Shown here in pieces: positions 1 through 64,000 of a stretch of DNA of 64,000 nt. A program made the position numbers and the translations under genes. Position 1 is the stretch's first letter. Each line of letters opens with the position of its first letter. Origin of the DNA: Terriglobia bacterium (GTDB lineage: Bacteria > Acidobacteriota > Terriglobia > Terriglobales > Acidobacteriaceae); assembly GCA_020073565.1 (NCBI GenBank), contig JAIQEY010000023.1, positions 1 through 64,000 of the forward strand, read 5' to 3'. Below the pieces are notes generated by a model. The model ran no database searches. It had not been told where the DNA came from and was given only the letters and a program-made list of their open reading frames with translations.

Positions 1-36
1 GGGGCCGGATCGGAATCTACTTAGACGGAGGATGAC

Positions 37-522
37 ATGCGATTTACAAGAGCTAGCAGAGCGGTCTTAGTTCTCGCTGCGATGGCGTGCCTGGTCGCAG
101 GGGCTGCCGCACAGAAAAACACCAAACGCCAGCAGTGCCAAGCTGCGGGCGGAATGCTGATGACGAACCTGGGCGCAGTCGACGCTGCCACCACCATGGG
201 GCCGGTGACGGGCGACTTGAAAGGAGCGGTAGGCGCCACCATCCTGAGCACGGAAGTGATAGGAAACAACCTGGTCTTTCATGTTCAGCATCACTGGGTC
301 ACTGAATCGGGAGACACGCTCTCATTTGACCCGGCGACGGCCACCTCAACCCCTGTGGCTCCAGGGCTGTATGCCATCGTCACCTATCCGGTGCACCTCA
401 CAGGCGGCAGCGGCAAGTTCGCTGGAGCGACTGGAGACTTCACCAACATCGGGGAAGTCGACCTGAACAGCGGCCAGCTAGTATTGCGTTACTCCGGGAA
501 GCTTTGCTTCCCCGCTAACTAA
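37..522 (+). CDS. Small secreted protein of unknown function, beta-barrel-like
   Basis: A 161-residue protein with a clear signal peptide (residues 1-26, ending AGAAAQ). GGAGGA lies 6 nt before the ATG and fixes the start. The mature part has one cysteine near each end, at RQQC and GKLC, which could pair. It is rich in short beta strands with a late Gly-rich stretch, GGSGKFAGATGDF. That stretch resembles the motif of small allene-oxide-cyclase/dirigent-like barrel proteins, but this is a fold guess and not a functional call. The next gene starts about 170 nt downstream, and both neighbours on this side also look exported. Confidence 0.75.
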   Translation: MRFTRASRAVLVLAAMACLVAGAAAQKNTKRQQCQAAGGMLMTNLGAVDAATTMGPVTGDLKGAVGATILSTEVIGNNLVFHVQHHWVTESGDTLSFDPATATSTPVAPGLYAIVTYPVHLTGGSGKFAGATGDFTNIGEVDLNSGQLVLRYSGKLCFPAN

Positions 523-695
523 GTACCCTGAGGCCCGACCAGAGTCAAGATATGGCGGCAAAAGCTATTTCGTCCCGGAGTCGTCTCAGTTCCGCCTGGC
601 CAGTTAAGAAAATGCAGGTCCGATGGAGCCACTCTGGCTGCGGGTCTCGTTGTTGTAAGTGAAGAGCGGTTTAGATCCATCGGGAGGAAACAATT

Positions 696-1808
696 ATGTC
701 GCGCATCAACTTCGTCAAGATGGCCTCGGTTGTTGCAGTAGCCATCGCCGGCAGTCAACTGTGCGCGGCCACTGTCCTCACCTACGCGGTCGGGACCTGC
801 CTGCCAAAGCTTCCGACCTTCGGAACCATATCGGCTGCCGTTGCCGCCACGCCAGCCCAGGGTGTAATCAAGGTGTGTCCCGGCATCTACAACGAACAAG
901 TGGTGATCACGCAGCCTGTAACTTTGGAGGGTATTAGCGACGGGAACTCAGATCAGGTGATCATCGCGGTGCCTGGCGGAGGGTTTGTGCCAAACACCTT
1001 CGATATGTACGGAGAACCGGTCGGAGCACAGGTGTTGGTCGATAGCGTCACAGGAGGCGATGTCAACATTAGGAATATCACAGTGGATGGAACTAACGAC
1101 GGGACGTCACCAATTTCCTATTTGGCCGGGATCGTTTACCAAGACTCCTCTGGGACGGTGAATCGAGTAACCGCTCGAAACCAAGCCGGGGTGGGTTTTT
1201 ATTCGACCGGTGTATGGCTGAGAGGCAGCTCGGACCCGTCGGTCACCGTTGAAAATAGCGATATACATGATTTCGATTTCGACGGCATTCTGAGCGGCGA
1301 AGTTGGGGGATTTCCTTCCAGCCTCACCACCACGATAAAAGGCAATCAGGTGTTGGCCAGACCCGACTGCGCCTGCAGTGGCATCTTTCTCCAATCTGGC
1401 ACTAGGAACACAGTGACTGCGAATTTCATTGCCGACGCACTCAGTGGCATTTACATGGAGACTGGGGTCACCGGTTCCATATCCGCAAACACGTTGATGT
1501 CCAACTACTATGGTGTGACCTCGGGTGCTGATGGGAGTTCGATCACCTCCAACAAGATCTTCGGGGGAAGCACTGCGATTACCGCATACGGCAACACTAC
1601 CCAGGTTCAATCCAACACCATCGTTATGAGCAAGTTCGGCATAGACTTTGACTGTCATTCCAATCCCGACGTGAATGCCAACACAATGAACGACGTAACT
1701 GTTGGAGTAGTGAACGTTCCGCCTGGCGTGAGCACAAAGAACTCCTATTTCAACGTAGGTACAATACGGGTTCGTGGTTTTTGTTTGCCTTTCACGCGAA
1801 AGCCATGA
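696..1808 (+). CDS. Secreted right-handed beta-helix repeat protein
   Basis: A 370-residue protein with a signal peptide (residues 1-24, ending SQLCAA). GGGAGG lies about 10 nt before the ATG. From about residue 30 it shows the rungs of a parallel beta helix: an opening FGTISAAVAATPAQGVIKV-type segment, then repeated N-T-V, G-I-Y and S-I-x-x-N turns up to residue 345. This is the NosD/pectate-lyase-like architecture found in exported carbohydrate-binding or degrading proteins and in surface proteins. No catalytic residues of a named lyase family could be assigned. It lies upstream of the IS-disrupted secreted gene and may belong to the same group of exported proteins. Confidence 0.75.
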   Translation: MSRINFVKMASVVAVAIAGSQLCAATVLTYAVGTCLPKLPTFGTISAAVAATPAQGVIKVCPGIYNEQVVITQPVTLEGISDGNSDQVIIAVPGGGFVPNTFDMYGEPVGAQVLVDSVTGGDVNIRNITVDGTNDGTSPISYLAGIVYQDSSGTVNRVTARNQAGVGFYSTGVWLRGSSDPSVTVENSDIHDFDFDGILSGEVGGFPSSLTTTIKGNQVLARPDCACSGIFLQSGTRNTVTANFIADALSGIYMETGVTGSISANTLMSNYYGVTSGADGSSITSNKIFGGSTAITAYGNTTQVQSNTIVMSKFGIDFDCHSNPDVNANTMNDVTVGVVNVPPGVSTKNSYFNVGTIRVRGFCLPFTRKP

Positions 1809-1974
1809 TCGTGGGTGCTGGCGGCGCCCCTGCTCCTGTCTCGGGGTTCGACTGCTGATCGGTAAGGCTCGTGGCTTCGGTCTGAATCTATCGCAGCTAC
1901 AGAATCCGCACTTCAACGGAGATTCCTCTATGAGCATGACAATTAAGATCACCCAATGGACGTTGCTAACGCTA

Positions 1975-3089
1975 GTGGCCTGTCGCAGAGTAACCATTAC
2001 TAGACTGTTAGCATCAAAGCTGTCATGGCCAGTGGCAGTGAAATCTTGCTCACCCAGCAACAGTATTCCGACCTAAGCAGCATCGCCCAGTCCCGCTCTC
2101 TGCCCGCCGGATATGTGTTTCGCGCCAAGTTGATTCTGTTGCTGGCGGAAGGCGCGTCGTTCAACGCGATCAAGCGACAACTCCAGACCACCGCGCCCAC
2201 CATCGTGCGCTGGAAGGAGCGCTTCCGGTACCATGGACTGGAGGGACTGGACACCTATCATCCCGGTCAAAAACCCAGTGTGCTCACTCCGGCTCTGCGT
2301 GCCCGCATCCTGTCGGCCACGCGGAAAAAGCCCAGCGATGGGTCCACGCACTGGAGTTGCCGCAAACTAGCCTCGGCGCTGGGCGTCAGCAAAGACGCCG
2401 TGCATCGCGTTTGGCAAGAAGCGGGCCTGAAGCCGCACCGTCTCGAACGCTACATGGTCAGCGACGATCCCGATTTCGAACGCAAAGCCGCCGATATCCT
2501 CGGTCTCTACTTGCGCCCGCCGCAGCACGCGGCCGTGTTCTGCGTCGATGAGAAGACCGCCATTCAAGCCTTGGATCGTCTCGATCCCGTTCTGCCGCTC
2601 TCGCCGGGACGCGCCGAACGCCACGGCTTCGAGTACTACCGCCACGGCACGCTCTCCTTGTATGCGGCCCTCAATACCGCCACCGGTCGAGTGCACGGCA
2701 AAACCGCCGCCCGCCACACCAGCCGCGAATTCGTCGGCTTCTTGAAAGAGGTCGTATCCTTGTGCCCGCCGCGGCAACAGATTCACATCATCCTCGACAA
2801 TCTCTCTGCCCACAAAACTCAGGCGGTCCGCGAGTTCCTCCAACAACATCCGCGAGTCCGGTTCCACTTCACTCCCACTTACTCGTCCTGGCTCAATCAG
2901 GTCGAGATCTGGTTTGCCAAGATCGAACGCGAGGTTATCGCCCGCGGCATCTTTACCTCGGTTTCCGATTTAGCTCGCAAACTTCGCCGCTACATCAACG
3001 CTTACTCCGCCCATGCTCGGCCCATCCAGTGGAAATACTCTGACCCCACCCGCCGCGTTCGCAGTAACGAAATCACTGCGACAGGCCAC
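1975..3089 (+). mobile_element. IS630-family insertion sequence, complete, 1115 bp
   Basis: The ends are perfect 14-bp terminal inverted repeats, GTGGCCTGTCGCAG (1975-1988) and its complement (3076-3089). The element is flanked by TA on both sides (1973-1974 and 3090-3091), the target duplication expected for the IS630/Tc1/mariner group. It carries one transposase gene, with intact ends and an intact frame, so it may be recent and active. It sits inside the signal-peptide codons of a secreted-protein gene, and that gene becomes continuous again if the element and one TA are removed. Confidence 0.93.
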
Positions 3090-3092
3090 TAG
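2025..3092 (+). CDS. IS630-family transposase, DD35E
   Basis: A 355-residue transposase. The N-terminal half (about 10-130) is a helix-turn-helix DNA-binding region with KLILLLAEGASFNAIKRQL and a second HTH around SCRKLASALGVSKDAVHRVW. The DDE catalytic core has Asp175 (FCVDEKT), Asp258 (IILDNLSAHKT) and Glu294 (LNQVEIWFAKIE), a spacing of 35 residues between the last two. All three are present, so it should be active. No strong ribosome site precedes the ATG. The stop codon TAG (3090-3092) lies outside the element: its T and A are the duplicated target and its G is host sequence. Confidence 0.93.
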   Translation: MASGSEILLTQQQYSDLSSIAQSRSLPAGYVFRAKLILLLAEGASFNAIKRQLQTTAPTIVRWKERFRYHGLEGLDTYHPGQKPSVLTPALRARILSATRKKPSDGSTHWSCRKLASALGVSKDAVHRVWQEAGLKPHRLERYMVSDDPDFERKAADILGLYLRPPQHAAVFCVDEKTAIQALDRLDPVLPLSPGRAERHGFEYYRHGTLSLYAALNTATGRVHGKTAARHTSREFVGFLKEVVSLCPPRQQIHIILDNLSAHKTQAVREFLQQHPRVRFHFTPTYSSWLNQVEIWFAKIEREVIARGIFTSVSDLARKLRRYINAYSAHARPIQWKYSDPTRRVRSNEITATGH

Positions 3093-3679
3093 TACTGTCC
3101 GCTAACTCCATCCAGGCTCAGCAATGCTCCACCCGCACAACCGCCGGCCGATACGTCGTACGCTGCGATGGCTTTCTCACACCGGGCCCAAACGCGCCGC
3201 AATTGCCTGCGAAAACTCTGGCCACCGCCACTGCGGACAAGAACGGCAACTTCAACGGCAGCGGCACGGTTAGCGTTGGTGGAGTGACGGTCACACAGAC
3301 CGTGAGCGGTACCGAGCAGATCAATGCGGACTGCACTGGGACAATCACGTACGCACAAACCATCAATGGTCAGCCAGGCCCGCCCATCAATATCGCTTTT
3401 GTAGTCTCCGAAGGTGGCGACCAGATCGACGGTTTGGTAACCGATGCTGGGAGCACCTTTGCCTGCAAGCTCACCAGAACCCCAAGAAGGCATGCGAAGT
3501 AAGGGGCGTCCGGCAAGAAATGGCCCTGCTGGGGCGCCGCGTGCAGAAAACGGGATTATCTCCCAGGAGTGCCTTCACATCCTTCCTGCTATCCTCACGA
3601 GCATCGAGTACACTCTGGCAGGCGACCAACTGGAAGACGGGGAGCTGTCTACTTCCGGGAAGGAGGCTGGACAAAGGAT

Positions 3680-4618
3680 ATGCTCGTGCGTCAAGCATCG
3701 ATCCTCTTTGCCTGCCTGCTATTCTCCATCGGCGTGGCTGCGGCCCAGGACGAGGACTCAAGCAAGGTTCAAATCAAGGTCACGAAAGTGGCCGGCAATG
3801 TTTACATGCTGGCGGCGGCAGATGCCGGCAATATTGGGGCATTGGTGGGGGAGGACGGCATTGTGCTGGTCGATGACCAGTACGCTCCGCTCGCGGAAAA
3901 GATTCAGGCGGCACTGAAAACTATCACCGACAAGCCGGTGCGGTTCATCATCAACACCCACTACCATGACGATCACACAGGAGGGAACGCATACTTCCAG
4001 AAGCAGGCACCCATCATTGCGCACGATAATGTACGCAAGCGGCTGGAGAAAGGTGGAGCGGCTGGCAACGGCGGGTCTGTACATTTCGACGCCAAGCCAC
4101 AGCCCAAAGAAGCGCTGCCCATCATCACCTTCGACCATGACGTTACCGTGCACTTGAACGGCGAGGATATTCGCGCACTATACTTTCCGGCGGGGCACAC
4201 GGATGGCGACTCCATCGTCTTCTTCCCCAAGTCGAATGTCGTACACATGGGAGACGACTTCGGGATCTATGGCTTCCCCTTCATCGATGTGAACAGCGGT
4301 GGGAGCGTCAACGGAATGATTGACGCGGTAGAGAACGTCATCTCACAGCTCCCGCCTGACGTGAAAGTAATTCCGGGGCATGGCCCCATTTCCAGCCTCG
4401 ACGACATGCGAGCCTACGTGAAGATGCTGAAGGAGACTCGCGAAGTCGCGCAGAACGCCCTGAAACAGGGCAAGACGTTGGATCAGATGAAGCAGGCTAA
4501 AATCTTGGATCCGTGGAAGAAATACTCCGGAGGCTTCATCAGCGAAGACGCATTCCTGGAGACGCTGTACAATTCGTTGACGGGACAGAAAAACGGCAAG
4601 TTCATCAAGCACCATTAA
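3680..4618 (+). CDS. Secreted metallo-beta-lactamase-fold hydrolase
   Basis: A 312-residue protein. The ATG at 3680 follows AGGAGG and begins a proper signal peptide (MLVRQASILFACLLF to VAAAQ). Longer in-frame starts upstream would bury that peptide. Zinc ligands of the MBL fold are visible: the HYHDDHTGGN motif (HxHxDH), the His of PAGHTDGDS, the Asp-containing MGDDFG and the final His of IPGHGP. A C-terminal helical tail (residues 240-312) follows the fold. The family includes periplasmic hydrolases of many substrates. B1/B2-type Cys is absent at the usual place, so beta-lactamase activity cannot be claimed. It is transcribed downstream of the disrupted secreted gene. Confidence 0.85.
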   Translation: MLVRQASILFACLLFSIGVAAAQDEDSSKVQIKVTKVAGNVYMLAAADAGNIGALVGEDGIVLVDDQYAPLAEKIQAALKTITDKPVRFIINTHYHDDHTGGNAYFQKQAPIIAHDNVRKRLEKGGAAGNGGSVHFDAKPQPKEALPIITFDHDVTVHLNGEDIRALYFPAGHTDGDSIVFFPKSNVVHMGDDFGIYGFPFIDVNSGGSVNGMIDAVENVISQLPPDVKVIPGHGPISSLDDMRAYVKMLKETREVAQNALKQGKTLDQMKQAKILDPWKKYSGGFISEDAFLETLYNSLTGQKNGKFIKHH

Positions 4619-4876
4619 GCCCTCCATTGAAGGGCCTGTTGAAGGCTTGTTAAGAAATATCGAATCGTTGCACTGGATTCTATACGAATCTGCGGCATCC
4701 CTATAGCACCTCAAGAGACCGCGAACAGCCAGCGGCTAGGCCGAATTCGGGCTTATGGTCGGATGCTCTTCCACGATCCTATTCTGTCCGTGAAGGTCGT
4801 GATCCCGGCACAATCCGCAATCACCAGTCTCAATGCACCCGTGGTACCGACAGGTGCTAGTCTGGCGTAGCATCCG

Positions 4877-6421
4877 ATGAAGAACCGTGAAATACAGGCA
4901 GCGTGGAAGTATCACGATGGCACGAAGCATTCCTCCTGGAGTATTCGTAACCATCCTCACTATCTGGACTGGGCGAATCGGCCGCTGCCTTTCAAAATCT
5001 ATCCGAAGGTAGAACCCCTTCCATTACCACGGGATCTGCGGCAAACGGGCGTGGCCGCGCTCTCCGCAATCTCGGCGCGAGTCCCCTGGTCTCGGGCGGA
5101 TTCAGTCCCTGATCTGCCGGACTTGGCGCGCCTCCTCTATTTCTCGGCAGGGATTACCAAACAGCGTGCATATCCAGGTGGAGAAATCTACTTTCGCGCC
5201 GCAGCTTGCACTGGAGCTCTCTACGAGATCGAACTGTACGTGGTGAATACCGATCTGCCAGGTTTGGATGCCGGCGTGTATCACTTCAATCCGGCGGATG
5301 TATCGCTACGGCTTCTGCGAAAAGGTGATTTTCGTGGAAACCTGGCGCAGGCGACGGCGATGGAACCCGCGGTGGCTCACGCGCCCGCGACGATCATCTG
5401 CACCGGAACGTACTGGCGGAACGCCTGGAAGTACCAGGCGCGCACCTATCGCCATTTTGGTTGGGACAACGGTACCCTGCTGGCAAATCTGCTGGCCGTG
5501 TCTGCGGCTTCGGGGCTGCCGGCCGAGATCGTGCTCGGGTTCGTAGACGCCGAGGTGAACCGCCTGCTCGATCTGGATACGCGGCGTGAGGTTTCCTTGT
5601 GCCTCGTACCGATCGGGCGCACATCGGAGAGTTCGCTGCCGACACCGAGAGAGGCTCCGGCGCTTGGCTTGGAGACAATCCCGCTTTCAAAGCACGAGGT
5701 CGAATACCCCGCCATGCTTGAGATGCACGACGCGTCTTCGCTTGAGTCTGCAGAGGAAGTAAATCAGTGGCGCAGCAAGCCGCCAGTCTTTCCATCTTCC
5801 GTTCTGGCGGGCGAGGCAGTTCGCCTCCCGCGCCTGCCGGAAGAAGAACAGCCGAAGGACACGACCGAGCATGTAATCCTGCGCCGTGGCTCTACCCGAA
5901 TGTTCGATAAGGCAGCCTCCATTACACTGGCACAACTCTCTACCATTCTCGACAACGCCACGCGAGGTCTTCCGGCTGACTTCCTGGAGCCTCCCGGCGC
6001 GCAGCTTAACGATCTTTTCCTGATCGTGCACTCGGTGCAGGGGCTCAGCCCGGGCGCATACTTCTTCGCGCGTGAGCAGAACGGCCTGGAGCTTTTGAAG
6101 GAGGGGGAATTCCGCGCCGAGGCCCATCATCTTGGTCTGGACCAGGAGCTCCCGGCGGACGCCTGCGTGGACATCTTCTTTCTCGCCGATGTACAACGTG
6201 TTCTGGAGCGATACGGGAACCGCGGCTACCGGGCGGTCCAGCTCGAGGCGGGTACCATCGGCGGCAGGATCTATCTGGCTGCGTATGCCCAGCACCTGGG
6301 TGCGACCGGGCTGACCTTCTTCGACGATGATGTAATCAACTTCTTTTCAACGCACGCCAAGGACAAGAGTGCCATCTTCCTGCTCGCGATTGGCAAGCCG
6401 CTGAGACGCAAACCACGGTAG
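4877..6421 (+). CDS. SagB/ThcOx-type FMN dehydrogenase with tandem nitroreductase domains
   Basis: A 514-residue protein. Two nitroreductase-fold halves are recognisable: residues about 65-245 (LARLLYFSAGITKQ, GALYEIELYVV, HFGWDNGTLLANLLAVSAASGLP) and about 310-510 (LRRGSTRMFDKAASI, LFLIVHSVQGLSPGAYF, IYLAAYAQHLGATGLTFFDD). This is the doubled SagB layout. SagB enzymes oxidise azolines to azoles in ribosomal peptides, but stand-alone relatives with other or unknown jobs are common. No YcaO (SagD) or cyclodehydratase gene lies nearby, so a peptide-modifying role is not supported here. No good ribosome site is visible before the ATG. Confidence 0.85.
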   Translation: MKNREIQAAWKYHDGTKHSSWSIRNHPHYLDWANRPLPFKIYPKVEPLPLPRDLRQTGVAALSAISARVPWSRADSVPDLPDLARLLYFSAGITKQRAYPGGEIYFRAAACTGALYEIELYVVNTDLPGLDAGVYHFNPADVSLRLLRKGDFRGNLAQATAMEPAVAHAPATIICTGTYWRNAWKYQARTYRHFGWDNGTLLANLLAVSAASGLPAEIVLGFVDAEVNRLLDLDTRREVSLCLVPIGRTSESSLPTPREAPALGLETIPLSKHEVEYPAMLEMHDASSLESAEEVNQWRSKPPVFPSSVLAGEAVRLPRLPEEEQPKDTTEHVILRRGSTRMFDKAASITLAQLSTILDNATRGLPADFLEPPGAQLNDLFLIVHSVQGLSPGAYFFAREQNGLELLKEGEFRAEAHHLGLDQELPADACVDIFFLADVQRVLERYGNRGYRAVQLEAGTIGGRIYLAAYAQHLGATGLTFFDDDVINFFSTHAKDKSAIFLLAIGKPLRRKPR

Positions 6422-6441
6422 AGCCTGTAGAGATCGTTTAT

Positions 6442-6735
6442 TTACAAATGGAATCGCGACGACTGGCTCCGCCCCAACCATCTCGCGCGAAGGAAGCGCG
6501 AGTCCCAGAACTCGGCGACCGTCACCCTGGCGCCGTGCTTCGGCGAAACCGCGGAGTCGTTGACCTTCAGAATGAACTTGTCTCGCAGGAGCTTCACCGA
6601 CTTCGCCTGGACCGAGTAATGCTTGTCGTCGACCTCGCACAGCTTTTCTGCGACCCTCTTCCCGTCGCGATAGAATCGAATGTATATTGATTCTGAGGCC
6701 TCTATGAGCTGTCCCTTCTGCATGGCTCCCTCCAT
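6442..6735 (-). pseudogene. Fragment of a tyrosine recombinase (phage-type integrase), N-terminal part only
   Basis: A 97-codon reading frame. Residues 17-60 (IYIRFYRDGKRVAEKLCEV, SVKLLRDKFILKVN) look like the N-terminal arm-binding region of acidobacterial phage integrases. VTVAEFWDSRFL matches the start of the core-binding domain. The frame then runs into unrelated sequence and stops, so the catalytic R-H-R-Y domain is missing. It lies 100 bp from tRNA-Met, a common integration site, but on the 5' side of that tRNA. I read it as a remnant of a lost integrative element. It could also be a small independent gene. Confidence 0.5.
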
Positions 6736-6837
6736 GGCCTCATTGTGTCGCGTTTGGACAGCAGACGGACAATAGCCTAGGTAACGCCGCCAGGCGTGAC
6801 TGGGACATGCTGTTCAGATTCAGCGAGTTGTAGACGT

Positions 6838-6914
6838 GGCGGTGTAGCTCAGGTGGTTAGAGCGACGGTCTCATAATCCGTAGGTCGTAGGTTCGAGTCC
6901 TACCGCCGCCACCA
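6838..6914 (+). tRNA. tRNA-Met (CAT anticodon), CCA encoded
   Basis: A full cloverleaf can be folded. The acceptor stem is GGCGGTG with CGCCGCC (one G-U pair). The D-arm is GCTC..GAGC, the anticodon loop is CTCATAA, and the T-arm is GTAGG TTCGAGT CCTAC. A discriminator A and a genomic CCA follow. The C1-A72 mismatch of initiators is absent, so it is an elongator-type tRNA. CAT could also be a lysidine-modified tRNA-Ile2, which sequence alone cannot settle. The overall sequence looks more like elongator Met. Confidence 0.93.
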
Positions 6915-6936
6915 CATTGATCGGGAAATTAGCGAC

Positions 6937-8364
6937 ATGGACGTTCTCAAGACTCTTTTTGAGCAGCATTTTCACGTGGCCGTCGAGCGGGTGCAACCGC
7001 TGCAGGGCGAACTCGGCGGGTCCGGGAGGAAGATCGTCCGGCTTGCCAGCGGCGAGCTTAGTGCCATTGGCATTCTGTATGGTGTGCGCGAAGAGAACGT
7101 CGCGTTCCTCGAATTTTCCAGGCACTTTCGACGCCACGGTTTGCCGGTGCCGGAGATTTACGGGGAAGCGTTGGACCAGGGTGCTTATCTCGAAGAGGAC
7201 CTGGGTGACACGACGCTGTTTGAGTTTCTGTCAAAACATCGTGTCGGCGAAAAAATCGCTTCCGAAGCTGTGGAAATGTATCAAAAGGTCGTGGCTGTTT
7301 TGCCGCACTTTCAAGTTGAAGCCGGGCACGACTTGAATTACAAAGTTTGCTATCCGCGCGGCAGCTTCGATCGCCAGTCGATCGCCTGGGACTTGAACTA
7401 TTTCAAGTACTACTTTCTCAGATTGGCAGGCGTGCCCTTCAATGAGCAGGCGCTGGAGGTTGATTTCGGCCGCCTGACGAAGCTCCTGCTAAGCGCGCCC
7501 CGCGATTACTTTCTTTATCGCGATTTTCAATCACGCAATATCATCCTGCGCGACGGGCAGCCGTTTTTTGTGGATTATCAGGGCGGACGCAGAGGGGCGC
7601 TGCAATATGACATCGCTTCGCTACTCTACGATGCCAAGGCCGATCTGCCGCCGCTGCTGCGTCAGCAGTTGCTCGATCACTATCTCGAAGGGCTGGCCGG
7701 CTTCATCGAACTTCCGCGCGAAGCGTTCCTGCAGCATTACTATGCCTATGTTTATGTGCGCATCATGCAAGCGCTGGGCGCTTATGGTTTCCGTGGATTC
7801 TACGAGCGTAAAGGGCACTTCCTGCAAAGCGTGCCATATGCACTGAAGAATCTCCGATGGCTGCAGCACAATGTTGAGTTGCCGATCGCGCTGCCTGCGC
7901 TGATGAATGCGTTCAGGAGCATGGTGGGCTCGGAGAAGCTGCAGTCCGTGGCCTCGGAAAAAGAAGATCTGACGGTGCGGATTATGAGCTTCTCATTTCA
8001 CCGGGGGCTGCCGGAGGATGAAACAGGGAACGGCGGCGGTTTTGTGTTCGATGGCCGCAGCTTGCCCAATCCGGGGCGCGAGGAGCGCTTCAAGGCTCTG
8101 ACCGGCAGGGATGCGGCCGTGATCGAATATCTCAATCAGCAGGAGAGCGTGCATCAGTTTCTGGCTCATGTTGAGTCGTTGGTGGATGCGAGTGTGAGTA
8201 ACTATCAGAGTCGAGGATTCAAGAGCTTGATGGTGTCATTCGGGTGCACGGGCGGCCAGCATCGTTCGGTCTATCTAGCGGAGGAATTGGCGAAACATTT
8301 GCGCGACCGTAGTGGTGTAGATGTGGAGCTACGCCATCGCGAGTTGGAGAGGCTGGGCCAATGA
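6937..8364 (+). CDS. Fusion of an AmgK-like sugar kinase (APH fold) and a RapZ C-terminal domain
   Basis: A 475-residue protein. Residues about 1-325 form an aminoglycoside-phosphotransferase-fold kinase, with catalytic Asp196 and Asn201 in LYRDFQSRNIIL and metal-binding Asp213 in FFVDYQGG. This resembles AmgK, the anomeric MurNAc/GlcNAc 1-kinase. Residues about 345-475 match the C-terminal domain of RapZ: FSFHRGLP, VFDGRSLPNP, then GCTGGQHRS (436-444) and ELRHRELE. In E. coli RapZ this region binds glucosamine-6-phosphate. Here the GGKHRS lysine is Gln. The N-terminal P-loop half of RapZ is absent and replaced by the kinase. The stop overlaps the start of a MurU-like gene by 4 nt. Inference: peptidoglycan amino-sugar salvage with built-in metabolite sensing. 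Confidence 0.85.
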   Translation: MDVLKTLFEQHFHVAVERVQPLQGELGGSGRKIVRLASGELSAIGILYGVREENVAFLEFSRHFRRHGLPVPEIYGEALDQGAYLEEDLGDTTLFEFLSKHRVGEKIASEAVEMYQKVVAVLPHFQVEAGHDLNYKVCYPRGSFDRQSIAWDLNYFKYYFLRLAGVPFNEQALEVDFGRLTKLLLSAPRDYFLYRDFQSRNIILRDGQPFFVDYQGGRRGALQYDIASLLYDAKADLPPLLRQQLLDHYLEGLAGFIELPREAFLQHYYAYVYVRIMQALGAYGFRGFYERKGHFLQSVPYALKNLRWLQHNVELPIALPALMNAFRSMVGSEKLQSVASEKEDLTVRIMSFSFHRGLPEDETGNGGGFVFDGRSLPNPGREERFKALTGRDAAVIEYLNQQESVHQFLAHVESLVDASVSNYQSRGFKSLMVSFGCTGGQHRSVYLAEELAKHLRDRSGVDVELRHRELERLGQ

Positions 8365-9110
8365 AGGCGATGGTGCTTGCCGCCGGCCTGGGCACGCGCT
8401 TGCGGCCGCTCACCGACGATCGTCCCAAGGCGCTGGTGCAAGTAGCTGGGCGCACACTGCTCGAGATCACCCTGGCACGGCTGCGGGCATGCGGGATTCG
8501 CGAGGTGATTGTCAATGTCCATCACTTTGCCCACATGGTTCTCGAATATCTAAAGACGCACGATGACTTCGGCATGCGGATCGAAGTGTCCCAGGAAGAG
8601 ACATTGCTGGATACCGGCGGAGGCCTGAAGAAAGCGGCGTGGTTCTTTCTTGAGGACTCGCACCACAATGAGCCGTTCATCCTGCACAATGTCGATGTGA
8701 TCAGTACGATTGATCTCGGGCGCATGGTGCAATTTCATACGGAGAATCAGGTCCTCGTGACGCTCGCGGTGCAGAATCGTGAGACTGCACGAAATCTGCT
8801 CTTTGACGAGCAGCACCAGCTTTGCGGGCGGCGAACCGGACGTGACCCGAATACGGAGATCGTTCGACCGGCACAGCAGACGCAGGCGCTGGCTTTTTCT
8901 GGCGTCCACGTGATTTCACGTCAGCTTTTGAAGATGATGACGGAAGAAGGAAATTTTTCGATCATCGATTGCTACCTGCGCCTGGCCGCTCAGGGAGAAA
9001 AGGTGCTCGCCTTCCGGGCTGACGAATACGATTGGCGTGATCTTGGCAAGCCGGAAAACGTCAAACAGGCCACCAAGGACGTAGTTCAGAAAGTTCTTCT
9101 TTTGCAGTAG
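8361..9110 (+). CDS. murU: MurU-like sugar-1-phosphate nucleotidyltransferase
   Basis: A 249-residue protein of the NTP_transferase family. The nucleotide-binding signature LAAGLGTRLRPLTDDRPKAL is at residues 6-25. A metal/sugar-site Asp lies in LHNVDVIS, and YDWRDLGKPE closes the active site near residue 230. Length and sequence fit MurU (MurNAc-1-phosphate uridylyltransferase) and related short nucleotidyltransferases. The ATG overlaps the upstream kinase stop (ATGA), which implies translational coupling. AmgK plus MurU is the known pair that recycles MurNAc to UDP-MurNAc and bypasses de novo synthesis. The assignment rests on this pairing. Glucose- or mannose-1-phosphate specificity remains possible. 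Confidence 0.75.
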   Translation: MKAMVLAAGLGTRLRPLTDDRPKALVQVAGRTLLEITLARLRACGIREVIVNVHHFAHMVLEYLKTHDDFGMRIEVSQEETLLDTGGGLKKAAWFFLEDSHHNEPFILHNVDVISTIDLGRMVQFHTENQVLVTLAVQNRETARNLLFDEQHQLCGRRTGRDPNTEIVRPAQQTQALAFSGVHVISRQLLKMMTEEGNFSIIDCYLRLAAQGEKVLAFRADEYDWRDLGKPENVKQATKDVVQKVLLLQ

Positions 9111-9210
9111 CACGGCGAACTCACCCATAACAGAAACCTGTGTCCACTTCGACTTTCCACTTGCAGCCAGGGCCGAGCTTAGGTACTATCAGCACACTGC
9201 CGGTTCACCC

Positions 9211-9306
9211 ATGACTGACGGACGCAATCGCCATCGAGTTAGCCTTAAAATCCCAGGGGTACGAGTATCTCTACTCCGTCGAGGCGTGGGGGAAGCAGTG
9301 AGCTGA
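9211..9306 (+). CDS. Possible ilv leader peptide, 31 codons
   Basis: A short open frame starts with ATG and ends TGA 29 nt before the attenuator-like hairpin ahead of ilvB. Nine of its 31 codons are Ile, Leu or Val, concentrated in residues 10-30 (VSLKIPGVRVSLLRRGV). That composition would suit attenuation by branched-chain aminoacyl-tRNA supply. There is no convincing ribosome site, and the bias is modest compared with classical ilv leaders. A chance frame is a real alternative. Confidence 0.3.
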   Translation: MTDGRNRHRVSLKIPGVRVSLLRRGVGEAVS

Positions 9307-9335
9307 GCAACAAGAAATTTCAAGGGCTCCCGAAT

Positions 9336-9376
9336 CCCACCCGCCAGAGACGCTGGTTCGGTGGGTTTTGCTTTTT
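9336..9376 (+). terminator. Attenuator-like intrinsic terminator ahead of ilvB
   Basis: The outer stem CCCACC (9336-9341) pairs with GGTGGG (9360-9365). The inner stem CCAG (9344-9347) pairs with CTGG (9353-9356). The sequence then reads TTTTGCTTTTT. It ends only 24 nt before the ilvB ATG. An intrinsic terminator just upstream of the first gene implies transcription attenuation of the ilvBN operon, or termination of upstream transcripts. Confidence 0.7.
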
Positions 9377-9399
9377 GGAGCCATAGCGGGAAGGTTGGT

Positions 9400-11133
9400 A
9401 TGAATGATCAGAAATCAAGTTCGCCTATGACTGGGGCAAGGATTCTGTGGGAATGCCTGGAACGGGAAGGCGTGAAACACGTTTTCGGCTATCCCGGCGG
9501 CGCGATTCTGCCTGCCTATGACGCCCTGAAGCACAGCAAGATCCATCACGTGCTGGTCCGCCACGAGCAAGGCGCGACTCACATGGCCGATGGCTACGCG
9601 CGCGCCAGCGGACAAGTGGGCGTGGCGGTGGCCACCTCCGGGCCGGGTGCAACCAACATGGTCACCGGAATTGCCACGGCCATGCTCGATTCTTCGCCCA
9701 TCGTTTGTATCACCGGCCAGGTCGGGAGCAAATTAATTGGCTCCGACGCATTCCAGGAAACCGACATCACCGGCGTCACGCTGCCCATCACCAAGCACAA
9801 CTATCTTGTGACCCATGCCAGCGAAGTCGCGCAGACTGTCCGCGAAGCTTTTTACGTAGCGCGCTCCGGGCGTCCCGGGCCGGTGCTGATCGATATCACC
9901 AAGGATGCGCAGCAGACTACCTGCCCATTCGACTGGGAAGCCGCCGCGCCCCAATTGCCGGGCTACCGTCCCGACCTTTCCCCGGCTCCGCACGAGTACG
10001 CACAAGCCCTGGAACTGATCCATCATTCCAAGCGTCCGGTGATCCTGGCCGGACATGGCATCATCGTCTCCGGCGCCATGCGTGAAGTGCGCGACTTTGC
10101 CGAGCGCGCCGGCATTCCAGTTGCCCTCACCTTGCTAGGTCTGGGCGCATTCCCCGCATCGCACCCGCTGAATCTGGGCATGATGGGCATGCACGGCGAA
10201 GCGTGGGTGAACCACACCATTCAGGAAGCGGATTTGCTGCTCGCCTTCGGTATGCGTTTCGATGACCGAGTTACAGGCACGATCAAGACCTATGCGCCCA
10301 ACGCGAAGAAGATCCACATCGAAATCGACCCCGCCGAGATCAACAAGAATGTCAAAGTCGATGTTGCGCTCGTGGGCGATCTGCGGGAAGTTCTGCACGA
10401 GTTGCTGCCGCGCATTGAAACGATCGACCGCAGCGAGTGGCTCGATTCCATCGACAAATTGAAAGGCGATTCCGCGGTTCGCGACATTCAGAACCTGCCT
10501 GACAGCGGGCATCTGTACGCTGCCCATGTCATCAACGATCTGTGGCGGGAGACGCGCGATGCCAACGCGATCGTCGTCACCGACGTCGGCCAGCACCAGA
10601 TGTGGGAAGCGCAGTACTACCATCACGAGCGCCCGCGCTCGCTCGTCACCTCAGGCGGCTTGGGTACGATGGGCTTTGCCTTGCCGGCGGCGATTGGAGC
10701 CAAGGTCGCGTGCCCCGAAGCGGAGGTCTGGGTGGTCGTCGGCGATGGCGGTTTTCAGATGACCATGTGCGAACTGGCGACGCTGGTGCAGGAAAATTTG
10801 AAGATCCACATCGCCATCATCAACAACGGCTATCTCGGCATGGTGCGTCAGTGGCAGGAGTTTTTCTATGACCGTAACTACCAGGCAACTCCGCTGCTGA
10901 ACCCGGATTTCGCCAAACTGGCCGAGGCGTATGGCATCAAGAGCATGACGATTTCCGAACGCTCGCAGGTTGTACCTGCCGTGCAGTCTGCCCGTAAGCA
11001 CGATGGGCCGGTGCTGATTAATTTCAAAGTGGAGCAGGAAGATACCGTCTATCCGATGGTCGCGGCGGGCGCGGCACTGCACGAGATGATCCGCCGTCCG
11101 AGTAAGATTGTTGAGACTGCTGCCGACGAATGA
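9400..11133 (+). CDS. ilvB: Acetolactate synthase, large catalytic subunit
   Basis: A 577-residue ThDP enzyme that condenses two pyruvates, or pyruvate and 2-oxobutyrate, in valine/leucine/isoleucine synthesis. Visible features are the N-terminal YPGGAILPAYDAL, the ThDP-activating Glu in RHEQGATHMADGYARA, the FAD/ThDP central domain, and the ThDP motif GDG (448-450) to NN (475-476). The ATG at 9400 follows GGGAAGG and is preferred over an in-frame GTG at 9361, which lies in the terminator stem. ilvN follows 7 nt after the stop. ilvC is not present downstream, so the rest of the pathway lies elsewhere. Confidence 0.95.
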   Translation: MNDQKSSSPMTGARILWECLEREGVKHVFGYPGGAILPAYDALKHSKIHHVLVRHEQGATHMADGYARASGQVGVAVATSGPGATNMVTGIATAMLDSSPIVCITGQVGSKLIGSDAFQETDITGVTLPITKHNYLVTHASEVAQTVREAFYVARSGRPGPVLIDITKDAQQTTCPFDWEAAAPQLPGYRPDLSPAPHEYAQALELIHHSKRPVILAGHGIIVSGAMREVRDFAERAGIPVALTLLGLGAFPASHPLNLGMMGMHGEAWVNHTIQEADLLLAFGMRFDDRVTGTIKTYAPNAKKIHIEIDPAEINKNVKVDVALVGDLREVLHELLPRIETIDRSEWLDSIDKLKGDSAVRDIQNLPDSGHLYAAHVINDLWRETRDANAIVVTDVGQHQMWEAQYYHHERPRSLVTSGGLGTMGFALPAAIGAKVACPEAEVWVVVGDGGFQMTMCELATLVQENLKIHIAIINNGYLGMVRQWQEFFYDRNYQATPLLNPDFAKLAEAYGIKSMTISERSQVVPAVQSARKHDGPVLINFKVEQEDTVYPMVAAGAALHEMIRRPSKIVETAADE

Positions 11134-11140
11134 GAGAAAC

Positions 11141-11692
11141 ATGCTGAATACCTATGTCGTATATGTCGAAAATAAGCCGGGCGTGCTGACCCGTGTGGCG
11201 TCGCTGTTTCGCCGACGCGCCTTCAATATCGATTCGCTGACAGTGGGCCGGACCGAGAAGCCCGAGGTCTCTCGCATGACCATTACGGTCGATGCCGACC
11301 GCGACCAGGCGCGCCGCATCGAAGCCAACCTCTACAAACTGGTCAATGTGCTCCTGGTAGAGAACATTACGAAACAACCGGCCATCATGCGTGATTTGGC
11401 TATGATCAAAGTCGCGGCCACGCACGAGGCCCGCTCCCATGTGCTCGAACTGGCGAGTGTTTTTCGCGCGCGCGTGGTCGACGTTGCTCCCGAATCGCTG
11501 ACCATCGAAATCACCGGAGCAGAAGACAAAATCGACGGTCTGCTTGAGGTCCTGCGTCCCTATGGAGTGCTGGAAATGGTGCGCACGGGCATTGTCGCCA
11601 TGCGGCGGGGGAGTAAGTCATCCGAGGCAGCGACTGCCGCAGGTGTAATGGCTCACGAGACCAACGGCGATGACGTGTCTTACTCGGTGTGA
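11141..11692 (+). CDS. ilvN: Acetolactate synthase, small regulatory subunit
   Basis: A 183-residue protein that opens with an ACT domain (TYVVYVENKPGVLTRVASLFRRRAFNIDSL cut here at its conserved VLTRVASLFRRR core). The usual second domain follows, with RSHVLELASVFRARVVDV and ending RPYGVLEMVRTGIVAM. This is the valine-binding subunit that sets feedback inhibition of IlvB. The start at 11141 follows GAGAG and gives the canonical beginning, and an in-frame start 33 nt earlier lies inside ilvB. It is the last gene of the operon. Confidence 0.93.
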   Translation: MLNTYVVYVENKPGVLTRVASLFRRRAFNIDSLTVGRTEKPEVSRMTITVDADRDQARRIEANLYKLVNVLLVENITKQPAIMRDLAMIKVAATHEARSHVLELASVFRARVVDVAPESLTIEITGAEDKIDGLLEVLRPYGVLEMVRTGIVAMRRGSKSSEAATAAGVMAHETNGDDVSYSV

Positions 11693-11736
11693 GCTTAGTT
11701 TCTGCAGCTCGACTAAGCAGTGAATCTGATTGTAAT

Positions 11737-11767
11737 TGTCATCGCGAGCGGAGCGAGGGATCTGCAG
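11737..11767 (+). repeat. Interspersed repeat, TGTCATCGCGAGCGGAGCG type
   Basis: The sequence beginning TGTCATCGCGAGCGGAGC and ending GGGATCTGCAG follows ilvN by 44 nt. The same phrase, in many variants, is scattered between genes in Acidobacteria and other soil bacteria (from memory). It contains the imperfect palindrome CGCGAGCGGAGCG. A related phrase appears around 48300-48350. Confidence 0.5.
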
Positions 11768-11788
11768 TTCTTCTCTGTGCAGCAGGTT

Positions 11789-12736
11789 CTAAGTTCCCGA
11801 GTTGACCATCATCAGTGCAAATAACGCAGGCAGATACAGAATAGTAGCCCGCAGCAGCAGCCGGGCGTGCGGCTTCGATGCGGCCGCCGTCGCCGCCAGT
11901 CGGGGACGAGCCATCGCCAGCGAAACCCGGAATAGCGCCGCACCCATCAGGACCGCACCTGCCAGATAGACGCGCCCCGCCATCCCCATGAAAACCGGCA
12001 TGACACTAACGGGAATCAAAATGGCCGAGTACGCCAGAATTCGCCACACCGTTGACTTCCCGTCCGCCTGAACCACGGGCAGCATGCGAATGTCGCCCCT
12101 TGCGTAATCTTCGCGATACAACCACGCGATCGAGAGAAAGTGTGGGAATTGCCAAACGAACATGATCGCGAAGAGGACAAGCGTTTCTATCTCCAGCCGC
12201 CCGCGGACGGCTGTCCAGCCCAGCACCACTGGCATCGCCCCCGGAAACGCGCCCACGAAGGTACAAATCGGAGACACCTGTTTCAACGGAGTGTAAGCGA
12301 GCAGGTAAACTACGGCGGTCAGAAACACCAGCATCCCCGTGAGGGCATTCGCAAGAAACACAAGGTAAAGTGAGCCGCCCAGCGTCAGCACCAAACCCAC
12401 CGTGGCCGCATGCACTCTGCTCATTCGTCCCGATGGCAGAGGACGGTTGGACGTCCGGCGCATTCGCGCATCGACGCTGGCTTCGAGTACCTCGTTTAAC
12501 GCCGCGGTCCCGCTCGAAACCAAAGCCACACCCAGTAATGCGTGCAGCAGGCCGATCGACCACGCAGTGACGCCCGCTTTGTGAGCGCCAAAAAAGTACC
12601 CGCACCAGGCGGTGAGCACGATCAGGGCTGTAATGCGCGCTTTGGTCAGTTCGGCGTAGTCGCGCAACAGACTCACGCTCCGGTTCGTGGAAACTTGTTC
12701 TTGAAACATGGACCCCACATTCGCCAGCTCGTTCAA
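11789..12736 (-). CDS. ctaB: Protoheme IX farnesyltransferase (heme O synthase)
   Basis: A 315-residue UbiA-family membrane prenyltransferase with about nine hydrophobic helices. It adds farnesyl to protoheme to make heme O, the precursor of heme A for the oxidase encoded downstream. Key motifs are LTKARITALIVLTAWCGYF and the Asp-rich NEVLEASVDARMRRTSNRPLP, plus the second polar loop YREDYARGDIRMLP. The longest frame starts with TTG at 12736 behind GAAGG. An ATG at 12709 (MFQEQV) is an equally plausible start. It lies 2.8 kb from the oxidase operon, on the opposite strand. Confidence 0.92.
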   Translation of the reverse strand: MNELANVGSMFQEQVSTNRSVSLLRDYAELTKARITALIVLTAWCGYFFGAHKAGVTAWSIGLLHALLGVALVSSGTAALNEVLEASVDARMRRTSNRPLPSGRMSRVHAATVGLVLTLGGSLYLVFLANALTGMLVFLTAVVYLLAYTPLKQVSPICTFVGAFPGAMPVVLGWTAVRGRLEIETLVLFAIMFVWQFPHFLSIAWLYREDYARGDIRMLPVVQADGKSTVWRILAYSAILIPVSVMPVFMGMAGRVYLAGAVLMGAALFRVSLAMARPRLAATAAASKPHARLLLRATILYLPALFALMMVNSGT

Positions 12737-12912
12737 TTTCGCTGACCTTCAGCGAAATGCCACAAACCGGCATTCCCAAATACTTTTTTGCTAACAGACC
12801 GCGCTCAACGGACTGCATTGGTACTCTGGCAGCAATCCAAAAGTCAAGCGAAAACCAATTACGAACCACTGTCGCCTTACCAGAATACACGGTTTGGCGG
12901 AGCACTCTCTGT

Positions 12913-14223
12913 CTAACGGCCGCTGGAAGAACCTGTGACAGCAAAAGTTTCTGGCGGATCAAAAAAACATTGGTGCCAAAGCGCGGAGTCCGACAGCGTG
13001 CCGGCCTTCCATCGCTGCAAGACCGAAAATGGTGCGGCGATCATGCCTCCATCCGCGGAATCAAAAATCAGAACAATCCCCGAAAGCTCCTGGGATTTCC
13101 GGGCAAGATCCGCGTAGTTCCTGTCCAGCACAAACTTTGCAAATTCCAACTTCGCCTCGGGACCGCCATCTTGCGCCGTCTCGCGCGTTTTTTGGACGGA
13201 GACGATCTTGACGGTTTTTCCGCGCAGCGGCTCCCAGTCCCCCGGGAACGGTGCGGTCTCCTCGCGGCTCACCTGAAACAAGTCCCCCGCAGGTGGTGGC
13301 GTCATGCTGGCCTGCGGATTGTTAGGGATATTGTCTGGCATTTCCAGACTGTCGCGCCAGATCCATCCGCGTGATATGCCGGAAATCCGCACGTGCACCC
13401 AGTCCCGATTGAAATCGAGCATCTCGAATTCGTCATGCATGCTCGCCAGGAACAGAGGCTTCGCACTCAGACTGGGCGTTGCAACCACGGCCGTGCCCGA
13501 TTTTTTCACGGCCACGATATTCTTTGGATGAGTCTGGTTTCGTAGAGCTTCCTCCAAGCTCGCGGCCTCGGCCTGCAAACCGCCTGCACTTTGATCTGGG
13601 GGCTTCTGCTGATCTGCTTTCGACGCGGCCAATTCCTGTGCAGACAGTCCCCGGCTCGTCGTCGATGAAAATGTAGCCGCGGACCTCTGCTGGTTCGGCA
13701 CGGGCGCCGAGATGATGGGTTCCGCTGTCCCCGGGCCTTCTTCTCTGGGCAACGTCGCAGATTTCGGGGCACGAGCCTCAACGTTCCCCGGCATGCTGAT
13801 CAGTTGCTCTGCCAACTGGTCCAGCAAGTCTGTTTCGAGACGTCCATTCGACGGCAGCAATTTATAGCCCGACCGGCCCGGAACCGCATCGGCATACCAC
13901 GCCGTTACTTTCGTATTCACGCGCACAACCGAACCGCCCGACGCGGTTGCGCTCACCTGCACGATTGACTGGTAGTAGGCACGCTGATAGCGATCCAAGG
14001 GATGCTCGCCGGCTAGCGCGAATCCGTCCAGCGTCGGAAGGCGGCCGCTCGTTGATGCCTGCAATCCTCTCAATACTTTCTCCACCACGGCTTTCGATTG
14101 ACGAAATGTCCGCTCGTTGGGAGCGTCCTGTCCCATCGCCCAGCTTGCGCAGAGCAGCAGCACCACCGCGGAGACGGTGTCAAGAAACACCACGCGACGG
14201 CTTGCCTTCGGCGCCCGATTCAT
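12913..14223 (-). CDS. Secreted SH3-like protein, second gene of a coupled pair
   Basis: A 436-residue protein. The ATG at 14223 overlaps the stop of the upstream gene (ATGA), so translation is likely coupled. Residues 1-31 form a signal peptide ending SWAMGQ. A folded N-terminal part (about 35-140) is followed by a low-complexity linker rich in Ala, Pro, Gln and Ser. An SH3-like segment has AKPLFLASMHDEFEMLD and RGWIWRDSLEMP. A C-terminal alpha/beta part (about 340-436) has no family I recognise. The order of domains and the GWIxRDxLExP phrase match the upstream gene, which suggests a diverged duplicate. The function is unknown and it probably acts in the periplasm. Confidence 0.7.
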   Translation of the reverse strand: MNRAPKASRRVVFLDTVSAVVLLLCASWAMGQDAPNERTFRQSKAVVEKVLRGLQASTSGRLPTLDGFALAGEHPLDRYQRAYYQSIVQVSATASGGSVVRVNTKVTAWYADAVPGRSGYKLLPSNGRLETDLLDQLAEQLISMPGNVEARAPKSATLPREEGPGTAEPIISAPVPNQQRSAATFSSTTSRGLSAQELAASKADQQKPPDQSAGGLQAEAASLEEALRNQTHPKNIVAVKKSGTAVVATPSLSAKPLFLASMHDEFEMLDFNRDWVHVRISGISRGWIWRDSLEMPDNIPNNPQASMTPPPAGDLFQVSREETAPFPGDWEPLRGKTVKIVSVQKTRETAQDGGPEAKLEFAKFVLDRNYADLARKSQELSGIVLIFDSADGGMIAAPFSVLQRWKAGTLSDSALWHQCFFDPPETFAVTGSSSGR

Positions 14224-15233
14224 GGCAACTGCTCCAGTTGATCGCGCGGGATCCAACCATGCTGTCCGTCATGAGTCTCAACGCCGAACCAGTACGGGGT
14301 CGAGATCACGATCAGAACTTCAGCCCCGCCCGGTAAAGACTTCAGCGTATTCGCCGAGCGAAATGGCGCTGACTTCAGCGGGGCACCCGGAACCTTGACG
14401 ATTCTCTCCACCCTTCGCCGTAGATCCGCAACGTGCTGTTCAAGAGTTTCACCCGGCGCCATGGCCACCGATTCCGGCGCGTCGACCTTCGATTCCTCCG
14501 GCGGCGCGGCGGGTGACGGAGGTGCGACCGCCCCGCTCGCGTCACTGCCCAAGCCGAAGTTTTTCTTCGCCAGCCGCTCCTGCCGGTCTTCCTCAGCCTG
14601 GGCGGCTTGCTTCTTCATCAATTCGATCGCGTCCAGATGATCCTGGATATCCTTGCATTCGCTGCTTTCCACAGAACCATTCGAGGCATGCGCTGTGCGC
14701 CGGAACTCTTCCACAAAAACCGCATCAATTCGCAGCACAGTGTTCTTGTCGCCCTGCGGCTGGACCACGTAGCGCACAGCCAACGCGCCAATATCCCCAC
14801 TGTCTTTGAAATTCAAAGGGTCAAGCGCCTGCTTCCGCACTTTGTAAAAAACCTTTCCGCCCTCGGTCCATTCGGGAAACACGGGCGTGGATGGGACGGC
14901 GGTTGCGCCGGTGATGTACTCGTCTTTGCTGTACTCTTTCGAGCCCCGAATGATTCCGTTCTGTGCCACATCGCTCACCACCTGAGCGACCTCAGTTTCG
15001 GGTAGCGGAATGTTGACGACCAGCCCGGCGCCGTAATCAACCGCGTCTTTCTTTCGGCCCTCCAGTGGGAACGCGGCGGCAAGCAATAGGGTAACAATCG
15101 TAAAAGCGCAGCGAAAACTCCTGGAGGGTTTGGGCTGGTACCCGCGAGCAAACTTCTCTGCGCAAGCGCACTGCAGCGCCGCTATTGATCCATGATTTGC
15201 CAAAACCCCACCTAATGACTGCAAAAGCCCCAC
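14220..15233 (-). CDS. Exported SH3-like protein, first gene of a coupled pair
   Basis: A 337-residue frame. A hydrophobic stretch at residues 43-58 (AFTIVTLLLAAAFPLEG) acts as signal anchor or signal peptide. A domain at about 65-200 contains NIPLPETEVAQVVSDVAQNG and a conserved-looking VRYVVQPQGDKNTVLRIDAV. A charged coiled-coil-like region (210-245), a Pro/Ala linker and a C-terminal SH3-like module ending HGWIPRDQLEQLP follow. The GTG start at 15233 has no convincing ribosome site, so the true start is uncertain. The downstream gene overlaps by 4 nt and shares the same layout. No function can be assigned. Confidence 0.65.
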   Translation of the reverse strand: MGLLQSLGGVLANHGSIAALQCACAEKFARGYQPKPSRSFRCAFTIVTLLLAAAFPLEGRKKDAVDYGAGLVVNIPLPETEVAQVVSDVAQNGIIRGSKEYSKDEYITGATAVPSTPVFPEWTEGGKVFYKVRKQALDPLNFKDSGDIGALAVRYVVQPQGDKNTVLRIDAVFVEEFRRTAHASNGSVESSECKDIQDHLDAIELMKKQAAQAEEDRQERLAKKNFGLGSDASGAVAPPSPAAPPEESKVDAPESVAMAPGETLEQHVADLRRRVERIVKVPGAPLKSAPFRSANTLKSLPGGAEVLIVISTPYWFGVETHDGQHGWIPRDQLEQLP

Positions 15234-15564
15234 CGCTTTGCTGGCTATTAGCGAGTCTCCTGCCCGAGATGCGCCACTGTCAAATCCCCGGCGCGGGGGT
15301 GGCCTGCCAGTCCACGCGTGGCAAGATTAACGTAACGTAAGGGAATTGTAAAAAAAAACTTACAAACCACTTGCGCTCGCTCAAGGACACGTAGTAGCAT
15401 CGCCACCCGTCAGCGTGGTGGGGTCGTGGGGAAAACTTTGGTTCTGGTCCGAAGAAAGCATGCGGGAGGGGTCCCCCGTGCCATCGATTCTTGCTACCGT
15501 TCGCGCTATCCGCGTCGTGGGAAAACCGTATCCAACAAAAAAGAATTCATCTGAGGGGTGCAGC
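15234..15564 (+). promoter_or_regulatory. Intergenic region upstream of the respiratory operon
   Basis: A 331-bp divergent gap between the SH3-like pair and the oxidase operon. It should hold both promoters. The only clear structure is an AT-rich dyad, TTGTAA (15346-15351), an A-tract, then TTACAA (15360-15365). It stands out in GC-rich surroundings and could be an operator or promoter element. No coding frame here looks real. Confidence 0.35.
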
Positions 15565-16962
15565 ATGCGTGTGTGGGCGCAGTCTCGTTTCGTTCAGAAA
15601 TTGCTGCGGGGAACCTCCGCAGCGATCGTTGCTTTTACTCTAGTTCTGTTTATCGTAAGCACTAGCCAGCCGGCCACCGCGTTTCCGGCCTTCGCCAGAA
15701 AATACGGCCTGCGATGTTCGGCTTGTCATGAGAGTTGGCCGATGCTCAACTATTTCGGCCAGAAGTTCAAGGATAACGGCTACCAGTTGATGAATGATCG
15801 TGATGCTCCGATCTGGCAGAATCCGGGCTACTGGCCGGTTGCGTTTCGCTTCACGCCGTTCTGGAGCCGCGAAAGTGTGAACAAAGTCCCGGTCGATTCG
15901 GGCGACAGCACCGTGCAACAAAAGATTACCGCCACCGGTTTCAATTACGGCGGGCTCGATATCTTAAGCGGCGGCACTCTCGAGAAGAACATTTCCTTCC
16001 TGTTCGTGCCGTCGTCGGATGAAAACGGTGGGTTTCACTTCGAATCCGCAAACGTGCGATTCAACAACCTGCTCCATAGTCCGTGGCTCAACGTCAAGGT
16101 CGGGAAATTTGAGCTCGACAGCTTCATTTCGGAAAAGCGTACGTTGACGCTCTCCGGCGCCGGCGGAGGGTTTCAACTCTTCCACTTCATCCCCGTGGGC
16201 GATGGAAACATCTTCGCGCAGATCGGCGACAACCAGTTGGGAGTCGAGTGGATGGGGCACTCGATGGATGATCGCACCCGCATTTCTGCGGCCGTTTTCA
16301 GTTCGACCGACGGGAATCCGGATGTTCCCTACGGCCAAAACTCCTATAGCGCGTTCTTTGCAGCCAGTCACGCCTTTAGCGCAGGCAAACTCGGCGTTCA
16401 ACGGATCGGAGGCTACGCCCTGATCGGGCAGGCGGCAACGGCTTTTCTCACCCAGAACGGGGGAGACCCCATCCCGGGTTCGGGAACCGCCAACAAGAGT
16501 TTCAGCCGGGTAGGCTTTGAAGGTCTGTTTTACCTCGGTCCAAAATTCGACGTCCAGGTTTTCACTCAGCACGGATCGGATAACGCGTGGTTCGGCGCCT
16601 GCTTTGGGGACGTATTCGACACCGGGTGTAATAACACGGATGGAATCCTTCCTGACGGCGCGCGCAATCCAACCTGGAACGGCGCCTTCGTGGAAGCGCA
16701 CTACGTCTGGAACCCACAGTTCACTATTATTCAGCGCTCGGAGTGGGTCCGGATGTCACAACAGGCGTTCGCGGACATGCCGTCAAACCTGGGTAACATT
16801 GACACCTACGTCTTCGGGTATCGGTACAACCCGTTCATGACGAGCCGGGCGGGATTCGCGTTCCATAACGAATTCTCCTGGTTCCGGCAGCGCGGTGGAG
16901 CGCCCGACGGCACCGATTTGTCCACCAACAGTCTGATGGCGGGATTTGATTTCGTGTTCTGA
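15565..16962 (+). CDS. Outer-membrane beta-barrel protein with a monoheme CxxCH site
   Basis: A 465-residue protein. GAGGGG precedes the ATG. A signal peptide (residues 1-40, ending QPATA) is followed at once by a heme c motif, LRCSACHESWPMLNYFG, so the heme sits at the mature N-terminus. The rest is long and rich in alternating beta strands, aromatic pairs and Gly/Asn turns. It ends in an aromatic FDFVF, the usual C-terminal signature of outer-membrane barrels. It is the first gene of the respiratory operon, before a diheme cytochrome and the oxidase. Inference: an outer-membrane electron conduit or cytochrome-linked porin. Its substrate is unknown. Confidence 0.75.
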   Translation: MRVWAQSRFVQKLLRGTSAAIVAFTLVLFIVSTSQPATAFPAFARKYGLRCSACHESWPMLNYFGQKFKDNGYQLMNDRDAPIWQNPGYWPVAFRFTPFWSRESVNKVPVDSGDSTVQQKITATGFNYGGLDILSGGTLEKNISFLFVPSSDENGGFHFESANVRFNNLLHSPWLNVKVGKFELDSFISEKRTLTLSGAGGGFQLFHFIPVGDGNIFAQIGDNQLGVEWMGHSMDDRTRISAAVFSSTDGNPDVPYGQNSYSAFFAASHAFSAGKLGVQRIGGYALIGQAATAFLTQNGGDPIPGSGTANKSFSRVGFEGLFYLGPKFDVQVFTQHGSDNAWFGACFGDVFDTGCNNTDGILPDGARNPTWNGAFVEAHYVWNPQFTIIQRSEWVRMSQQAFADMPSNLGNIDTYVFGYRYNPFMTSRAGFAFHNEFSWFRQRGGAPDGTDLSTNSLMAGFDFVF

Positions 16963-17022
16963 ACAGCCCGAATCCGGCCGCGGGCAGAACTCGCGTGGGC
17001 CGATTCATGAGGAGATCAGCTA

Positions 17023-17964
17023 ATGAGAATCACTAAGTCAGTCTATGGGTTCGCCGGGGTTCTCAGTCTCGTTCTGGCGAGTGGCTTCACGGTTTCGGCT
17101 CAGGATGTGCCCGACGTGGGCCCACATCCGCCACAGCCGATGAGGGCCATGGAAAGCCATATCGGCAAGGCCACAGGCCACGCCAACGACGGCAAGATGA
17201 ATTTCCGCAGATACTGTGCCGGGTGTCACGGTGACTTGGGCGACGGGAACGGCGAGAACGCGCAGTGGATCGACCCCAAACCTCGCGACTTCACGATCGC
17301 CACGTTCAAGTGCCGTTCCACTCCGACAGGCACTCTGCCCACCGACCAGGATCTCTACAATTCCATTGGCCGTGGCTTCACCAACTCCAACATGCCCATC
17401 TGGAATACGTTCGACGCGCAGCAGCGCGCTGATCTCGTTGCCTATATCAAAACATTTTCGGCCCGCTGGGAAAAAGAAAAAGCGGGCGAAACGCTGAAGA
17501 TTCCGCCCGAGCCGACGGTTACCATCGATAGTATCGCGCACGGCAAAGCGCTTTTCACCAAGTTAGAATGCTGGAAGTGCCACGGCCCGCAAGGCAAGGG
17601 GGATGGACCTTCGGCTGCCACGCTGACGGACAGCAAAGATCAGCCCATTCGCCCCTACAACTTCGCCGATGGCAAGGATGACTCTCGATTTAAGTGCGGT
17701 TCGACCAATCAGGATATCTACAAGATCTTCATGACCGGCGTGGATGGCACGCCCATGCCATCGTTCGCCGACGTAATCCAGCCGAACGATGCGTGGGATC
17801 TCGTCCACTTCCTGCGAACGTTGCAGGTCCACCGTCATAGCAAAGAGAACGACGTACTCGCAGCGGCTCACGGAGTGATTCCCCCGTATGTAGAGAAACC
17901 GCAGGACAACCCTGCACCCGCCGCACAGCCAGAAAACAAGCCGCCCAGCAGTGGCGGCCACTAG
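17023..17964 (+). CDS. Periplasmic diheme cytochrome c
   Basis: A 313-residue protein. AGGAG precedes the ATG and a signal peptide ends VSAQD. Two cytochrome c modules each carry a CxxCH: CAGCHGDLGDGNG (module about 55-150) and CWKCHGPQGKGDG (module about 175-270). Possible distal Met ligands lie in SNMPIWN and TPMPSFAD. A Pro/Ala-rich tail follows. In this position it probably carries electrons from a quinol:cytochrome c oxidoreductase to the CuA oxidase encoded downstream. No such reductase is present in the window. Confidence 0.88.
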   Translation: MRITKSVYGFAGVLSLVLASGFTVSAQDVPDVGPHPPQPMRAMESHIGKATGHANDGKMNFRRYCAGCHGDLGDGNGENAQWIDPKPRDFTIATFKCRSTPTGTLPTDQDLYNSIGRGFTNSNMPIWNTFDAQQRADLVAYIKTFSARWEKEKAGETLKIPPEPTVTIDSIAHGKALFTKLECWKCHGPQGKGDGPSAATLTDSKDQPIRPYNFADGKDDSRFKCGSTNQDIYKIFMTGVDGTPMPSFADVIQPNDAWDLVHFLRTLQVHRHSKENDVLAAAHGVIPPYVEKPQDNPAPAAQPENKPPSSGGH

Positions 17965-17998
17965 AGAAAGCTCGAAGACCTTAGGAGGAAGTATTCGA

Positions 17999-18700
17999 AT
18001 GCGTACAAAGAAAATGCTGGTAGCTCTCTTGGCGCTGTTGCTCTGTTCATCCCTGATGTTCGCTGGCACGGTCAGCGGCAAGGTAACCTACACGGGCACA
18101 CCAGCCAAACCAAAACCCATTGACATGTCCAAGGAGCCGAGTTGCGCCAAGCAGCACAACCCACCGATTACTACCGAGACGGTTGTGACCGGCCCGAACA
18201 ATGCCTTGGATAACGTGGTGGTGTACATCTCGGCGGGCGCGAATGACGAAGGTCAGGTTCCCTCGCAGGCGGTGACTTTTGAGCAGAAAGGTTGCCAATA
18301 CATTCCACACGTGTTGGCTATGCACACCAACCAGGAGTTGAAGGTCCTCAACAGCGACCAGACGTCGCACAATATTCACCCCCTGGCCAAGGTGAATCGC
18401 GAGTGGAACAAGTCGCAGCCGCCCGGTACTCCGCCCATTAGCGAAAAGTACGACAAGGCCGAATTCATCTCGGTGAAGTGCAACGTACATCCCTGGATGC
18501 ACGGGATCTTCGCCGTCCTGAACACATCGCACTACGATATTAGTAAGGGCGGTGGCGATTTCAAGCTGCCCAACCTGCCTCCGGGCAAGTACACCGTGAC
18601 CGCCTGGCATGAGGACTACGGCACCCAGACGGCCGACGTCACTATTACCGGCAACGAAACCAAGGACGTGAACTTTACCTTTAAGGCGAAGGCGTACTGA
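17999..18700 (+). CDS. Periplasmic cupredoxin-like protein with C-terminal carboxypeptidase-regulatory fold
   Basis: A 233-residue protein. AGGAGG lies 10 nt before the ATG and the signal peptide ends LMFAG. The middle shows likely type-1 copper ligands: His in SHNIHPL, then Cys, His and Met in VKCNVHPWMHG. The C-terminal 60 residues (FKLPNLPPGKYTVTAWHEDYG, in two parts here) look like a CarboxypepD_reg/transthyretin-like sandwich. Similar proteins sit beside acidobacterial oxidase genes. Its likely role is a copper electron carrier or copper supply to the CuA site. Both readings are inference. Confidence 0.75.
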   Translation: MRTKKMLVALLALLLCSSLMFAGTVSGKVTYTGTPAKPKPIDMSKEPSCAKQHNPPITTETVVTGPNNALDNVVVYISAGANDEGQVPSQAVTFEQKGCQYIPHVLAMHTNQELKVLNSDQTSHNIHPLAKVNREWNKSQPPGTPPISEKYDKAEFISVKCNVHPWMHGIFAVLNTSHYDISKGGGDFKLPNLPPGKYTVTAWHEDYGTQTADVTITGNETKDVNFTFKAKAY

Positions 18701-18711
18701 CGGAAGCGTTG

Positions 18712-18735
18712 GCGGCGGAGTCTCGTCTCCGCCGC
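18712..18735. repeat. GC-rich hairpin between the cupredoxin gene and coxB
   Basis: GCGGCGGAG (18712-18720) pairs with CTCCGCCGC (18727-18735) around a TCTCGT loop. No T-run follows, so it is not an obvious terminator. It starts 12 nt after a stop codon and lies inside the operon, where it could protect or process mRNA. Confidence 0.6.
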
Positions 18736-18771
18736 TGCATTCCCTAACGAAGTCAGACAGGGGAGGCAACA

Positions 18772-19572
18772 ATGGGGAAACTTTTTGCAGTCACGATTGC
18801 GATCATCGCGATTTTGTCGGCGGTGCCCATCGTGATGAACTACTGGGGGCCTCCCCCGGATATTTCTACCCACGGACGCGCCATCGACGACCAGATCCAC
18901 GAGACGATGTGGGAAGCCGGATTGTCCTTCCTTGCCTCGCAGTTGATCCTCGCGCTGTTCATCTGGCAGTACGCAGGACGCGGCAAGAGTGACAAGGTCA
19001 AGAACTTTCCCGGGGGCGCCAAGGGCCTCGTTATCGCGGCGCTGATTTTTGTGGGAACAGAAATTCTGGCTCTCGGCGCCATCGGCCAGAAAGCGTGGGC
19101 AACCGTGTACTTTACCCCGCCCGAGAAAGACGCTCTGACCATCCAGTCCCAGGCCGGGCAGTTTGCCTTCTACTTCCGCTACCCTGGTCCCGACGGGAAA
19201 TTCGGGGCGCCGCATCCCGACAAAATCGACGAAGGCAACCAGAACTTCTTCGGGCTCGATCCCGAAAACGACGTGGACGCCCGCGACGATATCGTTGCCG
19301 GCGAACTCGCGGTCCCGGTCAATCGCCAGATCAATCTGACGCTGCACTCGAAAGATGTCGGGCACTCGTTTTACGTGCGCGAATTGCGCATCCAGCAAGA
19401 CTACGTGCCGGGCCTCGATCTTGCTGTGCACTTCACCGCGACCAAGACTGGCCAGTACGAGATCGTTTGCACGCAGCTCTGCGGCCTTGGCCACTACAAC
19501 ATGAAGGCCTACCTGACGGTGCTGTCCCAGGAAGACTTTGACAAGTGGCTGAAAGACAAGTCGGCTCAGTAA
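18772..19572 (+). CDS. coxB: Cytochrome c oxidase subunit II (CuA)
   Basis: A 266-residue protein. GGGGAGG precedes the ATG. Hydrophobic segments at residues 4-23, 48-66 and about 85-105 anchor it. The periplasmic cupredoxin domain (about 125-260) keeps the CuA ligands: His in DVGHSFYV, then CTQLCGLGHYNM with the C-x3-C-x3-H-x2-M spacing. This marks it as a genuine cytochrome c oxidase and not a quinol oxidase. There is no fused cytochrome c domain, consistent with separate carriers encoded upstream. Confidence 0.93.
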   Translation: MGKLFAVTIAIIAILSAVPIVMNYWGPPPDISTHGRAIDDQIHETMWEAGLSFLASQLILALFIWQYAGRGKSDKVKNFPGGAKGLVIAALIFVGTEILALGAIGQKAWATVYFTPPEKDALTIQSQAGQFAFYFRYPGPDGKFGAPHPDKIDEGNQNFFGLDPENDVDARDDIVAGELAVPVNRQINLTLHSKDVGHSFYVRELRIQQDYVPGLDLAVHFTATKTGQYEIVCTQLCGLGHYNMKAYLTVLSQEDFDKWLKDKSAQ

Positions 19573-19594
19573 TCCGCCGGCACTCCGGGTTTAG

Positions 19595-19643
19595 GTAGAG
19601 ACGGGGCTTGCCCCGTCTCAGACGCGGCAAGCCGCGTCTCTAC
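19595..19643. repeat. GTAGAGACG palindromic repeat between coxB and coxA
   Basis: The outer arms are GTAGAGACGGGGC (19595-19607) and GCCGCGTCTCTAC (19631-19643), matching at 12 of 13 positions. Inside, each half is its own hairpin: GAGACGGGGC/GCCCCGTCTC and AGACGCGGC/GCCGCGTCT. It can therefore fold as one long stem or two short ones. It begins 22 nt after the coxB stop. Confidence 0.75.
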
Positions 19644-19730
19644 GGAGAATCAGATGATGGGGTATCAGCTATAAGACGTCGAATATAAGACGTTGACACA
19701 TGGTTCAGCTCTTAACTATGAGGTGAGTAA

Positions 19731-21500
19731 ATGTCGGAAGCAATGGGGCATCACGGTCCTCCCCAGGGGTTTTTTCGGAAGTATGTGTTCAGCCTCGATC
19801 ACAAGATCATCGGTTTGCAGTATTACGCACTGGCACTGGCCGCTGTCTTCATCGGAATGGTCTTGTCCTGGCTCATGCGCTTCCACCTGGTGTGGCCGAA
19901 CGCTGTGATTCCCGGGCTCCAGCTTTTTTCCAAAGCGGGTGCACCGGGGGGCGTGATGACGCCCGAATACTACTTGTCGCTGCTCACCATGCACGGCACG
20001 CTGATGGTGTTCTTCGTCCTCACCAACGCGCCCTTTGCCGCCTTCGGCAACTACTTCCTGCCGATTCAGATTGGGGCGGAAGATATGGCTTTCCCCCGCT
20101 TCAACATGATGTCGTTCTGGACCACCCTGGTGGCCTTCGTCGTGTTGATTGCTGCCTTCTTCGTCCCCGACGGTCCGCCCATCTCCGGTTGGACCGCCTA
20201 CGCGCCGCTGAGCGCCGTCGGTAAGGATGCCGGTCCCGGTCTGGCAATGGGCCAGAATCTCTGGGCGATCTCCATTGCGCTCTTCTGTATCGCATCGCTG
20301 CTGGGATCGCTCAACTTCATCTCGACCACGCTCGATCTGCGCGCGAAGGGCATGACCCTGATGCGCATGCCCATCTGCACCTGGGCCTGGTTTATCACCG
20401 CCTGCATCGCGCTTCTTGCCTTCGCCGTTCTATTTCCGGCGTGCCTGCTGCTCATTCTTGATCGCGTCGCGGGCACCAGTTTCTTCGTTCCCAGCGGCCT
20501 GATGGTCAGCGACCACCTCCAGCCCCACTCCGGAGGCTCGCCCCTGCTCTGGCAGCATCTGTTCTGGTTCTTCGGACATCCCGAGGTGTACATCGCGATT
20601 TTGCCGGCCATGGGCATCGTCTCGCACATTCTGATCAACAGCATGCGCAAGCCGCTGCTCAGCCACAAGGTTGTCATCGGCTCGATGCTGGCCATCGGAT
20701 TCCTCAGCTACATGGTCTGGGGACACCACATGTTCCTGAGCGGCATGAACCCATTCTCGGCTCTGGTGTTCTCTTTCCCCACGCTGATGATCACCATCCC
20801 AGCGACGATATTGACGCTGGTCTGGCTCGGCAGCCTCTACGGCTCGCGGCTCCAGATCACGGCGGCCTCACTATTTGCTCTGGGTTTCATCTCAATGTTC
20901 GTTAGTGGGGGCGTCAGCGGTTTTTTCCTGGCGCAACCCTCGATTGATATCTATCTGCACGCGACGTACTTCGTCGTCGGACATTTCCACCTTGTGATGG
21001 GCGTCGCCGCCATCTTCGGGATTTTTGCCGCTACTTACTTCTGGATGCCCAAGATGACCGGCCACATGATGAACGAAACGCTCGGCAAGATTCACTTCTG
21101 GTTCACGTTCGTCGGCTCCTATTGCATTTTCATGCCCTTCCACTATCTGGGACTCGCGGGCAACGTGCGCCGCTACTCGGCCTTCGTCGATGACTTCCTG
21201 CAGCCGCTCCTTCCGCTGCATAAGTTCATCACGATTGCTGCGTTTTGCACGGGAGCCGCTCAGCTGATCTTCCTGTACAACCTGGTGTACAGCCGCTTCA
21301 AAGGCCCGGCAGCCCCCGACAATCCATGGAATGGCACGTCGCTCGAATGGACGACGACGTCTCCGCCGCCCTGGAACAACTTCGGCGGTGTGCACCCGGT
21401 TGTCTATCACGATCCGTACCAGTACAGCGTTGAAGGCGCGAAGGAAGACTTCATCATGCAGACGTCGCCGGAGCAGGTGAAATCCCCGGTGCGTTCGTAA
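19731..21500 (+). CDS. coxA: Cytochrome c oxidase subunit I
   Basis: A 589-residue protein with at least twelve membrane helices. Heme-copper signatures are present: the heme a ligand His in LTMHGTLMVFF, the CuB His and cross-linking Tyr in FFGHPEVYIAILP, the CuB His pair in VWGHHMFLSG, and the heme a3 and heme a ligands in VVGHFHLVMG. The Glu of GHPEV indicates an A1-type proton channel. GAGGTGA precedes the ATG. With CuA-bearing subunit II upstream, it is an aa3-type cytochrome c oxidase (cytochrome c to oxygen, proton pumping). Confidence 0.95.
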   Translation: MSEAMGHHGPPQGFFRKYVFSLDHKIIGLQYYALALAAVFIGMVLSWLMRFHLVWPNAVIPGLQLFSKAGAPGGVMTPEYYLSLLTMHGTLMVFFVLTNAPFAAFGNYFLPIQIGAEDMAFPRFNMMSFWTTLVAFVVLIAAFFVPDGPPISGWTAYAPLSAVGKDAGPGLAMGQNLWAISIALFCIASLLGSLNFISTTLDLRAKGMTLMRMPICTWAWFITACIALLAFAVLFPACLLLILDRVAGTSFFVPSGLMVSDHLQPHSGGSPLLWQHLFWFFGHPEVYIAILPAMGIVSHILINSMRKPLLSHKVVIGSMLAIGFLSYMVWGHHMFLSGMNPFSALVFSFPTLMITIPATILTLVWLGSLYGSRLQITAASLFALGFISMFVSGGVSGFFLAQPSIDIYLHATYFVVGHFHLVMGVAAIFGIFAATYFWMPKMTGHMMNETLGKIHFWFTFVGSYCIFMPFHYLGLAGNVRRYSAFVDDFLQPLLPLHKFITIAAFCTGAAQLIFLYNLVYSRFKGPAAPDNPWNGTSLEWTTTSPPPWNNFGGVHPVVYHDPYQYSVEGAKEDFIMQTSPEQVKSPVRS

Positions 21501-21619
21501 GCCAGCGCCCGACTCGTCAGAGCGAGAATCGGACAGGGCACGGCGTCCGACCTGCCAATCCGGCTGTACCGAGGACAGCGGCTTTACCCCGCTGAGGTTT
21601 CAGAAAAGAGGCAAGCAGC

Positions 21620-22309
21620 ATGGCCACCACGGTCCACGAGCCACCACGAATCGATCAAAATTCGCCTGCCAGGCCCCTTCCCCGCAGAACCGGCGGCGGG
21701 GGCTTGTCCGACATCATTCCCGGAGACGGTCAACTTCGGGAGGTACGCGACCGTTCGCCTGAGCCTGCTCGAACCGGAATCTGGGTAGCTCTCGCGGCGA
21801 TCGCCATGGCATTTGCGGCGCTCACCAGCGCTCTCATTGTGCGCCAGGGTTCGGGCAACGACTGGCAGCACATCCTGATCCCGCCGATTCTCTTCTTCAA
21901 CACTCTGGTTCTGGTCGTAAGCAGCGGTACCCTCGAGATCGCGCGTAAGCAGGTTGCCGGTTTCGTCCGCGGTGAGGGTGCGACGCGGGCCCACGCCATG
22001 CAGTGGCTGGGCGCCACCTTGACGCTTGGACTTGTCTTTGTGGTTGGGCAGTACCTCGCGTGGTTGCGCCTGCGGGCCGCCGGACTCTACCTTGCAACCA
22101 ATCCCAATAGCTCGTTCTTCTACGTGCTCACCGCCCTTCATGCGATTCACGTGCTCGGCGGTCTGGGAGGGTTAACGCGCGTCATCGTTCTTCTGCGAGG
22201 CCCGGTGCTCCGGCTGCGCAAGAGCACCCTGGACGCAACCTCGTATTACTGGCACTTCATGGGCATGCTTTGGATTTACTTGCTCTTCGTTCTCTGGCTG
22301 AAGTTGTAA
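21620..22309 (+). CDS. Oxidase subunit III-like protein, first copy
   Basis: A 229-residue protein. A polar 50-residue N-terminus is followed by five hydrophobic helices. HAIHVLGGLGGL and SYYWHFMGMLWIYLLFVLWL are typical of COX3. A GAGG site precedes the ATG. The next gene, only 19 nt downstream, is a second subunit III homologue, so this operon encodes two. The polar N-terminal extension sets this copy apart. It lacks the first two helices of mitochondrial-type subunit III. Confidence 0.85.
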   Translation: MATTVHEPPRIDQNSPARPLPRRTGGGGLSDIIPGDGQLREVRDRSPEPARTGIWVALAAIAMAFAALTSALIVRQGSGNDWQHILIPPILFFNTLVLVVSSGTLEIARKQVAGFVRGEGATRAHAMQWLGATLTLGLVFVVGQYLAWLRLRAAGLYLATNPNSSFFYVLTALHAIHVLGGLGGLTRVIVLLRGPVLRLRKSTLDATSYYWHFMGMLWIYLLFVLWLKL

Positions 22310-22328
22310 ACGATCCTAAGGAGGCGCT

Positions 22329-22958
22329 GTGAGTCAAGCGAACTTGGCAGTTGATTCCCATGCCACGGCAGGCGTGATGGAAGAATCCCCCTTTGCCATT
22401 CCATCCAGCAAGCTGGTGATGTGGCTGTTCATCATCTCCGATGCGGTGACATTCGGCGCCATCCTGTTCGCCTACGGCTACATCCGGAACGCCTCGACCG
22501 ACTGGCCCACACCCTTCGAGCACGCGAGTATCTGGAACGCCTTGCTGATGACCTTCATTCTCGTCACCAGCAGCCTGACGGTGCTTCTTGCGGTGCGCGA
22601 CGCTCAGAACGACGACCGCGCCGCCGCCTTTAAATGGACGCTCATCACCGCTGCCGGGGGCGCCCTGTTTGCCCTCCTGCACCTGCGCGAATGGAGCGCG
22701 CTCATCGGAGAAGGCGTTCGCATGTTTCAGAATCCCTGGGGCGCTCCCATGTTCGGCGCCACCTTCTTCTCCATCACCGGGCTGCACATGGCCCACGTGA
22801 TCGGTGGCGTCATCGCGCTGCTCGTGGTCGGTCTCAAATATAAGGCCGGCCGCTTTTCCGCCAAGCACGTCGAGATCTGTTCCCTGTACTGGCACTTCGT
22901 CGACATCGTTTGGATGTTCGTCGTGCCAATGGTCTACCTCTTGAACATGAAACGGTAG
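22329..22958 (+). CDS. coxC: Cytochrome c oxidase subunit III, second copy
   Basis: A 209-residue COX3 protein with a GTG start behind AAGGAGG. Five helices are visible. Characteristic phrases are KLVMWLFIISDAVTFGA, ITGLHMAHVIGGVIALL and SLYWHFVDIVWMFVVPMVYL. The SDAVTF opening is the standard one for bacterial subunit III, so this is the likelier canonical copy. It lies between the other subunit III gene and subunit IV. Confidence 0.9.
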   Translation: MSQANLAVDSHATAGVMEESPFAIPSSKLVMWLFIISDAVTFGAILFAYGYIRNASTDWPTPFEHASIWNALLMTFILVTSSLTVLLAVRDAQNDDRAAAFKWTLITAAGGALFALLHLREWSALIGEGVRMFQNPWGAPMFGATFFSITGLHMAHVIGGVIALLVVGLKYKAGRFSAKHVEICSLYWHFVDIVWMFVVPMVYLLNMKR

Positions 22959-22985
22959 CGATAAGATCCCGGGAAGGTGAATGCT

Positions 22986-23288
22986 ATGACGACACAGAAT
23001 TCAACCGGAAAATCAAACGGCATGGCGACGACCTACATTGTGTATGTCACCATTATGGCGATCGCTGTCTATCAGGTCTGCTTCGCCATGATGGCCGGTC
23101 CGCAGCCCCTGCTGATGCTCATGCTAGCCCTGTTGCAGGCCGCCATTGCCGTGATGTATTTTATGCACCTCGCGCAGGAGCGCCAGGTCCTGGCTCTGGC
23201 GCTGATCCCATACACGATCTTCGTCCTGTTCATGCTGAACATGATTTGGTCCGATAGCTTCCGCCTGTTGCACATGCGCCCGCACTGA
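22986..23288 (+). CDS. coxD: Cytochrome c oxidase subunit IV-type protein
   Basis: A 100-residue protein with three hydrophobic helices (about 17-37, 42-62 and 72-92) and the phrase AVMYFMHLAQE, typical of the prokaryotic COX4/CtaF family. GGGAAGG sits 8-9 nt before the ATG at 22986. An in-frame GTG at 22977 is too close to that site. It is an accessory subunit that stabilises the oxidase. Confidence 0.85.
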   Translation: MTTQNSTGKSNGMATTYIVYVTIMAIAVYQVCFAMMAGPQPLLMLMLALLQAAIAVMYFMHLAQERQVLALALIPYTIFVLFMLNMIWSDSFRLLHMRPH

Positions 23289-23319
23289 ACCGGGGACGAT
23301 CGGGACACGGAGGAGGAGT

Positions 23320-23607
23320 ATGACCGTTAGAACCGCCACCATCGCCAAGGCCGCTCTGTTGCTGCTGATCCTTGCGTCCCTCTCATTGCCCGCATGGAGC
23401 CAGAGTTGTGCGCTCTGTTATACGCAGGCCGCCGGTGCAGGCCAGCGCATGATTCAGGCCCTTAAGAGTGGCATTCTGGTCCTCATTTTTCCGCCCATGG
23501 GCATCTGCATCGCCTTGATGGTCATGTCTTACAAGAAGCGTAACCAGTTCGGCCCGCAAGATGGCCGGGGCCGAAAACCACACCGTGGCTCTGAGCTCGG
23601 CTGGTAA
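23320..23607 (+). CDS. Small membrane protein with CxxC, last gene of the oxidase operon
   Basis: A 95-residue protein with GGAGGAG before the ATG. It has a signal-like N-terminus (residues 1-27, ending PAWSQ), an immediate SCALCYTQAAGAG containing a CxxC pair, and a second hydrophobic helix (about 50-68) followed by a basic tail. I recognise it only as a recurring partner of acidobacterial oxidase genes. A role in copper handling or assembly is a guess based on the CxxC and position. Confidence 0.65.
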   Translation: MTVRTATIAKAALLLLILASLSLPAWSQSCALCYTQAAGAGQRMIQALKSGILVLIFPPMGICIALMVMSYKKRNQFGPQDGRGRKPHRGSELGW

Positions 23608-23617
23608 AGACGCAGTT

Positions 23618-23704
23618 TTCACCACCGAGACACAGAGTCACGGAGAAAGCGATTCTGTTTTTCTAGATTCGGGTTTCTCTGTGACTCTGTGTCTCGGTGG
23701 TGAA
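23618..23704. repeat. Inverted pair of octamer arrays (CTGTGACT word), 31-nt arms
   Basis: The left arm (23618-23648) and right arm (23674-23704) are complementary at 30 of 31 positions around a 25-nt loop. Both arms read in 8-nt steps: CACCACCG, AGACACAG, AGTCACGG on the left, and their complements CTGTGACT, CTGTGTCT, CGGTGGTG on the right. The element starts 11 nt after the last oxidase-operon stop and ends 11 nt before the convergent gene's stop. It could terminate both transcripts, although there is no T-run. The same words recur at 40493-40625. Confidence 0.8.
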
Positions 23705-23715
23705 TTGGGGTTTAT

Positions 23716-24759
23716 TCAGCTCGCCAATCCAGAAACCACTTCGCCCACAAACCCCGCAAACGTTCGCACATCCTCTTCCGTCGTGTCGAACGAGCACATC
23801 CACCGCACCACCGATTCCTCTTCGTTCCACACATAAAAGAAATAGCGTTCCTGAATCTTTTGGATTGCCTCCCGTGGAATCTGCGCAAACACTCCATTGG
23901 CCTCCACCGGATACACAATCTTGACCGGTGGGGTCTTTTTCACTTCCTGCTCCAGCAACCGAGCCATGCGGTTGGCGTGCTCCGCATTCCTCCGCCACAG
24001 ATCGTTTGTCAGCAGCGCCTCCATCTGCACCGCCATGTAGCGCATCTTCGACGCCAGCTGCATCCCCTGCTTGCGGACGTATAAAAACTCCTGCGCTGGT
24101 TCTGGACGAAAGAAGACGACTGCTTCCACGCCCATGAGGCCATTCTTCGTGCCGCCAAATGAAAGCACGTCCACACCCAGATCCCGGGTCGCCTGCCGCA
24201 GCGTGAGCCCCTGTGCCACGACAGCGTTTGAAATGCGCGCCCCATCCACGTGCAGGAACATATTCCGCTCGTGAGCAAACCGGGCTAATGCCTCGATCTC
24301 AGCGGTTTTGTACACTGTTCCCATTTCAGTCGATTGGGTGATGGAAATCACGCGCGGCTGCACGTGATGCTGGTCGCCTATCCCGTGATACGCACGCACC
24401 ACTGTGTCGACTGTCAGCTTGCCCATCGGTGCTTGCAGGGGAATCAGCTTGCACCCCGTAAACTTTTCCGGTGCCCCGCATTCATCCGTATAAATGTGAG
24501 ACAGCTCGGGACAGAGAACTGCGTGATACGGCCGCGCCACAGCCTGCAAACTCAGCACATTCGCTGCCGTCCCATTGAATACGAAAAACACGGCCACGTC
24601 TTGGCCAAAATGCTCCCGGAACTTGGCCACCGCCGATTCCGTGTACGGGTCGTCCCCATACCCCACCACATGCCCCTGGTTTGCGCGCTGGAGTGCGTCC
24701 AACACTTCCGCATGCACCACCGCATTGTTATCGCTCGCAAAGCTTCGGCTCGGTTTCAT
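23716..24759 (-). CDS. ltaE: Low-specificity L-threonine aldolase
   Basis: A 347-residue PLP enzyme of the beta-eliminating lyase/threonine aldolase family. It begins FASDNNAVVHAEVLDAL, followed by GYGDDPYTESAV. The cofactor region has LHVDGARISNAVVAQG, and the Schiff-base lysine lies in SFGGTKNGLMG. It cleaves L-threonine or L-allo-threonine to glycine and acetaldehyde. The start at 24759 (MKPSRSF) is chosen because residues upstream of it are not part of the family. It is convergent with the oxidase operon across the palindrome at 23618-23704. Confidence 0.9.
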   Translation of the reverse strand: MKPSRSFASDNNAVVHAEVLDALQRANQGHVVGYGDDPYTESAVAKFREHFGQDVAVFFVFNGTAANVLSLQAVARPYHAVLCPELSHIYTDECGAPEKFTGCKLIPLQAPMGKLTVDTVVRAYHGIGDQHHVQPRVISITQSTEMGTVYKTAEIEALARFAHERNMFLHVDGARISNAVVAQGLTLRQATRDLGVDVLSFGGTKNGLMGVEAVVFFRPEPAQEFLYVRKQGMQLASKMRYMAVQMEALLTNDLWRRNAEHANRMARLLEQEVKKTPPVKIVYPVEANGVFAQIPREAIQKIQERYFFYVWNEEESVVRWMCSFDTTEEDVRTFAGFVGEVVSGLAS

Positions 24760-24972
24760 AAGCAGACAATCTAGCAGACCTGAAAAGTCTTGGGAGCCCC
24801 GGCCCTTATGCCAAACCAATTATTGTTCTAGTATGGATGCGGACTTATTCTGGGCACAGTCGGTGAAGCCCACACTGCGGGTTGTCAGCCCGTCCAAAGC
24901 CGGCGTGGTGGACCGAGGGATCTGTAGATTGCCGGAAATTAGTCCGGCCCCGGCCGCTGACGAGCAACTCTT

Positions 24973-26097
24973 ATGCCGCCATCCTTAGACCGAACTGTAT
25001 CTACCATCCTCTCGGGCGGGCTCCTGACTGTTTTGATCGCCGGTACGCTCGCCTGCGGCAACGGTAAAACCGCCAACGCCGGCGCCGGAGGCATGCAGGC
25101 CATGCCCGTCCAGGTAAAGACTGCCCACCCTGCCAAGGTCGACGACACCACCGAATATGTCGCCACCTTGAAGTCACGCGCTTCCGCTGTCGTGATGCCG
25201 CAAGTGGAAGGCATCATCACCCAGATTTTCGTTCACTCGGGCGAGCGGGTTGCGGCGGGCGCGCCGCTCATGCAGATTGATCCCGCCAAGCAGCAGGCCA
25301 CCGTCAAAAGCCAGGAAGATGCGCGCGCCGCCCAGGTGGCCCAGGTGAAGTGGGCTCAGCAAAACTACGACCGCATCAGCGGTCTGGCCAGCGCCGGCGT
25401 TGTCAGCAAGCAGGACCTTGACCAGGCCCGGGCCGCGCTCGACGCCGCCCAGGCGCAACTTCATTCCCTCGATGCCCAAGTCAACGAGCAGCAGGTGCAG
25501 TTGCACTACTACAAGGTGGTTGCCCCGCGCGCCGGAATTGTCGGGGACGTCCCAGTCCGCGTCGGCGATCGCGTGACGACCACCACCACGCTGACCACCG
25601 TCGACCGTCCCGGCAGCCTCGAGGCCTACATCTATGTCCCGGTCGAAAAGTCCGCACAGCTGAGGATGAATCTTCCTGTCCAGATCGTCGACGCCACGGG
25701 CGCGCTGCTGGCCTCCAGTCGCATCACCTTCATCTCACCGCAAGTGGACAACACGACGCAAACCGTGCTGGCCAAGGCGCAAATCGCCAATTCCAAGGAC
25801 ACCCTGCGCACCGCCCAGTTCATTCGCGCTCGCGTCATTTGGGGCAGCCACGATCGGCCCGTGGTCCCGGTGGTGGCCGTGTCCAGAATTGGCGGCCTCT
25901 ATTTTGTTTTTGTGGCTGAGTCGGATCAGAAAGGCGGATATGTGGTCCACCAGAAGCCGCTCCAGGTCGGTCAGATTATCGGCAACGACTATGTAGTCCT
26001 TGACGGCATAAAACCCGGAGACAAAGTCGTCGTCTCCGGCACCCAATTTCTCATCGATGGCATACCCGTAGTCCCGCAGGAAACCAGTAGTAGCTAG
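24973..26097 (+). CDS. RND efflux periplasmic adaptor (membrane fusion protein)
   Basis: A 374-residue HlyD/AcrA-family protein. The hydrophobic N-terminus ends LAGTLAC-like before a Gly/Ala linker, so it may be a lipoprotein, though the lipobox is imperfect. The lipoyl half-motifs are at VMPQVEGIITQIFVHSGERV and VVAPRAGIVGDVPVRVGDRV. A coiled-coil hairpin lies between them (about 100-170). A beta-barrel and membrane-proximal domain follow. The RND pump gene comes 128 nt downstream. No outer-membrane TolC partner is present in the window. Confidence 0.9.
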   Translation: MPPSLDRTVSTILSGGLLTVLIAGTLACGNGKTANAGAGGMQAMPVQVKTAHPAKVDDTTEYVATLKSRASAVVMPQVEGIITQIFVHSGERVAAGAPLMQIDPAKQQATVKSQEDARAAQVAQVKWAQQNYDRISGLASAGVVSKQDLDQARAALDAAQAQLHSLDAQVNEQQVQLHYYKVVAPRAGIVGDVPVRVGDRVTTTTTLTTVDRPGSLEAYIYVPVEKSAQLRMNLPVQIVDATGALLASSRITFISPQVDNTTQTVLAKAQIANSKDTLRTAQFIRARVIWGSHDRPVVPVVAVSRIGGLYFVFVAESDQKGGYVVHQKPLQVGQIIGNDYVVLDGIKPGDKVVVSGTQFLIDGIPVVPQETSSS

Positions 26098-26221
26098 TTG
26101 CTGGTTTCTAGTTTCTAGTTGCTTGTTTCTCGCAGGCGATCAGCGAAGACTAGGACTGGAAAACCACAGGCTAGCGACTGCTTCGAAAACTAGGAACCAG
26201 AAACGAGCAACTAGAAACTGC
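26094..26221. repeat. Inverted pair of heptamer arrays (CTAGTTT word), 5+5 units
   Basis: The left array (26094-26128) is exactly five 7-mers: CTAGTTG, CTGGTTT, CTAGTTT, CTAGTTG, CTTGTTT. The right array (26187-26221) is five 7-mers of the complementary word: AAACTAG, GAACCAG, AAACGAG, CAACTAG, AAACTGC. A 58-nt centre separates them. The first unit contains the stop codon of the adaptor gene, and the last ends 4 nt before the ATG of the pump gene. The element therefore fills the intercistronic gap of an operon. Confidence 0.85.
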
Positions 26222-26225
26222 TCTT

Positions 26226-29200
26226 ATGGTTGATTTCTTCATCCATCGCCCCGTGTTCTCGACCGTCTGCGCCCTGCTCATCATTCTAGCCGGCGCCACC
26301 GTCATTCCCACCCTGCCGATCGCTCAGTTCCCCAATCTCGCTCCGCCGCGGGTGGGGGTCACCGCCGTCTATACCGGGGCGAGCGCCCAGACCGTGGAGT
26401 CTGCCGTAACCACGCCGCTCGAGCAGCAGATTAACGGCGCCGAGGGGATGACCTACATCACCTCCTCCAGCACCAACGACGGCATTAGTTCCATCACCGC
26501 CACCTTTGCCCTTTCGCGCGACCCTGACCTCGCTTCTGTCGATATACAGAATCGCGTCAACACCGCTCAGGGTCGCCTCCCCAACGCGGTCAAGCAAATC
26601 GGCGTCACGGTCGCCAAGAGTTCGCAGAACTTTGTCTTCGGCGCTGCCGTCTATTCCCCCGACGGGCGCTACTCCACGTTCTTCATGAGCAACTACCTCG
26701 ACGTCTACGTCCGCGACACCCTCAAGCGCGTGCCGGGCGTAGCGGACGTTCTGATCTTTGGCGAGCGCCGATATTCCATGCGTCTTTGGCTCGATCCCGC
26801 CCGCATGGCCGCCCGCGCCCTCACCGCCGATGACGTCGTCAATGCCCTGCAGGAACAGAACGTCGAAGTCGCCGCCGGACAGGTCGGTTCACAGCCCGCT
26901 ATCCCCGGCCAGCAATTCCAGATCAGTGTTCGCGCCGTGGGCCGTCTCTCCGAGGCCACGCAGTTTGAAAACATCATTCTCAAGAGCAATGCGGACGGCA
27001 CGCTTGTCCGCCTGCGCGATGTCGGCCGCGCGGAACTCGGCGCGGAAAACTACGGCTCCAACCTCATGTACAACGGGCATGAATCAGTCGGCCTCGGCAT
27101 TACTCAGCTCTCCACCGCCAATGCCCTCGATGTCGATCGCCGCTGCATCGCCGAGCTCGAGCGCTTGTCCAAGCGCTTCCCGCCGGGCATGAGATATGAA
27201 CTCGCCTTCGATACCACTGACGCCGTCGGCGAATCCATTCGCGATGTGGTCTCTACGCTGGGCCAAGCCATTTTCTTGGTCATCCTCGTGATCTTCATTT
27301 TCCTCGAAGACTGGCGCTCCACCATCATTCCCTCGGTTACTATCCCGGTCTCGCTCATTGGAACCTTCGCCTTCGTCAAACTGCTTGGCTTCTCCGTCAA
27401 CACGCTGACCTTGTTCGGCATCACGCTGGCGACAGGTCTGGTCGTCGACGACGCCATCGTCGTCATTGAAAACATCGAGCGCCACCTGCAGGAAGGCGAG
27501 CCCAACCCGACCAAGGCTGCCTCCGACGCCATGAAGGAAGTGACGGGCGCCGTGATCGCTACTTCGCTGGTGCTGGTTGCTGTCTTCGTTCCAGTGGCCT
27601 TTTTCCCCGGCACAACCGGAATTCTCTTCCGGCAGTTCGCGCTGACCATCGCCTTCTCGATCACGATCTCGGCCTTCAACGCGCTGACCTTGACCCCGTC
27701 ACTCTCCGCGCTCCTGCTGGGACGCACGCACGGCGAGAAAAGCTGGTTCTTCAAGCGGGTTGATCGCGCGATCAGCGCAGTGACGAACGGCTACGTCCGC
27801 GCTCTGCGCACTTTCCTGCGCTTTGAGGCTGTGGCACTCGTCCTGTTCGTCGCCGGACTGGGCCTTGCCTATTTCGTTTTTCAGCGCGTCCCCAAGGGAT
27901 TCGTTCCCAACGAAGATCAGGGATATCTCATCGCCATCATCCAGGCCCCTTCCGGTGCTTCGCTTGAATACACCAAGAAGATCGGCGAGCAGATCACTGC
28001 TATCACCAAGAATTTCCCGGAGATCGGAGGCACCTTTGCCGTCTCCGGTTTCAGCTTCACCGGCACCGCTGCCAATCGCGGTCTGGTTTTCTTGCCGTTG
28101 AAGCCCTACTCCCAGCGTGTGGGAAAGGAGCACACCGCATCCGCCGTCCTGCATCGTCTGTTCATGCCTCTGGTCAGTATTCCCGGAGCCATCGTGATTC
28201 CTGTTGAGCCGCCTGCCGTTCAAGGTTTGGGTGCATTCGGCGGATTCCAGTTCCAGGTGCAGGACCAGGCGAACCACACTCTTCAGGATCTCGACAAAGT
28301 CACGCACGACATGATCCGACAGGGAACTGCCGGCAAGGATCTGGTCGGCTTGTTCACGTCCTACACCGCCAGCGATCCCCAGTTCGTGGTCACCATCGAT
28401 CGCGAAAAGGCTAAGAGCTTGCACGTCCCGCTCAGCCAAATTACCGACACGCTCGGCGTCTACATGGGTTCGGCTTACATCAACGACTTCGACTTCAATA
28501 ACCGCTCCTATCGCGTCTACGTCCAGGCCGACAAACAGTTCCGCTCCCATCCGCAGGACATCAAGCAGTTCTACGTGCGTTCGGATTCCGGGGCCATGGT
28601 GCCGCTCGAAAATCTGCTCAGCATCAGCGAGACCGCGGCACCGCAGGTCATCAGCCACTACAATCTTTTCCGCTCCACGGAAATTGATGGTTCCCCCGCG
28701 CCCGGTTTCAGCTCCGGACAGGCCATCGATACCATGCAACGCCTGGCCGCCAAGGTGCTGCCCCAGGGCTACAACTATGAGTGGTCTGGAATCTCGCTCG
28801 AAGAATTGCAGTCCGGAAGCACCACCCTGATCCTGTTCGGACTCGGAACCCTCGTGGTCTACCTGACTCTCTCCGCACAGTACGAGAGCTTCGTGCTGCC
28901 GTTCATCATTCTGCTCGCGGTGCCTATGGCCTTGCTCGGGGCTCTCTCTGCCCAATGGATCCGCGGACAGCAGAACGACGTCTACTGCCAGGTCGGACTC
29001 GTCATGCTTGTCGGACTCGCCTCCAAGAACGCCATCTTGATCGTGGAATTCGCAGAGCAACTGCGCGAGCGCGGTTTGACAATCGTGGATGCCGCTGTCG
29101 AAGCTGCCCGCATCCGGCTACGCCCGATTCTCATGACTTCGTTCGCCTTCATCCTCGGAGTTGTACCGCTGGTTACTGCCAGGGGCGCCGGGGAAAACGG

Positions 29201-29333
29201 TCGCCATTCCGTGGGCACCACTGTATTCGGCGGCATGATCATGAGCACCATCCTGAACCTGTTCTTCATCCCCGTGCTCTACCTGCTAATCGAAGGCTTC
29301 AGAGAGCGCCGCCGCAAGCCCAAAGCTGCGTAA
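26226..29333 (+). CDS. RND multidrug efflux pump, HAE1 family
   Basis: A 1035-residue inner-membrane pump of the AcrB/MexB type with twelve helices. It starts FFIHRPVFSTVCALLIILAG. Two large periplasmic loops (about 40-330 and 560-860) and the helix-4 TGLVVDDAIVVIENIERH with the proton-relay Asp pair are visible. QNDVYCQVGLVMLVGLASKNAILIVEFAE (cut here to its VGLASKNAILIVEFAE core) gives the second conserved loop. It exports hydrophobic compounds with the adaptor encoded upstream. No clear ribosome site remains before the ATG, because the palindromic array occupies that space. Confidence 0.95.
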   Translation: MVDFFIHRPVFSTVCALLIILAGATVIPTLPIAQFPNLAPPRVGVTAVYTGASAQTVESAVTTPLEQQINGAEGMTYITSSSTNDGISSITATFALSRDPDLASVDIQNRVNTAQGRLPNAVKQIGVTVAKSSQNFVFGAAVYSPDGRYSTFFMSNYLDVYVRDTLKRVPGVADVLIFGERRYSMRLWLDPARMAARALTADDVVNALQEQNVEVAAGQVGSQPAIPGQQFQISVRAVGRLSEATQFENIILKSNADGTLVRLRDVGRAELGAENYGSNLMYNGHESVGLGITQLSTANALDVDRRCIAELERLSKRFPPGMRYELAFDTTDAVGESIRDVVSTLGQAIFLVILVIFIFLEDWRSTIIPSVTIPVSLIGTFAFVKLLGFSVNTLTLFGITLATGLVVDDAIVVIENIERHLQEGEPNPTKAASDAMKEVTGAVIATSLVLVAVFVPVAFFPGTTGILFRQFALTIAFSITISAFNALTLTPSLSALLLGRTHGEKSWFFKRVDRAISAVTNGYVRALRTFLRFEAVALVLFVAGLGLAYFVFQRVPKGFVPNEDQGYLIAIIQAPSGASLEYTKKIGEQITAITKNFPEIGGTFAVSGFSFTGTAANRGLVFLPLKPYSQRVGKEHTASAVLHRLFMPLVSIPGAIVIPVEPPAVQGLGAFGGFQFQVQDQANHTLQDLDKVTHDMIRQGTAGKDLVGLFTSYTASDPQFVVTIDREKAKSLHVPLSQITDTLGVYMGSAYINDFDFNNRSYRVYVQADKQFRSHPQDIKQFYVRSDSGAMVPLENLLSISETAAPQVISHYNLFRSTEIDGSPAPGFSSGQAIDTMQRLAAKVLPQGYNYEWSGISLEELQSGSTTLILFGLGTLVVYLTLSAQYESFVLPFIILLAVPMALLGALSAQWIRGQQNDVYCQVGLVMLVGLASKNAILIVEFAEQLRERGLTIVDAAVEAARIRLRPILMTSFAFILGVVPLVTARGAGENGRHSVGTTVFGGMIMSTILNLFFIPVLYLLIEGFRERRRKPKAA

Positions 29334-29340
29334 ATCCCGT

Positions 29341-29365
29341 GTAGCGCGGACACTCTTGTCCGCGC
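29341..29365. repeat. GTAGCG-type hairpin after the RND pump gene
   Basis: GCGCGGACA (29344-29352), CTCT, then TGTCCGCGC (29357-29365). It starts 7 nt after the pump stop. A nearly identical copy (one base different) lies at 36712-36736. Without a T-run it is not a textbook terminator. Confidence 0.75.
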
Positions 29366-29463
29366 ATGTCAGCACCGGATCAGATGTTGGATGTTGCACC
29401 TCCGCGTTTCCCCTGTGTGTCTCTGTGCCCCCTGTAGTCCCGCCTCTTACCGCCCGAAGCGGT

Positions 29464-30534
29464 ATGATTCTTCCCATGTTCCTCACCCTCCGCCCGGTGT
29501 CGCTCCTGCTCTTCGCACTCCTGACCGCAGCCAGCCAAGCCCAACAACCCTGGACTTTCGCCGTTTCCGGGGACTCCCGCAACTGCGGAGACGTCGTCAT
29601 GCCCGCCATTGCCGCCGGTGTGCACCAAGACCATGCCGCCTTCTACTGGCACCTCGGCGACTTTCGCGCGATCTATGATTTCGACCAGGATTACAGGCAG
29701 GGCATCACCACCGGCCCGCCGCTCATCAAAGACTACGAGAACCGCGCCTGGGACGACTTCATCCAGAACCAGCTCACACCGTTCGGCAACACACCCGTCT
29801 TTCTCGGTATCGGCAACCACGAACTCATTCCGCCCAGAACGCGGCCCGAATTTCTCATTCAATTCGCGGACTGGCTCGACACGCCCGAACTCAAACAGCA
29901 GCGCCTCAAGGACGATCCCAAGGATCATCGCCTCCGCAGCTACTATCACTGGCAGCGCACCGGTATCGACTTCATCAATCTCGATAACGCTTCCCCCGAC
30001 CAGTTCGATCAGGACCAGATCGCTTGGTTCGAGCGAGTGCTGCGCGCCGATGCCGCGGACCCGTCCATTGCTACGGTTGTGGTCGGCATGCACGAAGCTC
30101 TGCCTGATAGCATCGCGAACGGCCACAGCATGAGTGAGAGCCCGCAAGGCGAAGCCAGTGGGCGCCGCGCCTATGCCGATCTTCTCAACCTTCAACAAAC
30201 GGCTCACAAGAACATTTACGTTCTCGCCAGCCACTCTCACTTTTTCATGGATGGCGTCTATAACACCGGCTACTGGCGCACCAACGGTGGCGTCCTTCCC
30301 GGGTGGGTCATCGGCACCGCCGGCGCCGCCCGCCGCGTCCTCCCACCCAACGTCGCCGACGCCAAGGCCGCAAAGACCAATGTTTACGGGTACTTGCTCG
30401 CAACCGTGAATCCCGATCACACCATTGGCTTCAAGTTCCATGAAATCGCAGAAACCGACACTCCCGCCGGCGTGGTCACACGCTTTACGCCGGATTTTGT
30501 CCACCAATGCTTCATTGCCAACCGGCAGAATTGA
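29464..30534 (+). CDS. Secreted metallophosphoesterase
   Basis: A 356-residue protein. The start at 29464, or an ATG 12 nt later, gives a signal peptide ending ASQAQ; longer starts do not. Calcineurin-like phosphoesterase motifs are visible: FAVSGDSRNCG (GDxR variant), HLGDF, GIGNHE (GNHE), then VVGMHEALP and LASHSHFFMDG (GHxH-like). These are the metal ligands of the family. Its substrate is unknown, and a periplasmic phosphodiesterase or phosphatase is likely. No operon partner is evident. Confidence 0.85.
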   Translation: MILPMFLTLRPVSLLLFALLTAASQAQQPWTFAVSGDSRNCGDVVMPAIAAGVHQDHAAFYWHLGDFRAIYDFDQDYRQGITTGPPLIKDYENRAWDDFIQNQLTPFGNTPVFLGIGNHELIPPRTRPEFLIQFADWLDTPELKQQRLKDDPKDHRLRSYYHWQRTGIDFINLDNASPDQFDQDQIAWFERVLRADAADPSIATVVVGMHEALPDSIANGHSMSESPQGEASGRRAYADLLNLQQTAHKNIYVLASHSHFFMDGVYNTGYWRTNGGVLPGWVIGTAGAARRVLPPNVADAKAAKTNVYGYLLATVNPDHTIGFKFHEIAETDTPAGVVTRFTPDFVHQCFIANRQN

Positions 30535-30633
30535 ATCGAAAAAAAAGAAGCAACTTTTTCTTCGCGTGGAGCGTCTCCAATGATGCGAAGGGTTTGAGAC
30601 CCTACAGATTGAAAAATCAGTGAGGTCAAGCAA

Positions 30634-31221
30634 ATGAAAAAAGCACTGCTGTTCTCAGTTCTTGCTTTCACAATCGTTTCTTCGGTCGCCGCTCTTGCTT
30701 GCCCAGGCCCCCAAAATCAGGACAACCGGCAGACCGGCGTTCTCAGCCAGAAAGGCATTGACCGGATCGTCAAAGAAGTACACCACGAGCTCGTCATGCT
30801 TCCCTTTTACGGCGTGTTCGACAACCTTGCCTACAAGGTGGACCCCAATGGAACCGTTACCCTGCTCGGCCAGGTCTCCCGGCCGACTCTCAAGTCCGAT
30901 GCCGAAAACGTCGTCAAGCGCATTGAAGGTGTAGAAAAAGTCGTCAACAACATCGAAGTTCTGCCGACTTCCCCCAACGACGATCGCATTCGTCGCGCGA
31001 CCTACCGGGCCATCTACGGCAACGACGTTCTAAGCCAGTATCAAGTGCGCGCCGTTCCGCCGATTCACATTATCGTCAAGAATGGACACGTCACCCTCGA
31101 GGGTACGGTGGCCCGTCAGATGGACAAACAGATCGCCGGCACGCAGGCCAATCAGGTCCAAGGCGTCTTCTCCGTAACGAACAACCTGCAGGTAGAAGAA
31201 CAGGAAGACAAGAAGAAGTAG
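30634..31221 (+). CDS. Periplasmic protein with two BON domains
   Basis: A 195-residue protein with a signal peptide (residues 1-22, ending AALAC). Two BON modules follow: residues about 45-110 (YKVDPNGTVTLLGQVSRP, EGVEKVVNNIEVLP) and 120-185 (IHIIVKNGHVTLEGTVAR, VQGVFSVTNNLQVEE). BON domains bind phospholipid surfaces and occur in OsmY-type envelope stress proteins. A strong terminator follows the stop. No other gene appears co-transcribed. Confidence 0.88.
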   Translation: MKKALLFSVLAFTIVSSVAALACPGPQNQDNRQTGVLSQKGIDRIVKEVHHELVMLPFYGVFDNLAYKVDPNGTVTLLGQVSRPTLKSDAENVVKRIEGVEKVVNNIEVLPTSPNDDRIRRATYRAIYGNDVLSQYQVRAVPPIHIIVKNGHVTLEGTVARQMDKQIAGTQANQVQGVFSVTNNLQVEEQEDKKK

Positions 31222-31234
31222 GAGCTTTCGTGGG

Positions 31235-31263
31235 AACGCCGGGCGCTGCCGCCCGGCGTTTTT
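31235..31263 (+). terminator. Intrinsic terminator after the BON-domain gene
   Basis: AACGCCGGGCG (31235-31245), loop CTGC, CGCCCGGCGTT (31250-31260), then a T-run to 31263. The stem is perfect at 11 bp and lies 14 nt after the stop codon. Confidence 0.9.
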
Positions 31264-31265
31264 CC

Positions 31266-31287
31266 GTAGCGCCGGCGTCCCGCCGGC
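31266..31287. repeat. GTAGCG-type hairpin, GCCGGCG tcc CGCCGGC
   Basis: GTAGC precedes GCCGGCG (31271-31277), TCC and CGCCGGC (31281-31287). The same element, inverted, is found at 46131-46151. It sits directly after the terminator and ahead of tsaC. Confidence 0.7.
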
Positions 31288-31331
31288 TTTCGAGCACCCT
31301 GCAAACTCCCTTTTGCAATCTAAAATGATCT

Positions 31332-32354
31332 GTGCCGCAAGCGCTCCCACTCATCAGTATCGAGGAGATCGAGCACGCTGCTCGCCTCCTCCGCGCTGGA
31401 CGCCTGGTCGCGTTCCCCACCGAAACCGTGTACGGTCTGGGTGCCAATGCGCTGGACGCTGAAGCCGTAGCCCGTATCTATGCAGTAAAAGGCCGTCCCG
31501 CCACCAGTCCGCTAATCGTCCACGTCGGGTCGATAGAAATGGCGCAGTCGCTGGCCGCTGACTGGCCCGAAGCCGCGACCCGACTGACCCAGAAATTCTG
31601 GCCGGGCCCGTTGACGCTGGTGCTTCCCACTGCCCGCGTATGGACAATCGCTCCCACCCGTCCAGCCGACCAAAGCGCGGCAGAAGTCCCCTCCCGACCA
31701 GCGATTCCCTTGATTGTCACGGCCGGCCTTCCCACCGTCGGACTGCGCATGCCCGCTCACTCCATCGCCCTTGCGCTAATCCGGGCCGCCGGCGTGCCCC
31801 TCGCCGCCCCCAGCGCCAACCGCTTCACACAACTCTCTCCCACCACCTCCGACCACGTCCGCCGCAGTCTGGGCGCTGACGTGGACTACATTCTCGATGG
31901 TGGCCCCTGCCACGTCGGTATCGAGTCCACTGTCCTCTCGCTGGCCGGGCCGCAGCCGGTCCTACTTCGCCCCGGAGGTCTCTCCCGTGTGGAAATCGAA
32001 GCTGTGATTGGCCCGATCACCACTCCCGCCGATCCCGCTGCGGGTGCGCATCCTGCTCCCGGCATGCACCCGCGCCACTACAGCCCGCAAACCTCTTTAT
32101 TGCTGGTGACCGCAGGAATGCTGCCCGAACAGGGCCAGGGAATCTACCTGCAGCACCTGCATCCCCCCAACCGCATTGATGTTCCTATCCGCCAGATGCC
32201 GCATTCCGCCGCTCATTACGCCGCAGTTCTCTATCGCGAACTGCATGAGGCTGACGCAGGCAACTACGATTGGATCGCCGTCGACCTTCCGCCCAACACC
32301 CCCGACTGGGAAGCTGTCCACGACCGTCTCCACCGCGCCGCCTCGAATTCCTGA
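31332..32354 (+). CDS. tsaC: Threonylcarbamoyl-AMP synthase, Sua5 type
   Basis: A 340-residue protein with a GTG start; no ATG in frame fits. The YrdC/Sua5 catalytic domain (about 1-210) has GRLVAFPTETVYGLGANALD, KGRPATSPLIVHV and APSANRFTQLSPTT. An Ala/Pro linker and a C-terminal Sua5 domain (about 235-340) with APGMHPRHYSP follow. It makes threonylcarbamoyl-adenylate from Thr, bicarbonate and ATP for t6A37 of tRNAs. There is an unusual Pro/Ala insert at residues 100-120 (WTIAPTRPADQSAAEVP). Confidence 0.9.
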   Translation: MPQALPLISIEEIEHAARLLRAGRLVAFPTETVYGLGANALDAEAVARIYAVKGRPATSPLIVHVGSIEMAQSLAADWPEAATRLTQKFWPGPLTLVLPTARVWTIAPTRPADQSAAEVPSRPAIPLIVTAGLPTVGLRMPAHSIALALIRAAGVPLAAPSANRFTQLSPTTSDHVRRSLGADVDYILDGGPCHVGIESTVLSLAGPQPVLLRPGGLSRVEIEAVIGPITTPADPAAGAHPAPGMHPRHYSPQTSLLLVTAGMLPEQGQGIYLQHLHPPNRIDVPIRQMPHSAAHYAAVLYRELHEADAGNYDWIAVDLPPNTPDWEAVHDRLHRAASNS

Positions 32355-32450
32355 GAAGGCTCCCTCGAAGCCACCCTCATGTCCGCAGAGGTTACTTCTG
32401 TCACTTGGGTTCCCTTCGAGAACACGTTGTAATTCCCACTGGGGGAATTA

Positions 32451-34127
32451 GTGCGTCTTCGATCGAGCTCGAAGATTTGGGCTTGGGCCGTTGTCTGCCT
32501 GGTGATCGCGCAAGCGGTCGCGTCCCTGCTCCTTCCGAAATCCTATCGGCTTACCGCGATTACTGATTGGATCACCTTCATCCTGCTGCTCTCGGCGTCG
32601 GCAGCCTTTGCCAGGAACGCCTTCGGCGGCCATCGCCGCCAACGCCTGGTGTGGATCCTTCTGGGTGGCGGCTATGCCATCGAGGCCTACGGCCAGATCG
32701 TGTGGATGCACTGGGAACTGGTGCTGAAACAAACGCCCGCCATGAGTCTGGGCGATGCCTGCGTTTTTCTCGCCTGGACCGCCCTTATTCTAGGTTTTGC
32801 TCTGCGGCCTCACGTGGAGCTGTCCCCGCAACATCAGCGCCTGGGAACGCTCGATCTGCTCTTGTTGCTACTGGCGGGCCTGTACCTGTACCTGTTTCTC
32901 GTGATTCCATGGCAGTACCTGGCTCCCGAGCCCCATTCGTATAGTCCGGCCTACAAGTTTCTCGCACTGGCCCAGGACTTGATCTTGCTTTCGATCGTTG
33001 TCCACGGCTGGCGGCACAGTTCCGGCCGATGGCGATATTTCTATCTGCTGCTCACCGGCATCGTCGCCTTCGACACCGTTATGGAATACGTCGTGGATAC
33101 GCTCGCCGGTGCTGGCGTTTATTTCAGCGGCAGTTGGTACGATTCCACAACGGCAGCCTGCCTTGCCGGCATGACGTTGGTTGCTCTCATGGCGCAAGGT
33201 CTGGAACCATTGCCGGAACGCGGCGATCCCGACGGCGAACGATACTGGCTGTGGGCCTCTCGTCTGGCCGCACCCGTTACCCTGTTCCTGCCCCTCCTGG
33301 CGGCTTGGTCGTTCTTCGATCACACTCTGCCCAACCCGGTGTGGAAATTCCGCATTGTGTTGTCCCTGGCCGCCATTGTAGTGTTCGCTTTTGTCGGTAT
33401 GGTGAAGCAGGCGCGCCTGGAACGGGAACTGGCCAATGCCAATCATGAGTTGCTCGACGCTTCGCTGACCGACCTGCTCACGGGTGTTCGCAACCGGCGG
33501 TTCTTTACCAATTCGATTGAAGCCGACGTGCAACAGGTCGTGCGCTCGTTTGCAAGCAATCCATCGGTCGACATTCGCAATCGTGACCTGGTTTTTTATC
33601 TGATCGATATCGACCACTTCAAGCGAGTCAATGACCAGTTTGGGCACAAGATTGGAGACCAAGTCCTGGCTGAGGTCGCGCGTCGCATCAACTCGGCCGC
33701 CCGGCTTTCCGACGCCGTGATCCGCTGGGGGGGCGAAGAGTTTCTTCTCCTGTCGCGCAACACCGATCGCAGGGAAGCCCACATCCTCGCGAATCGCGTG
33801 CTCGACTCGGTCGGATCCCGGCCGTATCAGGCGGAAGCCAATCGCGCGGATCTACGCATCTCCTGCTCGATTGGCTGGGCAGCTTTTCCGTGGAATGAGC
33901 GGGAGCCGAAACTCGTGTCTCACGAGCAGGTACTCGTGTTATCCGACTATGCGCTCTACCAGGCTAAGGGCTCGGGAAGAAATCGGGCGGTTGGTCTGCT
34001 GCCGGCGGGCGAAACCGTGCGCGGTGGAACCGTTTCCTCCACCATCTACATCAACGGAATCCCCGCTTCCCCAGTGACAACGCTCGGCCCCGGCAAGCAA
34101 AAAGTGGTCGGTGCAAGCGCGAACTAG
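32451..34127 (+). CDS. Membrane diguanylate cyclase (GGDEF)
   Basis: A 558-residue protein with a GTG start behind GGGGGAA. Residues about 10-330 contain around nine hydrophobic helices and form a membrane sensor of unknown ligand. A short coiled coil (MVKQARLERELANANHELL) leads to the GGDEF domain (about 360-525), with DLLTGVRNRRFF and the active-site RWGGEEF. The active GGEEF loop argues for real c-di-GMP synthesis. The RxxD inhibitory site is not evident. A PilZ protein at 61329-61700 could be one effector. Confidence 0.9.
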   Translation: MRLRSSSKIWAWAVVCLVIAQAVASLLLPKSYRLTAITDWITFILLLSASAAFARNAFGGHRRQRLVWILLGGGYAIEAYGQIVWMHWELVLKQTPAMSLGDACVFLAWTALILGFALRPHVELSPQHQRLGTLDLLLLLLAGLYLYLFLVIPWQYLAPEPHSYSPAYKFLALAQDLILLSIVVHGWRHSSGRWRYFYLLLTGIVAFDTVMEYVVDTLAGAGVYFSGSWYDSTTAACLAGMTLVALMAQGLEPLPERGDPDGERYWLWASRLAAPVTLFLPLLAAWSFFDHTLPNPVWKFRIVLSLAAIVVFAFVGMVKQARLERELANANHELLDASLTDLLTGVRNRRFFTNSIEADVQQVVRSFASNPSVDIRNRDLVFYLIDIDHFKRVNDQFGHKIGDQVLAEVARRINSAARLSDAVIRWGGEEFLLLSRNTDRREAHILANRVLDSVGSRPYQAEANRADLRISCSIGWAAFPWNEREPKLVSHEQVLVLSDYALYQAKGSGRNRAVGLLPAGETVRGGTVSSTIYINGIPASPVTTLGPGKQKVVGASAN

Positions 34128-34211
34128 TTTGTTCTTGTTTCCTCTTCCCCTGTGTCCTCTGTGGTTTGATCTTGTTTTTGCTTCTGCAATCCGACTTCTT
34201 ACGTCTTCAAT

Positions 34212-35411
34212 TTACCCGCACTCTCCCGGCACGCGCACCCGAATCGTATGTGGCACGCTGCGCAACTTGCCCAGCAATTCCTCGTCGCAAGCTTGGTTGA
34301 TGTCGTAGATCGCATATCCCAGCGACCCTCGCGTATCCAGCACCTGCCGCTCGATGTTGATCCCGCGATCCGCCAGGATGTCGTTAATCGCCCGCAAAAT
34401 TCCCGGCACGTTGTGGTGAATATGCATCAATCGGTGCGATCCCGGCTCGTAGTCCAGATGGCAGTGCGGCAGATTCACGCTCAACAGCGAATTGCCGCTC
34501 TTGAAGTAATCGATCATGCGCGCCGAAACAAACTGCCCAATGTTCTGCTGCGCTTCTTCCGTGCTCCCGCCGATATGAGGTGTCAAGATCACGTTCGGCA
34601 GTCCTTGCAGCGCGCTCGAAAACCCGCCTCCACTTTCCGGTTCCTGCGGGAACACATCCACCGCCGCTCCCCCCAGCCTTCCGATCTTCAAATGCCGGGC
34701 CAGCGCTTCATGGTCGACCACAAACCCGCGGCTCAGATTGATCAGGCACGCGCCTTCTTTCATCGCCCCGAATTCATCGTCTGCAAACAGGTCTTGATTC
34801 TGCGGCTTGCCATCGACGTGCAGCGTGATCACATCCGCGGTCTCCAACAACTCGCGGAAGCTCACCGCACGCGCATTCCCACGGGCCAGCACGTGCGCGA
34901 CGTCGTGGAACACGACGCGCATGCCCATCGCCTCGGCCAGATCTGATACCTGCGACCCGATCTTCCCATAGCCCACAATTCCCAACGTCAGCCCGCGCAC
35001 TTCGTGCGAGCCCGCCGACGATTTATTCCACATCCCGCGATGCAGTTGTGTACTCGCTTCAAACGTGCGCCGCATCAGCAGGATGATCTCGCCCATCACC
35101 AGTTCCGCCACCGACCGGCTGTTCGAGTGCGGATCGTTAAACACTCCAATCCCCCGGTCGCTCGAGGCTACGCGATCGATCTTGTCCACCCCGATGCAGA
35201 AGGCCCCGACCGACACTAGTTCCGGGGCCGCATCCAGCACGGCCGCCGTGATGCGCGTTTTCGAACGCACCCCCAGAATCGAAGCCCCACGCGCCTTCTC
35301 GACCAGTTCCCGTTCTTCCAGCGCGCCCTTCAGCGATTCAACCTCAAACCCGGCTTCCTCAAACTGCGAAGCCGCCACCCCACTGATGTTCTCCAGCAAT
35401 AGAACCTTCAA
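34212..35411 (-). CDS. serA: D-3-phosphoglycerate dehydrogenase
   Basis: A 399-residue enzyme of the NAD-dependent 2-hydroxyacid dehydrogenase family, with a C-terminal ACT-like domain. It opens VLLLENISG. The Rossmann motif is GIVGYGKIGSQV, the catalytic Arg lies in LINLSRGFVVD, and the catalytic His lies in LTPHIGGSTEEAQ. Residues about 325-399 (HHNVPGILRAINDILADRG) form the regulatory ACT domain. It catalyses the first step of serine synthesis, and serine feeds the cysteine pathway encoded at 39.5-44 kb. Confidence 0.94.
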   Translation of the reverse strand: MKVLLLENISGVAASQFEEAGFEVESLKGALEERELVEKARGASILGVRSKTRITAAVLDAAPELVSVGAFCIGVDKIDRVASSDRGIGVFNDPHSNSRSVAELVMGEIILLMRRTFEASTQLHRGMWNKSSAGSHEVRGLTLGIVGYGKIGSQVSDLAEAMGMRVVFHDVAHVLARGNARAVSFRELLETADVITLHVDGKPQNQDLFADDEFGAMKEGACLINLSRGFVVDHEALARHLKIGRLGGAAVDVFPQEPESGGGFSSALQGLPNVILTPHIGGSTEEAQQNIGQFVSARMIDYFKSGNSLLSVNLPHCHLDYEPGSHRLMHIHHNVPGILRAINDILADRGINIERQVLDTRGSLGYAIYDINQACDEELLGKLRSVPHTIRVRVPGECG

Positions 35412-35534
35412 GAACCCTCCCGGAACTAGATCGCAAGATGATCCACAGGAATTATAAAGGGCGGCGCTTCCGACCTACTCCCGAGAAATGGTATTCTCCT
35501 CCTTCGCATCGTTTAACGAACCAATCAGCGCTGT

Positions 35535-35919
35535 ATGAAGAAGACGGAAGACCGTCGCCTGATTCGCCTCTCCAAAATCTGCCTGGCCCTTCCCGAGGCC
35601 ACGCGCTGGTACGACGGTCACCAGCGCCGGCTTCCTGATTCGAAAAAAGACGTTCGCCTATTTCCTCAACGACCATCACGGAGACGGTATCGTCGCCGTC
35701 ACCGGCAAGGTTCTGCCCGGAGACAACACGGCGCTCGCCGACGCGCAGCCCCGCAGATTCTTTCTGCCCGCCTATCTAGCATCGAAAGGATGGGTCGCAC
35801 TCCGCCTGGACATCGGTGAAATCGACTGGTACGAGGTCTCCGAACTAGTCCGTGGCAGCTACCAACTCATCGCGCCCAAGCGCCTGGCCGCGCTCGTGGA
35901 CGATGAGGGGCCGCACTAA
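35535..35919 (+). pseudogene. MmcQ/YjbR-family gene with a frameshift
   Basis: The first 30 codons (LIRLSKICLALPEATRWYDGH) and the later frame starting AGFLIRKKTFAYFLNDHHGD and running to the TAA at 35917 belong to one MmcQ/YjbR-like protein of about 127 residues. The two parts are in different frames. Removing one base near 35626, in the run GGTCACCAGCGCC, restores G-H-x-A-G-F and a full-length protein that keeps the family's PRRFFLPAYL and APKRLAAL phrases. This is either a recent one-base insertion in the genome or a sequencing/assembly error. The family has a double-wing DNA-binding fold, and its role is unknown. Confidence 0.8.
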
Positions 35920-36029
35920 ACCTTGCCGAAGATGTTACAAATATAAGGGTGTGGGGCACCGCGATCCGTTCGCCGCACTGAATCTTTGTGGCTACCCCTG
36001 ACATCTTGTAATCCCTTGGAGGAAAACTG

Positions 36030-36647
36030 ATGGCCCACGAACTACCCCCCTTGCCGTATGACTATACGGCGCTCGAACCCACCATCGACGAGAAAACGAT
36101 GCATCTGCATCACGACATGCATCACGCCGCCTACGTCAAGAATCTGAACGCGGCGCTCGACAAACATCCTGAGTTGCACAAGAAAAGCGCGGAAGACCTT
36201 ATTCGCGACCTGAACGCCGTGCCCGAAGACATCCGTACCGCGGTCCGCAACAATGGTGGCGGCCACGTCAACCACTCTATGTTCTGGAACATCATGAAGC
36301 CCAACGGCGGAGGCGATCCCACCGGCCCCATCGCCGACGTAGTCAAGAAGACTTTCGGCGACTTCAAGACTTTTCAGGAAAAGTTTAATGCCGCCGGGGT
36401 AGGCCAATTTGGCAGCGGATGGGTGTGGCTGGCAGGCGACTCAAAGGGCGAAGTAAAAGTCTTCTCCACCCCCAATCAGGACAACCCGCTCTCGCAGGGC
36501 CTCTATCCGATCTTCGGCAACGATGTTTGGGAGCACGCCTACTATCTCAAGTACAACAATCGCCGCCCCGAGTATCTGCAGGCATGGTGGAACGTAGTCA
36601 ACTGGGACGAAATCAACAAGCGCTACCAGTCGTCGCTAAAAAAGTAG
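36030..36647 (+). CDS. Superoxide dismutase, Mn/Fe family
   Basis: A 205-residue cytoplasmic enzyme with TTGGAGGAAAA before the ATG. The metal ligands are His in [11 protein letters not shown], His in [10 protein letters not shown], and Asp and His in [19 protein letters not shown] and [19 protein letters not shown] (19 residues) resemble Mn-type enzymes more than the Fe-type, but metal choice cannot be decided from sequence alone. There is no signal peptide. A short dyad, AAGATGT (35930s) and ACATCTT (about 36000), in the leader could be an operator; this is weak. Confidence 0.94.
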
Positions 36648-36711
36648 CCCGAGTGTGTGTGTGGCGGCATTCCCTTCGACTTCGCTCAGGGCAGGCTCTG
36701 CCCGCCCCAGT

Positions 36712-36736
36712 GTGGCGCGGACACTCTTGTCCGCGC
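36712..36736. repeat. GTGGCG-type hairpin, near-identical to the one at 29341
   Basis: GCGCGGACA (36715-36723), CTCT, TGTCCGCGC (36728-36736), preceded by GTG where the other copy has GTA. Just upstream is a second common phrase, CCTTCGACTTCGCTCAGGGC, a variant of which is near 48262. Confidence 0.75.
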
Positions 36737-36899
36737 GCCCTGTCCCAATCGATACGGTCGCGGGGCATTCACAGAGTCGTCTGAAAGAAGGTTAGACGGA
36801 GCGCGAATGCCCAACCCGGCTGCCTACCCGTCGGTCTTTTGCCCCAGAGCGTAAGATAAAGAATAGGTCGTTCACCATCTCGCCCGTTGGGAGGTTGCG

Positions 36900-37340
36900 A
36901 TGCGCGAGCCAACGCTTGCTCTCACAGTTTTCCTCCTGATTTCATTTTTTGTGGTTGCGCAAGCCACCAAGCCCACTCCCAGGACGGCCTACTCCCCGGT
37001 TCCCGTCACAGCCGCCCGCGAGCCCAATCCGGTGAAGTCCACTCCGGAGTCCATCGCCCAAGGAAAGAAGATCTACGGCTACGACTGCGCTCAGTGTCAC
37101 GGCACCGCCGGCGACGGAAAAACCGAGGTTGCCAAGGAGTTGAAGATCCCCGACCTTAGCGATCCCGCTGTTCTCAAAGACCGCACCGACGGCGCGCTCT
37201 TCTACATCCTCAAGAATGGCCATGGCAACATGCCGCGAGAAGGCGATCGCGTTAAGCCCGAGCAACTGTGGGATTTGGTCAACTATGTCCGATCGCTGGC
37301 AAGGAAGCCACCTTCTGCCGAGCCGAAGGTGTCCAACTAG
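36900..37340 (+). CDS. Monoheme c-type cytochrome, periplasmic
   Basis: A 146-residue protein with GGGAGG before the ATG. The signal peptide (residues 1-23) ends VVAQA. One class I cytochrome c domain (about 50-135) has the heme motif CAQCHGTAGDG and a Met ligand in HGNMPREGD. A basic/Pro tail closes it. It stands alone, so its partners cannot be named. It could feed the aa3 oxidase encoded at 15-23 kb. Confidence 0.88.
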   Translation: MREPTLALTVFLLISFFVVAQATKPTPRTAYSPVPVTAAREPNPVKSTPESIAQGKKIYGYDCAQCHGTAGDGKTEVAKELKIPDLSDPAVLKDRTDGALFYILKNGHGNMPREGDRVKPEQLWDLVNYVRSLARKPPSAEPKVSN

Positions 37341-37360
37341 ACCTGATCACAACGGAACCA

Positions 37361-38113
37361 TCAGCTTCCAAAGAACTCTCGGATCTGCGGCCAATACTTG
37401 CGAACAATCAAATCTGTGCTCAAGTGCCCGCCACGCCGAAACAATTTCAATCTCACTCCCGTGACCTTCGCAAATTGCTTGACCGATCGGTACGGAACGA
37501 ATGGATCATCCTGGGCATGAAACATCATGACTTTCGACGCAGTAACTCCCCCCGCATGATATGCGGGGTTATAAAACTTTCCGCCATGCAGTTTCTTCCA
37601 ATTTCGATCGGACAGCCGATATCCGTTCCCAAAAGCTTCCCGAATATATGCGGAGTAACTGGCGTTCGAAGTCTCCGCCTTCTCGGAACGCGGAAGAATC
37701 GTCCAATCCACCACTGGGCAATTGGCAATCACTTTCTTAACCCGCGGGTCGAGTGAGGAAAGAATCGCCGCTGCCCCGCCAAAACTGCCCCCGATCACAA
37801 ACAGTTCATCCGCCGCCACGCGAAATCGCCGTCCAAACGCAAGTTCTCTGAACTCGTTCGACAGTCCGCCAATCACGTCCAGAATATCCTCGTGCGGCGA
37901 TCGTTCCAGGAACTCCCCGCCACTCTCCCAAGCTCCCCGATAGCGCGGATAAAACACCCAGTATCCCTTCCCGGAGAGAAATGTTGCTAGCGGCTGTTTA
38001 CGCGGGATCGAAGGCATCCCATCGCACAAGATGATCGTCTTTTGAATCTTCCCCGGTCGCACCGGAGGCAGGAATTCGGTAGCAATGTCGCGGTTGAATC
38101 TTGTCCTGAACAT
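37361..38113 (-). CDS. Alpha/beta hydrolase, prolyl-oligopeptidase-like
   Basis: A 250-residue protein with no signal peptide. The catalytic triad is visible: Ser in the nucleophile elbow GGSFGGAAA, Asp in FHAQDDPFVPY and His in RRGGHLSTD. An oxyanion-hole strand, TIILCDGMPSI, is near residue 26. It fits the alpha/beta hydrolase peptidase_S9-like group, and its substrate is unknown. It is convergent with the cytochrome c gene, with only 20 nt between the stops. Confidence 0.85.
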   Translation of the reverse strand: MFRTRFNRDIATEFLPPVRPGKIQKTIILCDGMPSIPRKQPLATFLSGKGYWVFYPRYRGAWESGGEFLERSPHEDILDVIGGLSNEFRELAFGRRFRVAADELFVIGGSFGGAAAILSSLDPRVKKVIANCPVVDWTILPRSEKAETSNASYSAYIREAFGNGYRLSDRNWKKLHGGKFYNPAYHAGGVTASKVMMFHAQDDPFVPYRSVKQFAKVTGVRLKLFRRGGHLSTDLIVRKYWPQIREFFGS

Positions 38114-38185
38114 AGAGTTGCGCAGTCCCTGGCGTGATCGCCACTGTTCGCGCTTTTTCTGTACCCCGTGTCTCCCTGTCTCCTA

Positions 38186-38635
38186 TCACTCGCCCGCCGA
38201 GTGATCGTGCACGATCCTCCAGCCCTCCGGAAATTTGCGGAAGACGAGCGTAAACAGCCCATGCGGCGTTTTCCCGTCCGACATCGTCAGATGAAACTCG
38301 CCGCGCACGAACGCCGCCCCTGGCCCCAGCATCTCGATGCGCAGATTCGCAAATTCCAGCTTCCCCATCTCGTGCCCGGCGCTCTGATAGCTCTTCTTGT
38401 ACCGATCAAGCGCCGCCAGCCATCCTTTCGCCTCGTGTGCTCCCGAGAAAAAAGTCAGCTCCGGCGAATTCCAATATCCCGCCATGAATCCTTCCAAATC
38501 CTGTCGGTTCCAGGCCGCCTGCTGCTCCTCGATCACCTTTCGAATCGCCGGCGAGGCAGAATCACCCGCCTCCTGACCAAAGCTGCAGACGGTAATGGCC
38601 ACCACCGTACCCAATAGGAAAGCCGAGACGCGCAT
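38186..38635 (-). CDS. Secreted NTF2/SnoaL-like protein (DUF4440 type)
   Basis: A 149-residue protein with a signal peptide ending VCSFGQ. The rest matches the small cone-shaped NTF2-like fold of YybH/DUF4440 proteins: AIRKVIEEQQAAWNRQDLEG, then YWNSPELTFFSG, GAAFVRGEFHL and the closing FRKFPEGWRIVHDHS. No catalytic residues are assigned. It precedes the hydrolase gene on the same strand by 72 nt and could be co-transcribed with it. Confidence 0.8.
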   Translation of the reverse strand: MRVSAFLLGTVVAITVCSFGQEAGDSASPAIRKVIEEQQAAWNRQDLEGFMAGYWNSPELTFFSGAHEAKGWLAALDRYKKSYQSAGHEMGKLEFANLRIEMLGPGAAFVRGEFHLTMSDGKTPHGLFTLVFRKFPEGWRIVHDHSAGE

Positions 38636-38844
38636 TGACCCCTCCCAGGCAATCAGTTTCGCATGAGTGATGGTTTTAGCGGGCGATGAAGAGACGATGT
38701 CGAACGGAGAGAGCAGGGGTGGGCTTGAAAGTTTGCCGCGAAAGAGTTCGAAAAGGTGACGGTACGAATTCCTTACCGCGAGGGTTTAGCCGTGAGCCTT
38801 CGGTGGGACGCCCGCGAAGGCGATTATTGGCAGCAGCGGCGCTG

Positions 38845-39330
38845 CTACGCCCTGCTTTTCTTCGCGGACGCGCTCGCCGCTTTAGCCTTCTCAGCCTGCC
38901 ACGGGCGCTTAGGCCGCTCGACATCCGGCTTGTCGCGATCCTTGATGCGGTCGTACTGATACGACTCGCTCACTGTCCCCAGCGACTCGTTGTACAGACT
39001 GGGCAGCGCGAGCGCTTCCTTCATCTCTTCGGCGAACTGGTGCAGCGCTTTCAGGTGATCGGCGGTCGCGGGCACTTCCGTCTTCGCGGTCTTCAGGAAT
39101 TGCTGGTAGCCGCGGTTCACGAGCTTCGAGATCTCGCTTCCGATCAGGTAGCCCGGATAGGCAAAAATCTTCACGCCGCCGTCCTCGGCCTTCTGGATCG
39201 CGGCTGAGCAATAGTACTTTTTTAGAAACACGCGTGCCTGCGTGCCGGGTGCTTCAATCAGGTCAAATCCGTGGTCGCGCAGCCAGTTGACTGCGTCTTC
39301 GTATGAGCGTTGTTCTACGTTCGTTGCCAT
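38845..39330 (-). CDS. Conserved protein of unknown function
   Basis: A 161-residue cytoplasmic protein with no signal peptide. It starts SYEDAVNWLRDHGFDLIEAP and contains KIFAYPGYLIGSEISKLVNRG, a helical middle and a Lys/Ala-rich basic tail (AEKAKAASASAKKSRA). I recognise it as recurring in Acidobacteria but know no function. It is divergent from cysM, with an AT-rich promoter-like region between. Confidence 0.7.
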   Translation of the reverse strand: MATNVEQRSYEDAVNWLRDHGFDLIEAPGTQARVFLKKYYCSAAIQKAEDGGVKIFAYPGYLIGSEISKLVNRGYQQFLKTAKTEVPATADHLKALHQFAEEMKEALALPSLYNESLGTVSESYQYDRIKDRDKPDVERPKRPWQAEKAKAASASAKKSRA

Positions 39331-39416
39331 TGTGTGAACTCAATTCCGGTTTCTTCAGGTTAGATGCGGGGTAGCCGCGCCTCGGATTACTTGTAGTTTC
39401 CTGGAACCGAAACTCC

Positions 39417-39447
39417 TTGCTATGAATCTAAACAACGATAGTATAGA
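39417..39447 (+). promoter_or_regulatory. Candidate sigma-70-like promoter for cysM
   Basis: An AT-rich island in a GC-rich setting. TTGCTA (39417-39422) is followed after 16-19 nt by TAGTAT or TATAGA (39439-39447), 57 nt before the cysM ATG. The match is moderate, and promoter consensus in this phylum is uncertain. Confidence 0.35.
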
Positions 39448-39503
39448 TATACCTTTTTGGGGTTGCGGGCACATTACTCTAGTCATTAGGTCCTACATTC
39501 CGC

Positions 39504-40484
39504 ATGGCCGCAAATTCTAATCCGTTCCCTCGGCAGGCGCATGCGCGCACCGATCAGGCCACACCTCGGCCTGCGGGAGAAGCCCTCCTCGATCGCATTG
39601 GCAACACACCGCTGCTGCCTCTCGACGCGCTCACCCGCGATCTTTCCACCATCCACCTTCTGGGAAAGGCCGAGTGGTACAACCCCGGCGGATCCATCAA
39701 GGACCGTGCCGCCGCCAGCATCATTACCGAAGCGCGCCGCACGGGCAAGCTCGCACCCGGAAAGATTCTGCTCGATTCCACCAGCGGCAATACGGGCATT
39801 GCCTACGCCATGCTCGGCGCCGCTCTTGGATTCCCAGTCACGCTGTGCGTGCCCGAAAATGTTTCCCCGGAGCGAAAGCGCATTCTACAGGCATACGGCG
39901 CAAATATCATCTACACCGACCCGGGCGAAGGTTCCGATGGCGCCATCAAGATCGCGCGGCAACTCGCCGCGAACCATCCTGATCTTTACTTCTACGCCGA
40001 CCAGTACTCAAACGAGGCGAACTGGAGAGCGCACTACCGGTCCACCGCCAATGAAATCTGGGAGCAAACCAAAGGCCGTATTACCCACTTCGTCTCCATT
40101 CTCGGAACTACCGGAACCTTTGTCGGCACCACGCGGCGGCTGAAAGAGTTGAACCCGCACATCCACTGCATCTCGCTTCAACCCGATGCTGCTTTCCACG
40201 GGATTGAGGGAGCCAAACATCTGCCTTCGGCAATCGTGCCACACATCTACGATGCTTCGCTCGCCGATGCAAATCTGGAGATCTCGACCGAAGCGGCACA
40301 CGAGATGGCAAGACGCCTGGCCCGGGAACAGGGACTGCTCGTCGGAGTCTCCTCGGCCGCCGCCGTGGTCGGCAGCCTGCAAGTCGCCGAATGCCTCAAG
40401 AAAAATCAGCCTGCGACGATTGTGACCATCCTGTGCGATTCGGGCGACAAGTATTTGAGTGAGAGATTTTGGGACGAGGGCTAA
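39504..40484 (+). CDS. cysM: Cysteine synthase, CysM type
   Basis: A 326-residue PLP enzyme. The Schiff-base lysine is in NPGGSIKDRAA, the substrate loop is TSGNTGIAYA, and the phosphate-binding loop is LGTTGT. The tail is CDSGDKYLSERFW. Phrases such as EGSDGAIKIARQLA and ITHFVSILGTTGT are closer to Mycobacterium tuberculosis CysM than to CysK. That enzyme uses O-phosphoserine and the thiocarboxylated carrier CysO. The same neighbourhood encodes the Mec protease, a CysO-like carrier and its activator, which supports this. The N-terminus is about 25 residues longer than usual. Confidence 0.85.
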   Translation: MAANSNPFPRQAHARTDQATPRPAGEALLDRIGNTPLLPLDALTRDLSTIHLLGKAEWYNPGGSIKDRAAASIITEARRTGKLAPGKILLDSTSGNTGIAYAMLGAALGFPVTLCVPENVSPERKRILQAYGANIIYTDPGEGSDGAIKIARQLAANHPDLYFYADQYSNEANWRAHYRSTANEIWEQTKGRITHFVSILGTTGTFVGTTRRLKELNPHIHCISLQPDAAFHGIEGAKHLPSAIVPHIYDASLADANLEISTEAAHEMARRLAREQGLLVGVSSAAAVVGSLQVAECLKKNQPATIVTILCDSGDKYLSERFWDEG

Positions 40485-40492
40485 GATCAAAC

Positions 40493-40625
40493 TCACCACA
40501 GAGACACAGACAAGACTGTTCAATACTTTTGATTTGTTTTTCTTGATTTCCTCTGTGACTCTGTGACTCTGTGACTCTGTGACTCTGTGACTCTGTGACT
40601 CTGTGTCTCTGTGTCTCTGTGGTGA
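40493..40625. repeat. Octamer array (CTGTGACT x6 plus variants) with inverted partner
   Basis: The right part (40553-40624) is nine 8-mers in perfect register: CTGTGACT six times, CTGTGTCT twice, CTGTGGTG once. The left part (40494-40509) is CACCACAG and AGACACAG, the exact complements of the last units. This gives an 18-bp stem (40493-40510 with 40608-40625). It lies between cysM (8 nt after its stop) and mec (14 nt before its ATG). It uses the same word as 23618-23704. Confidence 0.9.
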
Positions 40626-40639
40626 AATAGCGCTTTCTC

Positions 40640-41086
40640 ATGCTCACGCTGTCTCAATCTGCCTACGACTCCCTTCGTCAGCACGGCGAAGAAACCTATC
40701 CCTACGAGTGCTGCGGCGTGCTGCTGGGGCTCTTCGAGGAAGACGGCACAAAGATCGTAACCAGCGTCGCGCGCTGCGGAAACACGCGCGAGGACTCGCC
40801 GCACAACCGCTACAACATCGATCCCAGGGAACTCATCCGTATCCAGCGCGAAGGCCGCGAGCGAGGAGAGGATATCGTTGGCTTCTACCATTCTCATCCC
40901 GACCATCCCGCCCAGTGGTCGCCGACCGACTTGGCCGAAGCGCACTGGATCGGCTGCTCATACGTGATCACGAGCGTACAGAAGGGCAAGGCTGCGGTGA
41001 CAAATTCGTTCGAACTAACGGGCAGCGACGAGGCCGACAAGAAATTCGTAAGCGAGCCAACGCACCTAACCCGACCGTGGGCTTAA
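40640..41086 (+). CDS. mec: JAMM-family CysO-cysteine peptidase
   Basis: A 148-residue Zn-dependent JAMM/MPN+ protease. The catalytic Glu is in YPYECCGVLLG, and the zinc motif is FYHSHPDHPAQWSPTD (HxHx-S-x2-D). In M. tuberculosis, Mec releases cysteine from the CysO-Cys adduct. Here the neighbouring CysO ends in Gly-Gly-Cys, a fitting substrate. Its TAA overlaps the TAA of the convergent phosphatase gene by two bases. Confidence 0.85.
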   Translation: MLTLSQSAYDSLRQHGEETYPYECCGVLLGLFEEDGTKIVTSVARCGNTREDSPHNRYNIDPRELIRIQREGRERGEDIVGFYHSHPDHPAQWSPTDLAEAHWIGCSYVITSVQKGKAAVTNSFELTGSDEADKKFVSEPTHLTRPWA

Positions 41087-41871
41087 TCCAGCACCTTCAG
41101 CACGATCGCAGTGATGTCGTCGTCCGGCGCGCTGCCATCGGAAAAGGCCAGCTGGCGGTCGAAAACGAAGTCCACGGACTCGGTGGCCGATTTGCATTGG
41201 CATTGTGCCCAAACATTCTCCATTTGGGCAGTCCAGAACTCGACTCCCTCCCGGTTGCGCAATTCATGGAGACCGTCGGTCGCGAACAGAACGCAGTCTC
41301 CCGGGCTGAGTTGCACGACGTGCCGTTCGTAAGTGGCGCCGGGGAACATACCCGAGGGGAATCCACCCTCGCCTAACGTCTGACACGTAGTCCCAGAGAT
41401 CAAGAGGGGGCGGGGCATTCCGGCATTGGAGAAGATGAGTTCTCGCGTGTCGGGATCGAACAGAGCGTACAACGTCGAGCAAAACCGGCCCCGGATAGGG
41501 CGCTGCACGAGGCGCTCGTTCAATAGTCCGAGAACATGCGCGGTATCCGTCCCCGTCTTGTGAATCCCGCGGAGGGTCCCCATCACGAGCGCGCCATACA
41601 TGGCCGCGGGTAACCCCTTGCCGACCACGTCCCCGAGGTAGATACCGATGAAACCGTCGGGCAAACGGAAGAAGTCCGCAAAGTCGCCCGCCACGTCAGA
41701 GAAGGGGATGAAGCGGAATGCGATCTCGACGCATTCGTGGGAGAGTCCCCGGGTGGGCACCAATGACGCCTGGATGAGTTTTGCTTCCCGTGCTTGATCG
41801 TCGCAAACGCGACCACACGGGAACTGCTCCTTCAACGACTCCGACTTCGCTTCGCGATTCACTCCAGACAA
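41083..41871 (-). CDS. RsbU/SpoIIE-type PP2C protein phosphatase
   Basis: A 262-residue protein. A short helical lead (DDQAREAKLIQASLVP) is followed by the PPM-type phosphatase fold. Its metal-binding Asp residues are in DVAGDFADFF, YLGDVVGKGLPAAMYGA, FATDGLHELRN and APDDDITAIVLKV. Members dephosphorylate anti-sigma-factor antagonists in partner-switching stress or signalling pathways. No sensor domain is fused and no anti-sigma partner is nearby. Its stop overlaps the mec stop from the opposite strand. Confidence 0.88.
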   Translation of the reverse strand: MSGVNREAKSESLKEQFPCGRVCDDQAREAKLIQASLVPTRGLSHECVEIAFRFIPFSDVAGDFADFFRLPDGFIGIYLGDVVGKGLPAAMYGALVMGTLRGIHKTGTDTAHVLGLLNERLVQRPIRGRFCSTLYALFDPDTRELIFSNAGMPRPLLISGTTCQTLGEGGFPSGMFPGATYERHVVQLSPGDCVLFATDGLHELRNREGVEFWTAQMENVWAQCQCKSATESVDFVFDRQLAFSDGSAPDDDITAIVLKVLD

Positions 41872-41920
41872 GGGCGACCACCGTTCTAAATGGATAGATC
41901 GGCAGGCCGCTGGTTTTGCT

Positions 41921-42388
41921 TTATTGGCCGAAGTAATTCCGTACTCTCGCCCGCGTCATGTAGAGCAACAGCAAGCCGGCGATCGCCACTCCGATGGCTC
42001 CTTTGAGCCGATCTCCCATCACGCCGTTGATCAGATCGCCGGTCGCGTTGATGCTGACGATCGTCACCCCAAGCACCCACCCCCAGTAATTTCGCCGGAA
42101 CCACCCGACCGCCGCCAACCCGAGCGCCACAGAGAGAGCGGCGAAAAGCAGCACTGCACCTCTGCCCAGCAGAATCAGCCCAGCGTGTCCCCGCTGGTTC
42201 AGCGCCCACAGCAGGTCCAGAATTGTTCCCGGCGTCAGGAGCGTGACGGCGGCGTACGCGGCCATGGTTGCGCCGAACACGAAGAATGCACCAATGGGTA
42301 CGAAGCCACGGGGGCGGATCGGTTCGTCAGGCTCCACTTTCCTCTCCTCAAAAGGCAGTTTGACACGGCCTCGCGGGCCATCCCGCAT
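41921..42388 (-). CDS. Multi-pass membrane protein of unknown function
   Basis: A 155-residue protein with a charged N-terminus (residues 1-27) and four hydrophobic helices: about 30-55, 70-95, 99-122 and 128-145. It ends with a basic ARVRNYFGQ. No family is recognised. It reads in the same direction as the phosphatase gene downstream (gap 49 nt) and could share its transcript. Confidence 0.6.
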   Translation of the reverse strand: MRDGPRGRVKLPFEERKVEPDEPIRPRGFVPIGAFFVFGATMAAYAAVTLLTPGTILDLLWALNQRGHAGLILLGRGAVLLFAALSVALGLAAVGWFRRNYWGWVLGVTIVSINATGDLINGVMGDRLKGAIGVAIAGLLLLYMTRARVRNYFGQ

Positions 42389-42458
42389 CTATCGAAAAAA
42401 TCGATCTGACCGATCGGAGTTGCTGAATCTTCACGCGATACCTTAGCATCTTGTTGGT

Positions 42459-42734
42459 ATGCCCCAGATTCAAATACCCTCACCCCTTCGGCAGTATGCA
42501 GGTAAGCAGGCCTCCGTCAATGTGCCGGCCGCATCGGTCGGCGAAGCGCTCAAGAACCTGGTTGCGCAGCATCCTGACCTGAAGCGTCATCTCTATACTG
42601 ACGACGGCAAACTGCGTGCCTTTGTGAATGTCTACGTCAACGACGAAGACATGCGCTACCTGCAAAAAGAAGCCACTGCGCTCAACGACGGTGATACCAT
42701 TTCAATCGTTCCGTCGATTGCCGGCGGCTGCTGA
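42459..42734 (+). CDS. cysO: CysO/MoaD/ThiS-like sulfur carrier protein ending Gly-Gly-Cys
   Basis: A 91-residue ubiquitin-fold protein: IPSPLRQYAGKQASVNVPA, VNVYVNDEDMRYLQ, then GDTISIVPSIAGGC at the end. Mature sulfur carriers end in Gly-Gly, which is adenylated and thiocarboxylated. This one has a single extra Cys. Removing it, most simply with the JAMM protease encoded upstream, would expose Gly-Gly. The extra Cys also makes the primary product identical to the CysO-cysteine adduct of the pathway. The MoeB-like activator follows 124 nt later. MoaD for molybdopterin is a less likely alternative. Confidence 0.85.
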   Translation: MPQIQIPSPLRQYAGKQASVNVPAASVGEALKNLVAQHPDLKRHLYTDDGKLRAFVNVYVNDEDMRYLQKEATALNDGDTISIVPSIAGGC

Positions 42735-42858
42735 ACTATGATTTTCTGATGATGACCTGCGGACCAACACATCGCCGAATGTCCCGCCCCAAGCGCTGTT
42801 GCCGCCGCTGCCGGTAGTTCGCCTTCGATCCGATTACAATTGAACAAAAGAGGACCCC

Positions 42859-44031
42859 ATGGCCACGCTCCCTGATGTCAAACCCGTCGAAGCCGTTCTA
42901 AGTAACGACGAAATCCTGCGCTACTCGCGCCACCTGATCATGCCCGAAGTCGGCATGGAAGGGCAGCAGAAGTTGAAGGCCGCGAAAGTGCTGTGCATCG
43001 GCGCGGGCGGCCTGGGATCGCCGCTCGCACTCTACCTGGGGGCCGCGGGCGTGGGCACGCTGGGCATCGTGGACTTCGACGTGGTCGACTACACGAACCT
43101 GCAGCGCCAGATTATCCATACCACCGACGATGTGGGCCGCAAGAAACTCGACTCGGCCGCCGACAAGCTGAAAGCGATCAACCCGTTTCTAAACCTGCGG
43201 TTGTTCGAAACGAAACTCACCAGCGCGAATGCGCTCGAATTGTTCCGCGAGTTCGACATCATCGCCGACGGCACTGACAACTTCCCCACGCGCTATCTGG
43301 TCAACGACGCCTGCGTGCTCACCGGCAAACCCAATGTTTACGGCTCGATCTTCCGCTTCGAAGGACAGGCGAGCGTGTTCGCTACCGAGGAAGGCCCGTG
43401 CTACCGCTGCCTGTATCCTGAGCCGCCACCGCCCGGACTGGTTCCTTCCTGCGCGGAAGGTGGAGTGCTCGGGATTCTGCCCGGATTGGTGGGCGTGATC
43501 CAGGCGACCGAAACCATCAAGCTGATTCTCGGCGTGGGCGATTCGCTCGCTGGACGTCTGCTGTTGGTCGACGCGCTCGGCATGAAGTTCCGCGAACTCA
43601 AACTGCGCAAGAACCCCGATTGCCCAGCTTGCGGCAAGAACCGCACGATTACCAAGCTGATCGACTACGAGGAGTTCTGCGGGATCCGGGGCCAGGAAGA
43701 GCCGGCTGGAAATGACGTGCCGGCGATCTCAGTGGAAGAATTGAAAAAAAAGTTAGACGCGAAGGCCGACATCTTCGTTCTCGACGTACGCGAGCCGCAC
43801 GAATATCAGATCTGTAACCTGAAGGGATATCTCATCCCGGTGGGCGACCTGCCGAAGCGTGTGAATGAACTCGATTCCAGCCGCGAGATCATCGCGCATT
43901 GCCGCTCCGGCGTGCGCAGCGCGAAGGCTGTGAACTTCCTGCGGCGGTCGGGATTCAAGAAGGTCTACAATCTGACCGGCGGCATTCTAGCCTGGGCGGA
44001 TCGGGTCGATCCGACGATGCCGAAGTACTAA
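42859..44031 (+). CDS. MoeB/ThiF adenylyltransferase fused to a rhodanese domain (MoeZR type)
   Basis: A 390-residue protein. The E1-like domain (about 10-265) has the nucleotide loop CIGAGGLGSPLALYLGAAGV, DFDVVDYTNLQRQ, ADGTDNFPTRYLVND, and zinc Cys pairs CYRC and CPAC. The rhodanese domain (about 285-390) has DVREPHEYQI and the catalytic Cys in IAHCRSGVRSAKA. It adenylates a carrier's C-terminal Gly-Gly and transfers sulfur to it. M. tuberculosis MoeZ does this for CysO. It could also serve MoaD. Confidence 0.92.
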   Translation: MATLPDVKPVEAVLSNDEILRYSRHLIMPEVGMEGQQKLKAAKVLCIGAGGLGSPLALYLGAAGVGTLGIVDFDVVDYTNLQRQIIHTTDDVGRKKLDSAADKLKAINPFLNLRLFETKLTSANALELFREFDIIADGTDNFPTRYLVNDACVLTGKPNVYGSIFRFEGQASVFATEEGPCYRCLYPEPPPPGLVPSCAEGGVLGILPGLVGVIQATETIKLILGVGDSLAGRLLLVDALGMKFRELKLRKNPDCPACGKNRTITKLIDYEEFCGIRGQEEPAGNDVPAISVEELKKKLDAKADIFVLDVREPHEYQICNLKGYLIPVGDLPKRVNELDSSREIIAHCRSGVRSAKAVNFLRRSGFKKVYNLTGGILAWADRVDPTMPKY

Positions 44032-44033
44032 AA

Positions 44034-44054
44034 GGCAGGTGTCAGGTCTCAGGT
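44034..44054 (+). repeat. Heptamer array (GTCAGGT word), single arm, 3 units
   Basis: GGCAGGT, GTCAGGT, CTCAGGT in strict 7-nt register, starting 3 nt after the stop of the MoeB-like gene. There is no inverted partner; a terminator hairpin follows. The same word occurs in the paired array at 49788-49843. Confidence 0.7.
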
Positions 44055-44056
44055 TT

Positions 44057-44082
44057 GGAGGGAGCGCTTGGGCGCTCCCTTT
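44057..44082 (+). terminator. Intrinsic terminator after the MoeB-like gene
   Basis: AGGGAGCGC (44059-44067), loop TTGG, GCGCTCCCT (44072-44080), then a short T-run. The stem is a perfect 9 bp. Confidence 0.75.
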
Positions 44083-44157
44083 CATATTTGGTGTTCGGCC
44101 GCCGTTCGCGTCAGTATTTGAAGTAACACCCGCGGAAGGCATAATCACGAGGTGAGT

Positions 44158-44184
44158 AAAAAAAGGGAGCACGCCGGTGCTCCC
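44158..44184 (-). terminator. Intrinsic terminator for the minus-strand secreted-protein gene
   Basis: Read on the minus strand: GGGAGCAC, loop CGGC, GTGCTCCC, then seven T residues (44164 down to 44158). It begins 25 nt past the stop of the gene at 44209-44589. Confidence 0.9.
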
Positions 44185-44208
44185 ATGCTTCTCGATTTGT
44201 TATTCAGA

Positions 44209-44589
44209 CTATTTGCTGGAACTTGCGCTGGCGGATGTGGTCTCGCCGATCGCCAAGGCGAATTTCTTGCCTGCGAAGCGAACCTGGGAGATTGAGGCTG
44301 TGCTGCTGCTGCGGTCTACTACCGTCGAGTCGAAGGGAGAAGCTTTTTCCAACTCGACGACCTTTGCAGCAGTCCTGGCAACCTCCTTCTTGCCTTTCAG
44401 GAAGACCACCTGCACCTCCGATCCGCTGCCATCCCAACGAACCTGATATTCGCCAGCCGGGATCTGCTGTCCGTTGACCTGGACGGCCTCCTGCACATTC
44501 AGCGTACCCTTGTTACTCGCGAAAGCACCCGTTGCGAGCAGTACTGCCAGCCCGAGCACCGCAAACTTTGCCAGATTGTTCAGTTTCAT
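44209..44589 (-). CDS. Small secreted protein of unknown function
   Basis: A 126-residue protein with a signal peptide (residues 1-24, ending TGAFAS). The mature part reads as one small beta domain: VQVNGQQIPAGEYQVRWDG, EVQVVFLKGKKEVART, then RFAGKKFALAIGETTSA. I recognise the phrase NGQQIPAGEYQVRW from abundant acidobacterial exported proteins of unknown role. It ends in a Ser/Ala tail. A strong terminator follows, so it is a single-gene unit, possibly highly expressed. Confidence 0.78.
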   Translation of the reverse strand: MKLNNLAKFAVLGLAVLLATGAFASNKGTLNVQEAVQVNGQQIPAGEYQVRWDGSGSEVQVVFLKGKKEVARTAAKVVELEKASPFDSTVVDRSSSTASISQVRFAGKKFALAIGETTSASASSSK

Positions 44590-45036
44590 AGGTTCCTTCT
44601 CTCTGCCCGGTTTCTGGCCGGGACATCACGGGCGGCTGGTTCAGCACGCGCACATTCGGTCTTGCCTTTTCCAGCAAAAGTCCTACAATGCGCCTGTCAG
44701 GGTGACGCAAAAAGGCGCGGGCCTCAAACTCGCTCTCTTTGCCCGGACTCGGCTCACTCAGGGCCGCCAAACCACGCGTGAGCTAGTCCCGTCACCCTGC
44801 AAGAATATCTTGATCTTGCGGATCGAGAATTTTCCTCTCTCCCCGACCCCATCACAGTTCGCTTCAGGATACGAAATCCACTTTGAGGAAGTTCCCGATT
44901 TCGTTCGCGAGCATGAACATTAGACGACTGCGGAGTGACGCAGGTAGCAATAATTCGGACAAATGAAAGGTGAGAAACAATACCAAAATGTTTTGTGTAG
45001 AGAGCGAAGACGACAAACACGTGAAGTAACGATCGA
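44590..45036. other. 447-bp intergenic region with no recognised gene
   Basis: It lies between two minus-strand genes and should hold the promoter of the secreted-protein gene on its left. Frames here, including an 88-codon one on the minus strand, show no recognisable domain, signal peptide or ribosome site. No repeat or strong hairpin was found. Confidence 0.5.
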
Positions 45037-45990
45037 TCAACTTATCTTGAGTACGATCTTGCCGTAATTCTTTCCTTCCTGCATAAGCGTGTAAGCGGTG
45101 CGGGCTTCGGTAAGGGGGAATACTTTTCCGATCACGGGAGCGAGTTTGTCGGCGGCCAACCACTCGGATAGCTGCTTCCATGCCGCGTCCATGATGGAGT
45201 GATTCTGGCTCAGATAGCTGAGCCACAACCCGTGCACGCTGGCGCCTTTGGCGTAGAGAATGCGAGGGTCGAGGATGGCGGGCTCTCCGGTGGCGGCGCC
45301 GTAAACGATCACGCGTCCGAAATCGCGCAGGCAGCGCACGCTCCTGGCCACGTGCTCGCCCCCCAACATTTCAAATACTGCGTCGACTCCTTCGCCGCGG
45401 GTCAGATCTTTGATCGCCTCAACGTAGTCTTTCTGTTTGTAATTGATGCCGTGCTGCAGGCCGAGTTCGCGGACGCGCGCCAGTTTCTCGTCGGACGAAG
45501 AAGTGCCGTACATTTCGATGCCGAGGATTTTCCCGATCTCGACCGCGGCGGTGCCGACTCCGCCGGCGACCGCGTGAATCAGCACTCGCGCGCCGCCCCG
45601 CCTCTCGACGAGACCGGCCTTCCAATAGGCGAAATAGGCAGTAAAGAAATTGACGGGGAAGGCAGCGGCCTGCTCGGCGCTCCAGCTCTCGGGAACCGGC
45701 CATAGCAAAGCGGGATAAGCAGGCGTAGTTTCAGCGAAGGCCGCCCACTGCGAGTAGCCCATCACGCGGCGCCCGGTGCGCGTGTCGACGCCGGCGAACT
45801 CGCGTCCGGCGATGAGCGGCGGCTTGGGAGTGCCGGGGTAGCCTCCGCGAGCGGTGAGCAAATCGGCGAAGTTCAGTCCACCGGCCTCGACTTTGACGAC
45901 GACCTGTTCAGGACCCGCGTGCGCGTCGGGGGCGTTCTGCACTTCCAGTACCTCGGGGCCGCCGAAGCGAGTGATGACGAGTGCTTTCAT
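45037..45990 (-). CDS. NADPH:quinone oxidoreductase-like MDR protein
   Basis: A 317-residue medium-chain dehydrogenase/reductase without zinc-binding Cys residues. It starts MKALVITRFGGPEVLEV. The substrate-domain motif is AGGLNFADLLTARGGYPG. The Rossmann nucleotide loop is HAVAGGVGTAAVEIGKILG, followed by FEMLGGEHVARSVRCL. It fits the quinone oxidoreductase/zeta-crystallin group, which reduces quinones or enones with NADPH. The exact substrate is unknown. Confidence 0.88.
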   Translation of the reverse strand: MKALVITRFGGPEVLEVQNAPDAHAGPEQVVVKVEAGGLNFADLLTARGGYPGTPKPPLIAGREFAGVDTRTGRRVMGYSQWAAFAETTPAYPALLWPVPESWSAEQAAAFPVNFFTAYFAYWKAGLVERRGGARVLIHAVAGGVGTAAVEIGKILGIEMYGTSSSDEKLARVRELGLQHGINYKQKDYVEAIKDLTRGEGVDAVFEMLGGEHVARSVRCLRDFGRVIVYGAATGEPAILDPRILYAKGASVHGLWLSYLSQNHSIMDAAWKQLSEWLAADKLAPVIGKVFPLTEARTAYTLMQEGKNYGKIVLKIS

Positions 45991-46130
45991 GCGGACAGTC
46001 TAGCAGTCTGCGGGCCGCTCGGTTGACGCTAAGAAAGTTGTCACCCTCGACCGGCTCCGAGCATCTATAATGGCGTTCTAGTTTCCGACCCTCGCTGCCT
46101 GGGAAGCCGTGGCGGCGCGGGCGAGGGGAT

Positions 46131-46151
46131 GCCGGCGAGACGCCGGCGCTA
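46131..46151. repeat. GTAGCG-type hairpin, inverted copy
   Basis: GCCGGCG (46131-46137), AGA, CGCCGGC (46141-46147), then GCTAC. On the minus strand this reads GTAGCGCCGGCGTCTCGCCG, the same element as at 31266-31287. It lies in the 290-bp gap ahead of moaA. Confidence 0.7.
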
Positions 46152-46245
46152 CCCGAGGGTGCCGGTGGAAACGCCTGCGCCTCCCGTGTTTGGAAAGGAA
46201 ACGCGCGCCGGTTGATTCCCGCCTGTGTTTTCTTTCCTGCAACCA

Positions 46246-46314
46246 GTCGTTGGTCGTTCGTCGCTGGTCGTTGGCGCGGCGATGCCCAGCGACGAACGAC
46301 TGCCGACCAACGAC
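46246..46314. repeat. Inverted pair of heptamer arrays (GTCGTTG word), 4+4 units, overlapping the moaA start
   Basis: The left array (46246-46273) is GTCGTTG, GTCGTTC, GTCGCTG, GTCGTTG. The right array (46287-46314) is CAGCGAC, GAACGAC, TGCCGAC, CAACGAC, the complementary word. Both are exactly 28 nt, around a 13-nt loop that contains the likely moaA ATG (46282). If that start is right, the right array encodes residues 2-12 of MoaA. Confidence 0.88.
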
Positions 46315-47304
46315 TTGCTGCTTACTGACAAATTCGGGCGCTCAATTCACGATCTGCGGATCTCGATTACGGACCGCTGCAACTACCGTTGTGTCTACTG
46401 TCGCACGGGGACGAATGGCGCGGCGTTCGCGGAGCTTCCGTTCGAAGATTATCTGCGGATGGCGCGGATCCTGGTCTCGATGGGAATCACGAAGGTTCGT
46501 CTGACGGGAGGCGAGCCTCTGCTGCGCAAAGGGATTGTGCAGTTCATCCGCGATCTTTCGAAGCTGCGCACAGTGAAGGGTGAGAAGCCCGCGATTGCTT
46601 TGACCACCAACGGCCATCTGCTGGCCGAGATTGCTCAATCGTTGAAAGATGCTGGGCTGGACCGCGTGACCGTCAGTATGGATGCCGTCGATCCCGACCG
46701 ATTCGCCCGCATCACGCGTGTGCCGAACGGATATGACAGCGTGCTCGCCGGGGTGCGCGCATCGCGGCGGGCCGGGCTCGATCCCGTGAAAGTCAACTGC
46801 GTGTTGCTGCGCGGGTTCAACGAAGACCAGATCATTCCCTTTGGGGTGTTCTCGCGCGAAGAAGGCGTGGTAGTGCGGTTCATCGAATTCATGCCACTCG
46901 AAGAGGACCGCGTGTGGACACCACAGACGGTGGTAACGCTCGATGAAGTCGTTGCGCGCATGTCGGAATATCTGCCACTGACGGAGATTGCGCGCGAACA
47001 CAGCGAGACGGCGCGGCGCTATCGTTTTCCCGATGGTATAGGCGAGATCGGAATCATCGCTCCGGTATCGCATCCATTCTGCGGACATTGCAGCCGGATT
47101 CGGATTACGTCGGATGGCAAACTGCGTACCTGCCTGTTTTCCGCGTGGGATCATGATCTGTACGAATTGATGCGACGCGGCGCCTCCGACGAAAAACTCG
47201 CGGAATTCATCGTGAAGGTCGTGGAGAAGAAGGAAGAGCGCCACCACATCGGAGAACCGGGATTCGTGCCAGCGTCGCGGACGATGGTGCATATCGGGGG
47301 GTAG
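46282..47304 (+). CDS. moaA: GTP 3',8-cyclase, molybdenum cofactor step 1
   Basis: A 340-residue radical-SAM enzyme. The SAM cluster is DRCNYRCVYCRTG (C-x3-C-x2-C), with RLTGGEPLLRKG nearby. The second 4Fe-4S cluster at the C-terminus is FCGHCSRIR and LRTCLFS. It ends TMVHIGG with the usual double Gly tail. The start is uncertain. ATG 46282 gives a family-typical length, but it lies in the loop of a palindromic array and has no ribosome site. An in-frame start at 46225 would read through the left array. Its product is needed by the molybdopterin enzyme MsrP encoded at 57.5 kb. Confidence 0.92.
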   Translation: MPSDERLPTNDLLLTDKFGRSIHDLRISITDRCNYRCVYCRTGTNGAAFAELPFEDYLRMARILVSMGITKVRLTGGEPLLRKGIVQFIRDLSKLRTVKGEKPAIALTTNGHLLAEIAQSLKDAGLDRVTVSMDAVDPDRFARITRVPNGYDSVLAGVRASRRAGLDPVKVNCVLLRGFNEDQIIPFGVFSREEGVVVRFIEFMPLEEDRVWTPQTVVTLDEVVARMSEYLPLTEIAREHSETARRYRFPDGIGEIGIIAPVSHPFCGHCSRIRITSDGKLRTCLFSAWDHDLYELMRRGASDEKLAEFIVKVVEKKEERHHIGEPGFVPASRTMVHIGG

Positions 47305-47315
47305 GGCTCTCCCTC

Positions 47316-47385
47316 GTGTACCTTTGTGTCCTTAGTGGTTAAACGAAGTCCAACCACTAAGGACACGAAGAACCACGAAGGACAC
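47316..47385. repeat. Inverted repeat of the CACGAAGGACAC type between moaA and the next gene
   Basis: GTGTCCTTAGTGGTT (47326-47340) and AACCACTAAGGACAC (47352-47366) form a perfect 15-bp stem with an 11-nt loop. Flanking variants of the same words (GTACCTTT on the left; CACGAAGAAC, CACGAAGGA, CACC on the right) extend it to 47316 and 47385 in 9-10-nt steps. It begins 12 nt after the moaA stop and ends 2 nt before the ATG of the next gene. Confidence 0.8.
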
Positions 47386-47387
47386 CA

Positions 47388-48230
47388 ATGTTCACTTCGG
47401 ATTCTGCTGGCCGGCTTGGCCTTCTTATTTCCGTATGTTTCGTGTTTTTCGTCGCGGATGCCTTGGGCGCGGATCGACTTTCCGGGTTCTTGGGTTTTGA
47501 CCGCAACGACTACCCCGGCGACACCAACCTTAATGAACTTCACAAGACCTTTGCTTGCACCGGCTACTGGTTGAATAACCCGCCCGGCGCAAAGACGAAT
47601 ACCTGGGCGGGAAAGCGCCGCAAACTTGAGGCTGCCGGATTCGGATTTCTTGTGCTCTTCAACGGGCGGCTGTATCGGGAATTGCGATCGCACGCGGCCG
47701 AGCTTGGAAAGTCGGACGCACAAGCGGCGGTCGCGGCCGCCAGGCGCGAGGGGTTTCCGGCGCAGACCATTATTTTTCTCGATCAGGAAGAGGGCGGACG
47801 GTTGCTGCCAGAACAGAAGGCATACCTGTTCGCGTGGGTCGACGGAGTCAGCCAGTCGGGGTTTCGCGCGGGCGTGTATTGTTCGGGGATCGCGGCTCAG
47901 GAGAAGACTGGCGCCAGCGTGATCACCGCTGACGACATACGGCAGAACGCGGGCACGCGACCCATTACCTACTGGGTAACGAATGACGCTTGTCCGCCAT
48001 CGCCCGGATGCACGGTTTCGCAACGTCCACCTGCGCCTAGTGAAAGTGGAGTCGCGTTTGCGGATGTCTGGCAGTTCGCGCAGTCGCCGAAGAGAAAGGA
48101 CGTTGCGGCGAGCTGCAAAGGGTATCACGCGGATGGAAGTTGCTACGTTCCGGGCGGCGTTGACCAGCGGATGCACCTTGATTTGAATGCTGCGACTTCA
48201 TTTGACCCTTCGCATGGGCGGACGCGCTGA
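47388..48230 (+). CDS. Secreted DUF1906 (Rv2525c-like) glycoside-hydrolase-fold protein
   Basis: A 280-residue protein with a signal peptide (about 1-27, ending ALGAD). The mature part begins GFLGFDRNDYPGDTNLNEL and contains FACTGYWLNNPP, TIIFLDQEEGGRLLPEQ, FRAGVYCSGI and a late DVWQFAQSPK. This is the TIM-barrel-like DUF1906 family, related in fold to GH25 lysozymes and often thought to act on the cell envelope. Enzymatic activity is unproven. No ribosome site is visible, because the palindrome occupies the space before the ATG. Confidence 0.78.
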   Translation: MFTSDSAGRLGLLISVCFVFFVADALGADRLSGFLGFDRNDYPGDTNLNELHKTFACTGYWLNNPPGAKTNTWAGKRRKLEAAGFGFLVLFNGRLYRELRSHAAELGKSDAQAAVAAARREGFPAQTIIFLDQEEGGRLLPEQKAYLFAWVDGVSQSGFRAGVYCSGIAAQEKTGASVITADDIRQNAGTRPITYWVTNDACPPSPGCTVSQRPPAPSESGVAFADVWQFAQSPKRKDVAASCKGYHADGSCYVPGGVDQRMHLDLNAATSFDPSHGRTR

Positions 48231-48353
48231 CTCGCTGGGCTTGCTGGAGGGAGTAGGGGGCCCTTCGGCTACGCTCAGGGCAGACTCTTCGACTCCGAAG
48301 GACGATTCGCTTCGCTCTTCGTCCTGCTCCGATCAGAATGACAGAATATAAAG

Positions 48354-48399
48354 AACTGGGAACTGAGGACCGGGAACTGAGAACTCTACTAAGAACTCA
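48354..48399. repeat. Heptamer array (AACTGAG word), 4 units
   Basis: AACTGGG, AACTGAG, GACCGGG, AACTGAG (48354-48381) in 7-nt register, then a partial inverted copy, AACTCAG (48394-48400). The inverted part overlaps the stop codon of the minus-strand gene. Just upstream (48260-48350) is a run of other repeat phrases, including CCTTCGGCTACGCTCAGGGC. Confidence 0.7.
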
Positions 48400-48888
48400 G
48401 TAGAACGCGTCGTACTTCGTAACGGTCCAGGGACTATCTCTTTTTTCTAAGGTTACTGAGAAGAGGTCTTTGTAGGTAGCGTCCTGGCTGGGGCTGGAGT
48501 AGCGCTGGCCTTTGTAGTGCAGAATCACCAGCGGCGGCACATCTTCCCATTCGACCAGGTTCCAGGAAATCAGCGGGTGCTGCGTTTCGGAGTCGCAGAT
48601 AAATTTAGCGCGCTTCTTGCGATAGTCCTTCTCCCAGGCGGCCAGCAGTTGCCGGCAATTGCCATCGCGCATCTGCGTAATGAAGGCATTAGCGGTGCGC
48701 TCGATGGTGCGGTCGCGCAGCGGATTCATGGTGATGCTGAGCGGCATATGGGTCAGCGGGTCCCGCTCGTCGGAACGCGCGAGTACCGGCGGCTGTCCAC
48801 TGAGCCAATACAGATAGCCCAGGAAAATCAGCACGAGCAGGCCCGAGGTGCCCAACGCAATCGCGAGATGGGTGCGCGAAAAGTGCAT
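48397..48888 (-). CDS. Membrane-anchored protein of unknown function
   Basis: A 163-residue protein taken from MHFSRTHLAIALG. Longer in-frame starts add a segment that overlaps the truncated panE. One N-terminal transmembrane helix (about 7-28) is followed by a periplasmic domain of about 130 residues, with MRDGNCRQLLAAWEKDY and PLVILHYKGQRYSS. A nuclear-transport-factor-like fold is conceivable but not supported by clear motifs. No ribosome site was seen. Confidence 0.6.
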   Translation of the reverse strand: MHFSRTHLAIALGTSGLLVLIFLGYLYWLSGQPPVLARSDERDPLTHMPLSITMNPLRDRTIERTANAFITQMRDGNCRQLLAAWEKDYRKKRAKFICDSETQHPLISWNLVEWEDVPPLVILHYKGQRYSSPSQDATYKDLFSVTLEKRDSPWTVTKYDAFY

Positions 48889-48958
48889 CAGGAGAAGTTT
48901 GGAGGAGGAGTGGGGTAACTGCAAGGTTACTTCCGATACCTGCGTGACTGGCGAGAGG

Positions 48959-49768
48959 CTAAGAAGCCCGCCGGGACGCCTGCCCCGCACGCTCAATTTG
49001 TGCCATCAGCGCTTCCGTAACGGGAGCTTTTAAACCATGGCGCTTGGCCCCGCGCACGATGGGTCCGCCAATCGCATCCAACTCTGGCGGCCGCCCATGC
49101 TCAACGTCTTTCTGCATGGAACTCCTCATGCCCCGCGGCAGGCCCTTGATCATCTCCAGCACCGGCCCTGCTTCTACCCTGGCGCCCTCGGCCTGTCCCG
49201 CGGCACAGGCCTCGCGTACGCCTGCTTGCAGCTGTTCCCACGTCTCTGGCCCGGCAACCAGTTCGTCGATCGTTCTGTCGAACGCGGTCGTGGTCAGCGC
49301 GAGTGGTGCAAGGAATACCAACTTGCTCCACATGAGCGTCACTTCATCGTCGACGAAGTTACAGGTGAAGCCCATGCCTTGGAGTTGATCGAGTGTCGTC
49401 TGAAGTAACCCGCGACCGCGCGACGACAGGTTCAGGCGCGCGAAGGGCGTTCGATGGATGATATGCCCGATGCTCGCTCGCTCGAACTCGCCCGCGATCG
49501 TGGCCGGAATCACGTGGTCGGGGCCGTATTTTGAGCGCAACAATTCCACGTGCTCCACTCCGTTCAGCAGGGGCACGATGGCCGCAATCGTCGAGGCGTC
49601 GGTGATCGAGCGCAGCGCCGCATCCAATTGCGGGGCCTTGACCGTGAGCCATAGGACATCGGTCGGCGGAACCGACGACGCCCACCCAACCTCCACACTC
49701 CAGTTTCCGAATGCGCTCTCCAGTTGAAGTTTCAGAGGATGGGCAGCCAAGGTTTCTGGCCGAACCAC
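48959..49768 (-). pseudogene. panE: 5'-truncated ketopantoate reductase gene
   Basis: The 269-residue frame matches ketopantoate reductase from about residue 25 to the end: VRPETLAAHPLKLQL, VLWLTVKAPQLDAAL, PLLNGVEHVELLRSKYGP, then the C-terminal helical domain with WSKLVFLAPLALTT and ELDAIGGPIVRGAKRHG. The N-terminal strand and NADP loop (GxGxxG) are missing. The in-frame codons before GEAVTLVVRPE run into a TAG within 12 codons, and that sequence belongs to the repeat array at 49788-49843. Without the dinucleotide loop it should be inactive. A mis-assembly at the repeat is the alternative. Confidence 0.75.
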
Positions 49769-49787
49769 CAGCGTGACGGCCTCACCG

Positions 49788-49843
49788 GGTCTCAGGTGCT
49801 AGGTCTCAGGGAAAAACTCGGGTTCCTGACACCTGACACTAGG
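49788..49843. repeat. Inverted pair of heptamer arrays (GTCAGGT/AGGTCTC word), 3+3 units
   Basis: The left array (49788-49808) is GGTCTCA, GGTGCTA, GGTCTCA. The right array (49823-49843) is TTCCTGA, CACCTGA, CACTAGG, roughly its complement. Both are exactly 21 nt, with a 14-nt centre. The array forms the boundary where panE coding homology stops. Confidence 0.72.
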
Positions 49844-49950
49844 ATTTCAGGCGGCGATTATACCCTCCCGGTTTGTGTTTTCAGGATGGCGGGCGTATAG
49901 TTAGACCTGAAAACTGTTGTGTCGTAGTCTCAGGATTGTCGAAGCACACC

Positions 49951-49973
49951 AGTGGGCGAAAGCCCACTTTTTA
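49951..49973 (+). promoter_or_regulatory. Terminator-like hairpin in the rimP-nusA-infB leader
   Basis: AGTGGGC (49951-49957), GAAA tetraloop, GCCCACT (49962-49968), then five T residues. It lies 18 nt before the rimP ATG. A similar small hairpin precedes rimP in many bacteria (from memory), where it may allow NusA to control its own operon by termination or antitermination. Confidence 0.7.
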
Positions 49974-49990
49974 GTTGGACTGAGATCGGC

Positions 49991-50542
49991 ATGGCGGTAT
50001 GGGCGCAAGTTATTGAAAACATGGTCCTTGATCAGGACAAAGTCCGTCAGATTGCCGAGCGTGTGGCGGGCTCGAGCGGACTGGAAGTGGTCGATGTCGA
50101 GTTGCTCGGCGCGGGCAAGCATCGCATGCTGCGCGTCTTCATCGACCGGCCGGGGGCGGTGCCGACGCCACAGCATCCGGACGGCGTGACGCACGAAGAC
50201 TGCGCGAATTTCAGCCGCGAGTTCGGCACGATCGTCGAGGTCGAAGACGCGGTGCCGGGCGGATCGTATGTGCTGGAGGTTTCGTCTCCGGGACTCGATC
50301 GCAAGCTGACCAAGGCGGCGGATTTTGAGCGCTTCCGCGGACATCGCATGAAGCTGATGACACGCGAGCCGGTCAATAACAACCGGCACTTTGAAGGCAA
50401 GCTGGAAAGTTTCGAGAACGGGAAGTTGTTGCTCGACCTGAGTGCAGCGCGCCGGAAGATGCGTCCGAAGGAAGGCGAAGCGCCGAAGGTTGAGATTGAG
50501 TTCAGGAACGTAGAGAAGGCGAATCTGGTTCCGGAAATTTGA
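49991..50542 (+). CDS. rimP: Ribosome maturation factor RimP
   Basis: A 183-residue protein. The N-terminal alpha/beta domain has IAERVAGSSGLEVVDVELLG and MLRVFIDRPGAV, and the conserved centre is SYVLEVSSPGLDRKL. The C-terminal SH3-like domain ends VEIEFRNVEKANLVPEI. It binds the 30S subunit and assists its maturation. The ATG at 49991 is chosen because earlier in-frame starts lie in the leader hairpin. An ATG at 50021 is also possible. It is the first gene of the rimP-nusA-infB operon. Confidence 0.92.
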   Translation: MAVWAQVIENMVLDQDKVRQIAERVAGSSGLEVVDVELLGAGKHRMLRVFIDRPGAVPTPQHPDGVTHEDCANFSREFGTIVEVEDAVPGGSYVLEVSSPGLDRKLTKAADFERFRGHRMKLMTREPVNNNRHFEGKLESFENGKLLLDLSAARRKMRPKEGEAPKVEIEFRNVEKANLVPEI

Positions 50543-50544
50543 AA

Positions 50545-50632
50545 GTTTCAAGGTTTCAAAGTTTCAGCGTTTCAAGGTGGCATGAATTCCCTGAAACCTT
50601 GCAACCTTGAAACCTCGCAACCTGGAATTCAT
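50545..50632. repeat. Inverted pair of octamer arrays (GTTTCAAG word), 4+4 units, between rimP and nusA
   Basis: The left array (50545-50576) is GTTTCAAG, GTTTCAAA, GTTTCAGC, GTTTCAAG. The right array (50590-50621) is CCTGAAAC, CTTGCAAC, CTTGAAAC, CTCGCAAC. Both are exactly 32 nt. A second perfect palindrome frames the right array: ATGAATTCC (50582-50590) and GGAATTCAT (50624-50632). The element starts 3 nt after the rimP stop and ends directly at the nusA ATG. Confidence 0.92.
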
Positions 50633-52096
50633 ATGGCTAGTGAGCTTTACAACATCATCGACGCGGTCAGCCGGGAAAAAGGGATTGATCCGCAGATTGT
50701 GGTCAGCGCGGTGGAAGACGCGATTGTGGTCGCAACGCGCAAATACTACAAGACGCAGGAAAACCTCCGCGCGGTACTCGACAAAGAGAGCGGCAAGATC
50801 AACGCCTATGCGGTGAAAGCCATTGTCGAGAATCCGGAGCAGGTCGAGGACGCGAATCTCCAGGTGACGGTGGAGCAGGCGCGCAAGCTGGATCCGAACG
50901 CCGAGGCTGGCGGAGAGTTGCTGATCCCGAAGGCGACAGAAGGCATTCTTGGTCGAATTGCGGCGCAACTCGCGAAGCAAGTTATTTTCCAGAAAGTGCG
51001 CGAGGCCGAGCGCGACACCGTTTACAACGAGTACATCGGACACGTCGGCGAGATTGTGAACGCGACCGTGAAGCGGATCGAAGGGCCCGATGTGATTTTC
51101 GATATCGGCAAGGCGGAAGGGCGCATGGGCCGCAAGGAGCAGTCGCGCCTGGAATCGTTCGCGGTGGGCGAGCGGGTGCGAGTCGTGATTGTGCGGGTGG
51201 AGAAAGCAGCCAAGGGACCCGGGGTGGTGGTGTCGCGCGCGGCGCCAGAGTTGGTGCAGCACCTGTTCCAGACCGAGGTACCAGAAATTTACGACGGTAC
51301 GGTGGTGATCCGGGCGATTGCTCGCGAGGCGGGTGAGCGCACGAAGATCGCCGTGATGTCGAAGGACAAGGACGTGGATGCGGTGGGTGCGTGCGTCGGT
51401 ATGAAGGGCATGCGCGTGCAGTCGATCATCCGCGAGTTGCGCGGCGAGAAGATCGACATCATCGAATACCACGAGGACGCGGTCACCTTCGCCGAAAAAG
51501 CGCTCCAGCCGGCCAAGGTGAGCAAGGTCACGGTGGTCGATACGGCCGACAAGCATCTGGAAGTGGTGGTTGACGACACGCAGCTTTCGCTGGCCATCGG
51601 GAAGAAGGGGCAGAACGTCCGGCTGGCGGCGAAGCTGTTGGGATGGAAGATCGACATCAAGAGCGAGGAAGAGAAGCGGCAGGAAGTGGAGCAGCAGATG
51701 TCGGCGCTGGTTACACAGACGGCGACTCCGCTCGAGAATGTGGTGGGTCTGGGCGAAGGCCTGGTCGAGAAACTCAAGGCGGCGGGTGTGGGGACAGTCG
51801 AGTCGCTGGCGGATATGACGCCCGAGCAGCTTGAAGCGATCGAAGGCATTGGCCCCAAGACGGTGGAAAAAATCAGCATTGCGGTCAATAATTATTTCGC
51901 CAGCCTGGAAGGCGGAGAACCCGTGGCCGTCTCAGAAGCCGAAGTCACAGAAGAGTCTGCGGTCGAGGAAGCGCCGGCGGAAGCATCCGGCGAGACGGCC
52001 GAGTTGGCTGCCGAAGCGGAGCCTGCCGAAACAGTGCAAGCCGAGGAAGCCACCGAGTCGGCGACAGAAGAAGCCGCGGAAGACAAGCAAAGCTAA
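50633..52096 (+). CDS. nusA: Transcription termination/antitermination protein NusA
   Basis: A 487-residue protein. The N-terminal RNA polymerase-binding domain starts SELYNIIDAVSREKGID. The S1 domain (about 130-200) has GEIVNATVKRIEGPDVIF. Two KH domains follow, with CVGMKGMRVQSIIRELRGEK and LAIGKKGQNVRLAAKLLGW. A helix-hairpin-helix unit (GIGPKTVEKI) and a Glu/Ala-rich tail end it. The ATG at 50633 directly abuts a palindromic array and has no ribosome site. An upstream in-frame ATG at 50582, behind AAGGTGG, would add 17 array-encoded residues. Confidence 0.95.
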   Translation: MASELYNIIDAVSREKGIDPQIVVSAVEDAIVVATRKYYKTQENLRAVLDKESGKINAYAVKAIVENPEQVEDANLQVTVEQARKLDPNAEAGGELLIPKATEGILGRIAAQLAKQVIFQKVREAERDTVYNEYIGHVGEIVNATVKRIEGPDVIFDIGKAEGRMGRKEQSRLESFAVGERVRVVIVRVEKAAKGPGVVVSRAAPELVQHLFQTEVPEIYDGTVVIRAIAREAGERTKIAVMSKDKDVDAVGACVGMKGMRVQSIIRELRGEKIDIIEYHEDAVTFAEKALQPAKVSKVTVVDTADKHLEVVVDDTQLSLAIGKKGQNVRLAAKLLGWKIDIKSEEEKRQEVEQQMSALVTQTATPLENVVGLGEGLVEKLKAAGVGTVESLADMTPEQLEAIEGIGPKTVEKISIAVNNYFASLEGGEPVAVSEAEVTEESAVEEAPAEASGETAELAAEAEPAETVQAEEATESATEEAAEDKQS

Positions 52097-52097
52097 A

Positions 52098-52186
52098 TCT
52101 AGGCTCTAGGCTTTAGGCCTTCGATGCTGATGGCGCATTAGGCCTAGAGCCTAAAGCCCAAAGCCTAGAGCCCAAAGCCTAGAGCC
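52098..52186. repeat. Inverted heptamer arrays (GGCTCTA word), 3+7 units, between nusA and infB
   Basis: The left array is TAGGCTC, TAGGCTT, TAGGCCT (52100-52120). The right array (52138-52186) is exactly seven 7-mers: TTAGGCC, TAGAGCC, TAAAGCC, CAAAGCC, TAGAGCC, CAAAGCC, TAGAGCC. It begins within 4 nt of the nusA stop and ends 65 nt before infB. The unequal arms permit several alternative stems. Confidence 0.9.
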
Positions 52187-52251
52187 GAGACTGAGTCCGT
52201 GAGGTTAGATATGCGAACTTAGCGGGACAGACAAAGGAAACGAGAGAGCGG

Positions 52252-55149
52252 ATGAGCAAGGTTCGAATCAACGATCTGGCCAGGGAACTCGAAGTCAAGA
52301 GCAAAGCGATTCTTGACGTCCTGCCCATTGTGGGCGTGACCGAGAAGAAGACGCACTCCAGTTCACTGGAAGAGCACGAAGCGGAGCTAGTCCGCAAGCA
52401 TCTGCGAGCGCGCTCCGATGCAGCCCCGGCATCGGCGAGGACTTCACGAGCCGCTCACGGCGAAGACGAGATCAAGACCAAGATCGACCTGTCGCACATT
52501 TCCCGTCCGGGCGATGTTTTGCGTGCGATCACACAGCAAAAGGAAGCAATCGAACACCCGCCAGCAAGGCCCGTGGTCAAGCCTCAAGTTCCCCCGCCGC
52601 CTGCGGTCGAGGCGAAGGCAGAGACGCCCGCTCCACCCGCTCCGGTCAAGCCCGCGCCTCTGAAGCCAGTGGTTGAGCCGCCGCCTCCGAGGCTAGTGAC
52701 ACCCGCGTCGGTCGCCGCACAACGGCCACCCGCGGTGGTTGTGATTCCGCCAAAGCCGCCGGTCGCACCGCCACCCGCCGCCGCGCCACCTGTTGCCAGT
52801 GCAGCTCCGCCGGCGGTTGCAGTTCCGCCGCGGGCGACAATTCCAGCACCACCCGCGGTAACTCCGCCCGCTGCGCCGCTGCCCGATCAGGGCGCGCAGA
52901 TGCAAGCAGCGGCGCCCTCGAAACCAGCGACTCCGGTCGCTCCGCCTCCACGGGTCATCATGCCGCAGACGGGACCGCGTCCGGTCTACAAGGCGCCGGT
53001 TTCGGCACCGGGAGCTCCTACCCGTCCAACTCCAGGGCGGCCCGTGCCCGGGCAGCCAATTTTTCAGCGTACGCGCCCACAGGCGTCTTCGGCACCGGGA
53101 GCGCGTCCACCTCTGCGGCCTGGTGAGCGGCGTCCGATGCATCCGACGCGGCAATCACCGGCGGGAGCGCGTCCGCTGGGCGTAGGTCCGGGAGCAGGCG
53201 CGATGCCTCCGCCAGGACCAACGCGTCCGGGAAGCCGCCCAGGCGCTCCAGCCCGCCGTCCGGGACAGCGTTACGTTCCTCGGGGTGTGAAGGAAGGCCC
53301 GATGAAGGGCTATACTCCCCCTCCCCGGGTCACGATTTCCAATGAACCGCTGCCGATCACGCGGAATATCACCATCACCGAAGGAATTTCGGTCAAAGAT
53401 CTGGCGGAGAAGCTGGGCCTTCGCGCCAAGGATCTGATTGCGCGGCTGCTGCTGCGCGGCGTGTTCGCGACCATCAACCAAACGCTCGACGCGGAACTTG
53501 CCACTGAGATGGCGCGTTTCTTCGGCGCCGACACCGAGGTCATCACATTCGAAGAGCAGGCCGCGAAGGAGATCACTGAGGCCACCGAGAGCAGCGAGGA
53601 AGGTGCGGAGGCCGGCACGCGGCCTCCGGTGGTCACGATCATGGGCCATGTCGATCATGGGAAGACGACTCTGCTGGACTCCATCCGCTCCACCGATGTC
53701 GCTGGCGGCGAGGCAGGCGGAATTACGCAGCACATCGGCGCCTATAAAGTCCGCATTTCGGATACCGCGTCTCCTGCGTATGGACGCGAGATCGTATTCC
53801 TGGATACGCCGGGTCACGAAGCGTTCACGCGCATGCGCGCCCGCGGCGCGAAAGCGACCGACATTGTTGTGCTGGTGGTCGCTGCGGATGACGGCGTGAT
53901 GCCGCAGACGATTGAGGCGATTGATCACGCGCACGCTGCGGAAGTGCCGATCATCGTGGCCGTCAACAAAATCGACAAGCCCGAAGCGATGCCGGATCGG
54001 GTCAAGAAGCAACTGGCGGATCGCGGGCTGATGCCGGAAGACTGGGGCGGCACGACCGTGTTCGTCGATGTCTCGGCAAAAAAGAAAACCAATCTGAACC
54101 TGCTGATGGAAATGATCTGCCTGACGGCCGATCTTCAGGAATTGAAGGCTGTGCCCACACGCGCGGCCAGTGGCGTGGTTCTGGAAGCAAAGCTCGATCG
54201 CGGGCGTGGCCCGGTCGGCACGATCCTGGTACAAAACGGTACGCTGCACACGGGCGACAATTTTGTTGTGGGCAATGTGTACGGCAAGGTGCGCGCTATG
54301 TTCGACGATCGCGGGCAGCAGTTGCACGAAGCACCGCCTTCGACGCCGGTTGAAATCCTGGGACTCGAAGGACTGCCGCAGGCGGGCGACCAGTTTGTGG
54401 TGGTGACGGACCGCGAAAAAGCACGCGACATTTCGGAATACCGCGAGCAGAAGGCGCGTGAAGCCGCGCTGGCCAAGAGCTCCCGCGTTTCACTGGAAGG
54501 CCTGGCGGAGCAGCTGAAGACCGCGGGTATCAAGGAATTGAACGTCATCCTCAAGGCGGACGTGCAGGGCTCCGTCGAAGTGCTGGGCGACCTGCTGGCC
54601 AAGCTTTCCAACGACAAGGTGCGGCTGAAGCTGCTGCGGTCGGGGATCGGCGCGATTACCGAAACCGACGTGCTGCTGGCCTCGGCATCGAATGCCATCA
54701 TCATCGGCTTCAACGTGCGCCCCGAGCGCAAGGCGCAGGAACTGGCCGAGCAGGACAAGGTCGACATCCGCCTGCACTCGATCATTTACGAACTGCAGGA
54801 CGAGATCAAACGCGCCATGAGCGGCCTGCTCGAACCGACCATCAAGGAAACCTACCAGGGCCGCGCCGAGGTGCTCGAAACCTTCCGCATTCCCAAGGTT
54901 GGGACGGTGGCCGGATGCCGCGTCACCGACGGCCACATCAAACGCGATGCCGAAGTGCGGCTGCTGCGCGACAACGTGGTTGTGTTCAAAGGGAAGATCG
55001 CGTCGCTGCGCCGCTTCAAGGACGATGCCGCGGAAGTTCGGAATGGGATGGAGTGCGGCATCTCGATCGCGAACTACGGCGATATCAAGATTGGCGACGT
55101 GATTGAAGCGTTCGTCACCGAGAAGATCGCCGCGGAAGTGATGGCATAA
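52252..55149 (+). CDS. infB: Translation initiation factor IF-2
   Basis: A 965-residue GTPase that positions fMet-tRNA on the 30S subunit. The first IF2_N helix bundle starts [20 protein letters not shown] very long Pro/Ala-rich linker (about 80-350) follows, then a second IF2_N segment ([20 protein letters not shown]). The GTPase domain has GHVDHGKT (465-472), DTPGHE (518-523) and NKID (572-575). Domains II-IV end in [14 protein letters not shown]. The linker is larger than in most phyla. GAGAGAG lies before the ATG. Confidence 0.96.
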
Positions 55150-55178
55150 AACAAAACGCCGGGTGAAGGCACCCGGCG
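55150..55178 (-). terminator. Intrinsic terminator between convergent infB and the repeat lipoprotein gene
   Basis: CGCCGGGTG (55157-55165), loop AAGG, CACCCGGCG (55170-55178). Read on the minus strand it is followed by TTTTGTTTT, so it is best placed to end the minus-strand lipoprotein transcript. The 9-bp stem could also act weakly on infB. Confidence 0.8.
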
Positions 55179-55203
55179 CTCCATCTTCACTGACCACTTG
55201 GTC

Positions 55204-56724
55204 CTACGGCCCCGTTTGTACCGTGAACGCGCCGCCGATATCCACTCCTGTGTCTGCCTGCAGCATATAACCAGAGTTGTTCGAAACCAGGTAGAGAATC
55301 AAGCCGCTTGAAAGGCCGTTTACGTTAGCCGTGGCTCGACCGCTGGCATCGATGGCGTAGGTTCCAGAGAAACCGTTGTTGAGGGTTGAGGAACCCAGCG
55401 GCGGCGAGGACGGGAGAAATCCGCTGGCAACATAGTTGGTGGTGACCGACCCGGAACCATTCGGAATCCAAGTACCGACGCGATCCCGGTAGGGGAGTTG
55501 TTGGTTGGCGTCGAATCCATCCATGACAAATGCGTACTGTCCATTCATACTGCTGTCGGAGAACCCCGACCCTGTCTGCTTGTCGAGCGTTCCATCCTCC
55601 ACGTTCACGGGATCGTTAACCAGGAAATAGGCTCGCGAGGAACTAACCAGCCACATGACTTTCTCATTCGTGATTCCCGAGGAAAGGTTCAACGTCACCA
55701 CCGCCCGCCCGGCGGAATCTACGGAGTAGGCGCTTCCTGAGTTCAGAGAAATGTTCGTGACCGGGTTCCCATCCTGCACGGTGTCAAAGGTTCCAGTAGT
55801 GATATTTCCCGCGCCGTCAGCAGCGAACATCCCGACCGAGTGAACGCCATCGACGTTGGTGCTTTCGCCCGAACTGCCGAAAACATACGTGCCGTTGAGA
55901 GAGGCCGCGGAGAAACCGCTTCCAGTCTGCGCTTCCGCCTGTCCAATGGCGAGGGACGCAGTAGCCGTGGTGTTGAGGAAACGGAGTTTCCCCGCACTCA
56001 CGACATAATAGTCATAGGTGGACGTTCCCGTGCTATCCGTGATGGTCATGGTGCCGCGGCCGCTTGTGGTGTTTGGAGCGGTTGCTGAACCGGTGATGTT
56101 GACGCCCGTAGAAAGTGCTCCTCCGATCAGGACGTCTTCGGTTCCGGTAATCTGTCCGGCGTTAAAAGTCAGGATTCCGACCTTGGAGCTTCCTTGCACC
56201 AAGTCGTGAGTCTGGGATACGAAGGTGCCTGAGGGCACGCTTGCAAAAGAAGCGGCATTTTGCATCTCGCCGGAGCCGCCGCTGGTAGCGAATCCATCGT
56301 CCTCTTCCATGTAGAAATGGCTGTCGTCGCTGAGCGTGATGCGGAACTGGGTAAACAAGCCGTTCGAAAAATTGAACTGCACGTCACCAGTGCCGTCCTT
56401 ATTGATTCGGTAAACGCCTGTAATGTTGTCCGAGAATGATTGGAAGTCCTGGACGAAATCGTCGGTGACAGCCGTCAGATTGCCGTTTCCGTCAGCCGTG
56501 AACACACCGGCCTCGACAAAGTAGAACGAATTTATATTGTCCGGAGTGCCAATCCCTCGCAGGGTGAACGCGTACTGCCCTTTGAGGCTGGCATCACTGA
56601 AATTGCCATTGATGGGCACGATGTGTACGCTGTCGCCACAGCCAACGGCTGTAAGGAGGACTGCTATCGCCACCAGTGTCATGGCCAGGCGCGGGGCACA
56701 CTGCTTCCAAGCGAGGGGGTTCAT
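55204..56724 (-). CDS. Lipoprotein with about four repeated beta-rich modules
   Basis: A 506-residue protein. AGGAG lies 8 nt before the ATG at 56724. A lipobox-like LLTAVGC (Cys near 29) marks a lipoprotein. About four modules of 100-130 residues repeat the pattern S-x-S-L-x-G-x-Y-A-F, then a F-x-A-D-G-x-G-N-x-T turn and a late Y-x-V-S-x-x-R/K strand: SDASLKGQYAF, FSAASLNGTYVF and FSDSSMNGQYAF mark three starts. Such proteins are common and often expanded in Acidobacteria (from memory). A surface or adhesion role is a guess. Confidence 0.75.
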   Translation of the reverse strand: MNPLAWKQCAPRLAMTLVAIAVLLTAVGCGDSVHIVPINGNFSDASLKGQYAFTLRGIGTPDNINSFYFVEAGVFTADGNGNLTAVTDDFVQDFQSFSDNITGVYRINKDGTGDVQFNFSNGLFTQFRITLSDDSHFYMEEDDGFATSGGSGEMQNAASFASVPSGTFVSQTHDLVQGSSKVGILTFNAGQITGTEDVLIGGALSTGVNITGSATAPNTTSGRGTMTITDSTGTSTYDYYVVSAGKLRFLNTTATASLAIGQAEAQTGSGFSAASLNGTYVFGSSGESTNVDGVHSVGMFAADGAGNITTGTFDTVQDGNPVTNISLNSGSAYSVDSAGRAVVTLNLSSGITNEKVMWLVSSSRAYFLVNDPVNVEDGTLDKQTGSGFSDSSMNGQYAFVMDGFDANQQLPYRDRVGTWIPNGSGSVTTNYVASGFLPSSPPLGSSTLNNGFSGTYAIDASGRATANVNGLSSGLILYLVSNNSGYMLQADTGVDIGGAFTVQTGP

Positions 56725-56808
56725 GGGACACACTCCTGTCATTTCCTATGATGCTCTAACCCTGATTCTAGAGGAAAGTTCCACAAGAAACTTAGTGGAG
56801 GGTGCAGT

Positions 56809-57444
56809 CTAGGTTTCGGTTACTTCGGCGGGGCGCGCCTGTGCCGGAACGGAATTCTTGTGCACGCCCGCTACCCACATAACAACGCGATACAGCAGTA
56901 ACAGGCTGAGCGCGAACGCGTATTCCAGAGGTTTCCGCAGATCCGCTTTCACCAGCCAGATGTAGTGGATCACACCGAGGATCCCGGTCAGATAGATCAG
57001 ACGATGGAGGCGCTGCCAGTTCTTGCCTCCGAGTCTGCGGACCCATCCGGCGGTCGAGGTCAGAGCGAGTGGAATCAGCAGGACGAAGGCGGAGAACCCC
57101 ACGGTGATGAAAGGGCGCTTGGCGATGTCTTTGATCATTTCATGCAGGCCAAAGAACTTGTCGAGCCAGATGTAGGTTGTGAAGTGCAACACGCCGTAGA
57201 AAAATGCGAACAAGCCGATCATGCGGCGGACGCCGATCAGCCAGTACTGGCGGGTGATACGGCGCAGTGGCGTGATCGAAAGGGTCACGAGAACCAGGAT
57301 CAGGGTCCAGTCGCCGGTCGAGTGCGTGATGACCTCGATGGGATTGGCGCCGAGGCCGTCATGCAGGGCTTTCCAGCCGAGGCGGCCGAGGGGAACGAGA
57401 CATCCGAGGAAGATGAAAATTTTCGTTAATCGTAAACGGTTCAT
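56809..57444 (-). CDS. msrQ: MsrQ, heme-binding membrane subunit of the MsrPQ system
   Basis: A 211-residue protein with six hydrophobic helices of the ferric-reductase-like family. Heme-ligand His residues appear in GVLHFTTYIWLDKF, WQRLHRLIYLTGILGVIHY and ITHSTGDWTL. It passes electrons from the quinone pool or flavin to MsrP, which repairs oxidised methionine in periplasmic proteins. The start at 57444 (MNRLRLTK) avoids the 25-residue extension encoded by the repeat array upstream. msrP is immediately upstream. Confidence 0.9.
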   Translation of the reverse strand: MNRLRLTKIFIFLGCLVPLGRLGWKALHDGLGANPIEVITHSTGDWTLILVLVTLSITPLRRITRQYWLIGVRRMIGLFAFFYGVLHFTTYIWLDKFFGLHEMIKDIAKRPFITVGFSAFVLLIPLALTSTAGWVRRLGGKNWQRLHRLIYLTGILGVIHYIWLVKADLRKPLEYAFALSLLLLYRVVMWVAGVHKNSVPAQARPAEVTET

Positions 57445-57454
57445 GAGATTCCGA

Positions 57455-57533
57455 CTGCAGAGGTCAGATTGCAGAAGTGAAAGCGCGCGCTCTTGCAGCC
57501 ACGGGTTCCACCTCTGCAATCTGACCTCTGCAA
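57455..57533. repeat. Inverted pair of heptamer arrays (TTGCAGA/GGTCAGA words), 3+3 units, between msrP and msrQ
   Basis: The right array (57513-57533) is TCTGCAA, TCTGACC, TCTGCAA. The left array (57455-57475) is CTGCAGA, GGTCAGA, TTGCAGA. Each is 21 nt and they are complementary except at the ends, around a 37-nt centre. In the direction of transcription it starts 5 nt after the msrP stop and ends 10 nt before the msrQ ATG. Confidence 0.85.
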
Positions 57534-57538
57534 TGCCT

Positions 57539-58498
57539 TCAAAAGTTTTTCTTCAGGTCCATGCCCGAGTACAGGCTGGCCACCTGGTCGTAGCCGTTGA
57601 ACATCAGCGTCGGCCGCTTCAGGAATTCGCCGAGGCGGCGCTCCTTAGCCTGGCTCCAGCGAGGATGATCCACATTCGGATTCACGTTGGAATAGAAGCC
57701 GTATTCGCGGGGCGAGTTTTCCTGCCAGCTGTTCAGCGGCTGGTCCCCTGTGAAGCGGATGCGCACAATGGACTTCGCGCTCTTGAAGCCATATTTCCAC
57801 GGAATCACGACGCGTAGCGGCGCGCCATTCTGATTGGGCAGGACCTCTCCGTAGAGGCCGAAACAGAGCAGGGCCAGCGGATGCATCGCTTCGTCCACGC
57901 GCAGGCCTTCCACGTAGGGCCACCGCAGCACGCCAAAGCGCTGTCCGGGCATTTGCTTGGGATCGTGGAGGGTGGTGAATTCGACGTACTTCGCTTTGCC
58001 TAGCGGCTCAGCGCGTTTTATCAATTCGCTCAGGGAGAAACCGATCCACGGCACCACGATTGACCAGCCCTCGACGCAGCGGTGGCGGTAGATGCGTTCT
58101 TCGGGAGCAGCCATTTTTATGATCGTGTCAACGTCGAGCACCTGTTTTTTCTTGACGTCGCCGTCGATGGTCACTTTCCAGGGGCTCGTCTTGAAATCCT
58201 TGGCCAGGCCGGCGGGTTCGTACTTGTCGGTGGAGAACTCGTAGAAGTTGTTGTAGTTGGTGACGTCTTTATACGGGGTTTCTTTCTCGGTGGTGCTGAA
58301 CGGACTTTTCTGGATGCCGTCAATTTTGGCGTTGGCGCTTGCAACCACTGAAGGAGTGGCAATTCTCCGGAAGGCAGCACCTGTCGCCACGGCTGCGCCC
58401 GCCAGGGCCGCCCCGGCCAGAAATTTGCGGCGGTTCAGATAAAGATCCTTCGACGTGATCTCGGAAGACGGAATCTCAGGCTGCTTCTTGATTAACAT
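57539..58498 (-). CDS. msrP: MsrP, molybdopterin-dependent methionine sulfoxide reductase
   Basis: A 319-residue protein with a Tat signal ([17 protein letters not shown]) and a SUOX-fold molybdopterin domain. The molybdenum-ligating Cys is in [18 protein letters not shown]. Phrases such as [20 protein letters not shown] (20 residues) are diagnostic. It reduces methionine sulfoxide in periplasmic proteins and needs molybdopterin, consistent with moaA at 46 kb. It is upstream of msrQ in one transcription unit. Confidence 0.94.
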
Positions 58499-58662
58499 TC
58501 CTCACCCTGCAGGTAGACGCGGGCAGGCGGGAGTGAAAGTCCTGCGGGCGCGCAAACCAATACCTGTAATATAGGACGCTGGGAAACGGGAAAAGTTGCA
58601 GGTTACTCTGAAAGGGTTGGATCAGGATTCCGGGAGCATGCATGGATGAGGAGGCGGAGGAC

Positions 58663-61215
58663 TCACTCTGCGGCTGCGGCTGAAGCCCGCTTCGAGTTCA
58701 AAATGTCCCGCACCTTCTTGGTAAGGCTCTGCAGAGTGAATGGCTTCTGCAGGAAGGCGGTGGCAGGGCCGAGAGTCCCCTGGTGAACAACCGCGTCCTC
58801 GGTGTAGCCGGAGAGATAGAGTACGTTGATGCCGGGCCGGACGAGGAGGAGTTTCTTCGCCAGTTCCCGTCCGCCCATGCCGGGCATGACGACGTCGGTG
58901 ATGAGGATGTCGATGTGCTCTTTGCAGTTTTGCGCAACGCGCAGACCGTCCTCGCCGTTCTCGGCTTCCAGAACCTTGTAGCCGCGCAGGGCGAGCGTTT
59001 CCCGCACCAGTTCGCGGACCGATTCCTCATCCTCAACGAGGAGAATGGTTTCGCAGCCGCCTTTCTCATTTTCCTGCGACTTGGCCGGAGCCGCTCTTTC
59101 CGCTGATTCTTCCACGCTGGGCAGGTAAATGTAGAAGGTTGTTCCGGACCTCAGTTCGCTTTGAAGGTAAACATACCCATTGCTCTGCTTCACGATGCCG
59201 TAGACCGTCGAAAGGCCGAGTCCGGTGCCCTTTCCTTTCTCCTTTGTCGTGAAGAAGGGTTCGAAGATGCGCGACTGGGTTTCTTTGTCCATGCCGTGGC
59301 CGGTATCGCTGACCGAGATGACCACATAGGGGCCGGGGAGGATGAAACGTTGTTCGTGGAGGTTCTTGCGGACGGTCACGCTGGAGCTCTGCAAAGTGAT
59401 CCGGCCGCCCTCGGGCATCGCGTCCTTGGCATTGACGACCAGGTTCATGATCACTTGCTCAAGCTGGCCGGCGTCAGCGCGGATGCGGCCTGCCTCCGGA
59501 GACAGGCGGGTGACGAGCTCAATGTTCTCGCCGATCAGGGGCCGGAGCAGCCGCTCCATGTCGGCAATGACCGTGTTCACGTCCACCACCTTCAGTTCGA
59601 GTAACTGCTTGCGGCTGAAGGCCAGCAACTGGCGGGTGAGGGTGGCGGCACGGTCCGCGGCCTGCTGGATGGAATGGACTTTCTGGTGCATGCCGCTGCC
59701 CTGTTCCAGCTGCTCCAGCAGGACTTCGGTGTAACCGTTGATCACCATCAGAAGATTATTGAAGTCGTGAGCAACGCCGCCGGCCAGCCGGCCCACGGCT
59801 TCCATTTTCTGCGCCTGGCGAAACTGCTCTTCGAGCTGGCGCCGGTCGGTGATGTCTTCCGCAATCAGCTCCAGCATCTCTTCGGGTTCGTCCGGACTGC
59901 TGACGGCCCGCCCACTGAGCCGGACGGTGATGATTCTGCCATCCTTGCGTTTCCACTGGACTTCGACACCATTAAGGTTCCCGGTGCGGCGGTATTCGCC
60001 GGTCAGCCGGCGCAACTCCTGGGCATTGACGAAGACCGCCTGCGGGTCCAGCTTCAGAAGGTCTTCCACCGATCCGTAGCCGAGCATGCTGATGAGGGCG
60101 GGATTCACATCGAGGAAGCGGCCATCGAGTGTGCAGCGGTAAATTCCATAGGCGGCGGCCAGGATCAGAGAGCGGTAGCGAGCTTCGGAGCGGCGCAGCG
60201 CCTCTTCGTAACGCTTGTGCTCGATAGCCGACGCTAATTGCTGCGATACAAATTTCAGAATCTCGCGGTCGCGTTCTCCAAAGCGAATGTGTTCGTAATA
60301 GCTCTGGACCACCAGGGCGCCGATGCTGGTGCTACCGCTCTTAAGCGGCACGCCCAGCCAGTCCACCGAGGGCGCGCCGATCAGTTCGACCTCTTTCCGC
60401 TGCACCAGGTCCTCGAACACCGCCGGAGTCGCGAGAAGCGGCTCGCCGGTACGCATTACATATTCGGTAAGACCATTGCCGAGGTGCTTCGGTTCAGGCG
60501 CCGTGTCTACTTCATCGACGAAGTACGGGAAACTGAGCAGCTGCGTCTGCGGATCGTATAGCGCGATGTAGAAATTCCTGGCATTCATCAGCTGGCCGAC
60601 GATGTTGTGAATGGCCGCGTAAAACTGCTGCAGGTCCTCGGTCGCCTGGTTGCGAGCGGCAATCGCGTACAGGGCCGAATTCAGGTCCTCGGTGCGCCGC
60701 TGTTCGGTGATATCGCGATAGGAGGCGTAAGTGGCGATTCTCCGTCCATCGACCTGCACGGGCGAGACCGAGAGCAGTACGTCGAGCAATGAGCCGTCTT
60801 TACGACGCCGAATCGTCTCAAGCGACAGTTTGTTGCCTTTCTGGACGCTCTCGACAATCCACGCCGTTTCGGCGTAGCGGTCGGGAGGCACAATCAGCGG
60901 ATCGATGGTCCGGCCCACAATCTCGGCGGCGCTGAAGCCGAACAGCCGGGTAAACTCCCCGTTGACACGCATGATGCGCATTTCCGGATCCGCAATGCAG
61001 ATTGCTTCCGGCGCATTTTCGAGAATCTGTTCGAGGTAGGCTTTTTCGACGTTCAGACCGGGATCGGCTGAATGGCCGTTCGCCGTTGAAGGCGCCGCGG
61101 CGTCACCGGTGAGCTGGGTCAGGGTTGGAGGCGCACCGCGATCAAGGGCCTTCCGCAGCGCTTCTGCCCGCAGCAGTTCCTTCGAACCTGCTGGCGGGGT
61201 GACTTTCTCCCCCAT
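58663..61215 (-). CDS. Hybrid histidine kinase: PAS-GAF-PAS-HisKA-HATPase-REC
   Basis: An 850-residue soluble kinase. GAAGGA precedes the ATG at 61215, so the GTG at 61236 is not needed. The order is PAS (about 60-175, starting LEQILENAPEAICIADP), GAF (about 185-335), PAS (about 345-455), an H-box in GGVAHDFNNLLMVINGY, ATPase motifs in LVVNAKDAMPEGG and GTGLGLSTVYGIV, and a receiver (about 730-845) with LVEDEE and the phospho-Asp in LITDVVMPGMGG. No transmembrane helix or output partner is nearby, so its signal and target are unknown. Confidence 0.93.
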   Translation of the reverse strand: MGEKVTPPAGSKELLRAEALRKALDRGAPPTLTQLTGDAAAPSTANGHSADPGLNVEKAYLEQILENAPEAICIADPEMRIMRVNGEFTRLFGFSAAEIVGRTIDPLIVPPDRYAETAWIVESVQKGNKLSLETIRRRKDGSLLDVLLSVSPVQVDGRRIATYASYRDITEQRRTEDLNSALYAIAARNQATEDLQQFYAAIHNIVGQLMNARNFYIALYDPQTQLLSFPYFVDEVDTAPEPKHLGNGLTEYVMRTGEPLLATPAVFEDLVQRKEVELIGAPSVDWLGVPLKSGSTSIGALVVQSYYEHIRFGERDREILKFVSQQLASAIEHKRYEEALRRSEARYRSLILAAAYGIYRCTLDGRFLDVNPALISMLGYGSVEDLLKLDPQAVFVNAQELRRLTGEYRRTGNLNGVEVQWKRKDGRIITVRLSGRAVSSPDEPEEMLELIAEDITDRRQLEEQFRQAQKMEAVGRLAGGVAHDFNNLLMVINGYTEVLLEQLEQGSGMHQKVHSIQQAADRAATLTRQLLAFSRKQLLELKVVDVNTVIADMERLLRPLIGENIELVTRLSPEAGRIRADAGQLEQVIMNLVVNAKDAMPEGGRITLQSSSVTVRKNLHEQRFILPGPYVVISVSDTGHGMDKETQSRIFEPFFTTKEKGKGTGLGLSTVYGIVKQSNGYVYLQSELRSGTTFYIYLPSVEESAERAAPAKSQENEKGGCETILLVEDEESVRELVRETLALRGYKVLEAENGEDGLRVAQNCKEHIDILITDVVMPGMGGRELAKKLLLVRPGINVLYLSGYTEDAVVHQGTLGPATAFLQKPFTLQSLTKKVRDILNSKRASAAAAE

Positions 61216-61328
61216 ACGGTCCTTCCCCAAGTGCACCGATTGTATATTGCGATGGTAGCTGGGCTGGACGGGGCGTCGATAGTTACCCCGGTAATGCGGA
61301 ATCTACGTCTGTCAAGGATCATCGAACG

Positions 61329-61700
61329 TCAAGTGTGGGCTAGCACTTCGCAGGTCCGGCGCAGCGTCTCCCGCTGTTCGCCGGTGACGACCAGGAACTC
61401 GAACCCGCAGCGCAGTCCGTGGCTGTAGCGCACGATGGCCCGCACCTTCATGACGAAGGGCGCGACTGGGATGGGGAATTCCATCGTGACAACCTCGCCC
61501 GCCACTAGTTCACCGCTCAGCGTTGCGCCGACACCGTCCTCACCCAGTTCGTTGGTTCGGCCCCAGAACGAGGCAGTCACACCTTCGCGGAATACCGACA
61601 CCTGAATGCGCGAGTCGAGATGCCAGCGGGGGAAACGCCGGGCGTGGGCATAACCGGGCGTAGGAGTTTGGTTGGGCTCTGCCAATTCGTAGTTATCCAT
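61329..61700 (-). CDS. PilZ-domain protein, possible c-di-GMP effector
   Basis: A 123-residue single-domain protein. The N-terminal switch has ARRFPRWHLDSRIQVSV, containing an RxxxR-like motif. The second motif, TNELGEDGVGATLSGEL, departs from the usual D/NxSxxG because Ser is replaced. The strand phrases VRAIVRYSHGLRCGFEFLVV are typical of PilZ. c-di-GMP binding is therefore possible but not certain. It lies 110 nt downstream, in map order, of the hybrid kinase start. Confidence 0.8.
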   Translation of the reverse strand: MDNYELAEPNQTPTPGYAHARRFPRWHLDSRIQVSVFREGVTASFWGRTNELGEDGVGATLSGELVAGEVVTMEFPIPVAPFVMKVRAIVRYSHGLRCGFEFLVVTGEQRETLRRTCEVLAHT

Positions 61701-62034
61701 TTCCGATCCGGGGAGAGCGGATCGAGATTTGGTGGTCGAGGGAGGATAGCCGATTCCAACGGAATTGTCGCCCCACTATGATGATGTTGCCGCTGGACTC
61801 ACGTCTGGGTCGGAGCCAGCCACACGGCGATTGCGCTTCAGGGCAAGGCCAGATCTCAACTGGCATCAAAGTCCATGTACCACGGGAGGAACTCTTCCAC
61901 AATCGGACCGGGGAGCCACCTCGTAAAGCTGCGTAAAGACGCGTGACAGGCACTCTGGCGACAACTAAGATCAAAAGGCTGCGCCCTTGGAATGGCCCAA
62001 CACAGTGTCAATCCAGCGGGGCACTTTGACCCTT
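61701..62034. other. 334-bp divergent intergenic region
   Basis: It lies between the PilZ gene and the repeat protein, which diverge, so both promoters should be here. I see no coding frame, strong hairpin or repeat array. Confidence 0.45.
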
Positions 62035-62763
62035 ATGTCTTATCGATCCAATGCCGCTGAAGCGTGGTACCCAGAGCCGGAACCGACGCCGGTTGAAAGT
62101 GCACTTGATCTACTTCCTCCCCCGAACCTGACTCAGCCGCTGTGGCGGTCGCTGGCGGCCAACCTTCGTGACACATTCGCGCCGCCGAAATTGCCGCCGT
62201 TGCAACTGGAGTCGCGCCCGGTCGATGTCGGCATGTTGCTGGTCGATCGCATCAGCCGGCCCTGGTTTCGCACGATCTTCACAAATATTGGCGACGTCGT
62301 TTCACCCGAGGCTCTGCCGCCGCTGGAGTTGGAATCGCGTCCGGTCGACGTCGGCGAGCTGATCACCGATCAGCTCAGCCATTTCTGGTGGGGTTCGCTG
62401 TTGCGCAATCTGGCGGACCGGGTCGCGCCCGAAAAAGTGCGTTCTCTCGATCTCACCGCGAAGCCGGTGCTCGACGTGATTCCAAAAGCCTGGCTGTTGC
62501 TGCCTTTGTGGTCGGATCTGATCAGCACGCCTAAGGTGTTCTATCCAGATAAGCCGGCGCCGGAGAACGCTGCGCGCGTGCCCGCGCCAAGACCGGTACC
62601 TGTTGTGCCGGATCTGCGCGAAGTCCAGAACGCTGATCCTACCGCCGCCGATCTGATACGGGACCTCCGTCGCTCGCGCATTCGCAAGCGGATCTGGATC
62701 AGCCTGGCAACCGCCCAGGTGATTTATCTGATGGTGGCGGTTTTCTGGCCGTCATTGTTGTGA
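62035..62763 (+). CDS. Repeat protein with C-terminal membrane anchor, TonB-like N-region type
   Basis: A 242-residue protein taken from MSYRSNAAEAWYP. Three imperfect modules of about 40-45 residues follow each other: PLWRSLAANLRDTFAPP then LPPLQLESRPVDVG; PWFRTIFTNIGDVVSPE then LPPLELESRPVDVG; and WWGSLLRNLADRVAPE then VRSLDLTAKPVLDV. A Pro-rich spacer, a basic RRSRIRKRIW and one hydrophobic helix close the protein. Similar modules form the cytoplasmic N-terminus of acidobacterial TonB-like proteins (from memory), but no TonB C-domain is present. Function is unknown. Confidence 0.6.
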   Translation: MSYRSNAAEAWYPEPEPTPVESALDLLPPPNLTQPLWRSLAANLRDTFAPPKLPPLQLESRPVDVGMLLVDRISRPWFRTIFTNIGDVVSPEALPPLELESRPVDVGELITDQLSHFWWGSLLRNLADRVAPEKVRSLDLTAKPVLDVIPKAWLLLPLWSDLISTPKVFYPDKPAPENAARVPAPRPVPVVPDLREVQNADPTAADLIRDLRRSRIRKRIWISLATAQVIYLMVAVFWPSLL

Positions 62764-62797
62764 GTGATCGGTGAACACCGATTCGCGGCCTGGCTTC

Positions 62798-63187
62798 CTA
62801 CTGCCGCAATCCCATCCAGCCTTCCGCGATCACCAGGGAATTGCCGGGATTATGCGGATCGTACTTCACGGAAGTGGGCAAGCCAAGACGGCAGGAATGC
62901 AAGTTGATCCACTGCCTCAGGTAGGTGACGTCTTGCGAAGCTTCGTAAGACACGCCCGCGACATCGTATTGATAAATCAGCATAGTGGCAGCGCGGTGAC
63001 CATTGGGGGTGATCTCCTGCACATCGATGACGGTGCCATCGGTGAGACGGCCGGTCTGACTCAGCCAAGTACGCCGTTCGCGCTCGACCTCGTCGGAGGT
63101 CTTGGATTTGCGACGCAACATGGCATAGCCGGCGACAGCCAAGCCAACCGCGCCCAGCGCGAGTGTATAGATACGAAACGGAATCAT
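62798..63187 (-). CDS. DUF3592-like membrane-anchored protein
   Basis: A 129-residue protein with one N-terminal transmembrane helix (about 5-24), a basic loop and a small beta domain. GRLTDGTVIDVQE, LIYQYDVAGVSYEASQDV and VKYDPHNPGNSLVI match the DUF3592 pattern of small beta-rich extracytoplasmic domains. No function is known. It is convergent with the repeat protein gene. Confidence 0.7.
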   Translation of the reverse strand: MIPFRIYTLALGAVGLAVAGYAMLRRKSKTSDEVERERRTWLSQTGRLTDGTVIDVQEITPNGHRAATMLIYQYDVAGVSYEASQDVTYLRQWINLHSCRLGLPTSVKYDPHNPGNSLVIAEGWMGLRQ

Positions 63188-63442
63188 CTGCTGCGAACCT
63201 GAGTTGCTGAAGTCACCTTTAGAACTAAGACGGAAACACTTCCAATAGAATAAGACGGAAACACTTCCAACGCCAAGGGCACTAAGGTGCAGGGCGCATC
63301 ATGGGGCCGGTAGACAGACGGTTGTGATTAGAACTGGTTTCAAAAATCGATTTTGGGAAGGGCACGGCTTCAGCTGTGCCGTTCAGAGCCATGGGCTGCG
63401 CGTCCACCCTCGATTCTGTCACAATATTCCCGGAGGTCCCTC

Positions 63443-64000
63443 ATGCGGCAGAAGCGAATCCTCATACTGGTTGGTGATTACGTCGAAGACTACGAAGTTA
63501 TGGTGCCGTTCCAGGCCCTGCAGATGGTTGGACACCGGGTTGAGGCGGTGTGTCCGGGCAAGAAGGCAGGTGAGTCGGTGCGCACCGCCATCCACGACTT
63601 CGAGGGCGACCAGACCTACAGCGAGAAGCGCGGGCACAACTTCACGCTCAATGCGACCTTTGATGAAGTGCAGCCGGAGAGCTACCAAGCACTGGTGGTG
63701 CCCGGAGGCCGGGCGCCGGAATATCTGCGACTAAACCAACGCGTACTGGAGATCGTCCGGCACTTCGCGGGCACCAATAAGCCGATCGCGGCGATCTGCC
63801 ACGCGGCGCAACTACTGGCTGCCGCCGGAGTGCTCAAGGGACGCCGCTGCAGTTGCTATCCTGCCATTGGTCCCGACGTCGTGGCGGCGGGTGGAACCTA
63901 TGCGGATGTCGCGATCGACAAAGCTTGTGTGGATGGCAACCTGGTCACTGCTCCGGCATGGCCCGCGCATCCGGTATGGCTGGCGGCTTTTCTGGACGTG
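63443..64000 (+). CDS. DJ-1/PfpI-family protein, cut by the window end
   Basis: 186 codons are visible with no stop before the window edge, so the C-terminus is missing. GGAGG lies 6 nt before the ATG. It starts [20 protein letters not shown]. The nucleophile-elbow Cys is in [20 protein letters not shown], and the acidic partner is in the N-terminal VEDYE. The family includes glyoxalase III/deglycase-like and PfpI protease-like enzymes. Which activity applies cannot be told. The tail [15 protein letters not shown] suggests only a few residues remain. Confidence 0.88.

Follow-up and report, generated by a model that had tools for sequence, protein, structure and literature searches.

Inverted arrays of 7- and 8-nt words behind acidobacterial stop codons, with the word replaced at an orthologous site

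The genome of a Ca. Sulfotelmatobacter-like acidobacterium carries a class of dispersed palindromes that is defined by architecture: two arms, inverted to each other and each with about four units of 7 or 8 nt, with a private loop, directly behind stop codons. At an orthologous site, the gap between rimP and nusA, the word that spells the arms is replaced from species to species, mostly in line with the word pool of each genome. As an explanation we tentatively favor, with slightly less than even confidence, genome-wide concerted evolution of the words by a mechanism that we infer from their distribution.

The window, as we call the whole stretch of 64,000 nt that was analyzed, had been described in a sequence-only reading as holding eleven spots with a constant 7- or 8-nt period, mostly followed by an inverted partner with the same number of units. 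Phased arrays with an inverted partner indeed stand at 23618, 26094 (AGTTTCT), 40493 (CTGTGACT), 46246 (GTCGTTG), 50545 (GTTTCAAG) and 52097 (AGGCTCT). The octamer palindrome at 23618..23703 (ACAGAGTC/CTGTGACT; folding z −12.1) has near-perfect arms. The heptamer palindrome at 26088..26220 (AGTTTCT, CTAGTTT; z −5.3), with an HlyD-type gene on one side and an AcrB-type gene on the other, overlaps the upstream stop codon. A GTCGTTG heptamer palindrome (46242..46316; z −5.6) lies between a Moco riboswitch and a moaA-like gene, and its 3′ arm may lie inside the first codons of that gene. The rimP-nusA gap, chosen as the site for cross-species comparison, is filled by a GTTTCAAG octamer palindrome (50541..50626; z −3.1), and the nusA-infB gap holds an AGGCTCT heptamer palindrome (52097..52190; z −5.8); among the congeners read, a palindrome was seen in the latter gap only in G007, with a different word.

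Other loci depart from this pattern in one respect or another. The CTGTGACT octamer array at 40493..40628 (z −4.3) has very unequal arms, the 5′ short and the 3′ long, and several congeners have different words in the orthologous gap. Two arrays were seen as single arms: AGGTCTC heptamers at 44029..44061 on the forward strand, at the end of ORF 42859-44031, and AGTTCTC (GAGAACT) heptamers at 48352..48385 on the reverse strand. A strong CCTTTGTGTCC-type hairpin at 47312..47388 (read from 47316; z −8.4), whose period the sequence-only reading put nearer 9–10, has no 7/8-nt phase. At 57450..57536 (read from 57455; z −8.5), two heptamers alternate (AGGTCAG/ATTGCAG), the score falls short of 14/21 at both lag 7 and lag 8, and the orthologous gap has TTTGTAA words in G017 and G001. 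Upstream of rimP, the supposed 3+3 array at 49788 is a weak, degenerate AGGTCTC palindrome (49784..49855), likewise below 14/21 at either lag, with a folding z of −1.3 that was equaled by 21 of 200 shuffles. Predicted RNA folding was strong in eight of the nine window loci (z −12.1 to −3.1). At the Rfam gathering threshold only one tRNA and the Moco riboswitch were matched in the window, and the arrays match no described RNA.

Phasing of this kind is rare in simulated sequence. At 17/21, the window gives three matches each for lag 7 and lag 8, where ten order-3 Markov simulations average 0.0; over 457 kb of the window genome, at 16/21, there are 37 arrays at lag 7 and 16 at lag 8, versus 0 and 1 simulated. 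Lags 4, 5, 9, 10 and 11 return 0–3 arrays and lag 6 returns 7, and multiples of 7 and 8 (lags 14, 15, 16 and 21) are raised too. Most of the compared genomes are MAGs, and the window genome has an estimated contamination of 6%, as would suit chance, assembly artefact or compositional bias. The near-zero simulations, the recurrence in many independent assemblies and the isolate genome of Bryocella elongata (L183), whose rimP-nusA gap passes both shuffle tests, refute this explanation, to which we give next to no probability.

Each locus had been thought to have its own word. Instead, words recur across the genome, about a dozen of them shared, and the lexicon is common to the elements of one genome and within the genus. 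Arrays form nine heptamer and three octamer clusters with at least two members, besides 12 single-member clusters, and GTTTCAAGGTTTCAA alone occurs 65 times in the genome at up to one mismatch, versus twice for its reversed control. The outcome that was to count against the sequence-only reading, copies of a few conserved repeat families genome-wide, is thus partly what we find, because loci across the genome draw on one common set of words. A wider spread of the GTTTCAAG pattern was rejected, since only 3 of 297 genomes of the phylum show it: that of the window, G107, which belongs to the same family, and G196, where two matches compare with one in the control. Words resemble one another in 5′-arm polarity (3.02 versus 3.30 under random flips; 0/4000), a likeness that descent of one word from another would produce. 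A proposed rule, stop codons within the units, was discarded as weak (13 of 15 words versus 9.6 shuffled, p 0.05).

Like neighboring arrays are inverted 22 times and direct three times. In the 18 octamer elements compared arm by arm, an arm mostly has 3–5 units. The word could be assigned in 43 of 45 two-armed elements, and polarity was consistently inward in 43 of 43 (a further count gave 25 of 25). The equal unit number claimed for the two arms is only a tendency, with an arm-length correlation of 0.13 at period 7 and 0.31 at period 8. Units are homogeneous: 39 of 41 chains are pure at position 3, where independence predicts about 10. Octamer arms are no more alike within an element (0.790) than between elements (0.800; 18 elements, permutation p 0.83), which leaves a simple snap-back origin of both arms unsupported for octamers. 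The earlier suggestion of a process, as opposed to one mobile sequence, seems to stand. Heptamer arms are more alike within an element (0.804 versus 0.732; 18 elements, p 0.005), and arm-to-arm copying or selection for pairing may account for this.

Under a greedy ORF rule that is approximate and whose gene calls contain errors, arrays occupy 3 of 63 divergent gaps versus 42 of 267 non-divergent ones (31 of 200 co-directional, 11 of 67 convergent), with 28 of 91 arrays left without a gap assignment. The stop-side distance has a median of 1 nt and is at most 15 nt in 31 of 39 cases, in a run of the same rule that assigned 9 of 41 elements to divergent gaps. The architecture had been suspected to be undescribed, but heptamer arrays of a single word, in convergent pairs, are already on record in Xanthomonas. 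The GGGAATC repeats there have 7-nt units with some variable positions, most often four of them, occur as convergent pairs (70 in one species and 75 in another), lie in intergenic DNA close to the upstream gene and rarely between divergent genes, mostly accompany the same genes in the two species and are transcribed (PMC4692102). Our elements share the unit length (octamers being an addition), the number of about four units per array, the convergent pairing and, by our approximate gene rule, the intergenic placement near the upstream gene and rarity in divergent gaps. They differ from the one G-rich, G-quadruplex-capable word described there in having about a dozen interchanging words, plus octamers, and in the replacement of words at an orthologous site. 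Among the lead consensuses of our recurring clusters, only CCCAGGT contains CCC/GGG; the others have no G-tract of three.

At rimP-nusA, a phased palindrome is present in 18 of 19 congeners and is spelt with six words, so that common architecture with differing words, as first proposed, holds at orthologous sites. On a poorly resolved NusA tree (2 of 16 inner branches starred), four word groups require 8 word changes, a number as low in 78 of 200 label shuffles. The sister genomes G000 and G017 have different words and mutually nearest flanks on both sides (0.93–0.95; in the 60-nt right flank of G000, G001 ties with G017), and on this ground an origin of the entire gap by introgression from a different species was rejected. 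The closest match of G020 is G018/G002 over the left 150 nt and G019/G001 over the right 150 nt; none of these four has its word, so that here, too, no donor turned up. Loops sharing a word score 10.31 versus 8.37 shuffled; those with different words score 8.02 versus 7.46 (p 0.0025, significant but small), and AGGTCTC against AGTTCTC is not significant (p 0.35). Since loops mostly change along with the word, replacement of the whole element fits as well as conversion of the arms. Change of the word in situ with the loop kept gained little support from the formal loop test and is retained only for G018 and G004, whose mosaic arrays, read by eye, keep an old unit. The comparison is one between species.

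Of three words that were counted, the one at rimP-nusA is the most frequent in 13 of 16 genomes (p 0.0002), and in 12 of 16 once own-site hits are removed (free p 0.0005; within-clade p 0.005 by count, 0.001 by share). This agreement, and the presence of the same words at many sites, speaks against a model of selection that favors RNA hairpins at the ends of genes and in which words drift site by site, through slippage and compensatory change, without exchange between sites. Occupancy in 18 of 19 congeners, the strong predicted folding, the 3′-end placement and the likeness of heptamer arms are what such selection would produce; the hairpin is nonetheless dispensable, the gap measuring just 29 nt in G021 and, in L122, 9 nt. 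We regard drift under such selection as improbable.

The inward polarity, the independent octamer arms, the private loops and the match between site word and genome-specific pool are all compatible with a telomerase-like enzyme that extends the 3′ ends of paired nicks or breaks by 7- or 8-nt units from short templates, writing the two arms independently around host DNA. Heptamer arms, however, are not independent, and an RVT_1 match at E≤0.001 is absent from 10 of 24 genomes, including array-rich G007 and G022 (both 98% complete) and also G004 (100% complete). This absence is the ground on which RVT_1 was rejected as the word writer, and we judge an enzyme of this kind improbable.

Alternatively, each word could be a family of REPIN- or MITE-like non-autonomous elements, moved in trans by a putative transposase whose targets would be hairpins already in place or the ends of genes, new elements replacing old. 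Inverted arms around a spacer of lower conservation, with swaps limited to the element, are reminiscent of REPINs (PMC3116915); different words usually go with different loops, nine Y1_Tnp matches occur in G000, and a three-armed array (L018 19706-19860, read by eye) would follow from insertion beside an older element. Yet octamer arms are independent, and the 18 two-armed GTTTCAAG elements of one genome share the word and differ in unit order and loop, their loops being almost unrelated (10.69 versus 10.28 shuffled, p 0.03; 17 of 18 compared). No lag-7/8 array at 15/21 lies within 3.0–3.3 kb of any of the nine Y1_Tnp matches in G000, on which ground RAYT mobilization was rejected, and array-rich G012 (83% complete) has no Y1_Tnp match. 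We consider transposition of this kind unlikely, though well above negligible. The earlier contrast with REP/REPIN families is upheld on two defining points, since neither RAYT loci flanked by repeats nor a conserved 20–40 nt family was found here. The elements resemble REP/BIME/REPIN sequences in being many per genome, intergenic, inverted and hairpin-forming, with variable spacers and avoidance of divergent gaps, and differ in arms that are 7/8-nt arrays, many words per genome and private loops (PMC3116915). With MITEs they share two inverted ends, non-coding content and many copies, but the GTTTCAAG loops, barely above shuffles, give them no common interior, and no close empty site turned up.

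Under concerted evolution of the words, the reading we favor, replication slippage by one unit would homogenize the units within an arm, while template switching inside the hairpin and ectopic exchange among look-alike arms would spread words with their polarity kept. Template-switch mutation at imperfect palindromes is reported from E. coli and yeast (PMC7202029, PMC3820800); it would correct and copy the arms of an imperfect hairpin, but as a single-site mechanism it does not alone spread a word between sites. Purifying selection would confine hairpins to transcribed 3′ ends, possibly with a role in mRNA, and absence of a recognizable SbcCD palindrome nuclease, judged by the SbcD profile, may let them persist. 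No SbcD match exceeds the cut-off in 24 genomes (controls: 8 of 14 above, 6 of 14 below); five congeners have weak matches, and G021 and G004 have divergent SbcD-like proteins. This absence does not discriminate, because hairpin-poor G021 (1, 0 and 0 matches to the three counted words) is also below the cut-off. The lack of within-element likeness in octamer arms counts against this reading, as does the very little homology on which an exchange between AGGTCTC (7 nt) and GTTTCAAG (8 nt) has to rely. The explanation covers the spread of words and not the first origin of a hairpin at a new site. A bolder form, which we hold to be doubtful, takes the 7–8-nt word and not the element as the replicating unit: words would invade and rewrite existing hairpins elsewhere, and competing word populations would sweep the standing sites.

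STRRs are largely intergenic too, with 7-nt units of one word in short direct tandem arrays. The TAACTGA repeats of Beggiatoaceae and cyanobacteria are such largely intergenic arrays, of one word, direct, with a single inverted case (PMC4679880), and Nostoc GGGGA(C/T)T repeats likewise have one 7-nt word, direct arrays and few pairs (PMC4692102). Compared with all of these, the elements here are many-worded and mostly inverted pairs. We recognized no description of word turnover at orthologous palindromes in the literature covered, which included few subscription papers.

What appears to be new is this turnover; the paired one-word heptamer architecture was already known from the Xanthomonas account (PMC4692102), and our elements offer a comparative setting for those unexplained repeats. 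Because sequence is the usual mark of a repeat family, sequence-based repeat finders easily overlook a class in which the architecture persists through turnover of the word. The word pool lends itself as a natural experiment in how short repeats at scattered sites evolve in concert, and it bears on the tolerance of many palindromes with arms of at least 30 nt and on the role of a stop-codon-trailing hairpin in operons like rimP-nusA-infB. Should words spread from site to site, the unit of selfish DNA may be just 7 nt long; and if the word is what replicates, it would form a selfish or homogenizing class smaller than any mobile element we know of.

Phased hairpin arrays, intergenic elements in which two inverted arms of a repeated 7- or 8-nt unit (the word) flank a loop, form a class that is present in most of the congeners sampled. 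The named loci of the window were read and self-match was scanned at lags 3-30; the lags that stood out were 7, 8 and multiples of these. In 457 kb of the same genome (the window and 20 further stretches), a threshold of 16 matches in 21 positions yielded 37 lag-7 and 16 lag-8 arrays, compared with 0 and 1 in order-4 Markov sequence; the periodicity on which the sequence-only reading had based the class exceeds that of simulated DNA. Neighbouring lags at this threshold gave 0-3 arrays (lags 4, 5, 9, 10 and 11) or 7 (lag 6). The best lag was 7 or 8 for 27 of 44 inverted repeats in the 457 kb (24-nt arms, at least 19 pairs), and 30/74 inverted repeats were phased at 7 or 8 in a 359-kb sample drawn from the window and from congeners, against 0/26 in simulated sequence. 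At 15/21, 597 kb of the genome holds 63 lag-7 and 28 lag-8 arrays, counts that, scaled up, would amount to several hundred arrays per genome. Lag-7 density was 127 per Mb where NusA identity is at least 82%, and 104, 20 and 28 in more distant groups (simulated control, 0-3 matches per lag and group).

Word matching in own and congeneric DNA recovered 28 two-armed elements of period 7 and 17 of period 8, with detected arms averaging 34-38 nt. A word could be assigned in 43 of these 45 and was on the 5' side in 43/43, and a second, pattern-based count agreed in 25/25; because each word's reference orientation came from such elements, both counts test consistency within families. Units are homogeneous within an arm: position 3 of [AG]G[GT]T chains was all-G or all-T in 39/41, with ~10 expected of independent units. 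Across 137 units of the octamer GTTTCAAG (hereafter O1), the core letters GTTTCA are 89-97% conserved and positions 7-8 vary, mainly A/G. Heptamer arms are more alike within an element than between elements (18 elements, p = 0.005); O1 arms showed no likeness above the between-element level (18 elements, p = 0.83), nor did octamer arms show any excess (15 elements, p = 0.68). O1 loops of the genome G000 had a likeness of 10.69 versus 10.28 when shuffled (p = 0.03; 17 of 18 elements, one having no loop under the rule) and are otherwise unrelated. By eye, two loops, in the stretches L009 and L028, contain a G+C-rich inverted repeat. One GTCGTTG array (stretch L018, 19706-19860) has three arms, two 5' and one 3'.

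Each locus had been thought to carry a private word, a view that the genome does not bear out, since words recur: GTTTCAAGGTTTCAA has 65 genome matches and its reversed pattern 2. In 597 kb of the genome, nine heptamer clusters have at least two members (AGTTTCT, AGGCTCT, AGTTCTC, CTGCGAG, CTAGCTA, TAGTCAG, GGTCGCT, AGGTCCC and CAGTTGC types), as do three octamer clusters (one of GTTTCAAG, two CTGTGACT-like); 10 heptamer and 2 octamer clusters are single-member. Among 24 congeneric genomes, O1 occurs in 22, H8 (AGGTSTC) in 21 and H3 (AGTTCTC) in 23; the reversed control was 0 in all 24 for H8 and H3, and is not clean for O1 because its reversed pattern resembles the array's complement. The genome G021 is hairpin-poor (O1 1, H8 0, H3 0 matches). 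For 15 words in 5'-arm polarity, author-chosen from elements seen, mean rotation-free distance was 3.02, compared with 3.30 for random flips (0/4000 as low) and 3.34 for shuffled letters (p = 0.0005), a result consistent with words having arisen from each other or with a constraint common to them. The CACCACAGAGACACAGAG octamer family (window 23618, L018 11720, L085 6014, L063 14311) keeps an ordered arm sequence, which brings it nearer than the other words to an ordinary repeat family. CCTTCGTGTCC-type hairpins, spaced near 10 nt, form a further family with several locations in the sampled genome DNA (window 47312-47388; L010 418-494; L026 18676-18754 and 3442-3518).

The architecture is kept at one well-studied site, the gap between rimP and nusA (window 50541-50626; gene identities confirmed by Pfam). 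A phased palindrome lies between the rimP stop and the nusA start in 18/19 readable genomes of the genus; the gap of G021, 29 nt long, is without one. All 18 passed the lag-7/8 shuffle test (p ≤ 0.01), and 17 gave ≤ 0.02 in the inverted-repeat test, in which the gap of the window itself reached 0.03. By eye, the word is O1 in six genomes, H8 in six, H3 in three, CAGTTGC in G018, a GTCGCT type in G016 and an AGTAGTC type in G010. A wider set of 43 distinct gaps (NusA identity at least 82%) left 39 testable by length, four being under 50 nt; 31 passed the lag-7/8 test, 27 the inverted-repeat test and 26 both. Further words appear in the wider set and other genera, for example ATTGGGTA, AGCTCTT and AGACGTC, and the isolate Bryocella elongata carries AGAGTAG at this gap; here the gaps of L090, L091, L093, L183 and L193 passed both tests and that of L161 neither.

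With the words sorted into four groups (H3 including G018; G010 and G021 ungrouped), a NusA tree requires 8 changes, the minimum being 3; this is no better than shuffled labels, which were as low in 78/200. The tree is poorly resolved, with 2/16 inner branches starred. The pair G000/G017, supported at 100/100, nevertheless differs in word. Their 60- and 150-nt flanks are mutually nearest on both sides (0.93-0.95; G001 ties for the 60-nt right flank), so that the word change seems confined to the element. G001 and G020 likewise have different words despite 93.6% likeness over 1000 nt of nusA. Two arrays are, by eye, mosaics: CAGTTGC in G018 keeps an outer AGTTCTC unit, and AGTTCTC in G004 keeps an inner GGTCTCAGG. 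At L025 458-519 the arm words differ, AGTTCTC and AGTAGTC, yet unit-specific variants match. Other orthologous gaps were read by eye: at 40493, 5/7 readable congeners have a phased palindrome, one with the window's word; at 46246, 7/10 (one single-armed), two with the window's word, a 1570-nt gap in G004 being unread; at 57450, 3/6, and at 52097, 1/14 (G007, another word), none with the window's word.

The rimP-nusA word goes with the genome-wide pool. In 16 genomes whose site word is O1, H8 or H3-like, it was the commonest of these three, the only words counted, in 13 (5.3 expected, p = 0.0002), with a mean share of 0.50 versus 0.32 (p = 0.0015). The sample leaves out G016 and G010, which carry other words at the site, G021, which carries no word there, and five genomes whose gap could not be read. 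With own-site matches removed, the site word was commonest in 12/16 (p = 0.0005); when permutation was confined to two main clades, an author-made division, the count had p = 0.005 and the share p = 0.001. The misses were G005, G020 and G023, joined by G019 after own-match removal.

Under a greedy ORF rule, which left 28/91 arrays unplaced, arrays occupy 3/63 divergent, 31/200 co-directional and 11/67 convergent gaps. The stop-side distance has a median of 1 nt and is ≤ 15 nt in 31/39, a closeness that comes partly from short gaps, many being almost filled by the element. Predicted RNA folding is far below shuffles in 8/9 window loci. A Moco riboswitch (RF01055, window 46069-46216, 60.4 bits) lies directly upstream of a phased palindrome and a moaA-like gene, and the 3' arm of that palindrome may encode the N-terminus of MoaA.

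The closest described case in the sources consulted is GGGAATC in Xanthomonas (186 and 183 arrays, most often of four units), which is intergenic, with 70 and 75 convergent pairs and few arrays between divergent genes (PMC4692102). Most of these arrays have the same flanking genes in both species compared, with variation in length and sequence, and they are transcribed with no function assigned. The architecture was thus already known for one word, whereas the consulted sections of that paper describe neither a lexicon of many words nor replacement of the word at a site (PMC4692102). TAACTGA repeats are described as direct, with one inverted case (PMC4679880), and REPINs as sequence families beside RAYTs (PMC3116915). 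Acidobacterial transposases are named in the REP section of PMC3733652, and REP counts for Granulicella are given in PMC12306157, in whose accessible text neither "tandem" nor "heptam" occurs.

No arrays were found near the nine Y1_Tnp matches of G000; Y1_Tnp had no match in G012 (83% complete) or G013 (71% complete), and RVT_1 none in 10/24 genomes, among them G007, G022 and G004. In E. coli, long palindromes are cleaved by SbcCD. The SbcD cut-off (TIGR00619) was passed in 0/24 genomes; of 14 control genomes, 8 pass and 13 have some match. Five congeners gave weak SbcD matches. All five stretches concerned were read, and the proteins scanned from two of them, in G021 and G004, are SbcD-like but fall short of the cut-off; their contigs measure about 4.6 kb. 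These are divergent metallophosphoesterases (contig C29 of G021, L207 2604-3497; contig C51 of G004, L208 1-3998); in G004 a Rad50-like ATPase frame of 996 aa follows. Hairpin-poor G021 has the strongest SbcD-like match of the genus.

We infer that errors of replication or recombination on hairpins, which would be tolerated without SbcCD, could move words from site to site. Differing loops between differing words count against a simple version of this model; different words usually come with different loops, and complete element replacement is therefore indistinguishable from arm conversion on that basis. The mosaic arrays of G018 and G004, together with the hybrid in L025, favour partial rewriting of elements. 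Selection would act on the placement of the hairpins, and perhaps on the RNA hairpin as well.
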